Made by a program: the position numbers and the translations under genes
NCBI GenBank assembly: GCA_944472135.2
Contig: OX235263.1
Coordinates: forward strand, 29,751,379-29,815,378
DNA: 64,000 bases
Direction: 5' to 3'
Origin: Trichobilharzia regenti
Taxonomy: Eukaryota > Platyhelminthes > Trematoda > Strigeidida > Schistosomatidae
In this document: piece after piece, positions 1-64,000 of the stretch
Layout of the letters: each line of letters opens with the position of its first letter
Numbering within the stretch: the stretch's first letter is position 1
The notes under the pieces: generated by a model
What the model saw: only the letters and a program-made list of their open reading frames with translations
What the model was told of the DNA's origin: nothing
Databases searched by the model: none

Positions 1-1065
1 TCTCATCTCTTGGTAGTTATATTCAGAAATTTTCTTATTGGGAGATATTACATCTAAAATCATTATGAACTGCTGAATTTATTATAGTTTTTTTCGACAC
101 GACAAAAGCATCTTGTTGATTCTTAAAAGCTGATGTAATCGTTTTACAATTTAATGAATGTGTTTTGAAAAGCAGCGTGTATATGTAAGAGTGAGTTCAG
201 GAGATATTATTGTACAATTTGAAAAATCCTAATCGTCGGTCTAACTGTTTCAGAGAACTGTCTGAAATGCTACACTGTAATTTGTCAGCTCATTTTAGGC
301 ATTATTTGTACTTTCAGCCTTTCTGATGATTCATACAGATGATTGAACTGGTTTCACCATAATAGCATACAAATTTCTTGTACAAACTGGTAAATTTTAG
401 CTGTGGCTAAATTTTGATTAACATTGCCTGGTAGAATGAATCCGTTTTAGTCTTACTAGAAATGTGAAGAGTGACTTTAAGCGTATTTAACCTAAGCTTG
501 AACTCAGTATATATCACTACAACCATTAAGTGACACAGAAGAGATATTTCCTTCGATAAACAAAAGCATTACGAAAAATATTATTCTTACTTACTTCTGA
601 CTTACATCCTTTAAAACTTGAGCCTCAATAACTCAGTAATAATGTCACAGACCACAGCAATGGATGGTGTAGGTGAGAGTCTTTCGGTGGGATATCAAAT
701 CGTAGGTGGTTAAAAATATATACCTTAGTGATAAGTGTCTGTGACTGTCTAATCTTTACACTTTTAGTAATTGATAATGCTTCTAATCAAAGCTTGTTTA
801 AATATTCGGTTACAGACATCTTGCCAATAAATCATTTAAAATTTACTCTTATATGACTGAATTTATAGAAGAAAACAAAAGAAAGTCAATTCATTAATTA
901 ATAATATCGCACAGAGTCAAATTATTTCAAGTTCTACGATATTCAGTACGCGTTTTTCATACTACGTAGATATTTCTTTGTTATCTGTATGTTTACACTG
1001 GATGGGAATTATAAAATTGTGTGTACAAATGAATGAAATTGTACAACCTTAATTTACTAGTTGTA
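1..1065. other. AT-rich DNA without recognised features
   Basis: No coding pattern, RNA gene or repeat shared with the rest of the window was seen. Confidence 0.6.
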
Positions 1066-1872
1066 ATTATTATTATTACTGTTTCCTTTAGTTCCTAGAT
1101 GAACATAGGGCTTTAGCCACACGTCTCCGTTGCGTTCTGTTCTCTGCCAACGTTTTCACTTGGCTCCACGTCTGACCCCACATCCTCTTGTCTCCTCTTC
1201 ACATGACCTCCTCCATGTCACCCTACCCTCGCACTGACGACCAACTCGCCGCCCACTTCCCTTTCGGGTTCCACTCGAGCGATGGCCTGAAGTGTCATGT
1301 CAACTGAAGACTTGTTTTCTCAGAGTATGGTCAATCCAACTCAATTTCTTCCTGCAGATTTGTTGCACAGTTGGTTCCTGCTGGGTTGGTTTGCTCATTC
1401 CCAGGGATTCCTGGCGGTGACTTTTTCTGCCTGGCCATCTGATCTTGAGTAGAACTGAGCAAAGACAGATGTTGATGAAGGTCTGGAGTTTGTTTGAAGT
1501 GCCCTTCGTGATGTCGTGCGGCGCCAAGTCTCTTATGCGTATAGTAAATAGCACTGACTTCACATTGGAGTTGAAAATCCGCATCTTATTTTCATTTTCA
1601 TGCTGAGTGCTGTTGAACTGCACAAGAACTTAAGCGAAATGAAAGCTTGTCTTGCTTTTCTGATGTTCGCTTTGATATCCTCATCAGTTCCGCCCGCCTC
1701 TAGTTGAAATGATGATTCGGAGGTCAGTAGGTAGAGGAGATTGCCTCTTTCAAATTGTTGCTGTTGGTGTTGGCCAGAAATCTTCATCACCTCTGTGTTC
1801 TCTATGCTCACCTGAAGTGAAGTTCTATCTTTGATGCTTCTTCTACCAACTTGTTGCTTTTGACTTGCAAGT
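1066..1872 (-). mobile_element. RTE-type LINE, 3' fragment (SR2-like)
   Basis: The minus strand encodes broken pieces of an RTE reverse-transcriptase C-terminus (GGTDEDIKANIRKARQAF; IRIFNSNVKSVL; QQICRKKLSWIDHTLRK) and ends in (AAT)n at 1066, the tandem-repeat 3' tail typical of RTE elements. Frameshifts are many. It meets an inverted copy at 1867-1873. Confidence 0.8.
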
Positions 1873-2718
1873 GAAAAGTGACAAGTTGGCAGAAGAAGCA
1901 TAAAACATAGGACCTCACTTCAGGTGAACATAGAAAAAACAGAATTGGTGGAGATTCCTGGCCAACACCAACAGCAACAACAACAACAACAGACAACAAT
2001 CAGCCAGCATAAATGGGAGAAATCTGAAAGAAGCAACCTCCTCCAAATACCTACCTGGGCGACATCGTTTCATCTACAGGCCAGCGGAACTGACGAGGAT
2101 ATCAAAGCCAGAATCAGAAAAGCAAGACAAGCTTTCATTACGCTTAAGTCTGTGTGGAGGTCAACACTCAGCACTCAGCATCAAAAATAACATCCATCCG
2201 GATTTTCAACTCCAATATGAAGTCAGTCAGTGCTACTCACTGTACGGATCAGAGACTTGGCCAGCGCGTCATAAAGAGCATCTCAAACAAACTTCAGACC
2301 TTCGTTAACAGTTGTCTTCGCTCATTACTTCGCTCAAGATCAGATGGCCAGCCAGAAAAGATCAGAAACAGGGAGGAATCTCTGGCAATGAGCGAACCAA
2401 CACAGCAGGAACCGATTGTGAAACAAATAGGCAGGAAGAAATGGAGATGGATTGGCTGGCCATACGCTGAGGAAACCATCAAGTGAGTGACATCACTAGG
2501 CAAGCCATCGCTCGAGTGGAACCCGTCGGAAAGGGAAGCGGGCGGCGAGTTGGTCGTCAGTGTGAGGGTAGGGTGACTTGGAGGAGGTGATGTGAGGAGG
2601 AGATGAAAGCATGTGGGCAGACTTGGAGCGGGTTGGAAAAGTTGGCAGAAAACCGAAGGCAATGGAGATGCGCAGCTGAAGCCCTATGTTCCTCTAGAAA
2701 TTAAAGGATATAATAATA
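1867..2718 (+). mobile_element. RTE-type LINE, 3' fragment, inverted partner
   Basis: Reads VNIEKTELVEIPG, then GTDEDIKARIRKARQAFITLKSVWRS, then KQIGRKKWRWIG in shifting frames. It ends GCCCTATGTTCCTCTAG with a TAATAATAG tail. It abuts the 1066-1872 copy head to head at the palindrome CTTGCAAG. Confidence 0.8.
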
Positions 2719-2724
2719 GTAATC

Positions 2725-2785
2725 TCCCAGTTTTTGAGAAATCAGACAAATATCACCGGCGAAGTCTAGATCCTCCAAGTTTTTT
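2725..2785 (-). mobile_element. Short RTE fragment
   Basis: Matches the segment at 26052-26111 of the larger minus-strand RTE copy (GAGAAATCAGACA...CCTCCAAGTTT). It directly follows the tail of the plus-strand copy. Confidence 0.6.
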
Positions 2786-4197
2786 GCATCCGCTGCCTGT
2801 CTATCGTATTATCTAGCCTACCCCAATCAGGAAAATCTTTGGAGATAGTAACTTACTAATTAATGTACAATAAAATTATAATGATTTTATTATAGTCACC
2901 ATCATTCTTAAACATATCATACATACATACATACTTGTACATAAAATGTGTATGTGCGTGTGTGTGTCTAAGTTTCGGCCTTTGGTCTCTTCATTCTTTT
3001 GTTTCATACTGGACGATGCTTTTTTTGCATGAGAAATATTGTTTAATTGTTCTTCTCAACTAAGCCTTTATCCACATCTATGTGAATACGAATATGTATA
3101 TTAATCAATCACTTTCACAGTATCACAGTGTTTAGTATCCATCATTATCCATATCCACCAGTATGATAATCAAGGTATCCTAAGTCTGTGATGTTTCTCC
3201 TCTTTATATATACATGTGTGTGTGAGTGTGTATGTGTGTATTTATGCATATACACGTATAAATAAAAGATAAAGTTTTTGTTTTATTACTGTAAGAAATC
3301 ATATGAACAAAAGAACAAACAACAAAAACAAAAATTTTTAATTCAACAGTCAATTAGGAACGGAAACACCATCATCTTTCATTTCCTGTTCTCATCATCA
3401 TTTCACTTCTTAACAGACAATAAACGGATAGATAGATGGATAGGCATGCACAATATGAACGAGACATTTACACTGGACAAAAACTGCAAAATGGGACTAT
3501 TCAAGACTATCCTAAAAATCATTTTATTTAATGTGGAAAAAATGAAGAATTATATTTAGTATAATAATAATAATGATAATTCTCCTAACCTCCTATAAAC
3601 TTTGCGAGGGTTGGAGTGGGGTGGGGGCTAGAGTTGTGGAAAGATGGGATGGAATTAAAGGGATGTATGTGAAAAAACAAATACAATATGATTAGCATTA
3701 TTAATCTTTCCAATACACCTCTTTTCAACACATCTCCTTTAGTTGTCACGGCAACACGATGTTGATAATAATAATAATAATAATAGTGATATTATTAACG
3801 GTATTTTTGTCACCTCTATTAAATACTTTGTTCCTATTCTTATGCCTTTTATGCCTAACTTACCAAAAAAAAAACTTAATGTCTCAGGACTAGTGTTTAT
3901 TTACGCATCTTTTCAGTATAATAAGTGTTTACAAAGAGTGACTGATTTTATTGTAGCAGGAGTGGGAATATTATAGTAGTAGGAGTGAAAATATTCCAGT
4001 GTCCACAAAAATGTTAGATGGAACGTCAATACTAATGGTCGAATTGACTAATTTATTGAAATCTTAAATTGTTTCGACACACACACACAAGCCTTCATTA
4101 ACATAGTTATAACAAATACTGGATAAAGATATAAAGAAAATTTTGAATACACATATGAATTAAGCACCATAAGACAGTCACTAACACGAACTATTAA
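2786..4197. other. AT-rich DNA with simple repeats
   Basis: Short CATA, TGTG and TAA runs only. The open frames here have composition like random AT-rich DNA. Confidence 0.6.
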
Positions 4198-5365
4198 AAT
4201 TAAAACAATTAGTCCCTTTGATAAATTTGAATACGGCATTAAGAAGACAAATTTCGCGAGATGATATCATTTCGTAGTTTCTTTACAACCGCTTTACAAC
4301 TAACATGGTTGGTTAACAATGATAAAATAAAGATCATGACAATTACTCAGTTAAATAAGAAACAAAAGTACATACTAATGACCAATCATATTCAGATAGG
4401 TCAGGTAGTCAGTTCATGGCAGGGGAAGATTGAAGTCTATTGATTTTTGTACACACAGTTTAGGCTGTATGTGATTAATCCCCCAAAGTGCTTCCATCAC
4501 CTTCAATAACCTTGAATTAGAGTTATGTGAAATAATTGTGAGTCATTAAAAGTGATTTTGTGACCAGACATTAATAAGTGTTTTGCAATGGATGATGCTG
4601 GATTTCTACTAAGATTAATCGCGTTAGGATTTTCGATATGATTTACTAGCCATTTTGGAATATGTTCTTTCGACGACATTGGAACATTCTGTTACTTCTA
4701 CCTATATAAGTGTCACCGCAGCTGCAGGTTAACTTGTGGATACAGTTTGAAGTAGTCCACAGAATTTCGTCCTTTAATCGTAGGTACAGGGGTCGAAAAT
4801 GTTCGGCAAGTGAGAAAAAGAGATGCGGCGTAGAATGTGCGTTTGATGGCTGACCGAAGTCTTTGAGCTGTCAACTGCATAATCTGGTCACCCTTGAATG
4901 GTAGATTAATAAAGATGGCTTTCTTTGGTACAGAAGCTTTCTTTTCAAGATGTGGTCTATCCTTACCGTGACAGTTGATGAAGTTTTCTGGATAACGATT
5001 GGCTAGTAAAACTGAATGTATATGTCATTAGCATGTACTTTTGTTTTTATTTAACTGAGTAATTTTCATGAACTTTATTTTATCATTGTTAACCAACTAA
5101 GTTAGTTGTAAAGCGGTTGTAAAGAAACTACGAAATGATATCATCTCGCGAAATTTGTCTTCTTAATGCCGTATTCAAATTTATCAAAGGGACTAATTGT
5201 TTTAATATTAAGATAGGTCATGTAGTCCAGGGTAGGCGAAGATTGAAGTCTATTAATCTTTGTATACACAGTCCAGGCTGTATGTGATTAATCCAAAGTG
5301 CTTCCATCACCTTCAATAACCAGCCTTGAATTAGAGTTATGTGAAATAATTATGAAACAACGGCC
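4198..5365. repeat. Large fold-back with an added direct repeat
   Basis: 4198-4384 and 5024-5206 are inverted repeats of each other (~90% by eye). The DNA just right of each arm (4393-4545 and 5209-5362) is a direct repeat. The ~480 bp in between is unique here. No open frame or transposase remnant was recognised. Confidence 0.7.
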
Positions 5366-5744
5366 AATATAACTCTCTCCACTACAAGCGCAGTTGAATT
5401 GGTAGATACAATTTGAAGTAGCTAGCCTAGGTACTTCATCTTCCAGTCGAGGTAGCACTATCGGTCGTGTAGAGAATGAGACATGTAGTTCTTTAAACTG
5501 ATTTTCTTAATTTCTTCGTAATTATCTCACTTGGTATATCACCCTTGAATTGTATTCGTATATAAAGTGGCTTCTTGTTTACAGATAGTGATCTTATTTT
5601 GATTCAGTTTATTTTTTATCACGAATTATTTTGTCTGTGGCAATAAGAAGGTTCAAATGAAGCTGTAAAATGTTGTCATTGACTGTGGAATTTCATCATA
5701 CTGATCCAGAGTCCTTGGTGTTTGAGAGTTTGAATAAATTAATA

Positions 5745-6060
5745 CAAGTTTGATTACAAGCTAACTTCAGTTAGATGACCACTGAAAACCAAAGAGAGCT
5801 GTACAGTTGTTTCGTCCTATTTTTGGACTCCTCAGATGTACATATCCATAACCACGTCAGTGATGAAATTTAAAACTTCCAGGTTACGAGGCGAGCTCAT
5901 TGACAAATCAGCCGTTGAGATGGAAACCAATGGTCCGTCAATTCTAACTTCTGATAACTTGCGTCATATAGCATGATCGCCAATCGATATCACTGGTGAG
6001 TGTTTTTTCTTACATCCAACTTGATAGGCCGGTTTGGTCATGATTTGAAATCAACCAAAT
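5745..6060 (-). mobile_element. Hammerhead-bearing tRNA SINE, family B
   Basis: The minus strand has the family leader, a worn tRNA-like head, then CTGAGGA-GTCC-loop-GGAC-GAAA (5797-5845) and the tail CTAACTGAAGTTAGC-like end. The core pieces are in place but stem I is poor. Confidence 0.6.
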
Positions 6061-7867
6061 CCTTGCAAAAGAACACCTGAAAATTTAGCGCGAAGCTGAC
6101 TAATTTCTTTTAATTTAGTTATTTCTATATGTCACCAAAATTAATCTGTTTTTTTGCCTGTTACACTGAAAACATATTTGATATACTTAGATAAACCCTA
6201 CAGGATTTCAACTGTATCGATTATCATTCACTAAAGGAATGATTTATGCAGTTTAATAAGTAACACTATTTAAGACTATTATAGTAGTAGTAGTATATCA
6301 TATCAGTCAAAATGGAATCTGTCATGTGGATAAGGTACTTTTTTTTCACAAATAATAAGTTCATGAATAGAATTTTCTGTTGCCTTACACTTTCGTTAGT
6401 AGTAATCACTCAAAGACAGACAACATATTCTTTGTTAGAACTAGACTACTTGGAACAGACTTTCATGTATCAGGTATCGAGCGACAAAATATTGTGTAAG
6501 GGTCGACTATACTACTCATTTTCTAGGCTGAAGTAAGTGGTACAGGATTCGGAATCATGACCCATCCAGTGGAAGTCAAGTGTTTAAACTTATTCGTCAT
6601 ATTTCTACAACTATATATTTGTATAATAATAATAATCTAATAACAACTCACATAACTCTATGGAGTTAAGTCAGTTGATGGATGCACATTCAATTTAATC
6701 CAGTCACTGTTCAGCTATAAAAAAAAAACTTATAATTCCGTGACAAAGAGAATTCGTCATGGGTGTAATGAATCATTTAACCTTACTACTAAATGGTGAA
6801 ATAGAAAAATTATCGAAAGTGTGAATAGAAGCAGGGAAAACACGAGAAAAAATACGCGTGTCAAACAACAGTCAGATGACTTAAGCTGAATGAACTAATC
6901 ACAGTTCCATTCGAATATCACTACAAACTTTAAAACCACTTGTCTACTGATAAAAAAAAGGATAACCGTATTTGAATAACTTATGTCTCAATTTGTTACA
7001 GTTATACAATAAAAATAACATGTACCAAATGGAACACACTTAACTTGAAAGTGAAATTAACTTTTGAAAAGGAAGATATAACTCTGCTGTCTACTTATTT
7101 ATGTTGACATTATTATGGTAAAAGAACTCAATGTTAAGAAATAGATTCAACACTCTTTCCATCAGTGCTGTTTTTAACCAGACTAATGGATGTCAATGAC
7201 ACTTTTATTTACAGAAATACCAATAACGGTTCAAGTGAAACTGCTTCTGGTATTAAGCACGTATACCTGATTTGAAAAAAAAAATATTTAGAAAGTATTC
7301 CCTCACAGAGTAAATAATGTTAAATTATTTTCAACTAAATAGATTTGAAATCTCGAGTGAAAAGGAAGAATGGTTACGTCATTTTTGTTTACTCACTCAG
7401 TCGAGTTTACAAATGAAGTCTAATTCATAAGAAATAGATCTTGATCAGTTTAAGCGCTTATTCTCTTCATCGCCTCAGCTCATGACTTTTACATTTTCAT
7501 TGTGAACTCAGAATTTATTAGTCAAGGTGATTTCGCTAGTGATCAAGTGAATTTATTATTTCCTTGGAAGACATTTAAGATTGCATGGAGTGATGATGAG
7601 AGGTACCAGTAGTTCAATTGATTTTTTCGGAGACTTGTGAAGGCGAAGAAAATCACTTTAAGAGAAAATATTTTTCAAAAGAATAGATACTGAACAAAGA
7701 GTACTCTTTTCGATAACCTCTGCATCATCAGGCTCTACAGCTATATATACATTATAGTGGATGAATGAATTAGTGTTATGAACAACATTAATGTCATTTA
7801 AATAACATCAAATCAATAATATTGATCGATTACAGCTCAGTAGCATCAACATAAAATTTCATTTTTT
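6061..7867. other. AT-rich DNA without recognised features
   Basis: Nothing beyond short TAA/TAG runs near 6280 and 6630 was found. Confidence 0.6.
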
Positions 7868-8055
7868 CATTTTTGATTACAGCTTGATTCCACACTGTAT
7901 TTTTGGTACAAGTATGGAATTTTCAGCATGGATATCGGTAGCCCAAATTTTGTAGGCCGACCATAGATATCAGGTGTGCGTTGGCAGGGGATTGAACCTT
8001 GGACCATGTGCATGGTCGGTGAGAGTTCTAACCACTGTGCTACCGACGCACGGGT
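7868..8055 (-). mobile_element. tRNA-derived SINE, family C
   Basis: Reverse-oriented copy: head GCGTCGGTAGCACAGTGG at 8053, B box GGTTCAATCCCC, tail GTAATCAAAAATG at 7868. Confidence 0.75.
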
Positions 8056-8225
8056 TATAAAACTACCAGAGAATATCAACTGAACAAGAATTATGGTATA
8101 ATTAAATCAGTGTGTTTGAATTACTCAGCCAAAGTTGGCAAGACAAACAAGTAATTATTGAAATCAAACTTCCTTGATTTAAACAGTTAATTAATCATTT
8201 CATTTTTTTTCCAATTTCATCCTTT

Positions 8226-8385
8226 ATTATTATTATATCCTTTAATTCCTAGAGGAACATAGGGCTTCAGCTGCGCACCTCCATTGCCTTCTGTTTTCTG
8301 CCAACTTTTTCACTCCGCTCCAAGTCTGCGCATATGCTTTCATCTCCTCTTCACATGACCTCCTCCAAGTCACCCTTGGAGTCAT
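8226..8385 (-). mobile_element. RTE-type LINE, extreme 3' end
   Basis: About 160 bp matching the last part of the RTE copies at 18164 and 25200, with the (AAT)n tail on its left. Severely 5'-truncated, as LINE insertions usually are. Confidence 0.75.
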
Positions 8386-8946
8386 CATTATTTTCAAAGT
8401 TATGGTTAAATATTCAAATATTCAAAATTTGTGGATTCATTTAACTTCAGGGTAAGTATCATAACTAATAAATGTCGATTAGTGGATCATTGATAATCAA
8501 GAAGCATGGAATAGGTGTCCCAACCTACGATGAGTGTCACCAACAGAGCATATTCATAACCTTATTAGGGACTGAACCCAAGAGTTGCAGATCAAGACAG
8601 AGCTCGTTAACACTCAGCTGCTAGGTCGAAATTAAATGGTTCATTATTTTTAACTTCTATTAATTCGTAATACACTGCTAATAACAGTTTTCCACGGAAA
8701 ACTTGTAATGATAGAGAGGAATGTACTGTCAAAATTTTTTTTCTTATGTGTGATTCTGATATGTATCCACATATATATGTATATATGTGTGTGTATGGTG
8801 ATCTCTCTGTTTGCTCGCTTAGTCTGTGACCATTTCACTTTGATGAACCTGTCTTCTTTAACAATGTATATTCCCCTTATATTATATATAATATGAGTGT
8901 TTGTTGACAGTCCGTCGCTTGGTGACATATATCCATATATGGTGGT

Positions 8947-9225
8947 TGTTGACATGTCTGCTATATTTTGCTATGTATATATGGATCGATACTCCATTAT
9001 AATTAGCCATTCATGTTAAGACTGTCTATTGATTTGTTCACACATTTGTCTGGACATTCGTATATATTTCGCTCACACAATCTTGTGTGACTACACTCTT
9101 TGGTGTGATACCACTTATTGCTTCTCCTTGTGTTTGGAAAATAGAAGTATCATCACAAACCTAGTGGTCTTCTGATTTCCGCCTTCTTGCGTCAGGACTA
9201 TTAAATTCTCGACCAGTACATAACA
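8947..9225 (+). mobile_element. Probable LTR of a decayed LTR retrotransposon
   Basis: Starts TGTTGACATG and ends ACATAACA, followed within five bases by TTGGCGACGAGAAC, which has the form of a Gypsy primer-binding site. No coding remains were found after it, so it may be a 5' LTR with a short leader left. Only one copy is in view, so the bounds are tentative. Confidence 0.45.
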
Positions 9226-9639
9226 ATAATTTGGCGACGAGAACATAACAGATTCTGTTTATCTAAGTAATGAAATGCTGAAAATTTTACTTCACTTGAT
9301 TACAATACCACGTCAGCTGCAAATTACACAGTTCGCCTAGACAGCTAGGCAGAACTCTGTATACTAAACCTGTACAGTTACACTGTTGATGAGCTTAACA
9401 ACAAACGAATAGAACGATGCTTAGGTCGTTTACATCTAACTAGTGCTCACGACTATTCAACGTCAGTAGTTTCCAACTATCCATATTAGATAGAAGTATA
9501 CCCTTCATACTGACTGACTTAGTATCTCTCTGGTCTAATGTGTCAGTAGTAACTGACGGATCACCATGTGGTGCAAGTAATCATTCAGGGTCGGTAACGT
9601 GATCACTACGTTAAGCAACACAATATCGCTTCTATCTGG

Positions 9640-10780
9640 AACATCTTCTGTTCTGTATCAGTAACCCTATGGCCGTGAAGGGAGTGTCGAGAAATTACGT
9701 CATACTAATCAGGGAAATCTACTCAGAATCACGAAGCTACATAAGAGCTTATAAAGAGTTGTCATCTGAAGTGATGACAACCGGTGATTTCTGTCAGAGA
9801 TGCCCATTGTCCTCACTTCTGTTTAATTTCATCATAGATTTACACACTAATGGACTTAACCCTAACTGACTTCAGAGACTCAGAGATTGACTGGTTACCA
9901 TCAGAGAATAATCACGTTGACCTAGAATATGCAGATGATATAGTCCTTCTAGGTGAAGACGCTGGAAAAATCCATCAGAGTCTTCTGAACACCTTGAGCT
10001 GCAATCTTTGAATAATTTGTAAGTGACTCACTCCCGCCAAGTCTAAGATGATGCTACAGGAATGGACTACATCAACTCCTAGCTGGTTTGAAGATGGTTA
10101 GTATAGTGGTACAATGTGCAGACAACTTCACTTATTTGGAACGTTGCATCAACCCCAACGCCAGAGGGTTGATTGGTGACGAAATTTCAGCACGGATACA
10201 GAAGGCTCATTTGGCATATGCCAACTTCAGCCATTGATATAAGAATAAAACTTGTGCACTGTGGTAGAGTGTAATTCCATTATGGGTAAATTATGTTTTG
10301 ATAAAGTCTCACAGTGTTATACAGTAATGTTTACTGATGACGTTTCGAGCACAATAATCATATCATACCCTTGATATGATTGTGAGCAATAAATTGTGCT
10401 CGAAACGTCATCAGTAAACATTACTGTGTAACACTGTGAGACTTTATCAAAACAAAATTTACCCATGATGGAGTTACAACTTCAGTCATCTCTGGCGTAG
10501 ACGGGATATTTGGTTATTAACCAAAGGATATGTGTACTGCTCAGTAGTTGGCTCCATCCTCCTTTATGACTGTGAGACATGAAAGTGGAAGATACGAAAG
10601 GATCAGGTAGTTGTCTTTGATCACAGGCGCCTGCATTCTATCTCTCCTGTTAGGTAGTATTATTACTGGATATTATTGGAGACAGGTGCAGTGTGAGGTA
10701 AGGAGGGAAAATTAATCGACGAGGTTGTGAAGCTAGTACATGAGTTACGGATTCATGCCTAGCCATTGCCTTCCTCGACA
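9640..10780 (+). pseudogene. RTE-like LINE reverse transcriptase, decayed and interrupted
   Basis: Frame-shifting fragments of RT: GDFCQRCPLSSLLFNFIIDL (fingers/palm), then LEYADDIVLLGEDAGKIHQSL with the YADD catalytic box (~9925), then DEISARIQKAHLAYANF (~10170). After a 243-bp insertion the thumb region resumes at 10490 (HLWRRRDIWLL... with CETWKWK). A different subfamily from the SR2-like pieces elsewhere in the window. Confidence 0.75.
10235..10477. mobile_element. Fold-back insertion inside the LINE relic
   Basis: Two ~84-bp arms (10272-10355 and 10393-10477) are near-perfect reverse complements around a ~37-bp centre. The insertion is flanked by a 12-bp duplication AACTTCAG[C/T]CAT (10223-10234 and 10478-10489). 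The first ~35 bp (AGAATAAAACTTGTGCACTG...) recur at 19597-19640. Confidence 0.7.
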
Positions 10781-11261
10781 GTGAGCAATGTTAGCTGATA
10801 CAGGATCAGTGCAGAAAACAATTACTACAGGTCAAACTAAAAAAGGCCATCAGTCCATTAAATCTTTAACGGTTAGTGTGAGCCACATAAGGAAGTTTAG
10901 ACTGTCTGGTCGGTGTCGTCAGAATTCGAAGAACCAGTGACTGGAAATAATTGGTGATATGGCTCAAAACTGTTCTCAATGGCTGACGCAGATGCATTCA
11001 CACTCAGTAATCTCCCGTATCAATTAAATCATCATGATTTCCCATGTTACTATTCTCTCTCCCTAAGATTTATGCTTATTATCTTCCTCTGAATCTCTTT
11101 TCCCTGTTTGTCTTCTTTTGTGTGCTATATGAAGTGTAACAACTCGAAATGCTGTACTTCTGTGCAAAGCTCTATGTTGAAACCAGTCAATTAGTCATCA
11201 ATTATTAACAATCACACTATATCAATTAATTTGTGAATTGAAAAGCCTAAATTATTGAATT

Positions 11262-11550
11262 GAATTTTTGATTTTCCCGTCGATTGATTGGACCGAAGTG
11301 CTCGGTCTCAGGTTGACATGTCGGCTTCTTGTTGCAGATGCTTCGACGATGTGCGGGCATTTAGTTAGTATACAATTGGTGGATGGTGGCTAGCAGTGGA
11401 ATCCAGGATGCGCATTTCGTCCCATTTGGGACTCGTCAGCTGGATGTACCCGCATTTCTCAGTGAGAGATGATGTTCCCACCGGGGCTCGAACCCAGTGC
11501 CCATAGTTTCAAACGCCAAAGCGTTATCCACTAGACCACTTGGGCCACGA
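11262..11550 (-). mobile_element. Sm-alpha-like SINE: tRNA-derived head plus hammerhead ribozyme (family A)
   Basis: On the minus strand a tRNA-like head has an A box (GTGGTCTAGTGG, ~11538-11527) and a B box (GGGTTCGAGCCC, ~11496-11485). A hammerhead domain and a tail ending in AAAATCAAAAATTC follow. This is the layout of the Pol III-transcribed Sm-alpha family of schistosomes. It lies just downstream of the EMX gene. Confidence 0.85.
11398..11451 (-). ncRNA. Hammerhead ribozyme of the Sm-alpha-like SINE
   Basis: In order on the minus strand: stem I ACATCCAG, core CTGACGA, stem II GTCC...GGAC, core GAAA, a tiny stem III TGCGCA, AUC cleavage triplet, stem I return CTGGATT. All core bases of a type I hammerhead are present, so self-cleavage is plausible. 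Confidence 0.85.
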
Positions 11551-12150
11551 AAAGCCTAAAGCCTAAGCCGCCCTGTTCAAAGTCTCATCAAAGAAGAAAT
11601 TGAGATACTTAGATGATTGAAAAACACTAGTAATCGAAAAGTAGTTGAAATTCAACGACTCTGTCATACAGGCTAAGGGGTTAAAAAAAAAATTCTAACA
11701 ATCAGAAAGTTTCTATGACATAACTGCTTAGGAAAAAGTATATATTAACTAATCGATTGAATTCTGTGCTGATGTTTCTTTCAAACATGACAGTGATGAT
11801 AATAATAATAGTAATAAAAGTGTACAGATTAAAGTTTATACAAAATGATATGATTTAAACTCATTGATACAATGAATTTTGTCTACTAACGATTGAATAT
11901 GTTGAGACAGGTAACCAATTTTGCATCAAAATGTCTTCATGTGATGACCTATCCCGAGCTTGTTTCCTTTCTGTCATAGTTCTGGAAAGCGAGAAGAATG
12001 TCATTTATGATCTGAAGTCAATATAATTCACTATATCTAGACGCGGAATGGTTAAATTACACAGATACACAAATCAAAGGAAGTTAATTAGTATAAAGAC
12101 AAAAAAATTAGGAAATTAGATAAACCAAACTATTCACTTCTCAAAGGTTT

Positions 12151-12783
12151 CTAATGTGCGTTTTTGATTTGATTTATATGTCCTAAAACAGAATGTAATA
12201 AATTATGTGATGAATGTAAGATTGACTGATTTGCAGGTAAATGATGTGTCTCCAATCTGTTTTCGGTATTTAAATTGCTACTAATTTGTTTAAATGAGCT
12301 CCACTCACATTTTGGATAAGCACGTTTTGCTTTAAGCTTACCACTGGGATTATAGGATAAATCATTAATTCCTTTATTATCAGAAAGGTTATTTGACCTT
12401 AGTAAATTATGCTGACTATGACAGTCAGTTGTAAAATTGAAATCTTTATTATCCAGTGAAGATTGATTATGTTGTATAGCGAAGGCTTTAATGTTTATTT
12501 GATTTGATGAATCGGTTTTTGAATGTTTCGCCAATATTTCATGGTTATATTCCACTCTGAGTTGATTTTGATTGCATGACAAATCTTTGAAAGTATCTTC
12601 TGCCTCCTCTTGTTCAACATCTCCTTCATTTTCATCTTCTCCATTATCATCATCATCAACATCATCATCCTCACCATCAGAAGCTGATCTTCTCTCCTTA
12701 GAACTTGAGTTGCTTATAACGTCTTTACCGTCAGTATGCAAACGTTTATATTTTGTTCGCCGATTTTGAAACCATACTTTTAC
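12151..12783 (-). CDS. emx: EMX-like homeobox protein, coding exon 3 (recognition helix and C-terminus)
   Basis: Final coding exon, residues 497-706, stop TAG at 12153..12151. The acceptor CTGAACAG ends at 12784 and joins in phase 0 after TETQ. The exon opens with VKVWFQNRRTKYKR, the homeodomain recognition helix, with W48, F49, Q50, N51 and R53 all present (residues 500-505), so DNA binding should be intact. A serine/glutamate linker and a strongly acidic tract at about residues 531-557 follow; the rest of the tail (to 706) is Asn/Ser-rich with no recognised domain. The intron at homeodomain position 44-47 is a common site in this class. The C-tail is long compared with vertebrate EMX proteins, which end soon after the homeodomain; long low-complexity tails are usual in flatworm transcription factors. 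No clear polyadenylation signal was found just downstream. Confidence 0.92.
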   Translation of the reverse strand, partial: VKVWFQNRRTKYKRLHTDGKDVISNSSSKERRSASDGEDDDVDDDDNGEDENEGDVEQEEAEDTFKDLSCNQNQLRVEYNHEILAKHSKTDSSNQINIKAFAIQHNQSSLDNKDFNFTTDCHSQHNLLRSNNLSDNKGINDLSYNPSGKLKAKRAYPKCEWSSFKQISSNLNTENRLETHHLPANQSILHSSHNLLHSVLGHINQIKNAH

Positions 12784-13118
12784 CTGTTCAGGAGAAGAAG
12801 AATAAGAATAAAATTATTTTAGTCTAATTGATTCGTTTCTGTAACAATTTTATGTGAGTATAATGTGGATATCAACCTCGAAAACAGTTCATCCAGTGCA
12901 TCAACATGACAGTAATACTTGTCGTAATCAATGTTAATAAAGAAAATATCTCCTTGAAATACTAAGCAAAAGACTTCCTAACCCCTAACTGTAAGTTCCG
13001 AGTACCTAATTCATCTCTTGTCTGTTTTTCTTTTCATGGAAACTGACTAAGGAACTGCAGATGTGTAGCTTGTCCTTCCTAAAGCGGAGAAACTACATCT
13101 AGGCGGATGATAACGTTT

Positions 13119-13150
<32 letters not shown>
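13119..13150. repeat. (CA)n microsatellite
   Basis: About 16 uninterrupted dinucleotides in EMX intron 2. Confidence 0.95.
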
Positions 13151-13152
<2 letters not shown>

Positions 13153-13854
13153 CACACAAACAAGCTCGGCACCTATTACTTAACACAACAGAGCGTTACA
13201 ACGAGGACTGAATCAGATTACAAATTGGGATAAAAAACACTTTGTATTCTTGAAATCTCTCTTTAGATTATTGATAACAACATTCAGCTGTTGAATGTCG
13301 ATTAAAACACACTGTACAGTTATTGAAAAGAAACTGCTACTTAATCCCCCCCCACAGTATGACGAAACAAATTTTTCACTTGAATAGACTTTGTTGTTAA
13401 CTAACGGGTCGACTCATCATCCCACGAATAAGTTATAGAAATGATAGACTCACTAGTGAAAACACCTTCATTTCGATATTTAGTCAGTGGTTTAAACAGT
13501 CATGCTTTCATTCATTTATGAATATATCGAATCGTTAATAAGTAAGATGTGTGCAGTATATGCTGTTACTGTCATAACTAACTGACAGAGGAAGTCGTGA
13601 AAACGATAATTATTACTTTTTCTGTTGAAACAAAGTATATAGGATTTTCAACTGTTTGACCAGTCGAAAACTTCTAGCCGATCACAACTAAATTATCAAG
13701 CTTTAACGCTTTCAATCATCACACAGTCCATTTTGTTAAGCGAATGATATTTTGTGGTTTGAATCATTTTGGTTTCCAAAGGAAACCAAAATGAAATTTC
13801 ATCAGTGTCTCCGTAATATGCAGGCAAATAATTTGGAGTCTCAAAACTTTAGTG

Positions 13855-14160
13855 GGTCTATTTGTTACCAGATGATCCCTCAGATTTGATCACATGTTGG
13901 TGTCAGTTAGGGAACCACTGAAGACCAGAGAGTACTGGACAGCTGCTTCGCCCTAGTTTTGGTCTCTTCAGTAGTACCCACCCAACGGGATTCAAATCCA
14001 GAACTTTCCGATCAGAAGGCAAGCCCGTAGACCATTCAGTCAATAGGATCCAAATATAGTGGCTCATGAATACCAACATCTACCTATTCGTGATTTTAAC
14101 CCAAACATCAGCTAATGTCATCTGTGAGTATATGTGCTCACACTCAATCTGATGGCCCCC
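13855..14160 (-). mobile_element. Family B SINE (left half of an inverted pair)
   Basis: Reverse-oriented head, hammerhead-like block (CTGAAGA...GGGCGAAG, ~13993-13935) and tail. It sits head to head with the copy at 14165-14465. Confidence 0.65.
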
Positions 14161-14164
14161 ACTG

Positions 14165-14465
14165 GTCAGAACCTCCCACTAGAACTCCAGCCAATTTTGT
14201 CCTGTAGTCAGACACTAGTAGGCAGCAGATGATAGTCGCGCTAAAATCGCAAACTCGTAGAAGCTAGAATTCATAGGCCATTGGATCGGGGTGTCAGTGG
14301 TAGAATGGTCTACGTCCTGGTTTCGAATCCCATTGGGTGCATACTACTGAAGAGACCTAGTCTGGGGCGAAACAGCTGTCTAATACTCTCTTGTTTTCAA
14401 TGATTCTCCAACTGACATCAATCACTCTGTGATCAAACTTACAGCAGGTGAAATCCCTACAAACT
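14165..14465 (+). mobile_element. Family B SINE (right half of an inverted pair)
   Basis: tRNA-like head GTGTCAGTGGTAGAATGG with B box GGTTTCGAATCCC. Hammerhead-like block from 14341 with CTGAAGA and GAAACAGCTGTC intact but a mismatched stem II. Tail reaches CCTACAAACTAAC. Confidence 0.7.
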
Positions 14466-16389
14466 AACTCTTAAAAATACCTTAATTCCTCTAACTTAAC
14501 CTGAACAAGTCTAGAAGATCATAAGCCTCACTGCACATGCAAAAATCACTTATCGATGAAAAGATTATTAGCTTTTCTAGTTTATGCGAGCATTTCTCTG
14601 AATATCTAAAATTATTCTGTTATGGTTAAAAGTCAGTTTAAAAATTTATCAACTTTTGTCTCTATTCAATGTTAAACAAAAACTAAAATTAAAAATTCTC
14701 TTACCCCTTTCATACATTTTATTTATGCATACCATCTATGCTTTTTATTTAAATATAGTACATTATTATAATAAGTAACCATTAATTTTTTTTTCTTAAA
14801 ACAATATTTTCCTTTTGGCTTTACGTATTTTTGGCTTGTTAAATAAAGATAAAACTTAGAAATGACCAAACCACTGACAGTAAAACAAAATCCTCACTAA
14901 CTTATACACAATCGCGCTCTCTCTCTCTCTATGTCCTTCTTCGTCATAACTGTTCATCTGTTTGTGTTAATAAATCATAAATAAATGTGAAATTAATATC
15001 AGTTAGTCCATACATTTATATATGTTCATTTCGATAAATAATATGTACACTTTATATATATCGTGTTTCGTACCTATCAACTCTCATCAGCATAATCATC
15101 ACCACCAACCTTTAGTTTGCATTCCGAAGGGATTAACATTTACCCACTTTGTGTCCATATGTGCATATAAATGTATATATATATATATATATATATATAT
15201 GCATTACTGGTAAAACGAATCCAATCAAGTGGATTTTTGATAAGTTTCTTTAGAATAACAAGTTAAATTTACTACAATTTCGCGTGTATATCATTACTGT
15301 TATCATTATTATTATTGTTATTTTTATTTTTATGATTAACATTTTTAAAACTATATACATTTATTTCATTATTATCAAGATGTTTAATTAATTAGAAATA
15401 GTTCCTCACTGAGTAGTTTATAAATATTAATAATAATAATAATAATGAAAAGAAATGGACAAATATAAAAATCTGTTTTGAGGTGAGGCACTTCTTACAA
15501 CTACAACAACAACAACAACAAATACTACTACTACTACTACTACTACAGAAAATGTATGCAACCGCATTGTTTTACCAAACGAATATTCATCCACCCTCCA
15601 ACCTCCCTTATCAGGGGATATTTATGATACTGGTCTGTGTTTATATATATTTCTATATTTGCTATAATTCTAATATGGACATAGTCAAAAGGAATTAGTC
15701 ACGCGATTGATTACAAGCTTCAATTTTATCAACTTTAGTGTCGATGATGTCGTTGTTGTTATCCCCAGTGTTTATATGTGGATATAGATGTGAAAGAGTG
15801 TTTTATCAAGTTGACAATCGAATTAAGAAGACAGTCAGTGAGAGACTGAAAACAGATATATGAATATATATATATATATTAGGAGTAAATTGTTTCTCAT
15901 TTTATTACTGTACACAGATTTATGTACTCGGCCAAGTCGAAAAATAATAACTCGAAAGGAGTAAATAAAAAACAAACAACAAATGAATGGGGATACACTT
16001 TCTATCTCTTCAATCCGTCTTTTATCATAAAATAACATCTTGACATTTTGATTTTAAGTAGTCCATCTGTTTTTTATAAAATAAATTGAAAAATAAAGAA
16101 AGTTATTCAGTTTTCTTTTTTTTTTATAATGTTATGTTTATTCCAGTAGGTCAGAATTTTAATGTGTATGTCAATGTAGTTAGAGACTGCTTACATTAAA
16201 AGTCGGTGGTTAATGAACACTGAGACTTATATATAAAAAAAAACATCTTAAAAGAGTGACATAGGGCTTGGTGTAGGTATTTATTGACTCCAGTTTTTTT
16301 TAAATAACCATTAGTATAGTTCATTATTTACTGAAATAAGATCTAATTTATGTTTTCAACTACATTTTAACGACTGTTAAGTATGTTTT
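14466..16389. other. EMX intron 2, AT-rich
   Basis: Holds a (TA)n tract, (TAA)n and CAA/CTA runs near 15500. No exon-like segment was seen. Confidence 0.6.
15173..15200. repeat. (TA)n microsatellite
   Basis: About 14 dinucleotides in EMX intron 2. Confidence 0.95.
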
Positions 16390-16797
16390 ATAACAATAAT
16401 GTCAAGTCAGTGTTTCTGTATAATTCAGAAATTTGGCACATCACCAAAAAGCATTTTCAACAACAGGCTATTGTAGACATTTATCAACAACAACTACCCT
16501 GACTGCCTAACTGAGGATTAGATAGCCAGAAAGTATTAACAACAAGGGAACACTTTGGCAACGTTTATCCGGAAGGAAATGAAGATGGATTGGACAGACA
16601 TTGAGGAAACCAGTGAGTGACATCACGCTCTAGGCTATCAAGTGGAACTCCAATGGAAAATGACAAGGACCTGAGAAGGTGGTGAAAGTTCATAGACAAT
16701 CGTGAAGTTATCTATAAAAAAAAAGACTTCAGAGAATAGTATGCAATGGGGGGGGGTGTAATATTGAAGCCCTATATTCCGTTGGAACTCATGGATT
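16390..16797 (+). mobile_element. RTE-type LINE, old divergent 3' fragment
   Basis: Weakly preserved matches to the RTE C-terminus (SVSLYNSEIWHI; GRKWRWIGQTLRK-like) and the final GCCCTATATTCCGTTGGAACTC followed by AATAATAAA. Many frameshifts. Confidence 0.6.
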
Positions 16798-17164
16798 AAT
16801 AATAAATAAGCAAGTTTTATATAATAACAAATTATTAAGCACTAACATTTCATCCCTGTTCTGCGTTAAACTTTAGATTCAGAAATTCTTTTTTAACCTT
16901 ACACATCAACCTAGCGACACAAAGATGATGGTAATCATGCGTTCTCATACCATCCCTTATTTGTGGTGACTGAAATTCTCCTAGGATTTTAAATTCATTG
17001 TTTCATTGTATATCATAGTCTTCAATGAGGAACTGGAGAAAAAAGACATTCTATCACTGTTCTTTCAACAGAAACACATGAATTTACTTAATACCTTATC
17101 ATATAAAACATTGAATTACACTTAGTTTCAATACTTCATTCCCTTTCGTTAATTTTTTTTATAG

Positions 17165-17400
17165 CAAAAAGACACTATTCCACGTGGGTCAGAGGTTCAG
17201 CGGTAAAACGGTTGTTAGTAGCGCCCGTGTTCTAGGTTCAATTCCCTGTTGATTTACTCTTAAGCCTCACTTAGCCTGTAATAAACCCAGTTATCGAGGA
17301 ATGTTGGCTAAAAATAACACCAGTGCTACTGAAACTTCAAAGTTCATGCCTAAAACCTTATGTTCCACTCATAACACGAAGGATTGAAAAAATACCACTA
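17165..17400 (+). mobile_element. tRNA-derived SINE, family F
   Basis: tRNA-like head GTGGGTCAGAGGTTCAGCGG with B box AGGTTCAATTCCC at 17233. The acceptor ends do not pair, so it is not a tRNA gene. Body continues to TTATGTTCCACTC. No hammerhead core seen. Confidence 0.5.
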
Positions 17401-17789
17401 AATACGCTACAGGGTGGGCAATTAATTTCTTCTAAATTTGATTGTAAGGCTTTCTGAGATAATCTTGAACTAACAGACTACTGTTCATGTAGTGGATGAT
17501 AAGTGAAAGTGAACTGAAAGGCTACACCATGTTAAGATTCGACTAAGATGAATCCTCATCATTGGTTCATTGATCACCAGTTGTGAACAAATGGATACCT
17601 TATTCTGTAGAACAACTATGGGTAATAGCTTTAACCGGCTTTCTTATAAGACTCATGATAATCTCCTATAATCATATTAAAGAGAGTTTTCCCTCAGCTA
17701 CACTGTCTCCCATAATGAATACCACTTTTATTGTCAGTACCTATATATTTAGACTATTTATTCAATGAGATGTGATTTACGAAACTAAC

Positions 17790-17960
17790 ATACGTCTCTG
17801 ACTGCAGCCCCACTGGGTGACGCGAGTTCGAATCTCAGAAGGAACATGAATTCCTTCAAGGTTGCAGATACGCCTTGCTAACTGATGAGTGCCAACTAGC
17901 ACAAAGCCTAGGTCCAAGGCTTCCTGTGGCCGATTGCCTCCAACCATCTAATATCATCAA
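17790..17960 (+). mobile_element. tRNA-derived SINE with hammerhead-like core (family D)
   Basis: B box GAGTTCGAATCTC at 17824, then a block at 17872-17920: GCCTTG...CTGATGA-GTGC-loop-GCAC, then CAAA in place of GAAA, CCTAGG, GTC and CAAGGC (complement of GCCTTG). Four extra bases (CTAA) lie between stem I and the core. Confidence 0.5.
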
Positions 17961-18163
17961 ATTAACATATTGTCTGTCTGCGAAAGTCATGATAAAGGAA
18001 GTATTATTTCAGTAATTTAAATTTCCCTATAGTATAATCAGAACAAGATTTTTAAGCGAACGGTTGTTTTGCGATAACTTCCTCCCGAGGCTCTACAATT
18101 ATAAATCCATGGATATTAGAATACAAATAGCCAATACGGACATAAGGAAATTATATCAGAAAC

Positions 18164-18830
18164 TATATTATTATTATTATTATTGTATCCTTTAGTTCCT
18201 AGAGGAACATAGGGCTTCAGCTGCGCACCTCCATTGCCTTCGGTTTTCTGACAACTTTTTCACCCTGCTCCAGGTATGTCCACATGCTTTCATCTCCTCC
18301 TCACATCACCTCCTCCGAGTCACCCTTGGATGACCAACTCGCCGCCTCCCTTTCGGGTTCCACTCGAGCATTGCTTGTCTAGTGATGTCACTTGATGGTT
18401 TCCTCAGCGTATGGCCAATCCATCTCCATTTCTTTCTGCCTATTTGTTTCACAATCGGTTCCTGATTGGTTCGCTCCCAGAGATCCCTGTTGCTGATCTT
18501 TTCTGGCCATCTGATCTTGAGTATTGAGCGGAGACAGTTGTTAATGAAGGTTTGAAGTTTGTTTGAGATGCTCTTTATGACTCGCCAAGTCTCTGATCCG
18601 TATAGTAGCACTGACTTCACATTGGAGTTGAAAATCCGGATCTTATTTTTGATGCTGAGTGCTGTTGACCTCCACACAGATTTGAGAGTAATGAAAGCTT
18701 GTCTTGCTTTTCCGATTCTGGCTTTGATTTCCTCGTCAGTTCCGCCTGTAGTTGAGACGATGCTTCCCAGGTAGGTGAAGGAGGTTGTTTCTTTCAGGTT
18801 CTTCCCATTTATGCTTATATATATTGGGGT
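18164..18830 (-). mobile_element. RTE-type LINE (SR2-like), 3' fragment in the EMX intron 2
   Basis: The best-preserved RTE copy in the window. Across 18677..18306 the minus strand stays open for 123 codons through MWRSTALSIKNKIRIFNSNVK, LLYGSETWR, FINNCLRSILKIRWPEKI, WERTNQEPIVKQIGRKKWRW and IGHTLRK. The (AAT)n tail is at 18164. Confidence 0.85.
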
Positions 18831-18951
18831 ACATGTATAAGACGAAATAGTAATCCGTTAGTTCATATTGTCAAATATATATATATATATCGTTTAACAA
18901 GAAGCAAGCCAAATCAACATTATCATTTGAAGACTAAAAAGGGAAACATAC

Positions 18952-19142
18952 CTGAGTCTCTGTTAAATTTAAATCATTTGCTAAATCTTTGCGTTCTTGT
19001 CCAACAACATAATGATTCTTTTCAAATGCACTTTCTAGCTGAAATAGTTGAGATGGCGAAAAAGCTGTACGTATTCGTTTTGGTTTTCTGTTATCCGATG
19101 TAATTAAAACATTTCTATGCATTGAATCTTTGATAAAATGAT
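18952..19142 (-). CDS. emx: EMX-like homeobox protein, coding exon 2 (first two thirds of the homeodomain)
   Basis: This 191-bp exon carries residues 433-496. The acceptor ATATAG ends at 19143, so the split codon becomes G|AT (Asp). The donor CAG|GTATGT starts at 18951. It encodes the homeodomain N-terminal arm and helices 1-2, from [12 protein letters not shown] through FEKNHYVVG to LNLTETQ. The NHYVVG..RK.LA segment and the [15 protein letters not shown] arm are the signature of the EMX/empty spiracles class. VAX has QYVVGRERTELA and NOT has a different arm, so both fit less well. Homeodomain position 1 is about residue 453. Two introns of 18.6 kb and 6.2 kb, both full of transposon relics, flank the exon. 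Confidence 0.93.
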
Positions 19143-19714
19143 CTATATGAAGGGACAAATGGCAAAAAATGAAACAAATATAAGAAAGATACTGTGTATA
19201 AAAGTGACACAAAATACTCTTTCTCTAACTTCACTTTGTATTTCAGATGTATAAATTTGACTGAAAACTCTTTCGGTAACTGTGCTGCTAACTGTTGAAG
19301 AAAAATAAGAAGTGAAAGCCCAAGACTAATGTCTGAATCGTTTATCTACTGTATTCGAAAATAAAACTCGATAAAAAAGGTAACTTATTGGATTTCTAGA
19401 GTATTTAGTGACACAGGCATTTCTATGTGGGGAATTTTGTGAATGAAGTCCAAAATATGAGGGATAAAGTTGGTAGGCAGCTATCATGATGCTTTCTGAC
19501 CGATACTGTAACGACAGGATGTAGTTGACAGTGAATTAGCTGAATGCTATTTCATAAATATTATATTAAATGATCTTAAAAACTTACCTAGAATTATTGA
19601 TACAAGAATAAAACTTGGGCACTGTGGTAGAGTACAGCTTCCCCTATTTACTTATTTATTTATTTATTGCTAGCTGAAGCTGGCAGAGCTTCAGAAAAGT
19701 CTCTCATATTTCAA

Positions 19715-20090
19715 GTGTTGGTTTGTAGGGATTTGATTGGTTTCAGGATTTCATCATGAGCTGACATTAGTTAGAGAACCATTGGAAAACCAGCACTGGA
19801 GTACTGGGCAGCTATTTCCCCTGTCCTAGTTTGGGACTCTTCATCAGTACATACCCACTGGGATTCGAACCCAGGACCTTCCGGCTACAAGGCGAGCTCG
19901 TATACCATTAAGTCACTGGGACCCGATCCAATGGTCCTTGAGTTCTAACTTCTGCCAATTCACGACATAGCGCGACCGCTAGCCAATGTCTTCGGCGAGT
20001 ATTTGTCAGCTCATGATGAAATCCTGAAACCAATCAAATCCCTACAAACCAACACTCGAATACCGATGAGATGCTCACTGGCGACTGGCC
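19715..20090 (-). mobile_element. Family B SINE (left half of an inverted pair)
   Basis: Reverse-oriented copy: tail at 19715-19790, hammerhead-like block 19799-19850, B box GGTTCGAATCCC near 19866, A-box region near 19905, leader to ~20005. Extra tail-like sequence follows to 20060. Confidence 0.75.
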
Positions 20091-20129
20091 CTATTCAGGT
20101 AGGTAGTTACCTGGGTTCCAGTGGGAATT

Positions 20130-20440
20130 CGTGACCAGTAGGGTGAAGCTGGTCGGGTGTGAGGACAAATACTCGCCGAAGACATTGGCTAGCGGTCGCG
20201 TTATATCGTGAATTGGCAGAAGTTAGAACTCAAGGACCATTGGATCGGGTCCCAGTGGCTTGATGGTATACGAGCTCGCCTTGTAGCCGGAAGGTCCTGG
20301 GTTGGAATCGCGGTGGATGGGTACTGCTGAAGAGTCCCAAACTAGGACGAAATAGCTGTCCAGTACTCCAGTGCTGGTTTTCCAATGGTTCTCTAACTAA
20401 TGTCAGCTCATGATGAAATCTCTCATATTTGTTGGATATT
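20130..20440 (+). mobile_element. Family B SINE with intact hammerhead (right half of an inverted pair)
   Basis: Leader GGTCGGGTGTGAGGAC..., tRNA-like head CAGTGGCTTGATGGTATACG with a mutated B box (GGGTTGGAATC), hammerhead at 20319-20368, then the conserved tail CCAATGGTTCTCTAACTAATGTCAGCTCATGATGAAATC. Confidence 0.8.
20319..20368 (+). ncRNA. Hammerhead ribozyme of family B SINE
   Basis: Reads GGGTACTG (stem I), CTGAAGA (core, N7 = A), GTCC-loop-GGAC (stem II), GAAA (core), a two-pair stem III closing an AGCT loop, GTC (cleavage triplet), CAGTACTC (stem I return, eight pairs with one G-U). Every invariant core position of a type I hammerhead is met. Stem sequences differ from the Sm-alpha ribozyme. 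Confidence 0.75.
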
Positions 20441-20721
20441 TATTCTTTCATCATTCCATTCTTGGCAACACATGAATACCTCGTGTTAAAAATATTGTGT
20501 AGAAACTTGCTGCATACAACACAGACTGTAAAACAGTTAGGATAATTATAATTATTCGTATCTCTATAATTAGACTATTGTTCATGAGTTCAGCGCTATT
20601 AGACTTTGAGAGGTTGACAGCTGTGAAAAGTACATTATCATTTCTGATGCCTTCACAATTTATCTATGTCCAACACGACTGAAGAGGAACCAAACCATGA
20701 TTTGACACTTGTTTATGTTTT

Positions 20722-20800
20722 CAAGTATTGGTTTTGTAGGGATTTTGTTTGATTGCATGGAAGATTTAATCATGAGCTGACATCAGTTAGAGAACCACTT
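20722..20800 (-). mobile_element. Family B SINE tail fragment
   Basis: About 80 bp matching the tail (TCAAGTATTGGTTTTGTAGG...GACATCAGTTAGAGAACC), with no head or ribozyme. Confidence 0.6.
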
Positions 20801-20917
20801 GTTTTTGTCTCAGAGAACGAGATTTCTCAAGCCTTAAAGTAATAAACATTCTTTAAAAAACATAGACAGATACTATCGAGTGATACATGTATAAAAGTTA
20901 TATTATCATAATGCTAC

Positions 20918-21760
20918 TATTATTCCATTTGGTTATAGAGCGGAACATACAGCTTCAACAGCACATCTTCAATCACTCGGTTATATGCAGTCCTTTTTAG
21001 GCGGCTCGATGGTTGCCCATAAGCTTTCACCTCCTTGTCGCATTATCTCTTCCATATCACCCTCGGATGCCGCACTTGTCACCCCCCCCATTCTTATTCT
21101 ACTCGAGCGGTAGCCTAACACGTGATGTCAGTCAGCCGTCTCCTCAGCGTTTGTCTTATCAATCTCTATTTCCTTCAGCAACATTTTTTGGGGCAATAGG
21201 TTCTTGGTTGGTTTTCTCCCAGAGTTTCTCATTGATAATTCTTTTCGGACATTTGATTTTCAATGGTAAACCACCGAAGGAAGCTGTTGAAGAAAGTTTG
21301 TAGCCTGTCGGAAATGTTTATTATGATACCCGCACCAACTGACTCAACATCAGTGTTGAAAACCCGGATATTGTTCCTTACACTGAGTGCGGCAGATTTC
21401 CACAATGATTTAACAATAATGAACTCCATCTGGTCCTGCTTGGATTCATCTGTGCTGCCTGTAGTTGAAGGAATGATATCCAGGTCAAGTAATTGAAAGA
21501 AATGATTTCCTTTATATTTCTCCTGTTGATGGTGGTTGGGTTTCTTCATCACTTCTGTCTTCTCTACATTCACTTCAAGTCCTACCTTTGCTGCTTCCCT
21601 TACTAACTTGTTAGTTTTCATCTGTAGATCTTCGAATTTGCATGACATTAGATATAAGTTACCTGTGAATTCCAGATCTTCTACAATCCTCTTGTCAAGT
21701 TCAACGTACGCCGGTCTTCTCGTTTCCTACGATCTGCTGGTATATGTATTATTCCAGTGA
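20918..21760 (-). mobile_element. RTE-type LINE, divergent 3' fragment
   Basis: The minus strand encodes VNVEKTEVMKKPNHHQQEKYKG, TDESKQDQM and NNIRVFNTDVESV, recognisable but diverged from the SR2-like copies. It lies in EMX intron 1 (18951 is the nearest exon edge). Confidence 0.75.
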
Positions 21761-23275
21761 GTACTTAATTCTGACAGAATTTTATCGACTAGGCTTAAAT
21801 AGCAACTTTAAAAGTAGACATCTTTATAAAAAATATGCTCTGCCTGACTTCATACAGTTAGTTCTAGTCAAACTTGTGTTGGATATAGTCTGTATGACAG
21901 ATTGTGTTTCTTTTAAACCTTAAAATTGACAACAGCAGCATCATCGCAAATTAGTATTAGTTTCACAACTTATCATGTCGTCCTTCAGATTTCAAGTATT
22001 ATACATTATCATATAAAATAAACTTTAAGTTAACATATAAGTAGTATGCATAGGTTAAATAAAAACATTTGATTGTCTTATTTTTGTCTCTTATTATTAT
22101 TATTAATATAATACCTTGGAATGCATATCTGATGATCTAATTTATTTGCTCTGATTAATTACACTTTTTATAGTTAATACATATACAATCATTTATTTGT
22201 TCTTCTTTTTTTAAATGATACCTGATAATATTTACTGATAATTAAAACAAATTCTGTATTAATTCTAGTGAAATGAACAAAAAAGTAATGGAATTAACAT
22301 GGCATATGGTTTTGAAAAAAGTATCTTTAAGAGAAAGGGGAAAAGAAATGTCAAAGACTGCTTGCTCAAATACAAACAAACACGTATATGCTGACTGGTA
22401 GAATGAAGTATTTTATTAATGTTACTATTACTGGTAGTAGTATTATTATGATTATGATTATTATTAGCTATAGCAATAATGGCAGTATATTACCTGACCT
22501 TTTGCTAAAAAAAATATGAACTTCTGATACAACATATGTAGTATTCTCAAAGATTTATCTTTTTTGATTATAAGAAAGCATCAAATTTAGTGAATGGAAA
22601 AAAAAACAATTTCTGTTGAAAGATGAACTTTCATATGATAAATGTTTCTTCTATTTGATAGAAATGAGTGTTAAGTTGAGTCGAGTTGATTAACTCTTCC
22701 CACCCCGTCCCCGTCCCCCTGTCCGCACGAAAGTTCCTTGTCTTTATCTCGTTTACTCAAATATAAGTATGCATTCAATACATATACATAAATATATATG
22801 TTTTTTATTTCAACAGAAGTTATGGTTGGAGATTAATATTTTCACTGCCTTCCCTGTACTACATATAGTTTCCTTATTTGTCTTTTTTGGAAGATTAGAC
22901 ATAGGCATAAGCGCCTAATATTTATGATTTTTCTTAAAAATTACATACCTGCATAAATCCCTAAAGACAGATAAGTACACTAACAAAAGAAGACAAAAAA
23001 AAGTGGAAGAAATAACAGAAGCATATTTTTTTGGCCTTCTTGGTCACTCATGTCGTGGTCTTAATTTGTTCTTCATTACTATATACAATTCGGTGAATTT
23101 GTCAGTATATGTGTACGTGTGTGTGAGGATGACATTAATCTTATTTGTGTAAGTCAGACAAATATTGTTTGTCTCTTTCTTCGGCAATAACAGTAGACGA
23201 TGGAATGAACCGTCAGAAAGAAGAAGCAAGATAAGTAGAAGCTAAAAGGGGAATTAAGACCGATCCCATATTAGT

Positions 23276-23277
<2 letters not shown>

Positions 23278-23317
<40 letters not shown>
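23278..23317. repeat. (TA)n microsatellite
   Basis: About 20 dinucleotides in EMX intron 1. Confidence 0.95.
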
Positions 23318-23320
<3 letters not shown>

Positions 23321-23504
23321 TATATGTGTACGCCTATTATCAGACTGTCATTTGAGATGATTGCGTGCTATGCTGTGGTAGAACAAATTATACTCATTGC
23401 TAGATGAAAGTAGAAGAATACTGAGGACGACATTTAAACACGCGTATAAAATAAATGTTTGTATTACCTTACAATTTAAATAAGGACAGACTTAATTTAT
23501 ACGG

Positions 23505-23509
<5 letters not shown>

Positions 23510-23576
<67 letters not shown>

Positions 23577-23590
23577 GAGAGAGAGAGAAT
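23510..23590. repeat. (TA)n-(GA)n microsatellite
   Basis: About 31 TA units followed by a short GA run, in EMX intron 1. Length likely polymorphic. Confidence 0.95.
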
Positions 23591-23684
23591 TCAAAGTAAT
23601 GTCAGATATTTGAAGTCAAACGAGTCAAATCCATTAAAGGTACTTCGGCTCGATGAGGATTAATACATATCTGCACATAAATGT

Positions 23685-24060
23685 TAAAGTGTTGGTCTAC
23701 AGGATTTGATCGTGGCCTGACATAGGTTAGAGAACCACTGGAAGACCTAGGGAGTACTGGAATGCTGCTTCGTCCTCACTTGAAGCTTATCAGTACGGAC
23801 CCACAGGGTTTGAGTCCAGAATCTTCCCGTTACAAGCCGAGTTCGTAGACCATTAAGCCACTAGGACCCGATCCAATGGCTTATTCATTCCAGCTTCTGT
23901 CAATTTGCGATATAGCGCGACCACTAGCAAATGTCATCGCTGGCGAGTATCAGTTCTCACAGTCAACTTGCTGTACTCCTCTGGTCACTACTTCTCACTA
24001 GTACTCAGGTTTTCCAATGGTTCTCTAGCCGATATCAGCTGATGATGAACTCATGTACCA
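23685..24060 (-). mobile_element. Family B SINE, degenerate
   Basis: Reverse-oriented tail, a hammerhead block with lost core (CTGATAAGCTT...), tRNA-like head near 23850 and leader to 23980, then a short inverted tail piece to 24050. Confidence 0.6.
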
Positions 24061-24529
24061 AGAGTATACTGAAAATACTGACGGAGATTTTCGCTTTATT
24101 CAAGACATTTTAAGAAATACTCAACTTAAAGTTAATAAAATTTAAGCAATTAATGAAAAATACTCACTTCTGAATTTATTTATTCTTTAGATAAATATAA
24201 TTACACCAGTTATAGTCTAGGTCTAATATCACATAACGAGTAAAGCAGACTTAAGATTTTATTAGATTTGATTACTGTTGTGATTAACCCTGGCCTCCTG
24301 TGAACTTCAATACATAATATTGGAATCGTTTTGTCATCAAACGTTAAACAAGTTAATAAGATGCACTGAAGTCCGAATCAGAAACATTTATTCAAGAATT
24401 TAATAACTTGACCACTAAGCTGTTTGGTATCATAACTATGCTTTATATAAACAGATGGATTATCAAGACTTATCTCTTGTCAAACGTATTAATTAGAGAG
24501 CTTTTTTCTACTATTATTTCTTTATCATA

Positions 24530-24875
24530 TTCAAGTGTTGGTTTGTAGGGATTTGGTTGATTGGTTACAGGATTTCATCATGAGCAGCAGGTCGGATGTG
24601 AGGACAAATGCTCGCCGAAAACATTGGCTAGCGGTTACGCTATATCGTGAATTGGCAGAAGCTAGAATTCATGGGCCATTGGATTGGGTCACAGTGGCTT
24701 AATGGTATACGAGCTCACCTTGTAACCAGAAGGTCCTGGGTTCGAATGTCGGTGGGTGCACACTGATGAAGAGTCCCAAACTAGGACGGGGGAAATAGCT
24801 GTCCAGTACTCCCAGGTTTTCCAATGGTTCTCTAAATGATGTCAGCCCATGATGAAATCCTGTAACCAATCTTTA
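24530..24875 (+). mobile_element. Family B SINE
   Basis: Starts with an inverted tail piece, then the leader, head (CAGTGGCTTAATGGTATACG, B box GGGTTCGAATG), a hammerhead block at ~24746-24815 with an inserted GGGG before GAAA, and the tail CTAAATGATGTCAGCCCATGATGAAATCC. Confidence 0.7.
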
Positions 24876-25194
24876 TCAAATGTTATACTGATAAATTCTT
24901 CTGTGGAAAAAACATTTTTATAATCGAGATATATCTGAATAGTTTTTGTCTACAGAAAAACTGTGTTTCACTAACTTATCTTCTAGATTATTTAACTACT
25001 TTAATTCACAAATATTGTTTACTCTTCTTCTATGTATCTTTCAGTCAGTGGATGAAAACCAGGAGAAATAATCACCTTCATACTGATTAACAAATGGTGT
25101 AAACTAATTTGCTTCTTCTGTATTTACTTTTACAAATTCTACACAATATGTGCAACTTAAACGCTTTGAAACCATGACTGGGTTATCAGTTGCA

Positions 25195-26125
25195 TTATTA
25201 TTTATTATTATTATATCCTTTTATTCCTAGAGGAACATAGGGCTTCAGCTGCGCATCTCCATTGCCTTCGGTTTTCTGCCAACTTTCCCAACCCGCTCCA
25301 AGTCTGCCCACATGCTTTCATCTCCTCCTCACATCACCTCCTCCAAGTCACCCTACCCTCACATTGACGACCAACTCGCCGCCCGCTTCCCTTTCGGGTT
25401 ACACTCCAGCAATGGCTTTTCTAGTGATGCCACTTGATGGTTTCCTCAGAGTATGGCCAACCAATCCATCTCCATTTCTTCCTGCCTATTTGTTTCACAA
25501 TCGGTTCCTGCTGTGTTGGTTCGCTCATTGCCAGAGATCCCTCCCTGTTGGTGATCTTTTCTGGCCGGCCATCTGATCTTGAGCGAAGTATTGAGCGAAG
25601 ACAACTGTTAACGAAGGTCTCTAATTTGTTTGAGATGCTCTTTATGACGCGCTGGCCAAGTCTCTGATCCGTACGGTGAGTAGCACTGACTGACTTCACA
25701 TTGGAGTTGAAAATCCGGACGGATGTTATTTTTGATGATGAGTGCTGAGTGTTGACCTCCACACAGACTTAAGAGTAATGAAAACTTGTCTTGCTTTCCT
25801 GATTCTGGCTTTGATATCCTCGTCAGTTCCGCTGGCCTGTAGCTGAAACGATGTCTCCCAGGTAGGTATTTGGAGGATGTTGCTTCTTTCAGATTTCTCC
25901 CATTTTTGCTGGCTGATTTTTGTATGTTGTTGTTGTTGCTGTTAGTATTGGCCAGGAATATTCATCACCTCTGTTTTATCTATGTTCACCTGAGATGAAG
26001 TCCTCTCTTTGATGCTTCTTCTGCCAACTTGCTGCTTTTCACTTGCATATCTTCCAGTTTGTGAGAAATCAGACATATATCATCAGCGAAGTCCAGATCC
26101 TCCAAGTTTGCATTTCATTACTTAA
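25195..26125 (-). mobile_element. RTE-type LINE (SR2-like), 3' fragment in EMX intron 1
   Basis: The longest copy of this subfamily here. It has the same frameshift-ridden C-terminus, small internal direct duplications (for example GGCCGGCC and CGGACGGA), and the (AAT)n tail at 25195-25215. Confidence 0.82.
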
Positions 26126-29100
26126 TAAATAGAGCACAGAACTCATAGTATGATGGCTACTGCATAGAATCTGATTGCGACTCACACCTCCATTTCTTAC
26201 CTTCAATCATCACTCATTATATCATGATTAGTTTACCGACCCGAGACTATCTAAAAACCACTCTCATCATCATCATTTAAACACCTAACATGAAGTAGAA
26301 AGTCTTGTAAAACATCATTAAAAAATTACATATGTAAACAATTATTGATCATTTCCTCTCAGGGAATGATAACTCTTATTGTTCAGTGATTTTATTTTAA
26401 TGACTCTTACTGTTTGTTTTATTTTTTATTCCACTTTAAAAACTACCTGTTATTATTATTCTCCTGGATAGTGTCAATGAAGAAACAGATTTTTTTTTAA
26501 AGTATTTATTTGTCACTGTTGACTTGAAAAGTTAACAGGGTCTTCAAACGATAATGGTAATTAAATTTGCTTTATTGATACCGGAAATTATAAAAGTTTT
26601 GAAAGTGTTTCAGATACGTGCCTTTATTTGTTGATGTTCTTTATCTTTACCTTTATTATGACAATGATAATAATAGTCATAATGCGAATAGAAAGTAGAA
26701 GACTAAAGGATTAGGCGGGTAAAGTGATACCTACAACTACACTTATATATATGCGTACACCTTTTGTTCCCATTCACCTGCTTATTACATTACATTAAAT
26801 TTCTCTAAACTGTACTAGGGAAGATTTCAAGTTCTTCATCAGCATTTTGAAGCAAAATTCAGTCGATGATGAAATTAGTTAGAGGATATATACATCAAAT
26901 GAAGGTGAAAGTATCATCTAGTACTGTAATGACATCGACAAAACTTCAACTATAATGTCAGCTGATTAGTGTAATATAAGAGAAAAACTTAAACAAAGTA
27001 GTACAGTATAATTCCGTGTAAGTTTATTCATTTGGTATAGCATACGGTGACACATTATTATTTCCTGGATGACGTATACAGAAGAATTCATAGCTAATAA
27101 TCTTAACAAATTAATCAGGGAAATTTCAAAATCAACTCTTAGTGTATACCTACTTTCTTATCATTAACACAGTTTACCTACACAGGATCTGTACGAAGGT
27201 ATAAATGACTGATGTCAACTGTTGTAAAGGTCAAATATGTTTAGCACTCAAATGAAGACCAGTATACAACTAAGAATAATAACGATAGAAAACGGACGTT
27301 TATCATAAGCTTATACTTGTTACATGGGAGGATTCATTAAACTAACGACCTGATGTATAGTGTTTTAAAACTGAGGCCCAATAGAACAGCCTGTATTCAC
27401 GTGATATTAGTAGCTCAATACAATGCTATATTGAGCAATGAAGCATATGACGTCAGATTTACAAGAACGTCTCAATGAATCAGTCTCCCAGAAGTATAAA
27501 CAAAGTGCTATTTATTTCATCATCTAAATAATTACCACTTCGACTATCACAAAACAAGATAGTGTGTTATTACCATAACTGCAGATATGAGGTGAGGTGA
27601 TTTTGTAAATTTACTTACTTAAACTTCATCAAATTTCCGGTTACCTCCGAACTTTTTCAAGCTGTCTTGTATTGTCTACTTTCAGAGTAGTAGTCGTAAG
27701 AAATAAATAACGGAAACTCAAGTGAGATTATCACGGTTTTGTATCGACAGTCAAAGAGATGAGTTAGAGATATTCCGTTAACTAAAAAATGACTATGAAA
27801 CCTTCATACATTTATTCCCCTTAATGAATTTGAATAAATCAAGAGCAACAGTTTTTGCCGAGTAAAATCGTACCATAATTTATTTCCTTGGCTTCCCATC
27901 AGCTGCTTACAGCGCAAAGACATTATTAAGTATATCGGCCTCGCAAGATCGTTCAAAATTATCAGTGGGCAAAAGAGTTCAATTCTTCCTAAATTTCCAG
28001 GAAGCAATATCTATCAAGCGCCTGAAAACCGGTTTATGCTTTCAGAAAGAAGCGGTTATCAGTCTTTACTTTTTCCCTGGTAACTAACTGGATGTTTTCA
28101 TCTCTCTTTTATCTGAATGTGAAATGCTGAAAAGTTTCACTGTGTATGATCATTATTGTTTGGGATAAAGTGTTGATTACTACTAGCGTTGTATACATGT
28201 ATTGATTGATTTTTGTTTAAAAATGAACTCTGTACAAGTATATTAAGATTATTTCTGTAGATATACTTAATAATAACTTTGGCCTGTAAGCAGCTGAAGA
28301 GAAGCCAACGAAATAAATGACGGTATCATTTTATTCTGCACAAACCACTGTTGTTCGTGCTTTATTCAGGCTATAAAATCATTATGAGTGTTCCGAGATG
28401 AACATCATTTGTGTAACCACAAAGATACACCAAAGGAAGACTGTATAACTGATTCTCTAAGTCAAAGCGTGATAAGGGATAATTCTTTTGTTATCGAGGA
28501 AACACGTGATTCCCACTTTAGATTTTCGGTAATCATGAAGTGGTAAGTGATAACTTACTAAATAATGATAACAGTAGCATAACAACTGTTACGGTACAAG
28601 CTAAGCAACAACTGCTTTTGATCAAGTATTTTGTTTGAGTAATTAATACAGAATTTATCGATGCTACTTATCTCTCTTGTATTTAGTTCTGTGTCAATAA
28701 ATATTTCATCTTTGTTTCGGGAAATTGGATAGTCAAATAAAATGTTGTTTGCATTACATTATGTGAATAGCATATTTACTAAAAACGACACCTTAAATTT
28801 TATTCCCTGTTTTATAACCGGAGACTGATCACTTTTATCTGAAGATGGAAAACAATCTGCAGAAATTTTTAAATCTTCAACCACTTAGATATGAGAATTT
28901 TGTGCTCTCTATAAATCAACCAAACACCTCTCTGATATTTTTTCATCGAATTTTAGTTGTTCAATTTGGAAAACCTTTAGGCCTTAAATAATGTCAAGTG
29001 CCTAGAAGGAAACGTTGACGCTAATCATTCGCCTTCAGTATGGATGTCTATGAACTCATGCACATTCTTTCCGTATATGAAACACCTCCAACTTGTGATA

Positions 29101-30417
29101 CATCGAAGGAAACACCATATGATATTCCCCAAACATCCTAAGAAGATATTTAGCTAAGTCTATAATAAACAACTTCAAAAGGTAACTATTTATCTCCTGA
29201 ACTATTTCAGATTAAGCTGTTACAGTCTAAAATAAAAATCGTTACAAGGAGTAACTCTGAATCTTACCACGCGATCAGGGCACATCTGAAGAGGCAGAAG
29301 GTGAATCATCAATTAGAAAACCAATCAGTGTCAGGATACATTATTTTCAATTAACTCTCGAGATTTATAGTTTTAACAAGTGATGTCTACCATTTCAGTA
29401 AACTGATAGGAAAGATTTATTTGTAAATATTTAAGATAAGCCTTATGATCTCGATTAGAATAAGTGAAGGTTAAATCTAAAATGCTATCAACTCAGTTTG
29501 CCTAACTTCCGTATGCCTCAAGATGAATAACATGCGATGTAATAAGATTTAAAAAATGCGTGATCCATTTGGATCCAGGTCTAAAATATCAAGAGTTTAA
29601 CAAAAGAAAACAAAACAATTTCGCGACAAGTATAACTCCATCTGTTACATTCATGTGTTGATTGACTGTCCCAACTAAAATTCAGGATAATAATGTGATG
29701 AAACTGTTTTTCTAAGGGTCATTGTAAAAGTTTTTATGATAATGCGGAAAGAAGGAAAGTGACCTCTCACCTTGGTAACTAAATACCCAATAACAATACT
29801 ACTACCAATAATAATAATAATAATATCTTTTTCTAAATTGCTCATGGGTATATGCAATTTCCCTGATATTTAATTCCGTGTTAAGAGTAGTTATGTTAAT
29901 ATTGTCTTCTGTGGTAGTTTCTTTAAGTAAACTATAAACTAGTAAATAGAATTATGTATATGTAATATATTCACATATATTACATTCAATATACACTTCA
30001 GTTGCAATGGCTATTATTTAAACACCATTTACACATTCTTCACATAATTCAGTTTCTTACTGTCGATGGCAATAAATAATAGTCAAGTCGGTGAATGAAA
30101 TAGTGTATCTGAGGAAATTCTGAATAGTTTCAGGAAAACACCCTCAGGTAGTTAGAGATGAGATCATATCACACAAATGCATTACTATTGGTAACTCAGC
30201 AATGAGATCACTATCTCATTTTTTAACAAGAAAAGAAAGTTGAAGATTAAGTAAAAACAATAAACTGTAGAAGAGAACTAATTGTTTTCCTAAGGAGAAG
30301 ATTCAGTTAGTAGCCCAGTTGATGGACATTTTCATTGCCTTATTCATAATAGTCAGATAACTCAATTCCCCTGGGGAGTTTTATTCATTCAAGTGAAATA
30401 CTTGAATTTCTATAGTT
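26126..30417. other. EMX intron 1, largest stretch without recognised elements
   Basis: About 4.3 kb of AT-rich sequence with no TE similarity I could see and no long frame. If intronic enhancers or unannotated RNAs exist, this is the cleanest place to look. Confidence 0.55.
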
Positions 30418-30915
30418 TGGTTTGTAAGGGTTAGTTTTGTTTTTACGAGTTGATCACGGATTGATATCAGTTAGAGGACCATTGAAAACTAACCACAGGG
30501 AGTACTGGACAGCTGTTTTCGTTGTCTTAGGTTGGGGGATCATCAGCAGTATGCACTCACTGCCAGCGTTCAGACCCAGGACCTTCCCGTTACAAGACAA
30601 GGGTTGTATACCATTCACTCAGTGGGACCCGATTCAGTGGCTAATTCGTGATTTAGCGCGATCCCAACCAATGTCATCAAGGGGACAATCATTCTCACAC
30701 GTGACATCTGGATGGACCTCACTGGTCACGACTTCTCAGTGGCTTAATGGTATGCGAGCTTGCCTCGCAACCGGTAGGTCCTGGATTCGAACCCTGGCAG
30801 TGGATGCGTACTGCCGATGATCCCCAAACTAGGACAACGGAAACAGCTGTCCAGTACTCCCTGTGGTTAGTTTTCAATGGTTCTCTAACTGATATCAATC
30901 GGTGATCAACTCGTG
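30418..30915. mobile_element. Family B SINE inverted pair
   Basis: The left half (30418-30660, minus) has a CTGATGA and GAAAACAGCTGTCCAGTAC hammerhead block at about 30500-30556. The right half (30735-30915, plus) has head CAGTGGCTTAATGGTATGCG, B box GGATTCGAACCC and a decayed hammerhead block. The two share the leader region at their centre. Confidence 0.7.
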
Positions 30916-31189
30916 AAATACCTGAAGCTGTTATAAAACAGTCTTCATGTAAGATCTATTCATTGCATCTTAATATTTATCAAATAACTGAATAGTTGAA
31001 CTTTCGTAGATTAGTCTTTAAAGTCAGTCTGAAAGGCAATGAAGTTGAGGCATATAACATAAGACTTAGCTAAGACTGTACTACACAGGAGATTTCATGA
31101 CGGAAACTAACCCAAATCAATCTAATCCGTACAACCCATCACTTGAAAATTAATTTCTTGCTTGGAATTCCTGGTGTTTTAATGAGAAA

Positions 31190-31440
31190 TAGCACCCAAT
31201 GGGTTACATCATATTGGGTGCCAGGACAGGTGTTTGTCGATAGCACTTAATGGTGGTTGCCCTATATCGCGAATTGACAGAACCTGGAATTCAGAAGCTA
31301 CTAGTTTACAGACCTTGTTCTGTGGGCGTGCACCGCTAGATTTCCTGACTAACACAAAACACCTGTCCAGTGTTACCTGCTTTTCAATGGTTCTCTAGTT
31401 GTTATTGGTTAATGACTAAATCTATCATGAAATCCATCGA
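31190..31440 (+). mobile_element. Family B-related SINE, old
   Basis: Leader-like text (CAGGTGTTTGTCGATAGCACTTAA...CGCGAATTGACAGAA), then CACCTGTCCAGTGTTACC and TTTTCAATGGTTCTCTAGTTG. The head is mostly lost. Confidence 0.45.
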
Positions 31441-31797
31441 ATCTGCACAACTCAACATTTGGAGTTTAAGGCTGCATTGCTTCGACATAATTAATTATTG
31501 TTTTATTGAAAAGGCGTAAATGTTATAATAAGTTATTTTTTGAAGAATAGTATTTTATTTGGAAACATATTTATTGATGTAGTTGTGTTCTCTGAGCTGG
31601 ATGGTTAGTTTGCGAAGCTTTCATCGCCCTACTGGGTGACATCTTCAGCGCATACTTCAAATTATCCACCTGAGCTACAAATCTTCTCTATCATATCTAA
31701 ACATATTTATTCTTAAGCTTGTTTCCAGATGTTTATTTTCGCAACCAGTATTTTCCACAATTCTGAAATTTTAATAAACAGAAGTGAGGACCTTCCT

Positions 31798-31950
31798 GCA
31801 TCGGTGGCGCAAAGGCGGAATGCTCACAAACCACACAGGTGGTTCGGGCTTTAATCCCCGGCCGATGCACTCCTTTATAAATAGTAAGATTGGTAAAGAG
31901 GCCTCTAGCTTGAAGCCCTACTTTCCACTAGGAACGTAAGGGAACAAAAT
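31798..31950 (+). mobile_element. tRNA-derived SINE, family E
   Basis: Head CATCGGTGGCGCAAAGGCGG and B-box-like GGTTCGGGCTTTAATCCC near 31842, then GCCCTACTTTCCACTAGGAAC, which resembles the RTE 3' end and may be how it is mobilised. Confidence 0.45.
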
Positions 31951-32577
31951 GAAAATAAATTAATAAAGACTTGCTTAATGATAAAGTCGTCTGAATATTA
32001 TCGGTATAGAATACAAGGTCACCACAATACAATCTAGTTCAAATCTGAGAAAGGAATAACGAACAGGCATTTTAAACAAACAGCAAATGTCAAAATACAA
32101 TAAAAGTAGAAGAATCAACTTGTAATAATAAGTATAGTCGGCATAAAAGTTTTTCCTACAAGTTGTTAATTTCATGAATTTTTTTACTAGAAATATTTCA
32201 TTTTACTTACTTCGGTCTTCATTTTTACTGTTGTGTCAAAACTGGATAAGGGAAACGGGACTTGAACACCGGGGAGAAATAAGATGGTAACCTGTACAGT
32301 GTTTGGACAAAACGGATACATTCCGACAGATATTTAGAATTAAGTTAAAATGACCCCACCTCACTTAAAACACTTTGCGTTAAAGAATAAAAATCGTAAT
32401 ATGAAACATTGATAATACTTAATGATACCCTTAAATTTCTTCAGAAATCCGACCAAGTATATTGAAATAAAAGAAATACTCATAAAAAGTAATGGCTACG
32501 TAACCGATAAGAAACTCAGACTTTCCATAGTATTATCATATATGCAAAAAGCATCAAACTATCCATAGTAATTTAAC

Positions 32578-32926
32578 TGGTGGATGGTGAATAGCGGTGT
32601 AATCCAGGATGCCCATTTCATCCTATTTGGGACTTGTCATAACTGCACATAAGAAGTCGACATGTTAACCTGAGACCAAGCACTTCGGTCCAATCAGTGC
32701 GTCGGTGGCACAGTGGTTAGGACTCTCGCCGACCATGCACATGGTCTGGGGTTTGAGCCCACACCGACGCACACCTGATATCTATGGTCGGCCTGCGAAT
32801 TTTGGGCTACCGATATCCACGCTGAAAATTCCATACTTGTACCAAAAATACGGTGTGGAGTTAAGCTGTAATCAAAAAAATAAAAATAAAAAATCAATAG
32901 ATGGGAAAATCAAAAAATTCAATTAA
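32578..32926 (-). mobile_element. Sm-alpha-like SINE fragment interrupted by another SINE
   Basis: A degenerate hammerhead (minus, ~32603-32660) is followed by the family tail in plus orientation (CTGAGACCAAGCACTTCGG...). The tail breaks at 32697 and resumes at about 32894 with GATGGGAAAATC; a family C SINE fills the gap. Confidence 0.65.
32698..32893 (+). mobile_element. tRNA-derived SINE, family C
   Basis: tRNA-like head GCGTCGGTGGCACAGTGG with a B-box-like GGGTTTGAGCCC, a body through TCTATGGTCGGCCTGCG, and an A-rich tail (AATCAAAAAAATAAAAATAA). Inserted in the Sm-alpha-like copy with a short AATCA duplication. Confidence 0.75.
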
Positions 32927-32939
32927 ATATCCATAGTAA

Positions 32940-34402
32940 TGGTGGTCACTTAGTGGTCTAAACTAAATGGCCTCATGCTGAATCCCTCAAAATGCTAGAC
33001 TATTGACTTCTCCTTTAGGCATAAACGAGATCTACAAACACTAGTAAGTACTCATGAAGCCTGTAGCATTGAGGGGACTAAAACTGAAACTAAGTCTAAT
33101 GCAAAATACCTCGGTCTAGTTTTATCTTCCGACCTTACATGGTCATCTCATATCCTAACGATTTCTAAGAAAGTGTTTCGTCTAACCTACTACATTAAAA
33201 AACTCAGACTAACTGGAGTCCCTCAACCTCTGCTTTCACGACTTATCAACTCTCGTATCCTACCTATTCTACTTTACTGCTCCCCATTAGTCTTTCCTGG
33301 GTTACTGAAAAAGGACTATACCATCCTGAGAAGGATGTTGAAGGTAGTTAGTAGGACTAGTGGTGTAAAACTCAGTCAGCTCGTCACAACATTAGTAGAA
33401 AGGCATCTGAATACATGTGAAAAATGTTCTAAAACCATACTCTCTGACCCCCAACACCTCTCTATTCCCAACTCTCTCCTTGTATCTCATCAGGTAGAAC
33501 CAGAAATCAGTACAAAATAATATATGCTCATACAACCAAGTATAGGAACTCAACGATACCATATTTGGCCCGTGATCTAAGTGACAGAGACAATGTTAAG
33601 CGCGAAACGTATGACTTGCTTTGTTGTTAATAACATAATTTTGGCCCTTGTTATTTCCCCCTTATACTCTCTTATTTGTACTCTATAGTGAACAACCTTC
33701 TTAAACATACTTAGCTACCTAAAATTATTATCATTGGCTTACTTTTTTATTCTTTATTTTATTCCTCCTTTTGTGTATCTACTAGTCCCGACTATATTAG
33801 CACTATGAGTATTACAAAATTATCCTGTCAATAACGATCATGTAATTTTAGTTTTGTGATTGTTTGTTTTGTTCGGCAACATTAAACTGACAATCTTGTT
33901 TGTGAACGCCGTTATCACCATCCTAAAATGTTTGTATTATGCATGATTACTCACACTACCACAACAAACACTGCATTAGTGCTGACAATGAAAAAAAACC
34001 CTGAAATGTTTATTTTATGATTGTCTAGTGTAGTTCAATCAAATTAAGTGATCATCTTGGCTATGAACATTCTTAAAAACATTTCATAACTTCTTGTATG
34101 ATTATAGCTGTTACTGTCCACCACGCATACACATATCATAGCTTCCACTACCAAATACTGAAATATTATTTATTATTGTTGTTTATTTTCCTTTCTACTT
34201 GGTATTTTTTGGCATTTTTATTGTTATTTTTGTGTTGCTTTTTGTTTTTATGTTGTTGTTGTTTTTATATTTATTTTTTATAATACTCCTTTTAAATGTA
34301 CGATGAAATTAGATGCAATATTGTAGATATGTGCTGAAAGTTCCACAATGTACCACTAGTACTGTTTCTGGAATAAAAGCGAAATTATTATTATTATTAT
34401 GT
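32940..34402 (+). pseudogene. CR1-like LINE, 3' end with decayed RT
   Basis: The frame through 33520 reads LNPSKC*TIDFSFR, then NAKYLGLVLSSDLTWSSHI, KKVFRLTYYIKKLR, SRILPILLYCSPLVFPGLLKKDY and LRRMLKVVSR. This is the thumb and C-terminal part of a CR1/Jockey-type RT (SR1-like in schistosomes). One stop (33000) and later shifts inactivate it. A long AT-rich 3' UTR ends in (ATT)n at 34384-34402. Confidence 0.8.
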
Positions 34403-36024
34403 TCTCCACAAAACTCAGATTAAATCTGGATTGCAACCACGAAATCCACTGTATGACAAGTTTCGTAACAATAAGAATTCTGTTAACCATGGAATAAAAC
34501 AGTCTAATTTTTTATTAAATACCGTAAAACGACTATGTGGTCAGGTACACAGGTCAAATCAGTCAAGTGAAGTCATCAGAGTATAGCAGTTTAGCTGAAT
34601 TTGTAATTTGAGACAGACTCCAGCAAGACATCTAATCCCGGGAGAAGATGCAACTATCTGTATGCATACTGTAAAACAGCTATATGTTCTCAAGTCACAC
34701 AGGGCTACAGTACTAATGGTCAATATGGAAGATACCTAAACATTTTTATCAGTAAAATCGAAGGATAGGGAATGAATGGTCTAAGGGAAACAAAGTCTGG
34801 TAGTTATGTGATTATCTTTATATGATTATGGGTAGTGCATTTTGTGCCCAAAATATTATCCACTCTACAGCAGAGTATCACTGTGTGCCTTACAAAATAA
34901 ACATGTTATATATATGATTTTACTTTCTACCATAGTACCCAAGATTAACCGACTGAAATATAATTGTAATTAATTTAACCAAGAGCTTTTATCTTATAAT
35001 AGTTTTTGACGAATATTTTCAAACCTAATAGTTATATTCCCATATCCGGTCTACCTTTAAAAAAAATACTAAATCCAGCTATCAATACTCATGAATTAGT
35101 AATGAAGTCAAAAGGATGTTAAGAAAAAGGGATTTAGAATGAATAGTTTCCAAGGTAGTGCGACCTTTGAGGGTGAATTCACTTAACTTCCATATAACCA
35201 TTTAGTTGATCAATTAATTAATCAATTCGCTAGTTATCACTAGAAAATAAATTTTTGAACAAAATTTATTCAACAAAATACCTTAGAAACTTGGATTATA
35301 AATCCCAAAGTATTTTATGATCAAATTCTGAGACATTTTAATGTGAATATTATACTATGACACCAAAGCTTAATTATTTTTATTACAGTAGCTGGGCTTG
35401 AAAAGGCACAGTATCCTTGTATAGTAAATGCTAAATGTTTGGATAAAATCAAGAGGATAATCTGGAAACAGGTTTCCTTATGACTAGCACTCGTTATCAA
35501 GGTGTGTTCGTGACTTTGTGATAACAGATACCCACGTAATGGCCGTAAGCAGAATCCCCTAATACAATAGTCGCCGACATTATCACTGATATATGGCCAC
35601 CTATAGACTCAATTAGATGAACTGAGGATAAAAAAGTCAGTTTCCAGTATAATGCCTTGAAATATCAAGTGTTTGTTGGTTACCATAACTTGGGTCCTCA
35701 AATTAAAATAACCTTTATCATTTCATATTTCATTTAACCCACTGCAACGTGTAGTAAAAGCTGCAGCTCCTGGTGAGACGCTTTTTTTTTCTCAAATGTT
35801 GTTAATACATCCCGAAACCAAAACACAACCCAGTCAAAATCTCACTGTCGACTACTTTGAAGCGCCTAACATCAAACCAAATATATAAAAATAATCAATT
35901 TTCTACCATAACACATGAATTACAAATCTAATTAATAGGGTTTAGATAGAAATTAAGACTAAATACCACTGTACTGATCACTTTCCACTGGATGGTTTCT
36001 TTAAACGATAAATATTTTATTTAA
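34403..36024. other. EMX intron 1, AT-rich
   Basis: No recognisable element or coding segment. Confidence 0.55.
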
Positions 36025-36242
36025 TTGAATTTTAGATTTTCCCATCGATTGATTGGACCGAAGTGCTCGGTCTCAGATTGACATGTTGGCTTGTTGTGCA
36101 GACGCTTCGACGATGTCATGGGTTCTAGCCTCGATGGGAACATCATCACTCGCTGCGGAATGAAGGTACATCCAGATGACAAGTCCCAAATGGGATGAAA
36201 TGTGCATCCTGGATTCCCCTACTAGTCACCATCCACCGATAA
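36025..36242 (+). mobile_element. Sm-alpha-like SINE copy, rearranged and with a mutated hammerhead
   Basis: Begins with the family tail in reverse orientation (GATTTTCCCATCGATTG...), then a B-box remnant (GGGTTCTAGCC), then the hammerhead in sense orientation (36152-36216). The core is damaged: ATGACAA where CTGANGA is needed, so it should not cleave. Confidence 0.7.
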
Positions 36243-36893
36243 ATATTTCAGTTGAAGAAAAAATTAAAGTGGAATTTTAAGTGAAACTATATCTGAGCTA
36301 GCCTTGATAGGCATTATCGGCCGACACGGCATATTGGTCAATATTGGTAATCACTTTCTAGAATTTAGGAATAATCATAGTGCACCATGTTGAAAATTAC
36401 CTCTTGGCTTGGTAATTAACTTGCAGGATCCAATATGATCATCAGTGAGGGTCAGTGGTTAATCTTATCATTGTATATTAATGACCAACACAGATAATAA
36501 CTTTGTGATCTTATCAAAAATTTTCAATCAAGTGTGAAATCTGATGGGTAAACTGAATTAAACCACGTTGTGTTTTCCTGTGTTTGGCAAAAGCTGGCCA
36601 AGTAAAATATTTTAAAGTGATATATTCTCCTTGTAACTTCTCTTCAAGCTGTTCGAAAAGATCATGGAAACGCCTATATTAGTTGATAACAAAACATGTG
36701 TAAACTACCCTTTGGGAAGAAAAAGTGGATAAACTGAGAAACTTGGTTCAGCATTCTTACTCAGCCAAAAACACCAAATGATGGATATTACTCAGAAATG
36801 GTTATCATTAAAAAGGCAAGCGTTCTGTAACAAGAATGCTATTTACAAGAGTAAGGGGTTCAGAATATATATATAAAGTACATTTATTTATTT

Positions 36894-37074
36894 TTTTTTT
36901 AATTTTTGATTACAGCTTAATTCCACATCGTATTTTTGGTACAAGTATGGAATTATCGGTAGCCCTAATTTTGCAGACCGACCATAGATAACAGGTGTGC
37001 GTCGGCGGGGATCGAACCTCGGACTATGTGCATGGTCGGCGAGAGTTCTAACCACTGTCCCACCGACACGCAGT
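36894..37074 (-). mobile_element. tRNA-derived SINE, family C
   Basis: Third copy: head ...GTCGGTGGGACAGTGG, B box GGTTCGATCCCC, tail TAATCAAAAATTAAAA. About 18 bp are missing in the body relative to the other two. Confidence 0.75.
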
Positions 37075-37723
37075 GGTTTTAAAGTTAGGAGTTTGAAGGG
37101 AAAGAAGAAAAAACAAACGAACAAAAGTGGATTGCATACGAAATTGTAGTACAAGTAAAAAATATTTAAGGCCATGTTAGAAAAAGGTTTGCACAAACCG
37201 CTTCTGTATACACAGTTCAGGATTTTCCTTATCTATACCAAGAGCTTCAGCTATGGACAAGAGATATAACCTGAAATCTTTCGAACAACTTGGCCCTTCC
37301 TCATATATCACTTTAGAAGACTTCTCAATTGATGCAAAACAATTTGTAAGAAAGAGCTGCGCAAGAATTGAGCTATTAATTCTTTTAATTTCCCCTTTTT
37401 ATAACCGTATTAGGATGTGTTGTAATGCACATATCTATGACATCCTGCCGGCACGGTCTATGTACTTACCTCCATGGGAGCAAGTGAACTGACAGTATAT
37501 ACCGTGAATGTTGCCAGCTCAGTATTCTGCGACTCGTTGACACTGATTAATAGGAATTACCCACACAACCTTTGGAAAACTCAGTTCCTTTCAGAAATTT
37601 GAAAGGGAAATAGCGAAGCCAGCAAAATACAGGACGAAATAAATTCACAAAGTTCATTGTGAAAGAAACAAAAACTGTTTATACATTAAATCATACACAT
37701 TAAATCAATAGCTGTTCACTCAC

Positions 37724-39020
37724 CATAACAATTTAGTGGTAAGTTAGTATTGTCAAGTTTGACCAATTCACTGATATCTTGAAAAATAGTTTTCCCACCA
37801 TTATTATTATTATTATTATTGATAGTATTAACACTATTATTATGATTATTATCCCATAATAGACGTGACTTCAAAAAATTTGCTATCAATTGGCTTTGAG
37901 TTGCCAAATTCATTTGTGAATTAACATCAACTGCTGATTGTGAACATGGAAAATTTTGTCGTGGCTCTTGGTGATGATTACTGAGCCGATGAGGAAATGC
38001 TTGTTGTTGTGGTTGTTGTTGCTGCTGCTGCTCCTGCTCCTGCTGAAGAGGTACTGAAGGTGGTAGACAAAACTGTTCAGATTGTTCTTTGTTCAGCATA
38101 CTATTCATCATAACAGACATCATATAGGGTGAGTTAAAAGGTGAAATTATTTCAGGATTTATATTTGTAATTGAATTCAGATCATTCAGATGAAGTAAGC
38201 TTGTTTTAGTATTTGATGTATTATTATTATTATTATTATTATTAGGAGATAAGTGGTGTTTATTGAAATTATTATTGTTGATATGATTGAAATGTATTGA
38301 GTTCATTTCATTTAAATTTGATTTCTCCGTAATATTTATACCGAATAAATTATGTAACTTTAATAAAATTTGTAAGTGTTCTTCTGTATTAGCGTTAGTA
38401 ATACTATATTGAGATTCCACTGGTGTACAGTTATTTGAAAGTAAACAAGACGGTGGAGACGAAGAAAATGGCGATGATGCTGAGATAACAGTTGGAATAA
38501 AAGTAACATCAGATGACGAAGAAGAAGAGGCATTCTGGAAAGATGGACCGAGTAAAGAAGGCTCTGAATAAGCCTGAATCAATGGTCGAAGTCTAATCTC
38601 ATCAGCATAATTGAAAGGAATTGGAGAAGAAAGTAATGAAGCCTTTTGATTACTTACAGTATTTATGTTTGAAGTGGGTGATAAAAAATTGGGAACAGTT
38701 GATGTCTCCAAATCTGTACTGCCAATAGTCGAACTACATGATGTAGCTACACATTTAATCTCACTAGTACTTTTCTTCAAGACATCATTTTCTTCTGAAC
38801 CTATCTGATGTTGGTCTTTGGGAGTTTGGAGAGAATTTGATGTGGTGTGAATCTCATTTTTAGTATTTTTCTCCTTCTCTGCATTTATGCCTTCGTTGTC
38901 ATCATCTTCAGCAATATTTGTTGTTCTCAGATCTTTATTCGACTGAATAACTTGAGAGGAATTCATCAACATTGATTCTAGGTTTGGTTTAATTAAATCT
39001 GCAACTGTAAATCCAGACAT
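37724..39020 (-). CDS. emx: EMX-like homeobox protein, coding exon 1
   Basis: First coding exon of a homeodomain transcription factor, expected to act in the nucleus. It encodes 432 residues plus the first base of codon 433. The ATG at 39020 follows an A-rich AAACA context. Residues 2-9 (SGFTVADL) resemble the short GFTIESL-type motif at the N-terminus of EMX proteins. The rest is low complexity: an acidic stretch near residue 40, serine-rich blocks, poly-Asn around 259-267 and 400-406, and a Gln-rich run around 325-340. The exon ends TAT-G at a strong donor (GTGAGT, reading down from 37723). That leaves phase 1, which fits the acceptor at 19143. This region is too poorly conserved to identify alone; the assignment rests on the homeodomain in the next two exons. 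An untranslated upstream exon cannot be excluded. Confidence 0.85.
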
Positions 39021-39799
39021 TGTTTCAAACGTGTATGAACAACTACTGTTTAATAAATTATTATTACAACAGGGAATTTACTACCTCTGACTTGATAAAT
39101 TCAAAAATAATAAATATGCAAAATAGAAGGATATTGTTTATTTGTTAGATTATATGTTTGCCTCGTGTGTGTTTTATCTCCTTAAAATGCTACTTTTCTA
39201 CCTATTTAGAGGTTAGAGGTGGTTTTCAACTTTTCTATTCCATTCCATTCTATCCGTGATATAATTTCTTTGGATTGAGGTAATTTTCATACTGTCTATT
39301 AAAGTGAATTAACTTGTATTATTCTCCTATTGGCTAATTAATTTGTTTAAATAAGCGCATAATTGGTTATCTTTATTTAAGCCTTAAATTTCATCCACTC
39401 TCCTTCATTATTATTCCTACTACTATAGGGATTATTATTATTATTATTATTAATTTAGTAAACTGTTCATCACATTACACCCCTTTCGTTACTGAACTAA
39501 TATAACCAGAATGATTATTGTTCCTTTAATTTAATGAAATGAAATATTTCCTACCACTTTAGTTGTGTTTTAGTATATTTCCTGAGTAGACAGTTAACAA
39601 TTTACTATTTCCTTGTCCTTCAGTTAACACTGGTGTCTGTTTTTTAACCTGAAGTTTGAACACTAAAAATTATTTTTTATTCCGGAGGTGTAAATAATGA
39701 ATTTGAAGGAGATATTGTAAAGGTGTCGAAGTTGTAAACTAAATTTATAAACCTGTTAGAAGAAAATGATACCTATGTCTGAAGTATGTATGTCCGGGG
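39021..39799. other. 5' flank of the EMX gene
   Basis: AT-rich with (ATT)n at 39431-39452. It should include the 5' UTR and promoter, but no convincing TATA or initiator could be fixed. Confidence 0.5.
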
Positions 39800-40600
39800 C
39801 ATTATTATTTCCTTCGGTTTCCGAGTGAAACATGGGGCTTCAGCAGGACACTCTGTTATGTGTAGTCTGGGAATAGTTGGCTCCATGATTGCCTATGAAC
39901 TTTCATCCCCCCCCCCACACACACACACAATCTTTCCCGAATCCCCCTAAGATGTTGTACTCGGTGTTTCCCGTTCGGTTCCACCTGAATGACTGGCGTG
40001 AGACATCACTCGACTGCCTCCTCAACTTATGTCCAATCCGTCTCCATTCCCGCCTATAAATTATTTCAGTGGTAGGATCTTGGTTAGTTTGCTTATTGCA
40101 AGAGTTCCTTGTTGCTTCACTCCTCCGGCCGGCTATTATACCTTCAGTGTGGAGCGAAGGCAGCTGATGTTGAGAGTATTCAGCCTGTTAGGAAAGATTT
40201 CAGTAATATATGCGCTGACTCTCTGTATCACACAGAAGCACTGAACTGATTTTAGTGTTAAAATTCCAGATACTTTTCCGTGTTATAAGTGTTCTGGAAG
40301 CCCAAACTGGTTTCATAGTAATGAACACCTGTCTCCCTTTGCCTATCTGATCCTGAATGGCCTCGACATCTTCATCCTTGCTGTCTGTAGTCAAAAGGAT
40401 GCCGTCTAGATAGCTGATAGTGATTGCAACTTGATGATATGATTTAGGGTTCTTCACCATCTCTGTCTTCTCCATTTCCACTTAAAGTCCTGCCTTTGCT
40501 GCCTTTTCTGCCAACTGGTTGGTTTTCGCTTGTAGATATTCGAGTTTCTGTGACATTACACACAATTCATCGACGAAACGCAAATCCTCTTGAGTCTGCT
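39800..40600 (-). mobile_element. RTE-type LINE, divergent 3' fragment upstream of EMX
   Basis: The minus strand reads VEMEKTEMVKNPKSYHQ, SKDEDVEAIQDQIGKGRQVFI and SIWNFNTKISSVLLC. The 3' end near 39806 has the short ATTATT tail. It lies between the EMX start codon and the SRP array. Confidence 0.75.
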
Positions 40601-41242
40601 TATCGGTCCAACCTATTCCAGTCTACTGATACCCAACAAGAGCTCACACAATCCAGTCCACCACAGTCAGTAACATTATCGGTGACATTGCGCATTCCTT
40701 TATTAGACATACCTCAACGTTCTAGCATTCATTAAACAGTCCGTTATGAATTACTTGGAATATTGAATTATAAAATAGCTCTCAATAAATTATATCAAGG
40801 CTTCAGCCACAAAAACGCAGTAGAGCTAAAGCAGAATTCAAATTAGATTATGATCGAAACCCCATTACAAGGTATATTCCAAAAACCATGAAGGCGATTC
40901 AAAGAGTTGCAAAAATTCAAATAAGTAATGATGATTAAATATAATCCAACAAAAAAAGCCCCAAAAAACAATGAATAATAGATAAAGGAAATTCCAGAAC
41001 TGAATGCAGTAAAAAGTGAAAAACATAAAAAGACATCGATAAGAGAGGAAAAAATAAACCGCAATTGTAAATCCAGAAACCAATTCATACAAAATTAAAA
41101 ATTAAAAAAAATGAAAAGGTATATACAAAAGATAATCATGTTCAAAAAAAATGAAAAAGAAGAATTAAACGGAAAAAAGGAGAGGGATTGCAAAAAATCA
41201 AGCAAAAAAGCTTCCATGACAGCTGTGGAAATAATTCGTAGA
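40601..41242. other. AT-rich DNA between the RTE relic and the SRP array
   Basis: A-rich (many AAAAA runs) up to the sharp change into the array unit at about 41243. No gene seen. Confidence 0.6.
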
Positions 41243-41467
41243 TGGGCTTGCATGATGTAGTCATAGTGAATGTAGATTGTTGAGGTTTGGTTTGTGGGTG
41301 AGTTGTTGAATGAAAGAGTGATTGATTGAGTGATTGAATGAGGGTGTGTGTTATCATTTGAAGTGTGAGTAATAAGAAGATGGGATGATGAATGTGAAGC
41401 GATGTGATGTGAAAATGGTGTGATTGTGTAGTGTTTGTGTTTTTGGTTGATGGTTGGTTGTATGGTG

Positions 41468-41767
41468 AAAAGAGGAGGCGGTCTCCACGCGCGGACCGGG
41501 CTGTCACATGGCCACCATTCACAGGCGCTATCCCGCTACCGCACCACGCGGGGACTTTTGCCTGCTGGGTTTCCCCCCTGGGCCGGTGCGCCCCTCCTTA
41601 GTCGACCTGGACAACCCGTCCTCCGACAGGTCATCCATATCGGCGCCGTGCTTAGCGTGGACGCCCGATCAACATGAGCAGCCATATGCCAGAACTCCCG
41701 GTCCCGCGAAATTCCGCACCCTGGCCTCCAAGTAGCTAGATTACAGGCGTACGCCACCACGCCCAGC
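41468..41767 (-). ncRNA. SRP RNA (7SL), array copy 1
   Basis: RNA scaffold of the signal recognition particle, which pauses translation and delivers secretory ribosomes to the ER. Read on the minus strand it follows animal 7SL end to end. The 5' Alu domain begins GCTGGGCGTGGTGGCG and has the UGUAAUC motif (41745-41739) bound by SRP9/14. Then come GGGAGTTCTGG, helix 6 with the SRP19 tetraloop (GUC-GGAG-GAC around 41627-41618), TAAGGAGGGG..ACCGGCCCAGG and AGCAGG..CAAAA of helix 8 (SRP54 site, ~41595-41553), and GCGCCTGTGAAT on the 3' strand. The final TTTT (41471-41468) fits a Pol III terminator. About 300 nt is the usual animal size. The 5' end is placed by alignment in mind to the human RNA and may be off by a base or two. 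Confidence 0.93.
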
Positions 41768-41790
41768 CGTCCTAAGCCATTCCACTCAAC

Positions 41791-41796
41791 TATATC
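41791..41796 (-). promoter_or_regulatory. TATA-like element upstream of SRP RNA copy 1
   Basis: On the minus strand GATATA lies at about -29 to -24 from the predicted 5' end. It stands in a conserved ~60-bp upstream block (to ~41823) shared by all array copies examined. A TATA-like box at this distance is expected for Pol III genes with an external promoter, such as 7SL. The assignment is positional, not proven. Confidence 0.45.
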
Positions 41797-43103
41797 AATC
41801 ACATCAACACTACCAGTCCACACTCATTGCACACCTCACAAACACAAACACAACACACACACACAGCCAATACATTCACCAAAACTATCAACCAACTTCA
41901 TTCAGTCACTCATTCATTCATTCATTCAGTCAGTCATTCTCTCTTTCTTTCGCTTCATCAATCAACAAGTCAACCGAATCCAGATCGACTCTCACCTGTT
42001 GCTTATCACATCGACTCATCGACTACTCTCAATTTCGACTACCACATCTCAACCGAATAATATCACACATACAACATCACTCATGTCACACCAGGAACAC
42101 CATACAATCTACTCCCACTGGCTCCACAAACAACACCATCTACACACTGAGAGAAGACGCTGAGTGTGAGGAGAGGTGAGCTGAGGTGAGACGAGATGAG
42201 AAGAGAAGAGATGACCGGATGACAAAGAGACATTGAAGAGACATGACACGCATGAGAAGCTGTCTACATTCACAAGAGTTGAATAGGTATGAAGGCTGGT
42301 TTGGCGAATCAGACTATCAGGGTGTAGTACTGTGTGAGACTTGAGGAGTATTAGTGCAGGAGAATCGACTGCACACACCTCATGTGGATTAGAGGAGAAT
42401 ATTGTCAATGTGTGCATAGCAGTGTATGTGTGCTTGACTTTGAATTTGTGGGAATGAGAGACAGGCATGGTGTGTTCCATAGTGACAGGAAGTGAGAGAT
42501 TGTGGAGTGGAGTGAGAGGCAGTTTGTCAATTAGTCAGCTTCTAGGCGTCCGTCTCTCTCTGTGTGTCTGTGTGTGTGTGCGTGTGTGCGTGTGTTTACG
42601 TGTGTGGTGATGAGGTGAGGATTTTGTGCTACCTGGTGAGTACATTTATCTGTGTGGTTTGGTTGTAGTTGTAGTTGTAGTTGTGATTCAGGATGTTGAA
42701 TCGGCGACAAATGATCTTATTCGCCATATTCATCATGATGATGATGATGATGATGATGATTTGTGTTTTGTTAATGTGATGTGGTTGTTGTGAATTGAGT
42801 GAGTAGACAATGCATTTTGATGGTGGTTTATGGATTGATGTGTAATGATGATTGTTGGTCGTTGGTGGAATGATTCGACGGGCTTGCATGATGTAGTCAT
42901 AGTGAATGTAGATTGTTGAGGTTTGGTTTGTGGGTGAGTTGTTGAATGAAAGAGTGATTGATTGAGTGATTGAATGAGGGTGTGTGTTATCATTTGAAGT
43001 GTGAGTAATAAGAAGATGGGATGATGAATGTGAAGCGATGTGATGTGAAAATGGTGTGATTGTGTAGTGTTTGTGTTTTTGGTTGATGGTTGGTTGTATG
43101 GTG

Positions 43104-43403
43104 AAAAGAGGAGGCGGTCTCCACGCGCGGACCGGGCTGTCACATGGCCACCATTCACAGGCGCTATCCCGCTACCGCACCACGCGGGGACTTTTGCCTG
43201 CTGGGTTTCCCCCCTGGGCCGGTGCGCCCCTCCTTAGTCGACCTGGACAACCCGTCCTCCGACAGGTCATCCATATCGGCGCCGTGCTTAGCGTGGACGC
43301 CCGATCAACATGAGCAGCCATATGCCAGAACTCCCGGTCCCGCGAAATTCCGCACCCTGGCCTCCAAGTAGCTAGATTACAGGCGTACGCCACCACGCCC
43401 AGC
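43104..43403 (-). ncRNA. SRP RNA (7SL), array copy 2
   Basis: Same 300-nt sequence as copy 1 as far as can be seen, including the UGUAAUC loop, GGAG tetraloop, helix-8 core and TTTT end. The TATA-like block upstream is also present. Confidence 0.93.
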
Positions 43404-44790
43404 CGTCCTAAGCCATTCCACTCAACTATATCAATCACATCAACACTACCAGTCCACACTCATTGCACACCTCACAAACACAAACACACACACACACACA
43501 CACACAAGCCAATACATTCACCAAAACTATCAACCAACTTCATTCAGTCACTCATTCATTCATTCAGTCAGTCAGTCAGTCAGTCATTCACTCATTCATT
43601 CATTCATTCATTCATTCTTTCTTTCTGTCGCTTCATCAATCAACAAGTCAACCGAATCCAGATCGACTCTCACCTGTTGCTTATCACATCGACTCATCGA
43701 CTACTCTCAATTTCGACTACCACATCTCAACCGAATAATATCATACATACAACATCACTCATGTCACACCAGGAACACCATACAATCTACTCCCACTGGC
43801 TCCACAAACAACACCATCTACACACTGAGAGAAGACGCTGAGTGTGAGGAGAGGTGAGCTGAGGTGAGACGAGATGAGAAAGAGAAGAGAAGAGAAGAGA
43901 TGACCGGATGACAAAGAGACATTGAAGAGACATGACACGCATGAGAAGCTGTCTACATTCACAAGAGTTGAATAGGTATGAAGGCTGGTTTGGCGAATCA
44001 GACTATCAGGGTGTAGTACTGTGTGAGACTTGAGGAGTATTAGTGCAGGAGAATCGACTGCACACACCTCATGTGGATTAGAGGAGAATATTGTCAATGT
44101 GTGCATAGCAGTGTATGTGTGCTTGACTTTGAATTTGTGGGAATGAGAGACAGGCATGGTGTGTTCCATAGTGACAGGAAGTGAGAGATTGTGGAGTGGA
44201 GTGAGAGGCAGTTTGTCAATTAGTCAGCTTCTAGGCGTCCGTCTCTCTCTGTGTGTCTGTGTGTGTGTGCGTGTGTGCGTGTGTTTACGTGTGTGGTGAT
44301 GAGGTGAGGATTTTGTGCTACCTGGTGAGTACATTTATCTGTGTGGTTTGGTTGTAGTTGTAGTTGTAGTTGTGATTCAGGATGTTGAATCGGCGACAAA
44401 TGATCTTATTCGCCATATTCATCATGATGATGATGATGATGATGATTTTGTGTTTTGTTAATGTGATGTGGTTGTTGTGAATTGAGTGAGTAGACAATGC
44501 ATTTTGATGGTGGTTTATGGATTGATGTGTAATGATGATTGTTGGTCGTTGGTGGAATGATTCGACGGGCTTGCATGATGTAGTCATAGTGAATGTAGAT
44601 TGTTGAGGTTTGGTTTGTGGGTGAGTTGTTGAATGAAAGAGTGATTGATTGAGTGATTGAATGAGGGTGTGTGTTATCATTTGAAGTGTGAGTAATAAGA
44701 AGATGGGATGATGAATGTGAAGCGATGTGATGTGAAAATGGTGTGATTGTGTAGTGTTTGTGTTTTTGGTTGATGGTTGGTTGTATGGTG

Positions 44791-45090
44791 AAAAGAGGAG
44801 GCGGTCTCCACGCGCGGACCGGGCTGTCACATGGCCACCATTCACAGGCGCTATCCCGCTACCGCACCACGCGGGGACTTTTGCCTGCTGGGTTTCCCCC
44901 CTGGGCCGGTGCGCCCCTCCTTAGTCGACCTGGACAACCCGTCCTCCGACAGGTCATCCATATCGGCGCCGTGCTTAGCGTGGACGCCCGATCAACATGA
45001 GCAGCCATATGCCAGAACTCCCGGTCCCGCGAAATTCCGCACCCTGGCCTCCAAGTAGCTAGATTACAGGCGTACGCCACCACGCCCAGC
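44791..45090 (-). ncRNA. SRP RNA (7SL), array copy 3
   Basis: Indistinguishable by eye from copy 1 across the gene. The adjoining (CA)n and ATTC/AGTC tracts differ in length from neighbouring units. Confidence 0.93.
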
Positions 45091-46481
45091 CGTCCTAAGC
45101 CATTCCACTCAACTATATCAATCACATCAACACTACCAGTCCACACTCATTGCACACCTCACAAACACAAACACACACACACACACACACACAAGCCAAT
45201 ACATTCACCAAAACTATCAACCAACTTCATTCAGTCACTCATTCATTCATTCATTCAGTCAGTCAGTCAGTCAGTCAGTCACTCATTCACTCATTCATTC
45301 ATTCATTCATTCATTCTTTCTTTCTTTCGCTTCATCAATCAACAAGTCAACCGAATCCAGATCGACTCTCACCTGTTGCTTATCACATCGACTCATCGAC
45401 TACTCTCAATTTCGACTACCACATCTCAACCGAATAATATCATACATACAACATCACTCATGTCACACCAGGAACACCATACAATCTACTCCCACTGGCT
45501 CCACAAACAACACCATCTACACACTGAGAGAAGACGCTGAGTGTGAGGAGAGGTGAGCTGAGGTGAGGTGAGACGAGATGAGAAGAGAAGAGATGACCGG
45601 ATGACAAAGAGACATTGAAGAGACATGACACGCATGAGAAGCTGTCTACATTCACAAGAGTTGAATAGGTATGAAGGCTGGTTTGGCGAATCAGACTATC
45701 AGGGTGTAGTACTGTGTGAGACTTGAGGAGTATTAGTGCAGGAGAATCGACTGCACACACCTCATGTGGATTAGAGGAGAATATTGTCAATGTGTGCATA
45801 GCAGTGTATGTGTGCTTGACTTTGAATTTGTGGGAATGAGAGACAGGCATGGTGTGTTCCATAGTGACAGGAAGTGAGAGATTGTGGAGTGGAGTGAGAG
45901 GCAGTTTGTCAATTAGTCAGCTTCTAGGCGTCCGTCTCTCTGTGTGTCTGTGTGTGTGTGCGTGTGTGCGTGTGTTTACGTGTGTGGTGATGAGGTGAGG
46001 ATTTTGTGCTACCTGGTGAGTACATTTATCTGTGTGGTTTGGTTGTAGTTGTAGTTGTAGTTGTGATTCAGGATGTTGAATCGGCGACAAATGATCTTAT
46101 TCGCCATATTCATCATGATGATGATGATGATGATGATGTTGTGTTTTGTTAATGTGATGTGGTTGTTGTGAATTGAGTGAGTAGACAATGCATTTTGATG
46201 GTGGTTTATGGATTGATGTGTAATGATGATTGTTGGTCGTTGGTGGAATGATTCGACGGGCTTGCATGATGTAGTCATAGTGAATGTAGATTGTTGAGGT
46301 TTGGTTTGTGGGTGAGTTGTTGAATGAAAGAGTGATTGATTGAGTGATTGAATGAGGGTGTGTGTTATCATTTGAAGTGTGAGTAATAAGAAGATGGGAT
46401 GATGAATGTGAAGCGATGTGATGTGAAAATGGTGTGATTGTGTAGTGTTTGTGTTTTTGGTTGATGGTTGGTTGTATGGTG

Positions 46482-46781
46482 AAAAGAGGAGGCGGTCTCC
46501 ACGCGCGGACCGGGCTGTCACATGGCCACCATTCACAGGCGCTATCCCGCTACCGCACCACGCGGGGACTTTTGCCTGCTGGGTTTCCCCCCTGGGCCGG
46601 TGCGCCCCTCCTTAGTCGACCTGGACAACCCGTCCTCCGACAGGTCATCCATATCGGCGCCGTGCTTAGCGTGGACGCCCGATCAACATGAGCAGCCATA
46701 TGCCAGAACTCCCGGTCCCGCGAAATTCCGCACCCTGGCCTCCAAGTAGCTAGATTACAGGCGTACGCCACCACGCCCAGC
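46482..46781 (-). ncRNA. SRP RNA (7SL), array copy 4
   Basis: Indistinguishable by eye from copy 1 across the gene. In this unit the upstream CA tract ends in CCCAGCC rather than CAAGCC, a spacer variant shared with copy 5. Confidence 0.93.
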
Positions 46782-48156
46782 CGTCCTAAGCCATTCCACT
46801 CAACTATATCAATCACATCAACACTACCAGTCCACACTCATTGCACACCTCACAAACACAAACACACACACACACACACCCAGCCAATACATTCACCAAA
46901 ACTATCAACCAACTTCATTCAGTCACTCATTCATTCATTCAGTCAGTCAGTCATTCACTCATTCTTTCATTCATTCATTCATTCTCATCTTTCTTTCTGT
47001 CGCTTCATCAATCAACAAGTCAACCGAATCCAGATCGACTCTCACCTGTTGCTTATCACATCGACTCATCGACTACTCTCAATTTCGACTACCACATCTC
47101 AACCGAATAATATCATACATACAACATCACTCATGTCACACCAGGAACACCATACAATCTACTCCCACTGGCTCCACAAACAACACCATCTACACACTGA
47201 GAGAAGACGCTGAGTGTGAGGAGAGGTGAGCTGAGGTGAGGTGAGACGAGATGAGAAGAGAAGAGATGACCGGATGACAAAGAGACATTGAAGAGACATG
47301 ACACGCATGAGAAGCTGTCTACATTCACAAGAGTTGAATAGGTATGAAGGCTGGTTTGGCGAATCAGACTATCAGGGTGTAGTACTGTGTGAGACTTGAG
47401 GAGTATTAGTGCAGGAGAATCGACTGCACACACCTCATGTGGATTAGAGGAGAATATTGTCAATGTGTGCATAGCAGTGTATGTGTGCTTGACTTTGAAT
47501 TTGTGGGAATGAGAGACAGGCATGGTGTGTTCCATAGTGACAGGAAGTGAGAGATTGTGGAGTGGAGTGAGAGGCAGTTTGTCAATTAGTCAGCTTCTAG
47601 GCGTCCGTCTCTCTCTGTGTGTCTGTGTGTGTGTGCGTGTGTGCGTGTGTTTACGTGTGTGGTGATGAGGTGAGGATTTTGTGCTACCTGGTGAGTACAT
47701 TTATCTGTGTGGTTTGGTTGTAGTTGTAGTTGTAGTTGTGATTCAGGATGTTGAATCGGCGACAAATGATCTTATTCGCCATATTCATCATGATGATGAT
47801 GATGATGATGATGTTGTGTTTTGTTAATGTGATGTGGTTGTTGTGAATTGAGTGAGTAGACAATGCATTTTGATGGTGGTTTATGGATTGATGTGTAATG
47901 ATGATTGTTGGTCGTTGGTGGAATGATTCGACGGGCTTGCATGATGTAGTCATAGTGAATGTAGATTGTTGAGGTTTGGTTTGTGGGTGAGTTGTTGAAT
48001 GAAAGAGTGATTGATTGAGTGATTGAATGAGGGTGTGTGTTATCATTTGAAGTGTGAGTAATAAGAAGATGGGATGATGAATGTGAAGCGATGTGATGTG
48101 AAAATGGTGTGATTGTGTAGTGTTTGTGTTTTTGGTTGATGGTTGGTTGTATGGTG

Positions 48157-48456
48157 AAAAGAGGAGGCGGTCTCCACGCGCGGACCGGGCTGTCACATGG
48201 CCACCATTCACAGGCGCTATCCCGCTACCGCACCACGCGGGGACTTTTGCCTGCTGGGTTTCCCCCCTGGGCCGGTGCGCCCCTCCTTAGTCGACCTGGA
48301 CAACCCGTCCTCCGACAGGTCATCCATATCGGCGCCGTGCTTAGCGTGGACGCCCGATCAACATGAGCAGCCATATGCCAGAACTCCCGGTCCCGCGAAA
48401 TTCCGCACCCTGGCCTCCAAGTAGCTAGATTACAGGCGTACGCCACCACGCCCAGC
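48157..48456 (-). ncRNA. SRP RNA (7SL), array copy 5
   Basis: Gene unchanged from copy 1. Its upstream flank carries private substitutions (for example CACTGATTGCACAACTC where other units have CACTCATTGCACACCTC). About 340 bp upstream the spacer is interrupted by the LTR element that starts at 48801. Confidence 0.92.
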
Positions 48457-48800
48457 CGTCCTAAGCCATTCCACTCAACTATATCAATCACATCAACACT
48501 ACCAGTCCACACTGATTGCACAACTCACAAACACAAACACACACACACACACACCCAGCCAATACATTCACCAAAACTATCAACCAACTTCATTCAATCA
48601 CTCATTCATTCAGTCAGTCAGTCAGTCAGTCACTCAATCACTCAGTCAGTCATTCATTCATTCATTCATTCTCTCTTTCTTTCGCTTCATCAGTCAACAA
48701 GTCAACCGAATCCAGATCGACTCTCACCTCTTGCTTATCACATCGACTCATCGACTACTCTCAATTTCGACTACCACATCTCAACCGAATAATATCATAC

Positions 48801-49101
48801 TGTTGTGTGCGTTTTCTGACTAAACTGCTGTACACATATATTCTATGTATTTCTTCGTTCTTATTGATGTGCGCAGACGTTGTGGCTACTCGACTCCCAC
48901 AACGTAAATCAAAAGGCACTTGTGAAGAATACGAATATGTATTGAAGCAGTAGTCAAATTCGAAATTGTGTCAAGGTAATATTCAACAGTGAATGGACAA
49001 GTATTTACGGAGTATATACAAAATCGGTCTGTATACACATATAATGCAAGTATACAAATTAGATTAAAAAGCATGTTTACGGTTGGTATAGGGGTACTAC
49101 A
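48801..49101 (-). repeat. 3' LTR of the RT-deleted element
   Basis: Partner of the LTR at 52710-53012, with the same TG...CA ends. It adjoins the ATAC target duplication on its outer side. Confidence 0.93.
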
Positions 49102-49116
49102 TAATTCCCCCACCAG
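49102..49116 (-). other. Polypurine tract of the RT-deleted element
   Basis: GGTGGGGGAATTA lies directly next to the 3' LTR on the minus strand, the expected place for plus-strand priming. The ~400 bp between it and the stop codon (49119-49517) is AT-rich and non-coding. Confidence 0.65.
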
Positions 49117-49517
49117 AACACTAAAATATAAAAAAAATACATTTAAGTGTTCGAAAATAACATGCGTCAGCGTAATACGTAGCAGCGATAGTACACAGAA
49201 GGCGATTTATTAAGCTGAAAAATGAGCGGTTTAAAGCGGTTAATAACATCGATAATAAATGCGATAATCTAGGGAAAGTGAAATTGCTAATCGTAATAGA
49301 ATATATAAGGAACGATAAAATTGTCCGGGGATCTGTAGTCGGTAGACGAAAACGATACGTGAATAATATACGAGATGTGATTAAATATAATAATATAGGA
49401 AATATCGATGTTAAAATAATAGTGACGTGATTTATGTATGAAAATATTAATCAGTTAAATGAGTAATCAAATGACAATTACGAATAAAGATAATAAAAAA
49501 TGAAAATTCATAGTAAG

Positions 49518-52289
49518 TCATATTTCGATGACTTGCACGTAACGTTTAGGCCAATGGACTCGTCTACCAGATCGTGTTGTTTTCGCAGGCTTCTCTGTCG
49601 ACGTTGAAGCTTGTGTAGATGTAGGTGTTGGCACGTCGTTCAGCTGGTTCTTATCGTTGACTTCGAAATCGTCGAGGAACGCTGGTTTGACTCTGTCGAT
49701 ACTGATGGCTTCTGTTTTATTCAATCTTTCTATCGTGATAACTTTCGCGTTTCTGTTTAGAACTTTGAATGGGCCATCGTAAGCGGGTTGAAGTGGTCGT
49801 TGTACACCTTCTCTCCTGACGAAGACGTGAGTACAATCTGTCAGTTGTGACGGGATGTATGACGCTCGTTCCTGCTGACGTGGAATTGATATCTTTAGCT
49901 CGTTCATGTGTCGTTTTAGCTGATGCACGTAACCAGTCATATCGTGTGGAACTTTGTTACCCGGGGTGAAAAATTCTCCTGGTAATCGTAATGTTGTTCC
50001 GTAGACTAGTTCGGAAACACAGCAGCCAATATCTTTCTTTATAGTAGCTCGTATACCAAGTAATACTAGTGGAAGTTTGGTTGACCAATCGTTTCGAGTC
50101 AAAGAAGCAGCGAGTGCAGCCTTGAGTTGTCGATGAAATCGTTCAACCATACCGTTGGAACTAGGATGATACGCTGTTGTTCGTATTCGTTTAATGCCTA
50201 GTAATTCCGTTAGTTGGTCAAACAGTCGGCTTTCAAACTGAGCACCTCTGTCTGTAGTGATAATTGATGGGACACCAAAGTTGGCTATCCAGTTTTCGAC
50301 TAAAGCTTTAGCTACCGTTTCAGCTGAGACGTCGATTAATGGAACTGCTACTGGCCAACGAGTAAATCTGTCAATGCAGGTTAGAATATAGTTGAAACCA
50401 TTGGAAGGAGGCAGTGGACCAACTATGTCTACATGTACGTGGTCAAATCTAGCGTCGGGGTTAGGGAAGCGACCAAGTGGTGCTTTGGTGTGCCCGTTGA
50501 TTTTGACTCTTTGACAAGACAAGCAATTTCGTGTCCACTTCTTAACGTCGCTGTTAATGTTTGGCCAGATAAATCTTTCTCTTAGTAGCTTGGTAGTAGC
50601 GCTAACACCAGGATGCGACAAGTTATGTAACTTCTCGAATACTGTATGTCTCATAGCTGTTGGAATGAAAGGTCGATATTTACCTGTAGAGGTGTCGCAG
50701 ATAACTTTTGTCGTGCCGAAAGGAATTGCCTCGAGGTTCAAAGATGTTGTTTTAGAAGACATGATCTTTTTGAGTTCGACGTCCTCTCGTTGTAAGTTTG
50801 AGAGGTGTTCATAGTCAATGTCTGGGCATACAATGTTATCAATGTGCATACGTGGCAAAGCGTCTGCTACTTCATTGTTTTTACCCTTGACTTGTCGCAG
50901 ATCGGAGTTGACTTGGGGTGTATACTCGCGGTGTCGTATTTCGCGCGGAGAGTAATTAACCTGCTTTACTGATAAGGCTTTCATTGGAGCTTTATGGTCT
51001 GTTGATTGGATAGATGGTTGTAGAATGTCAGGAAACTGATCTGCCGAGTCGGTATATGGAGGTGCTGGTTTGCGTGTGACCATCAAGTTCAGCGATGATG
51101 CACGGCTAATCGTACCAGCGATGTACCTTCTATTGAGCGAGTCTATTAGCTTAGGACTAACCGGATCAACCAGCAGTTTGTGTTGCTGTAGGAAATCTAT
51201 ACCAAGGATTGGGGATGGAACGTCTGCGATGATGAAAGACCAATCATAGGTATTCTGCAGACCAAAATCTAAAGTCATTCGTTTACTACCATATGTAACA
51301 ATATTAGACTTATTAACGGGTTGGAGCGTAACTGCAGGGTCAGGATGTTGACGTTCCTGCGTAGTCGGAGGGAGAACACCAACCTCTGCTCCTGTGTCGA
51401 CTAAGAACGTAGTACCGGTGTTTCTATCTGTTACGTAAAACAAACGACTGCTAGATCGTAGATTGCCAACAGTAGAAGTTTTCATACATGATGATATATC
51501 TTTTGGCTTAGCCTGAAAGTTGCAAGGTGAACGACACCGTCGTGCATTATCTCCGTAACTACGGTGGTACCAGCAAATAGTATCGTGATGTCGTGACGTG
51601 CTGGGTGATCGAGAAAGACGTCGACGAGACGAGCTTCTAGAACGGCTTGGTCGTGTGCGTGTGGTCAGTGCTGCTAACTGACTCAGTACGGTGTCGACTT
51701 TGTGTTCTAGCGCCTGTATCCTGTCGTCAGTGTCTGGCATTCTGCTGGTGGAAGCAACAGATTGAGGTGTTGACCTCTCATACATGCGATCTGCGATTTT
51801 GGCAAGCTTCTCAATGTCAATGTCGTCATCTCCATAAGCAAGAACTTGTTGAATGTTTGCAGGAAGTCGTCGCAACCAAATTTGGTAAAAGAGACTTTTG
51901 TCGATATCCCTTCCTGCTACTAGGCTTTGCATGTGCCTCATGAGTTGTGATGGGGTTTTATCGCCTAGCTCTACGTTGCTTAACAAACGATCGAGTGCTT
52001 GCCTATCAGAAAGTGAAGTGCATCGAAGTACTTCTTCTTTCAACTTGTCGTAAGGAGCGTCTGTGCTGGGCTGAACTATGTGTTGTCGAACCTGTTCGGC
52101 GATTTCGTCTGGTAGTACTGTACTCAATATGCCAAATTTAACCGTCTGTGACGTAAGCTTATTGGCAGTGAAATAATTTTCCAGTCGTGCAAACCAAAGA
52201 TGGGAGTCTTTGGGCCTAAAAACTGGTACAGTAAGAGAAATGGTACCAACAGATCCCAGCTGTAAGGTATCAGGGGTATCGGAAGACAT
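49518..52289 (-). CDS. Gag-protease-integrase polyprotein of the RT-deleted element
   Basis: The frame is open from 52427, but the likely start is the ATG at 52289 (MSSDTPDTL...), giving about 923 residues; the 46 residues before it look like translated leader. Order: Gag capsid-like region; arginine/serine-rich stretch; CX2HX9CX3C zinc knuckle; protease with [10 protein letters not shown]; then a jump from the protease/RT linker (FPDILQP) straight into the RNase H TDHK motif and its tail (VADALPRM). After that comes a complete integrase: H-H and CLSC zinc residues, D of HVDIVGP, D of TTDRGAQF, E of GMVERF with a D-35-E spacing, and a GPF chromodomain-like tail ending near SIDRVKPAF. The whole RT (YxDD) and most of RNase H are gone, yet no stop or shift occurs. 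Confidence 0.88.
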
Positions 52290-52560
52290 GATACAATTCG
52301 TAGAAAAATGGTTTAACAGTAACAAAATAGCAAAAACAATGCACACAAAGAATATGGCAAAACCGAAAAACATGCAATGCGGGTGCTTACCACAGATTAC
52401 TGCAAGTTGTGCAATGAGAAAGCACAAGAATGACCTCGAAATGTCTATTATATGTATATATATCCGATAAAGTTAGAGTTTAATTAATCTAGCAAGTGTA
52501 ATGCTGCGTCCGGGTGATCAAAAGGTCGTTGGACTCAACACGTGATCGTCGCAGGTGAAA

Positions 52561-52709
52561 AAGTTGTCGTTGCGATGGACAATTTGTCGTCGGGGTCGAA
52601 ATTTGTCGTTGGGGTCAACAATTCGTCATCGGGGTGAACCAGTTATCGTCAAGGATACCAATTTGTCGTCGATGTCGAAATTGGTCGTCGACGTCGGGCT
52701 CACCAATTT
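52561..52709 (-). repeat. ~20-bp degenerate tandem repeats in the element leader
   Basis: Seven or so imperfect units of the form AATTTGTCGTCGGGGTCGA (plus strand), with a period near 20 bp, run up to the LTR. Each unit on the minus strand resembles the primer-binding site (CACCCCGATGAC, CGACCCCGACGAC). Confidence 0.7.
52687..52705 (-). other. Primer-binding site, Trp-tRNA-like
   Basis: Four bases inside the 5' LTR the minus strand reads TGGTGAGCCCGACGTCG. This matches the complement of a tRNA-Trp 3' end (TGGTGACCCCGACGTG) except for the seventh base and the tail. tRNA-Trp priming is typical of the CsRn1/Boudicca clade. Confidence 0.7.
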
Positions 52710-53012
52710 TGTTGCGTGCGTTTTCTGACTAAACTGCTGTACACATATATTCTACGTATCTCTTCGTTCTTATTGATGTGCGCAGACGTTGTGGCTACTC
52801 GACACCCACAACGTAAATCAAAAGGCACTTGTGAAGAATACGAATATGTATTGAAGCAGTAGTCAAATTCGAAATTGTGTAACAAGGTAATATTCAACAG
52901 TGAATGGACAAGTATTTACGGAGTATATACAAAATCGGTCTGTATACACATATAATGCAAGTATACAAATTAGAATAAAAAGCGTGTTTACGGCTGGTAT
53001 AGGGGTACTACA
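52710..53012 (-). repeat. 5' LTR of the RT-deleted element
   Basis: Begins TGTAGTACCCC and ends CGCAACA on the minus strand. It matches the other LTR at 48801-49101 apart from about seven substitutions and a two-base indel. Confidence 0.93.
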
Positions 53013-53016
53013 ATAC

Positions 53017-53617
53017 ATACAACATCACTCATGTCACACCAGGAACACCATACAATCTACTCCCACTGGCTCCACAAACAACACCATCTACACACTGAGA
53101 GAAGACGCTGAGTGTGAGGAGAGGTGAGCTGAGGTGAGACGAGATGAGAAGAGAAGAGATGACCAGATGACAAAGAGACACTGAAGAGACATGACACGCA
53201 TGACAAGCTGTCTACATTGACAAGAGTCGAATAGGTATGAAGGGTGGTTTGTTGAATCAGACCATCAGGGTGTAGTACTGTGTGAGACTTGAGGAGTATT
53301 AGTGCAGGAGAATCGAGTGCACACACCTCATGTGGATTAGAGGAGAATATTGTCAATGTGTGCATAGCAGTGTATGTGTGCTTGACTTTGAATTTGTGGG
53401 AATGAGAGACAGGCATGGTGTGTTCCATAGTGACAGGAAGTGAGAGATTGTGGAGTGGAGTGAGAGGCAGTTTGTCAATTAGTCAGCTTCTAGGCGTCCG
53501 TCTGTGTGTGTGCGTGTGTTTACGTGTGTGGTGATGAGGTGAGGTTTTTGTGCTACCTGGTGAGTACATTTATCTGTGTGGTTTTGGTTGTAGTTGTAGT
53601 TGAAGTTGAAGTTTTAT
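53017..53617. repeat. Array spacer fragment trapped between the two LTR elements
   Basis: Continues the array unit from the ATAC duplication to the (GTAGTT)n block. It is clearly more divergent than the same segment elsewhere: about nine substitutions in the ~115 bp after position 53160, where other units agree with each other. Its GT-rich tract is also shorter. Confidence 0.85.
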
Positions 53618-53955
53618 TGTGGTGAGTGCAGGCTGCTAGCCGATTGGTTGGCACTAATCTACGTTAAGGTCTAGGTCACTAATATGGGCCGTGAGAAAAT
53701 ATGAACAAGGCTGAGTCAACAACCAATCACAGCAAAGTTAACGTGGCAAAATATGATTCGCAGATAGAGAACTCTATTTGTCAAGGAATCCCGAAACAAC
53801 CAATCAGAAGCCTGCGTTTGTCTACCTAACTTCTGATAAACAACCAATCAGATGACTGCGCTTGTCTATAATAATGTAGTTGAAATATGTATAAATACGT
53901 GTTGATTTTCATAATAAAACGATCTGTTGCTTCGCCCTTGTCTTCTGTTGTTACA
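53618..53955 (+). repeat. 5' LTR with promoter signals
   Basis: Contains three CCAAT boxes in the shared context CAACCAATCA (near 53726, 53797 and 53841), an inverted ATTGG near its start, a TATA box (GTATAAATACG, ~53889) and a polyadenylation signal AATAAAA (~53912). This is a compact CCAAT/TATA promoter followed by a poly(A) signal, as expected for U3-R. Confidence 0.9.
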
Positions 53956-53973
53956 TTTGGTGTCGCTGCCTCC
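53956..53973 (+). other. Primer-binding site of the Gypsy element
   Basis: TTTGGTGTCGCTGCCTCC follows the 5' LTR. TGGTGTCGCTGCC has the form of a complement to a tRNA 3' end (…ACCA). Which tRNA was not determined. Confidence 0.55.
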
Positions 53974-53978
53974 AGAAA

Positions 53979-54740
53979 ATGAAGATCCCGTGGCCAGCTG
54001 CGTTTGAAGAAGGAGACATAAGGAGCTTCTTACGTGACTTCGAGGCTGTTGCTGAGCTGGTGGGTGTCAAGGAGCAGGCAGCGAAGGCAGTTGTCTTGGG
54101 GACGCTGTTGAGAGGCCGAGCGAAGGCTGCATATGACAGCGTAGACAGGTCAAATGGCACAGCGTCTTGGAAGAAATTGGTTGAACGACTAGTGTCCGAG
54201 TTTGACAGCGAAACAGACAGACAGCTAGCAATGCAGCAGTTCCGGTCAATGAAGCTTGGACCTGATGGAGACCCGCTAGTGTTGGCGGTGAAACTGACTA
54301 ATCTACTTCGACGCGCGCTTCCCACTTTAGATGAAGAATCAGAAGCGCAGTTACTGTCTTCCCAATTCATCGAGAGTGTCCCAGACCACATTTCTCAGCG
54401 ATTACAACTGGTTAACGCAACGCAGCCGATGGATATTAGCGAGCTGGCGAAGGTGACCAGACAGCTGCTGAGCACAACGGTAGCCGCTATAGACCAACCA
54501 AAACCAAACGAATATGAGCAGAAAATTGAAGCATTGCAGCGGGAAGTGGCGGCGTTAAAGTTGGCTGATAGAAAAGACCGGTGTTTTGAATGCGGTAAGC
54601 CGGGACACTGGAGAAGATACTGCCCAGAAAGGCGAAAAAGAAAAAATTTCAGACGGTATAATGCTTGTTCTTTCTTTCGTATGAACCTAGATTTAGTGGG
54701 GGCTATTGAGAAAGGGCTCTGTATTCGAAGTTGCGAGTGA
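53979..54740 (+). CDS. Gag polyprotein of the Gypsy element
   Basis: 253 residues starting at an ATG six bases after the primer site (MKIPWPAAFEEGD). The body is a capsid-like helical region with the retrotransposon-gag layout (FLRDFEAVAEL..., SWKKLVERLVSEF..., ALPTLDEESEAQLL...). A coiled region EQKIEALQREVAALK (~residues 180-194) leads into a CX2CX4HX4C zinc knuckle with C202, C205, H210 and C215, followed by a basic tail. It packages the element RNA into particles. The stop at 54738-54740 lies inside the start of pol, in a different frame. Confidence 0.92.
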   Translation: MKIPWPAAFEEGDIRSFLRDFEAVAELVGVKEQAAKAVVLGTLLRGRAKAAYDSVDRSNGTASWKKLVERLVSEFDSETDRQLAMQQFRSMKLGPDGDPLVLAVKLTNLLRRALPTLDEESEAQLLSSQFIESVPDHISQRLQLVNATQPMDISELAKVTRQLLSTTVAAIDQPKPNEYEQKIEALQREVAALKLADRKDRCFECGKPGHWRRYCPERRKRKNFRRYNACSFFRMNLDLVGAIEKGLCIRSCE

Positions 54741-57700
54741 ATGATCGAGAAGTAGTATGTTTGATAGATACAGGGGCGGCCGTGTCGTTAATAGATAAGA
54801 ATTTATGTAAGAGTGTTAGCCCGTGTTCATTGACAGTACAAACAGTAGGCGGGTATGTGTTGCGTATCACGGGTAGATCGAACTGTACGGTCGTTGTTGG
54901 TGGCTGCGAGGTGACGTTTCCTTTCATTGTTGTACCCGAACTACAGCGAACGATATTAGGAGCGGATTTTCTGCGTGAGATTGGTGCCATAATCGACACG
55001 CAAGCGAACGTGGTGGTCACGAAATACGGGCATATCAACATGTATGAGACCAGCGAGATAGCAGCGATTAAGCTGCCGACGGTACACAATGTGACAGAGT
55101 TAATTAGTAAATACGATCATCTGTTCACTGGAGATGGCGACCCATACGGTTATTGCGATAAGGTGAATCATGAAATTCCGTTAAGTGATCCGAAAGTAAG
55201 GTCATTTACAACGCGAAGAGTTCCATGTCATCTGGAAGGCGAAGTGGAGCGACAAGTGCAAGAGATGTTAAAAGATGACATTATTGAGGAAGCTGATAGC
55301 CCGTACAACTCTCCAGTGCTGTTAGTAAAAAAAGCGAATGGGAAGTATAGATTCTGTGTTGATTTTCGACAGTTAAACAGTATGACAGAGTTAAGACCGT
55401 GTGCCATGCCAACAGTGGTAGAAACTTTAGATCGCCTACAAGGTGCGAATGTGTTTTCGGTTCTCGATCTTCGCTCAGGATACTGGCAGATACCGATAAA
55501 ACAAGGTGATAGAGATAAGACGGCTTTCATCGTGGGTCAGACACAATATCGATTTAAACGCATGCCGTTTGGACTAGCAGGTGCACCGTTTACGTTCAGA
55601 CGACTGATGAAGCTATTACTTAGGAACTTGAAAAACGTGGAGGTTTATGGTGATGATCTCGTCATATACAGTCAAAACGAAAACGATCACGTCAACCATG
55701 TAGAAGCCGTGCTGCGACGCATCGAAGAGTTTGGACTACGCGTCAACAAAACCAAGTCCCAGATAGCCAAAAAGAATGTTACTCTGTTGGGACATAAAGT
55801 GGGAAATGGTGAGATTAAACCACTGCCGGAGAAAATTTTGACGATTAAAACGATTCCAGCCCCGAATTCAAAGAGAAAACTGAGACAATTCTTGGGTAGA
55901 GCAGCGTTTTATAGCCGCTTCGTGAAGAACTTCAATGAGATAGCAGCCCCTCTATACAGGCTACTAGGTGAGCCAAAGTTTGTTTGGTCGGAAGAATCGC
56001 AGAGGACATTCGACAGAATTAAACAGCTGCTCGACCACCAACAAATGACGCTAAAACTACCTGTGCCAGGAAGACAGTTCACAGTGTGCACAGATGCCAG
56101 TGACTACGCTATAGGTGCGGTCCTAAGACAGGACGAGGGAATCGTTGAGTATGCCAGTAGGGTTTTGACACTCGCAGAGAGAAAGTATTCAACGATAGAG
56201 AAAGAATGTTTAGCAATGGTATGGGCAGTCGACAAATGGAGACCTTATTTACTCGGCCGGCGGTTCCACATCGAAACTGATCATAAGCCGCTACAATTTT
56301 TGAAGACAGCGAGAGACCCACGGGGGAAGTTGTCACGGTGGATGTTGCGTCTTCAGGAGTACGATTTTACGATCTCACACGTTCCTGGAAGTGAAAATGT
56401 CTTGGCAGATTTGTTATCGAGACCAGAAGATGAGTCTGAGTTGCCCGAGGTCGCTTACGGAGTGCATGCAGTAGAACAAGACCCACTAAGACTTGCACGT
56501 AGGCAGAGGTTGGACGATACGCTGAATACAGTAATACAGGTGATCACCAACGGAATAGAAGTGGATCAAACTACGGCGAGTAAGGAGCTAACCACACTAC
56601 TCAGACAGAGGGATCGACTCAGAGTGAATGCCTACGGGACTCTGACCTGGCGAGAGAACGACGGAAGCTGGCTGGCTGTCATACCTCAATCGTCGCGCCA
56701 CGACATGATAGAAGAATGTCACCAGCTAGCGCATACAGGCGTGGCCAGAACGACCGATCTCCTAAGACAAAGTATGTACTGGCCAGGTATGAGAGAAGAC
56801 GTAGCAAGATACGTACTTGGATGTCCACGGTGCCAGCTGATGAAAGGTGACCGGTGTATACGACCACCACTTCAGTCGATTCCAGTTACCGCGATAGGTG
56901 ACTTGTGGTCCGTAGATGTCATGGGTCCATTTCCTCAGACATCCAATGGTAATCAGTACCTCTTGGTGATGACGGAACACGCGACACGATGGGTAGACGC
57001 CGTAGCAATCCCAGACCAACGTGCAAGAACCGTGACAGATGCAGTAGTTAGACACATTGTTGCAGACCACGGCGTACCGAAGACAATACTGACAGACCAA
57101 GGTCCCTGTTTCGAGAGTGAAGAGTTTACTTCCCGTTTGCAACAGCTGGGCATCAAGAGGATCAGAACGACCCCATACCATCCACAAACGAATGGCCTAA
57201 CGGAGAGAAACAACCGTACACTGAAGGAGTGGCTGGCCTCGAAGGGCGGGAACTGGGAAACGGAGCTTCCACTGATTTTACTAACACATCGGGCTACCAC
57301 TCAGGAAACAACGAAGAAGTCACCCTTCCAACTGATGTATGGTAGAAAACCACGATTACCGGTACACAATGAGACCTGGCCCATGCACCAAAAGTGGAGT
57401 ACGACGAAATTAAAAGCAGAGAGGAAAGAGGCAGTCAAGAATGTAATACGGAAGCAGCGCAGTGATGTCATGAAGTCTCAGATGAAAGAAAGGACGCAGT
57501 GCATTACCTTTGCAGTCGGGGACCAAGTGAAGTGTAGAGACAGGAGATATACAGTTGGAGGCGGGCTAGGTTCACGGAAACTCCTTCCAAAGTGGGAAGG
57601 ACCATACACAATCACAAAAAGACGGGGTCAAGTATATACCATCCGAAGAGGTGATAAACAGAAACGAGTTAACGCCAGTCAGCTCCAAAGATGGGTACAG

Positions 57701-57817
57701 TGGGACAAGCCGGTCAGTAACAATCCTCAACTAGAGGATGTAGCACCCAGAAGGTCGGAACGTCTGCGCACGAAGCTATTTGACGGGGGGACGAGTGTGG
57801 TGAGAGCAGGCTGCTAG
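54710..57817 (+). CDS. Pol polyprotein of the Gypsy element (protease, RT, RNase H, integrase)
   Basis: Open in the -1 frame relative to gag from 54710 (previous stop TGA 54707-54709) to 57817. There is no ATG early on; the first usable codon often quoted is a TTG at 54731, so entry by -1 frameshifting inside 54710-54740 is more likely. Counting from 54731: protease LIDTGAAVSL (D13); RT with FCVDFRQLN, SVLDLRSGYWQ, MPFGLAGAP and YGDD at 306-309; RNase H with CTDASDYAIGAVL and TDHKPLQFL; integrase with H-H-C-C zinc residues (~660-700) and the D,D35E triad (~729, 788, 824); C-terminal GPY-like module (WEGPYTI). All catalytic residues looked for are present, so the product could be active. No canonical XXXYYYZ slippery heptamer was found in the overlap. 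Confidence 0.92.
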   Translation, partial: ERALYSKLRVNDREVVCLIDTGAAVSLIDKNLCKSVSPCSLTVQTVGGYVLRITGRSNCTVVVGGCEVTFPFIVVPELQRTILGADFLREIGAIIDTQANVVVTKYGHINMYETSEIAAIKLPTVHNVTELISKYDHLFTGDGDPYGYCDKVNHEIPLSDPKVRSFTTRRVPCHLEGEVERQVQEMLKDDIIEEADSPYNSPVLLVKKANGKYRFCVDFRQLNSMTELRPCAMPTVVETLDRLQGANVFSVLDLRSGYWQIPIKQGDRDKTAFIVGQTQYRFKRMPFGLAGAPFTFRRLMKLLLRNLKNVEVYGDDLVIYSQNENDHVNHVEAVLRRIEEFGLRVNKTKSQIAKKNVTLLGHKVGNGEIKPLPEKILTIKTIPAPNSKRKLRQFLGRAAFYSRFVKNFNEIAAPLYRLLGEPKFVWSEESQRTFDRIKQLLDHQQMTLKLPVPGRQFTVCTDASDYAIGAVLRQDEGIVEYASRVLTLAERKYSTIEKECLAMVWAVDKWRPYLLGRRFHIETDHKPLQFLKTARDPRGKLSRWMLRLQEYDFTISHVPGSENVLADLLSRPEDESELPEVAYGVHAVEQDPLRLARRQRLDDTLNTVIQVITNGIEVDQTTASKELTTLLRQRDRLRVNAYGTLTWRENDGSWLAVIPQSSRHDMIEECHQLAHTGVARTTDLLRQSMYWPGMREDVARYVLGCPRCQLMKGDRCIRPPLQSIPVTAIGDLWSVDVMGPFPQTSNGNQYLLVMTEHATRWVDAVAIPDQRARTVTDAVVRHIVADHGVPKTILTDQGPCFESEEFTSRLQQLGIKRIRTTPYHPQTNGLTERNNRTLKEWLASKGGNWETELPLILLTHRATTQETTKKSPFQLMYGRKPRLPVHNETWPMHQKWSTTKLKAERKEAVKNVIRKQRSDVMKSQMKERTQCITFAVGDQVKCRDRRYTVGGGLGSRKLLPKWEGPYTITKRRGQVYTIRRGDKQKRVNASQLQRWVQWDKPVSNNPQLEDVAPRRSERLRTKLFDGGTSVVRAGC

Positions 57818-58133
57818 CCGATTGGTTGGCACTAATCTACGTTAAGGTCTAGGTCACTAATATGGGCCGTGAGAAAATATGAACAAGGCTGAGTCAACAA
57901 CCAATCACAGCAAAGTTAACGTGGCAAAATATGATTCGCAGATAGAGAACTCTATTTGTCAAGGAATCCCGAAACAACCAATCAGAAGCCTGCGTTTGTC
58001 TACCTAACTTCTGATAAACAACCAATCAGATGACTGCGCTTGTCTATAATAATGTAGTTGAAATATGTATAAATACGTGTTGATTTTCATAATAAAACGA
58101 TCTGTTGCTTCGCCCTTGTCTTCTGTTGTTACA
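57796..58133 (+). repeat. 3' LTR of the Gypsy element
   Basis: Near-identical partner of 53618-53955. The coding frame of pol runs into it and stops at 57817. A G-rich polypurine tract (GACGGGGGGACGAG, 57782-57795) precedes it directly. Confidence 0.92.
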
Positions 58134-58585
58134 GTAGCAGTAGTTGTAGTTGTAGTTGTAGTTGTGATTCAGGATGTTGAATCGGCGACAAATGATCTTA
58201 TTCGCCATATTCATCATCATGATGATGATGATGATGATGATGTTGTGTTTTGTTAATGTGATGTGGTTGTTGTGAATTGAGTGAGTAGACAATGCATTTT
58301 GATGGTGGTTTATGGATTGATGTGTAATGATGATTGTTGGTCGTTGGTGGAATGATTCGACGGGCTTGCATGATGTAGTCATAGTGAATGTAGATTGTTG
58401 AGGTTTGGTTTGTGGGTGAGTTGTTGAATGAAAGAGTGATTGATTGAGTGATTGAATGAGGGTGTGTGTTATCATTTGAAGTGTGAGTAATAAGAAGATG
58501 GGATGATGAATGTGAAGCGATGTGATGTGAAAATGGTGTGATTGTGTAGTGTTTGTGTTTTTGGTTGATGGTTGGTTGTATGGTG
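58134..58585. repeat. Array spacer between the Gypsy 3' LTR and SRP copy 6
   Basis: Resumes the unit inside the (GTAGTT)n block, with GTAGCAGTAG replacing the usual start, and runs through the (GAT)n tract into the TGAG-rich stretch. Confidence 0.85.
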
Positions 58586-58885
58586 AAAAGAGGAGGCGGT
58601 CTCCACGCGCGGACCGGGCTGTCACATGGCCACCATTCACAGGCGCTATCCCGCTACCGCACCACGCGGGGACTTTTGCCTGCTGGGTTTCCCCCCTGGG
58701 CCGGTGCGCCCCTCCTTAGTCGACCTGGACAACCCGTCCTCCGACAGGTCATCCATATCGGCGCCGTGCTTAGCGTGGACGCCCGATCAACATGAGCAGC
58801 CATATGCCAGAACTCCCGGTCCCGCGAAATTCCGCACCCTGGCCTCCAAGTAGCTAGATTACAGGCGTACGCCACCACGCCCAGC
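58586..58885 (-). ncRNA. SRP RNA (7SL), array copy 6
   Basis: Gene unchanged from copy 1. This is the first copy to the right of the two LTR insertions; the 3' LTR of the Gypsy element ends 453 bp before it. Confidence 0.93.
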
Positions 58886-60295
58886 CGTCCTAAGCCATTC
58901 CACTCAACTATATCAATCACATCAACACTACCAGTCCACACTCATTGCACACCTCACAAACACAAACACACACACACACACACAGCCAATACATTCACCA
59001 AAACTATCAACCAACTTCATTCAGTCACTCATTCATTCATTCAGTCAGTCAGTCAGTCACTCAGTCACTCAGTCATTCACTCATTCATTCATTCATTCAT
59101 TCATTCATTCATTCATTCTTTCTTTCTGTCGCTTCATCAATCAACAAGTCAACCGAATCCAGATCGACTCTCACCTGTTGCTTATCACATCGACTCATCG
59201 ACTACTCTCAATTTCGACTACCACATCTCAACCGAATAATATCATACATACAACATCACTCATGTCACACCAGGAACACCATACAATCTACTCCCACTGG
59301 CTCCACAAACAACACCATCTACACACTGAGAGAAGACGCTGAGTGTGAGGAGAGGTGAGCTGAGGTGAGACGAGATGAGGAGAAGAGAAGAGAAGAGAAG
59401 AGATGACCGGATGACAAAGAGACATTGAAGAGACATGACACGCATGAGAAGCTGTCTACATTCACAAGAGTTGAATAGGTATGAAGGCTGGTTTGGCGAA
59501 TCAGACTATCAGGGTGTAGTACTGTGTGAGACTTGAGGAGTATTAGTGCAGGAGAATCGACTGCACACACCTCATGTGGATTAGAGGAGAATATTGTCAA
59601 TGTGTGCATAGCAGTGTATGTGTGCTTGACTTTGAATTTGTGGGAATGAGAGACAGGCATGGTGTGTTCCATAGTGACAGGAAGTGAGAGATTGTGGAGT
59701 GGAGTGAGAGGCAGTTTGTCAATTAGTCAGCTTCTAGGCGTCCGTCTCTCTCTGTGTGTCTGTGTGTGTGTGCGTGTGTGCGTGTGTTTACGTGTGTGGT
59801 GATGAGGTGAGGATTTTGTGCTACCTGGTGAGTACATTTATCTGTGTGGTTTGGTTGTAGTTGTAGTTGTAGTTGTGATTCAGGATGTTGAATCGGCGAC
59901 AAATGATCTTATTCGCCATATTCATCATGATGATGATGATGATGATGATGATTTGTGTTTTGTTAATGTGATGTGGTTGTTGTGAATTGAGTGAGTAGAC
60001 AATGCATTTTGATGGTGGTTTATGGATTGATGTGTAATGATGATTGTTGGTCGTTGGTGGAATGATTCGACGGGCTTGCATGATGTAGTCATAGTGAATG
60101 TAGATTGTTGAGGTTTGGTTTGTGGGTGAGTTGTTGAATGAAAGAGTGATTGATTGAGTGATTGAATGAGGGTGTGTGTTATCATTTGAAGTGTGAGTAA
60201 TAAGAAGATGGGATGATGAATGTGAAGCGATGTGATGTGAAAATGGTGTGATTGTGTAGTGTTTGTGTTTTTGGTTGATGGTTGGTTGTATGGTG

Positions 60296-60595
60296 AAAAG
60301 AGGAGGCGGTCTCCACGCGCGGACCGGGCTGTCACATGGCCACCATTCACAGGCGCTATCCCGCTACCGCACCACGCGGGGACTTTTGCCTGCTGGGTTT
60401 CCCCCCTGGGCCGGTGCGCCCCTCCTTAGTCGACCTGGACAACCCGTCCTCCGACAGGTCATCCATATCGGCGCCGTGCTTAGCGTGGACGCCCGATCAA
60501 CATGAGCAGCCATATGCCAGAACTCCCGGTCCCGCGAAATTCCGCACCCTGGCCTCCAAGTAGCTAGATTACAGGCGTACGCCACCACGCCCAGC
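60296..60595 (-). ncRNA. SRP RNA (7SL), array copy 7
   Basis: Gene unchanged from copy 1. The flanking CA and ATTC tracts are among the longest in the array. Confidence 0.93.
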
Positions 60596-62000
60596 CGTCC
60601 TAAGCCATTCCACTCAACTATATCAATCACATCAACACTACCAGTCCACACTCATTGCACACCTCACAAACACAAACACACACACACACACACACACCAG
60701 CCAATACATTCACCAAAACTATCAACCAACTTCATTCAGTCACTCATTCATTCATTCAGTCAGTCAGTCAGTCACTCAGTCACTCAGTCATTCACTCATT
60801 CATTCATTCATTCATTCATTCATTCATTCATTCTTTCTTTCTGTCGCTTCATCAATCAACAAGTCAACCGAATCCAGATCGACTCTCACCTGTTGCTTAT
60901 CACATCGACTCATCGACTACTCTCAATTTCGACTACCACATCTCAACCGAATAATATCACACATACAACATCACTCATGTCACACCAGGAACACCATACA
61001 ATCTACTCCCACTGGCTCCACAAACAACACCATCTACACACTGAGAGAAGACGCTGAGTGTGAGGAGAGGTGAGCTGAGGTGAGGTGAGACGAGAAGAGA
61101 AGAGAAGAGATGACCGGATGACAAAGAGACATTGAAGAGACATGACACGCATGAGAAGCTGTCTACATTCACAAGAGTTGAATAGGTATGAAGGCTGGTT
61201 TGGCGAATCAGACTATCAGGGTGTAGTACTGTGTGAGACTTGAGGAGTATTAGTGCAGGAGAATCGACTGCACACACCTCATGTGGATTAGAGGAGAATA
61301 TTGTCAATGTGTGCATAGCAGTGTATGTGTGCTTGACTTTGAATTTGTGGGAATGAGAGACAGGCATGGTGTGTTCCATAGTGACAGGAAGTGAGAGATT
61401 GTGGAGTGGAGTGAGAGGCAGTTTGTCAATTAGTCAGCTTCTAGGCGTCCGTCTCTCTCTGTGTGTCTGTGTGTGTGTGCGTGTGTGCGTGTGTTTACGT
61501 GTGTGGTGATGAGGTGAGGATTTTGTGCTACCTGGTGAGTACATTTATCTGTGTGGTTTGGTTGTAGTTGTAGTTGTAGTTGTGATTCAGGATGTTGAAT
61601 CGGCGACAAATGATCTTATTCGCCATATTCATCATGATGATGATGATGATGATGATTTTGTGTTTTGTTAATGTGATGTGGTTGTTGTGAATTGAGTGAG
61701 TAGACAATGCATTTTGATGGTGGTTTATGGATTGATGTGTAATGATGATTGTTGGTCGTTGGTGGAATGATTCGACGGGCTTGCATGATGTAGTCATAGT
61801 GAATGTAGATTGTTGAGGTTTGGTTTGTGGGTGAGTTGTTGAATGAAAGAGTGATTGATTGAGTGATTGAATGAGGGTGTGTGTTATCATTTGAAGTGTG
61901 AGTAATAAGAAGATGGGATGATGAATGTGAAGCGATGTGATGTGAAAATGGTGTGATTGTGTAGTGTTTGTGTTTTTGGTTGATGGTTGGTTGTATGGTG

Positions 62001-62300
62001 AAAAGAGGAGGCGGTCTCCACGCGCGGACCGGGCTGTCACATGGCCACCATTCACAGGCGCTATCCCGCTACCGCACCACGCGGGGACTTTTGCCTGCTG
62101 GGTTTCCCCCCTGGGCCGGTGCGCCCCTCCTTAGTCGACCTGGACAACCCGTCCTCCGACAGGTCATCCATATCGGCGCCGTGCTTAGCGTGGACGCCCG
62201 ATCAACATGAGCAGCCATATGCCAGAACTCCCGGTCCCGCGAAATTCCGCACCCTGGCCTCCAAGTAGCTAGATTACAGGCGTACGCCACCACGCCCAGC
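62001..62300 (-). ncRNA. SRP RNA (7SL), array copy 8
   Basis: Gene unchanged from copy 1, with the same terminal T run and upstream TATA-like block. Confidence 0.93.
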
Positions 62301-63702
62301 CGTCCTAAGCCATTCCACTCAACTATATCAATCACATCAACACTACCAGTCCACACTCATTGCACACCTCACAAACACAAACACACACACACACACACAC
62401 AGCCAATACATTCACCAAAACTATCAACCAACTTCATTCAGTCACTCACTCATTCATTCATTCATTCAGTCAGTCAGTCAGTCACTCAGTCATTCACTCA
62501 TTCATTCATTCATTCATTCATTCATTCATTCATTCTTTCTTTCTGTCGCTTCATCAATCAACAAGTCAACCGAATCCAGATCGACTCTCACCTGTTGCTT
62601 ATCACATCGACTCATCGACTACTCTCAATTTCGACTACCACATCTCAACCGAATAATATCATACATACAACATCACTCATGTCACACCAGGAACACCATA
62701 CAATCTACTCCCACTGGCTCCACAAACAACACCATCTACACACTGAGAGAAGACGCTGAGTGTGAGGAGAGGTGAGCTGAGGTGAGACGAGATGAGAGAG
62801 AAGAGAAGAGATGACCGGATGACAAAGAGACATTGAAGAGACATGACACGCATGAGAAGCTGTCTACATTCACAAGAGTTGAATAGGTATGAAGGCTGGT
62901 TTGGCGAATCAGACTATCAGGGTGTAGTACTGTGTGAGACTTGAGGAGTATTAGTGCAGGAGAATCGACTGCACACACCTCATGTGGATTAGAGGAGAAT
63001 ATTGTCAATGTGTGCATAGCAGTGTATGTGTGCTTGACTTTGAATTTGTGGGAATGAGAGACAGGCATGGTGTGTTCCATAGTGACAGGAAGTGAGAGAT
63101 TGTGGAGTGGAGTGAGAGGCAGTTTGTCAATTAGTCAGCTTCTAGGCGTCCGTCTCTCTCTGTGTGTCTGTGTGTGTGTGCGTGTGTGCGTGTGTTTACG
63201 TGTGTGGTGATGAGGTGAGGATTTTGTGCTACCTGGTGAGTACATTTATCTGTGTGGTTTGGTTGTAGTTGTAGTTGTAGTTGTGATTCAGGATGTTGAA
63301 TCGGCGACAAATGATCTTATTCGCCATATTCATCATCATGATGATGATGATGATGATGATTGTGTTTTGTTAATGTGATGTGGTTGTTGTGAATTGAGTG
63401 AGTAGACAATGCATTTTGATGGTGGTTTATGGATTGATGTGTAATGATGATTGTTGGTCGTTGGTGGAATGATTCGACGGGCTTGCATGATGTAGTCATA
63501 GTGAATGTAGATTGTTGAGGTTTGGTTTGTGGGTGAGTTGTTGAATGAAAGAGTGATTGATTGAGTGATTGAATGAGGGTGTGTGTTATCATTTGAAGTG
63601 TGAGTAATAAGAAGATGGGATGATGAATGTGAAGCGATGTGATGTGAAAATGGTGTGATTGTGTAGTGTTTGTGTTTTTGGTTGATGGTTGGTTGTATGG
63701 TG

Positions 63703-64000
63703 AAAAGAGGAGGCGGTCTCCACGCGCGGACCGGGCTGTCACATGGCCACCATTCACAGGCGCTATCCCGCTACCGCACCACGCGGGGACTTTTGCCTGC
63801 TGGGTTTCCCCCCTGGGCCGGTGCGCCCCTCCTTAGTCGACCTGGACAACCCGTCCTCCGACAGGTCATCCATATCGGCGCCGTGCTTAGCGTGGACGCC
63901 CGATCAACATGAGCAGCCATATGCCAGAACTCCCGGTCCCGCGAAATTCCGCACCCTGGCCTCCAAGTAGCTAGATTACAGGCGTACGCCACCACGCCCA
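63703..64000 (-). ncRNA. SRP RNA (7SL), array copy 9, cut by the window end
   Basis: All of the gene is present except its first two or so bases, which lie past position 64000 because the gene is on the minus strand. The array therefore continues to the right. Confidence 0.92.

Follow-up and report, generated by a model that had tools for sequence, protein, structure and literature searches.

The number of functional 7SL genes is two or three in human and fly, and in most animals these genes are few and dispersed. A locus of Trichobilharzia regenti with head-to-tail 7SL copies raises the question whether these are genes of the SRP RNA, an essential RNA, and what keeps them alike. The mitochondrial protein COX1, the one marker used for the host, indicates a bird schistosome (Trichobilharzia).

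Genes and units of the tandem array

The analysed stretch of 64,000 nucleotides (the window) was compared with Rfam by cmscan. For all nine 7SL copies claimed in the first-pass annotation a match to Metazoa_SRP (RF00017) was found, each on the minus strand and within 41471-64000, which confirms number and orientation (Table 1). The covariance model had been suggested there as a check, and with a gathering score of 70 bits the score of 243.5 bits is clear. Eight of the nine genes cover the full model (model positions 1-299, E 8.6e-66). The last one, which lacks 2 nt because the window ends there, reached 232.7 bits; the whole gene in the genome is 100% identical. Three alignments contained the motifs CCUGUAAUC, GGAG and CCAGG..GGAAAC..AGCAGG, which we take to be the UGUAA of the Alu domain, the GNAR tetraloop of helix 6, and the asymmetric loop and GGAA loop of helix 8.

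Table 1 Features of array A and of its interrupted unit (positions in the window, except for the tenth gene)
Feature	Position	Strand	Remark
7SL/SRP RNA gene A1	41471..41767	-	RF00017 243.5 bits
7SL/SRP RNA gene A2	43107..43403	-	RF00017 243.5 bits
TTTT run at 3' end of gene A2, predicted Pol III terminator	43104..43107	-	
7SL/SRP RNA gene A3	44794..45090	-	RF00017 243.5 bits
One repeat unit: gene A3 and 1390 nt spacer	43404..45090	-	
7SL/SRP RNA gene A4	46485..46781	-	RF00017 243.5 bits
7SL/SRP RNA gene A5	48160..48456	-	RF00017 243.5 bits
TATA, predicted Pol III upstream element, -27..-24 of gene A5	48480..48483	-	
Broken unit, left piece; microsatellites inside	48457..48800		4.2% from intact units vs 2.2% among intact units
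Older LTR element; LTRs 48801-49101 and 52710-53012	48801..53012	-	
Broken unit, middle piece	53013..53608		2.5% from intact units vs 0.42% among intact units
Younger LTR element; LTRs 53618-53955 and 57796-58133	53618..58133	+	
Broken unit, right piece	58143..58588		0.28% from intact units vs 0.21% among intact units
7SL/SRP RNA gene A6	58589..58885	-	RF00017 243.5 bits
7SL/SRP RNA gene A7	60299..60595	-	RF00017 243.5 bits
7SL/SRP RNA gene A8	62004..62300	-	RF00017 243.5 bits
7SL/SRP RNA gene A9 (2 nt clipped by window end)	63706..64000	-	RF00017 232.7 bits
Tenth array-A gene, beyond the window	C2:29816768-29817064		Array A stops after it

The array leaves the window as described before, but just one further gene follows. 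Thus, array A consists of ten genes, head to tail on the same strand and identical over 297 nt in all ten cases. For an array of ten genes the former comparison with rDNA is overstated, and the high demand for secretory targeting suggested along with it is conjecture. Start-to-start spacings within the window are 1636, 1687, 1691, 1675, 10429, 1710, 1705 and 1702. The reported unit of 1.7 kb agrees with the intact spacings of array A (1636-1710 bp, n=8) but not with the 10.4-kb interval, which had gone unmentioned and is one unit holding two LTR retrotransposons.

A second array (array B) with 14 full genes was identified on the same chromosome, at C2:49.43-49.49 Mb. This count is doubtful because the flanks are duplicated (9702 bp at 99.5%, 2242 bp at 99.9%) around an assembly gap, a single run of 93 N. 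Like metazoan SRP RNA genes, the array genes have the full 299-position model, the Alu domain, the GGAG tetraloop, the helix-8 core and the 3' T-run. Unlike these, ten identical genes stand in one tandem array and a second array exists.

TATA was found at -27..-24 of all array genes (10/10 in array A, 14/14 in array B). The 3' end carries TCTTTTCACC in 24/24 array genes, and the first T of the TTTT run is the final base of the model match at every one of them; no TTTT occurs inside the 7SL gene. Judged from these signals, every unit would have its own start and stop, and therefore all copies would supply SRP RNA. Within one gene and spacer (43107-44793) no other Rfam family scored above its cut-off. 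The idea that the unit holds another RNA gene was rejected, the only candidates being sub-threshold matches to mir-1268 and SCARNA7, the former located on 7SL itself. A protein-coding array was rejected as well; the units do hold antisense open reading frames of 175 aa.

Spacer divergence and the interrupted unit

The eight intact units of array A differ in substitutions and lengths, with 4-15 substitutions per 1632-1701 aligned sites in the 28 pairs (<1%). Between the consensuses of arrays A and B the gene is identical at 296/297 positions and the upstream stretch -39..-1 at 37/39, and the remaining spacer at 922/1096 (84.1%); nt 18 of the gene is A in array A and G in array B. Hence, spacers are closer to each other within array A than between the arrays. 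Selection alone could hold the genes identical; only the homogeneity of the spacers favours recombination or recent amplification.

In the interrupted unit, the LTRs of the older element are 97.0% alike, with 7 mismatches in 303 columns (7/303 = 2.3%). Its open reading frame (49518-52427) encodes DUF7041 and integrase domains, and no reverse-transcriptase match was detected in this element. The younger element, with 1 mismatch in 338 between its LTRs, has zinc knuckle, protease, RT, RNase H and integrase domains and a gag match slightly below the cut-off; from the domain order we infer the gypsy type. The drift of the middle piece (2.5%) is about as large as the divergence of the older LTR pair. 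The right piece, which adjoins the younger element, is near the level of the intact units, and the divergence of the left piece is merely twofold that among them. For this one broken unit, the drift of the spacer at the older insertion fits concerted evolution of the intact units. Homogenisation of the spacer beside the older element would have ended about when the element inserted.

Recent head-to-tail amplification of one 7SL unit, with copies alike through youth alone and without ongoing homogenisation, is an unlikely explanation. A recent burst of duplication would likewise yield similar units, in line with intact units less than 1% apart, and one broken unit alone cannot tell both histories apart. 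Against it, the older LTR element with its 7/303 mismatches is already inside a unit of the array. This unit cannot be younger than the insertion because its flanks match the neighbouring units apart from the drift of 2.5%. In the stretch where it drifted by that amount, the intact units are just 0.42% apart. The concerted-evolution mode proposed in the first-pass annotation is thus supported by the identical genes, the likeness of spacers within the array and the drift of the broken unit. From these comparisons, the identity of the array genes is likely maintained by recombination between copies.

It is very improbable that false copies were assembled from haplotypes or misjoined reads. Array B, with its run of N and duplicated flanks, does resemble two haplotypes placed end to end. 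No N was found in the window or the following 20 kb, however, and no flank duplication showed up over the 41 kb to the left and about 17 kb to the right of array A that were compared. Furthermore, the units of array A have distinct substitutions and lengths, and the LTR insertions are present in one unit only.

Dispersed 7SL copies joined to SINE-like repeats

A genome search with 7SL gave 157 first-look candidates; the 40 that were scored comprise the 24 array genes and 16 dispersed copies. In total, 18 dispersed copies were examined, and more exist in the genome. In all 18 the 3' end continues into a SINE-like repeat, for which four kinds could be distinguished; these partners are predicted to be SINEs. 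The start lies at 7SL nt 1-9 in 17/18 copies, at least one further T follows the aligned 3' end in 13/18, and the array flanks are absent from all 18. These copies point to an RNA whose ends are as predicted, since 17 of them begin no more than 9 nt from the predicted RNA start. Around the whole joined unit a target-site duplication was clear in six copies, borderline in one and not clear in 11.

No change is common to most dispersed copies, the most widespread being found in 6/18. At 7SL position 87, none of the nine least diverged and six of the nine most diverged copies have G, a split chosen post hoc. This G is spread over all four partner kinds, and all array genes have C at this position. 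The pattern looks as if the source genes had changed together, which also argues against recent amplification.

Extremely improbable is the possibility that the array repeats are not genes but a 7SL-derived mobile element of the Alu type. SINE-like parts attached to dispersed 7SL copies do occur in the genome, and two copies with the same partner kind (L043 and L054) have two non-CpG changes in common (133, 158), so that a small amplifying subset of the dispersed copies is possible. But the array copies are identical, have long common flanks and retain every part of 7SL, the S domain included, and the absence of SINE parts from the units speaks against a mobile Alu-like family. The dispersed copies lack the array flank, and the pair L048 and L050, with a headless partner, does not have the C82/G87 states in common. 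The dispersed copies resemble 7SL-derived SINEs (Alu/B1, SINE1) in that the 5' end of the retroposed unit consists of 7SL sequence. They differ in the full-length 7SL including the S domain, in their differing partners and in the lack of marks common to most copies.

For the partner in L048 and L050 a candidate match to the twister ribozyme (RF03160) scored 49.1 and 48.9 bits, below the gathering cut-off of 67.2, with E about 1e-8. A stand-alone start of a putative twister SINE was looked for in L041, where the sole copy found was without the AACCTCGCC start. No Rfam match at E <= 1 was obtained for a hammerhead in L056 itself, nor any Rfam family at E <= 1 for the additional ~107 nt that separate 7SL from the SINE in L045.

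The fusions likely arose by joining of both RNAs during reverse transcription. A LINE reverse transcriptase would start on the SINE RNA and then continue onto the 7SL RNA, or meet it already ligated. As a whole, tandem and concertedly evolving 7SL genes, with dispersed copies formed via joining to SINE RNA, are with high probability the best explanation of the data.

Comparison with known systems and significance

Eight 7SL candidates, one of them almost canonical, are reported for a draft genome of Schistosoma mansoni (PMC2770079). Tandem clusters of SL-RNA genes are described for several cestodes and trematodes, S. mansoni among them (PMC12582326). Comparable to array A are the head-to-tail order of small-RNA genes and the concerted evolution, which is probable for array A; RNA and function are different here, and the 1.7-kb unit has a spacer of about 1.4 kb. 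Tandem arrays of small-RNA genes that evolve in concert have thus been described before. Among the titles and abstract openings listed (subscription journals excluded) and in passages of PMC10886601, no tandem 7SL array in an animal was found, which leaves array A without a counterpart in this literature.

For LINE-1 chimeric retrocopies of U6, 5S, tRNA and 7SL, template switching or RNA ligation is proposed (PMC13174262). In these the small RNA is located 5', in sense orientation and from one insertion event, as in the dispersed copies. In contrast, the 3' partner in this flatworm host is SINE-like and of four kinds, and 18/18 examined copies are chimeric. Because all examined dispersed copies are fused, the data suggest that the local LINE machinery may be unable to take up 7SL alone and may require the 3' end of a SINE.

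Rather speculatively, SRP RNA might enter the genome only when a SINE RNA receives it at its 5' end, also where that end was cut by the SINE's own predicted twister ribozyme. Ribozyme-cut SINE RNAs would then be joining points that build composite retroelements from an essential cellular RNA, and each fossil would keep the array sequence of its time and so date successive homogenised versions. With the broken unit, the LTR clocks, the sister array and fossils of graded age, it would become measurable at one locus how fast a small-RNA gene is homogenised.

The 7SL genes of array A

With cmscan against Rfam, nine Metazoa_SRP matches were detected on the minus strand of the window (41471-64000). 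Eight of them scored 243.5 bits; the ninth reached 232.7 bits, because the window stops 2 nt before the end of this gene. The nine tandem copies had been named 7SL genes in the first-pass annotation, which is correct for all of them, and the array was said to run past the window end, where the genome search placed one further identical gene. The ten genes of this array A are identical across 297 nt and start 1636-1710 bp apart, with a single exception of 10429 bp. The UGUAA motif, the GGAG tetraloop and the helix-8 core are kept in the aligned gene (cmscan alignment), and no inner TTTT was found within the array 7SL gene. All 24 full genes of array A and of a second array, array B, have TATA at -27..-24 and TCTTTTCACC at the 3' end; both are predicted to be Pol III signals. 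No other Rfam family exceeded its cut-off in one gene-plus-spacer stretch of array A.

The genome holding the window (C2:29751379-29815378) comprises 954 Mb in 548 contigs, with about 911 Mb in C1-C8. This is in line with schistosomes having eight chromosome pairs. COX1 of contig C548 (flatworm mitochondrial code) aligned over 96% of its length, at 97% identity, with a protein cluster named Trichobilharzia szidati; next best was Schistosoma japonicum with 82%. The host may be T. regenti, for which PMC13155389 names an assembly, tdTriRege1.1. Among the literature matches listed (titles and abstract starts), none concerned tandemly arrayed 7SL genes of an animal. Tandem clusters with concerted evolution are described for SL-RNA genes of several flatworms (excerpt of PMC12582326), and for the draft assembly of S. 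mansoni eight candidate SRP RNAs were reported, of which one was almost canonical (excerpt of PMC2770079).

Array B and the broken unit of array A

Array B (C2:49439776-49472637) comprises 14 full 7SL genes plus another that is truncated at 136 nt; most of its units measure about 1.51 kb. Nucleotide 18 is A in array A and G in all 14 genes of array B. This is the sole difference in nine of them; the other five carry two to four further differences (B3: one more). Between the consensus sequences of the two arrays, 296/297 positions are identical in the gene, 37/39 in -39..-1 and 922/1096 in the remaining spacer. A stretch of 9702 bp within array B matches its outer flank at 99.5% identity, with a run of 93 N near the join of this duplicate, and a stretch of 2242 bp matches the other flank at 99.9%. 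Array B may consist of two haplotypes placed end to end, and thus its 14 genes are possibly overcounted. For array A, no N runs or duplicated flanks were detected in the stretches compared. As a side observation, the flank duplications and the N run of array B suggest that the public assembly contains a false duplication here.

The 10429-bp interval of array A contains two LTR elements. Their LTRs differ by 7 mismatches in 303 columns for the older and 1 in 338 for the younger element. No reverse-transcriptase match was found in the ORF of the older element; hence, it may be internally deleted. Intact units differ pairwise by 4-15 substitutions (8 units, 28 pairs). In the broken unit, the middle piece, which lies between both elements, differs by 2.5% from intact units, which differ among themselves by 0.42%. 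For the left piece, which adjoins the older element and holds microsatellites, the values are 4.2% vs 2.2%, and for the right piece, touching the younger element only, 0.28% vs 0.21%. The middle piece has drifted about as far as the two LTRs of the older element have diverged. Thus, we infer from this one case that homogenisation of the broken unit was lost when the older element inserted.

Dispersed 7SL copies joined to SINE-like repeats

At least 18 dispersed 7SL copies were placed and examined (16 and 2 from two genome searches). The initial search scored 26 of 8479 candidates and the 7SL search 40 of 157 first-look candidates, so further copies may exist. By eye, array flanks were absent from 70 nt upstream of ten copies and from 30 nt upstream of all 18. 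The 7SL part begins within nt 1-9 in 17 copies, including eight that begin at nt 1, and 13 have at least one extra T beyond the aligned 7SL end. In all 18 the 3' end continues into a SINE-like repeat (motif scan and inspection by eye).

Four kinds of partner were distinguished. The first (9/18) has a tRNA-like head and a core which we take to resemble the Nin-DC domain. Two of these copies carry an extra stretch between 7SL and SINE: a tRNA (46.1 bits) in L042 and about 107 nt (4228-4337) in L045, for which no Rfam match was found and which is possibly another small RNA. The second kind (6/18, L054 assigned by eye only) combines the same head with a different body, the third (L048, L050) is a body without tRNA-like head, and the fourth (L056) is a different tRNA-like repeat. 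All four were also found without 7SL in the stretches examined, the headless body once. Relatives of the L056 partner at window positions 20247-20348 and 24684-24787 overlap hammerhead matches, one above the cut-off and one below it (24760-24809); L056 itself contains no hammerhead according to Rfam. Hammerhead SINEs are known from schistosomes.

Features located in the window and in two stretches with dispersed 7SL copies
Feature	Location	Strand	Remark
Older LTR element	window 48801-53012	-	ORF with DUF7041 and integrase domains
Type I hammerhead	window 11401-11445	-	above Rfam cut-off
Type I hammerhead	window 13932-13977	-	above Rfam cut-off
Type I hammerhead	window 20321-20366	+	above Rfam cut-off; overlaps tRNA-like SINE relative
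Type I hammerhead	window 36170-36214	+	above Rfam cut-off
Twister-P1 ribozyme-like, SINE body	L048 4200-4274		below Rfam cut-off
Twister-P1 ribozyme-like, SINE body	L050 225-313		below Rfam cut-off

Clear target-site duplications, equalled in 0-2 of 100 or 0 of 200 shuffles, flank the joined unit in six copies (L040, L042, L046, L047, L048, L051). L041 was borderline (8 of 100, 4 of 200), and in 11 copies the duplication was not clear. Stretch L041 also holds a piece of 18S rRNA (1807-2309; 232 bits, model 4-605), separated from the 7SL retrocopy by about 1.4 kb.

For the joining, a LINE reverse transcriptase would likely prime at the SINE 3' end, copy to the SINE 5' end and then move on to 7SL RNA. 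Alternatively, it would copy an RNA in which SINE and 7SL are already ligated. For LINE-1 chimeras, the two possibilities have both been considered, and 7SL is among the partners found (excerpt of PMC13174262).

In L048 and L050 the partner starts with AACCTCGCC; in the twister-P1 alignment this is the A side of the U|A step, which is taken as the cleavage point. The twister-P1 scores of 49.1 and 48.9 bits (E about 1e-8) are below the cut-off of 67.2. In L048 the 7SL alignment runs to nt 297, with TT behind it; in L050 it stops at nt 284 and A's follow. Hence, two apparently separate joins met one and the same RNA end, which, with two cases, is no more than suggestive of an end made by a twister-like ribozyme.

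The source of the dispersed copies

All array genes have C at position 87. Ranked against the array gene, none of the nine least and six of the nine most diverged dispersed copies have G87 (Fisher p = 0.009), with halves drawn post hoc from a table already seen, no outgroup, and G87 by itself adding one difference to the divergence of a copy. The G87 copies are spread over three of the four partner kinds, which fits a 7SL source whose sequence changed jointly across all genes. L043 and L054, of like partner kind, have common changes at 133 and 158; thus, a small amplifying subset of dispersed copies may exist, which would count against the jointly changing source.

Most likely, the gene itself is that of an ordinary essential RNA, and what is unusual is its tandem, homogenised arrangement. 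Of what was added to the finding of a tandem 7SL array, the SINE fusions were the least expected.
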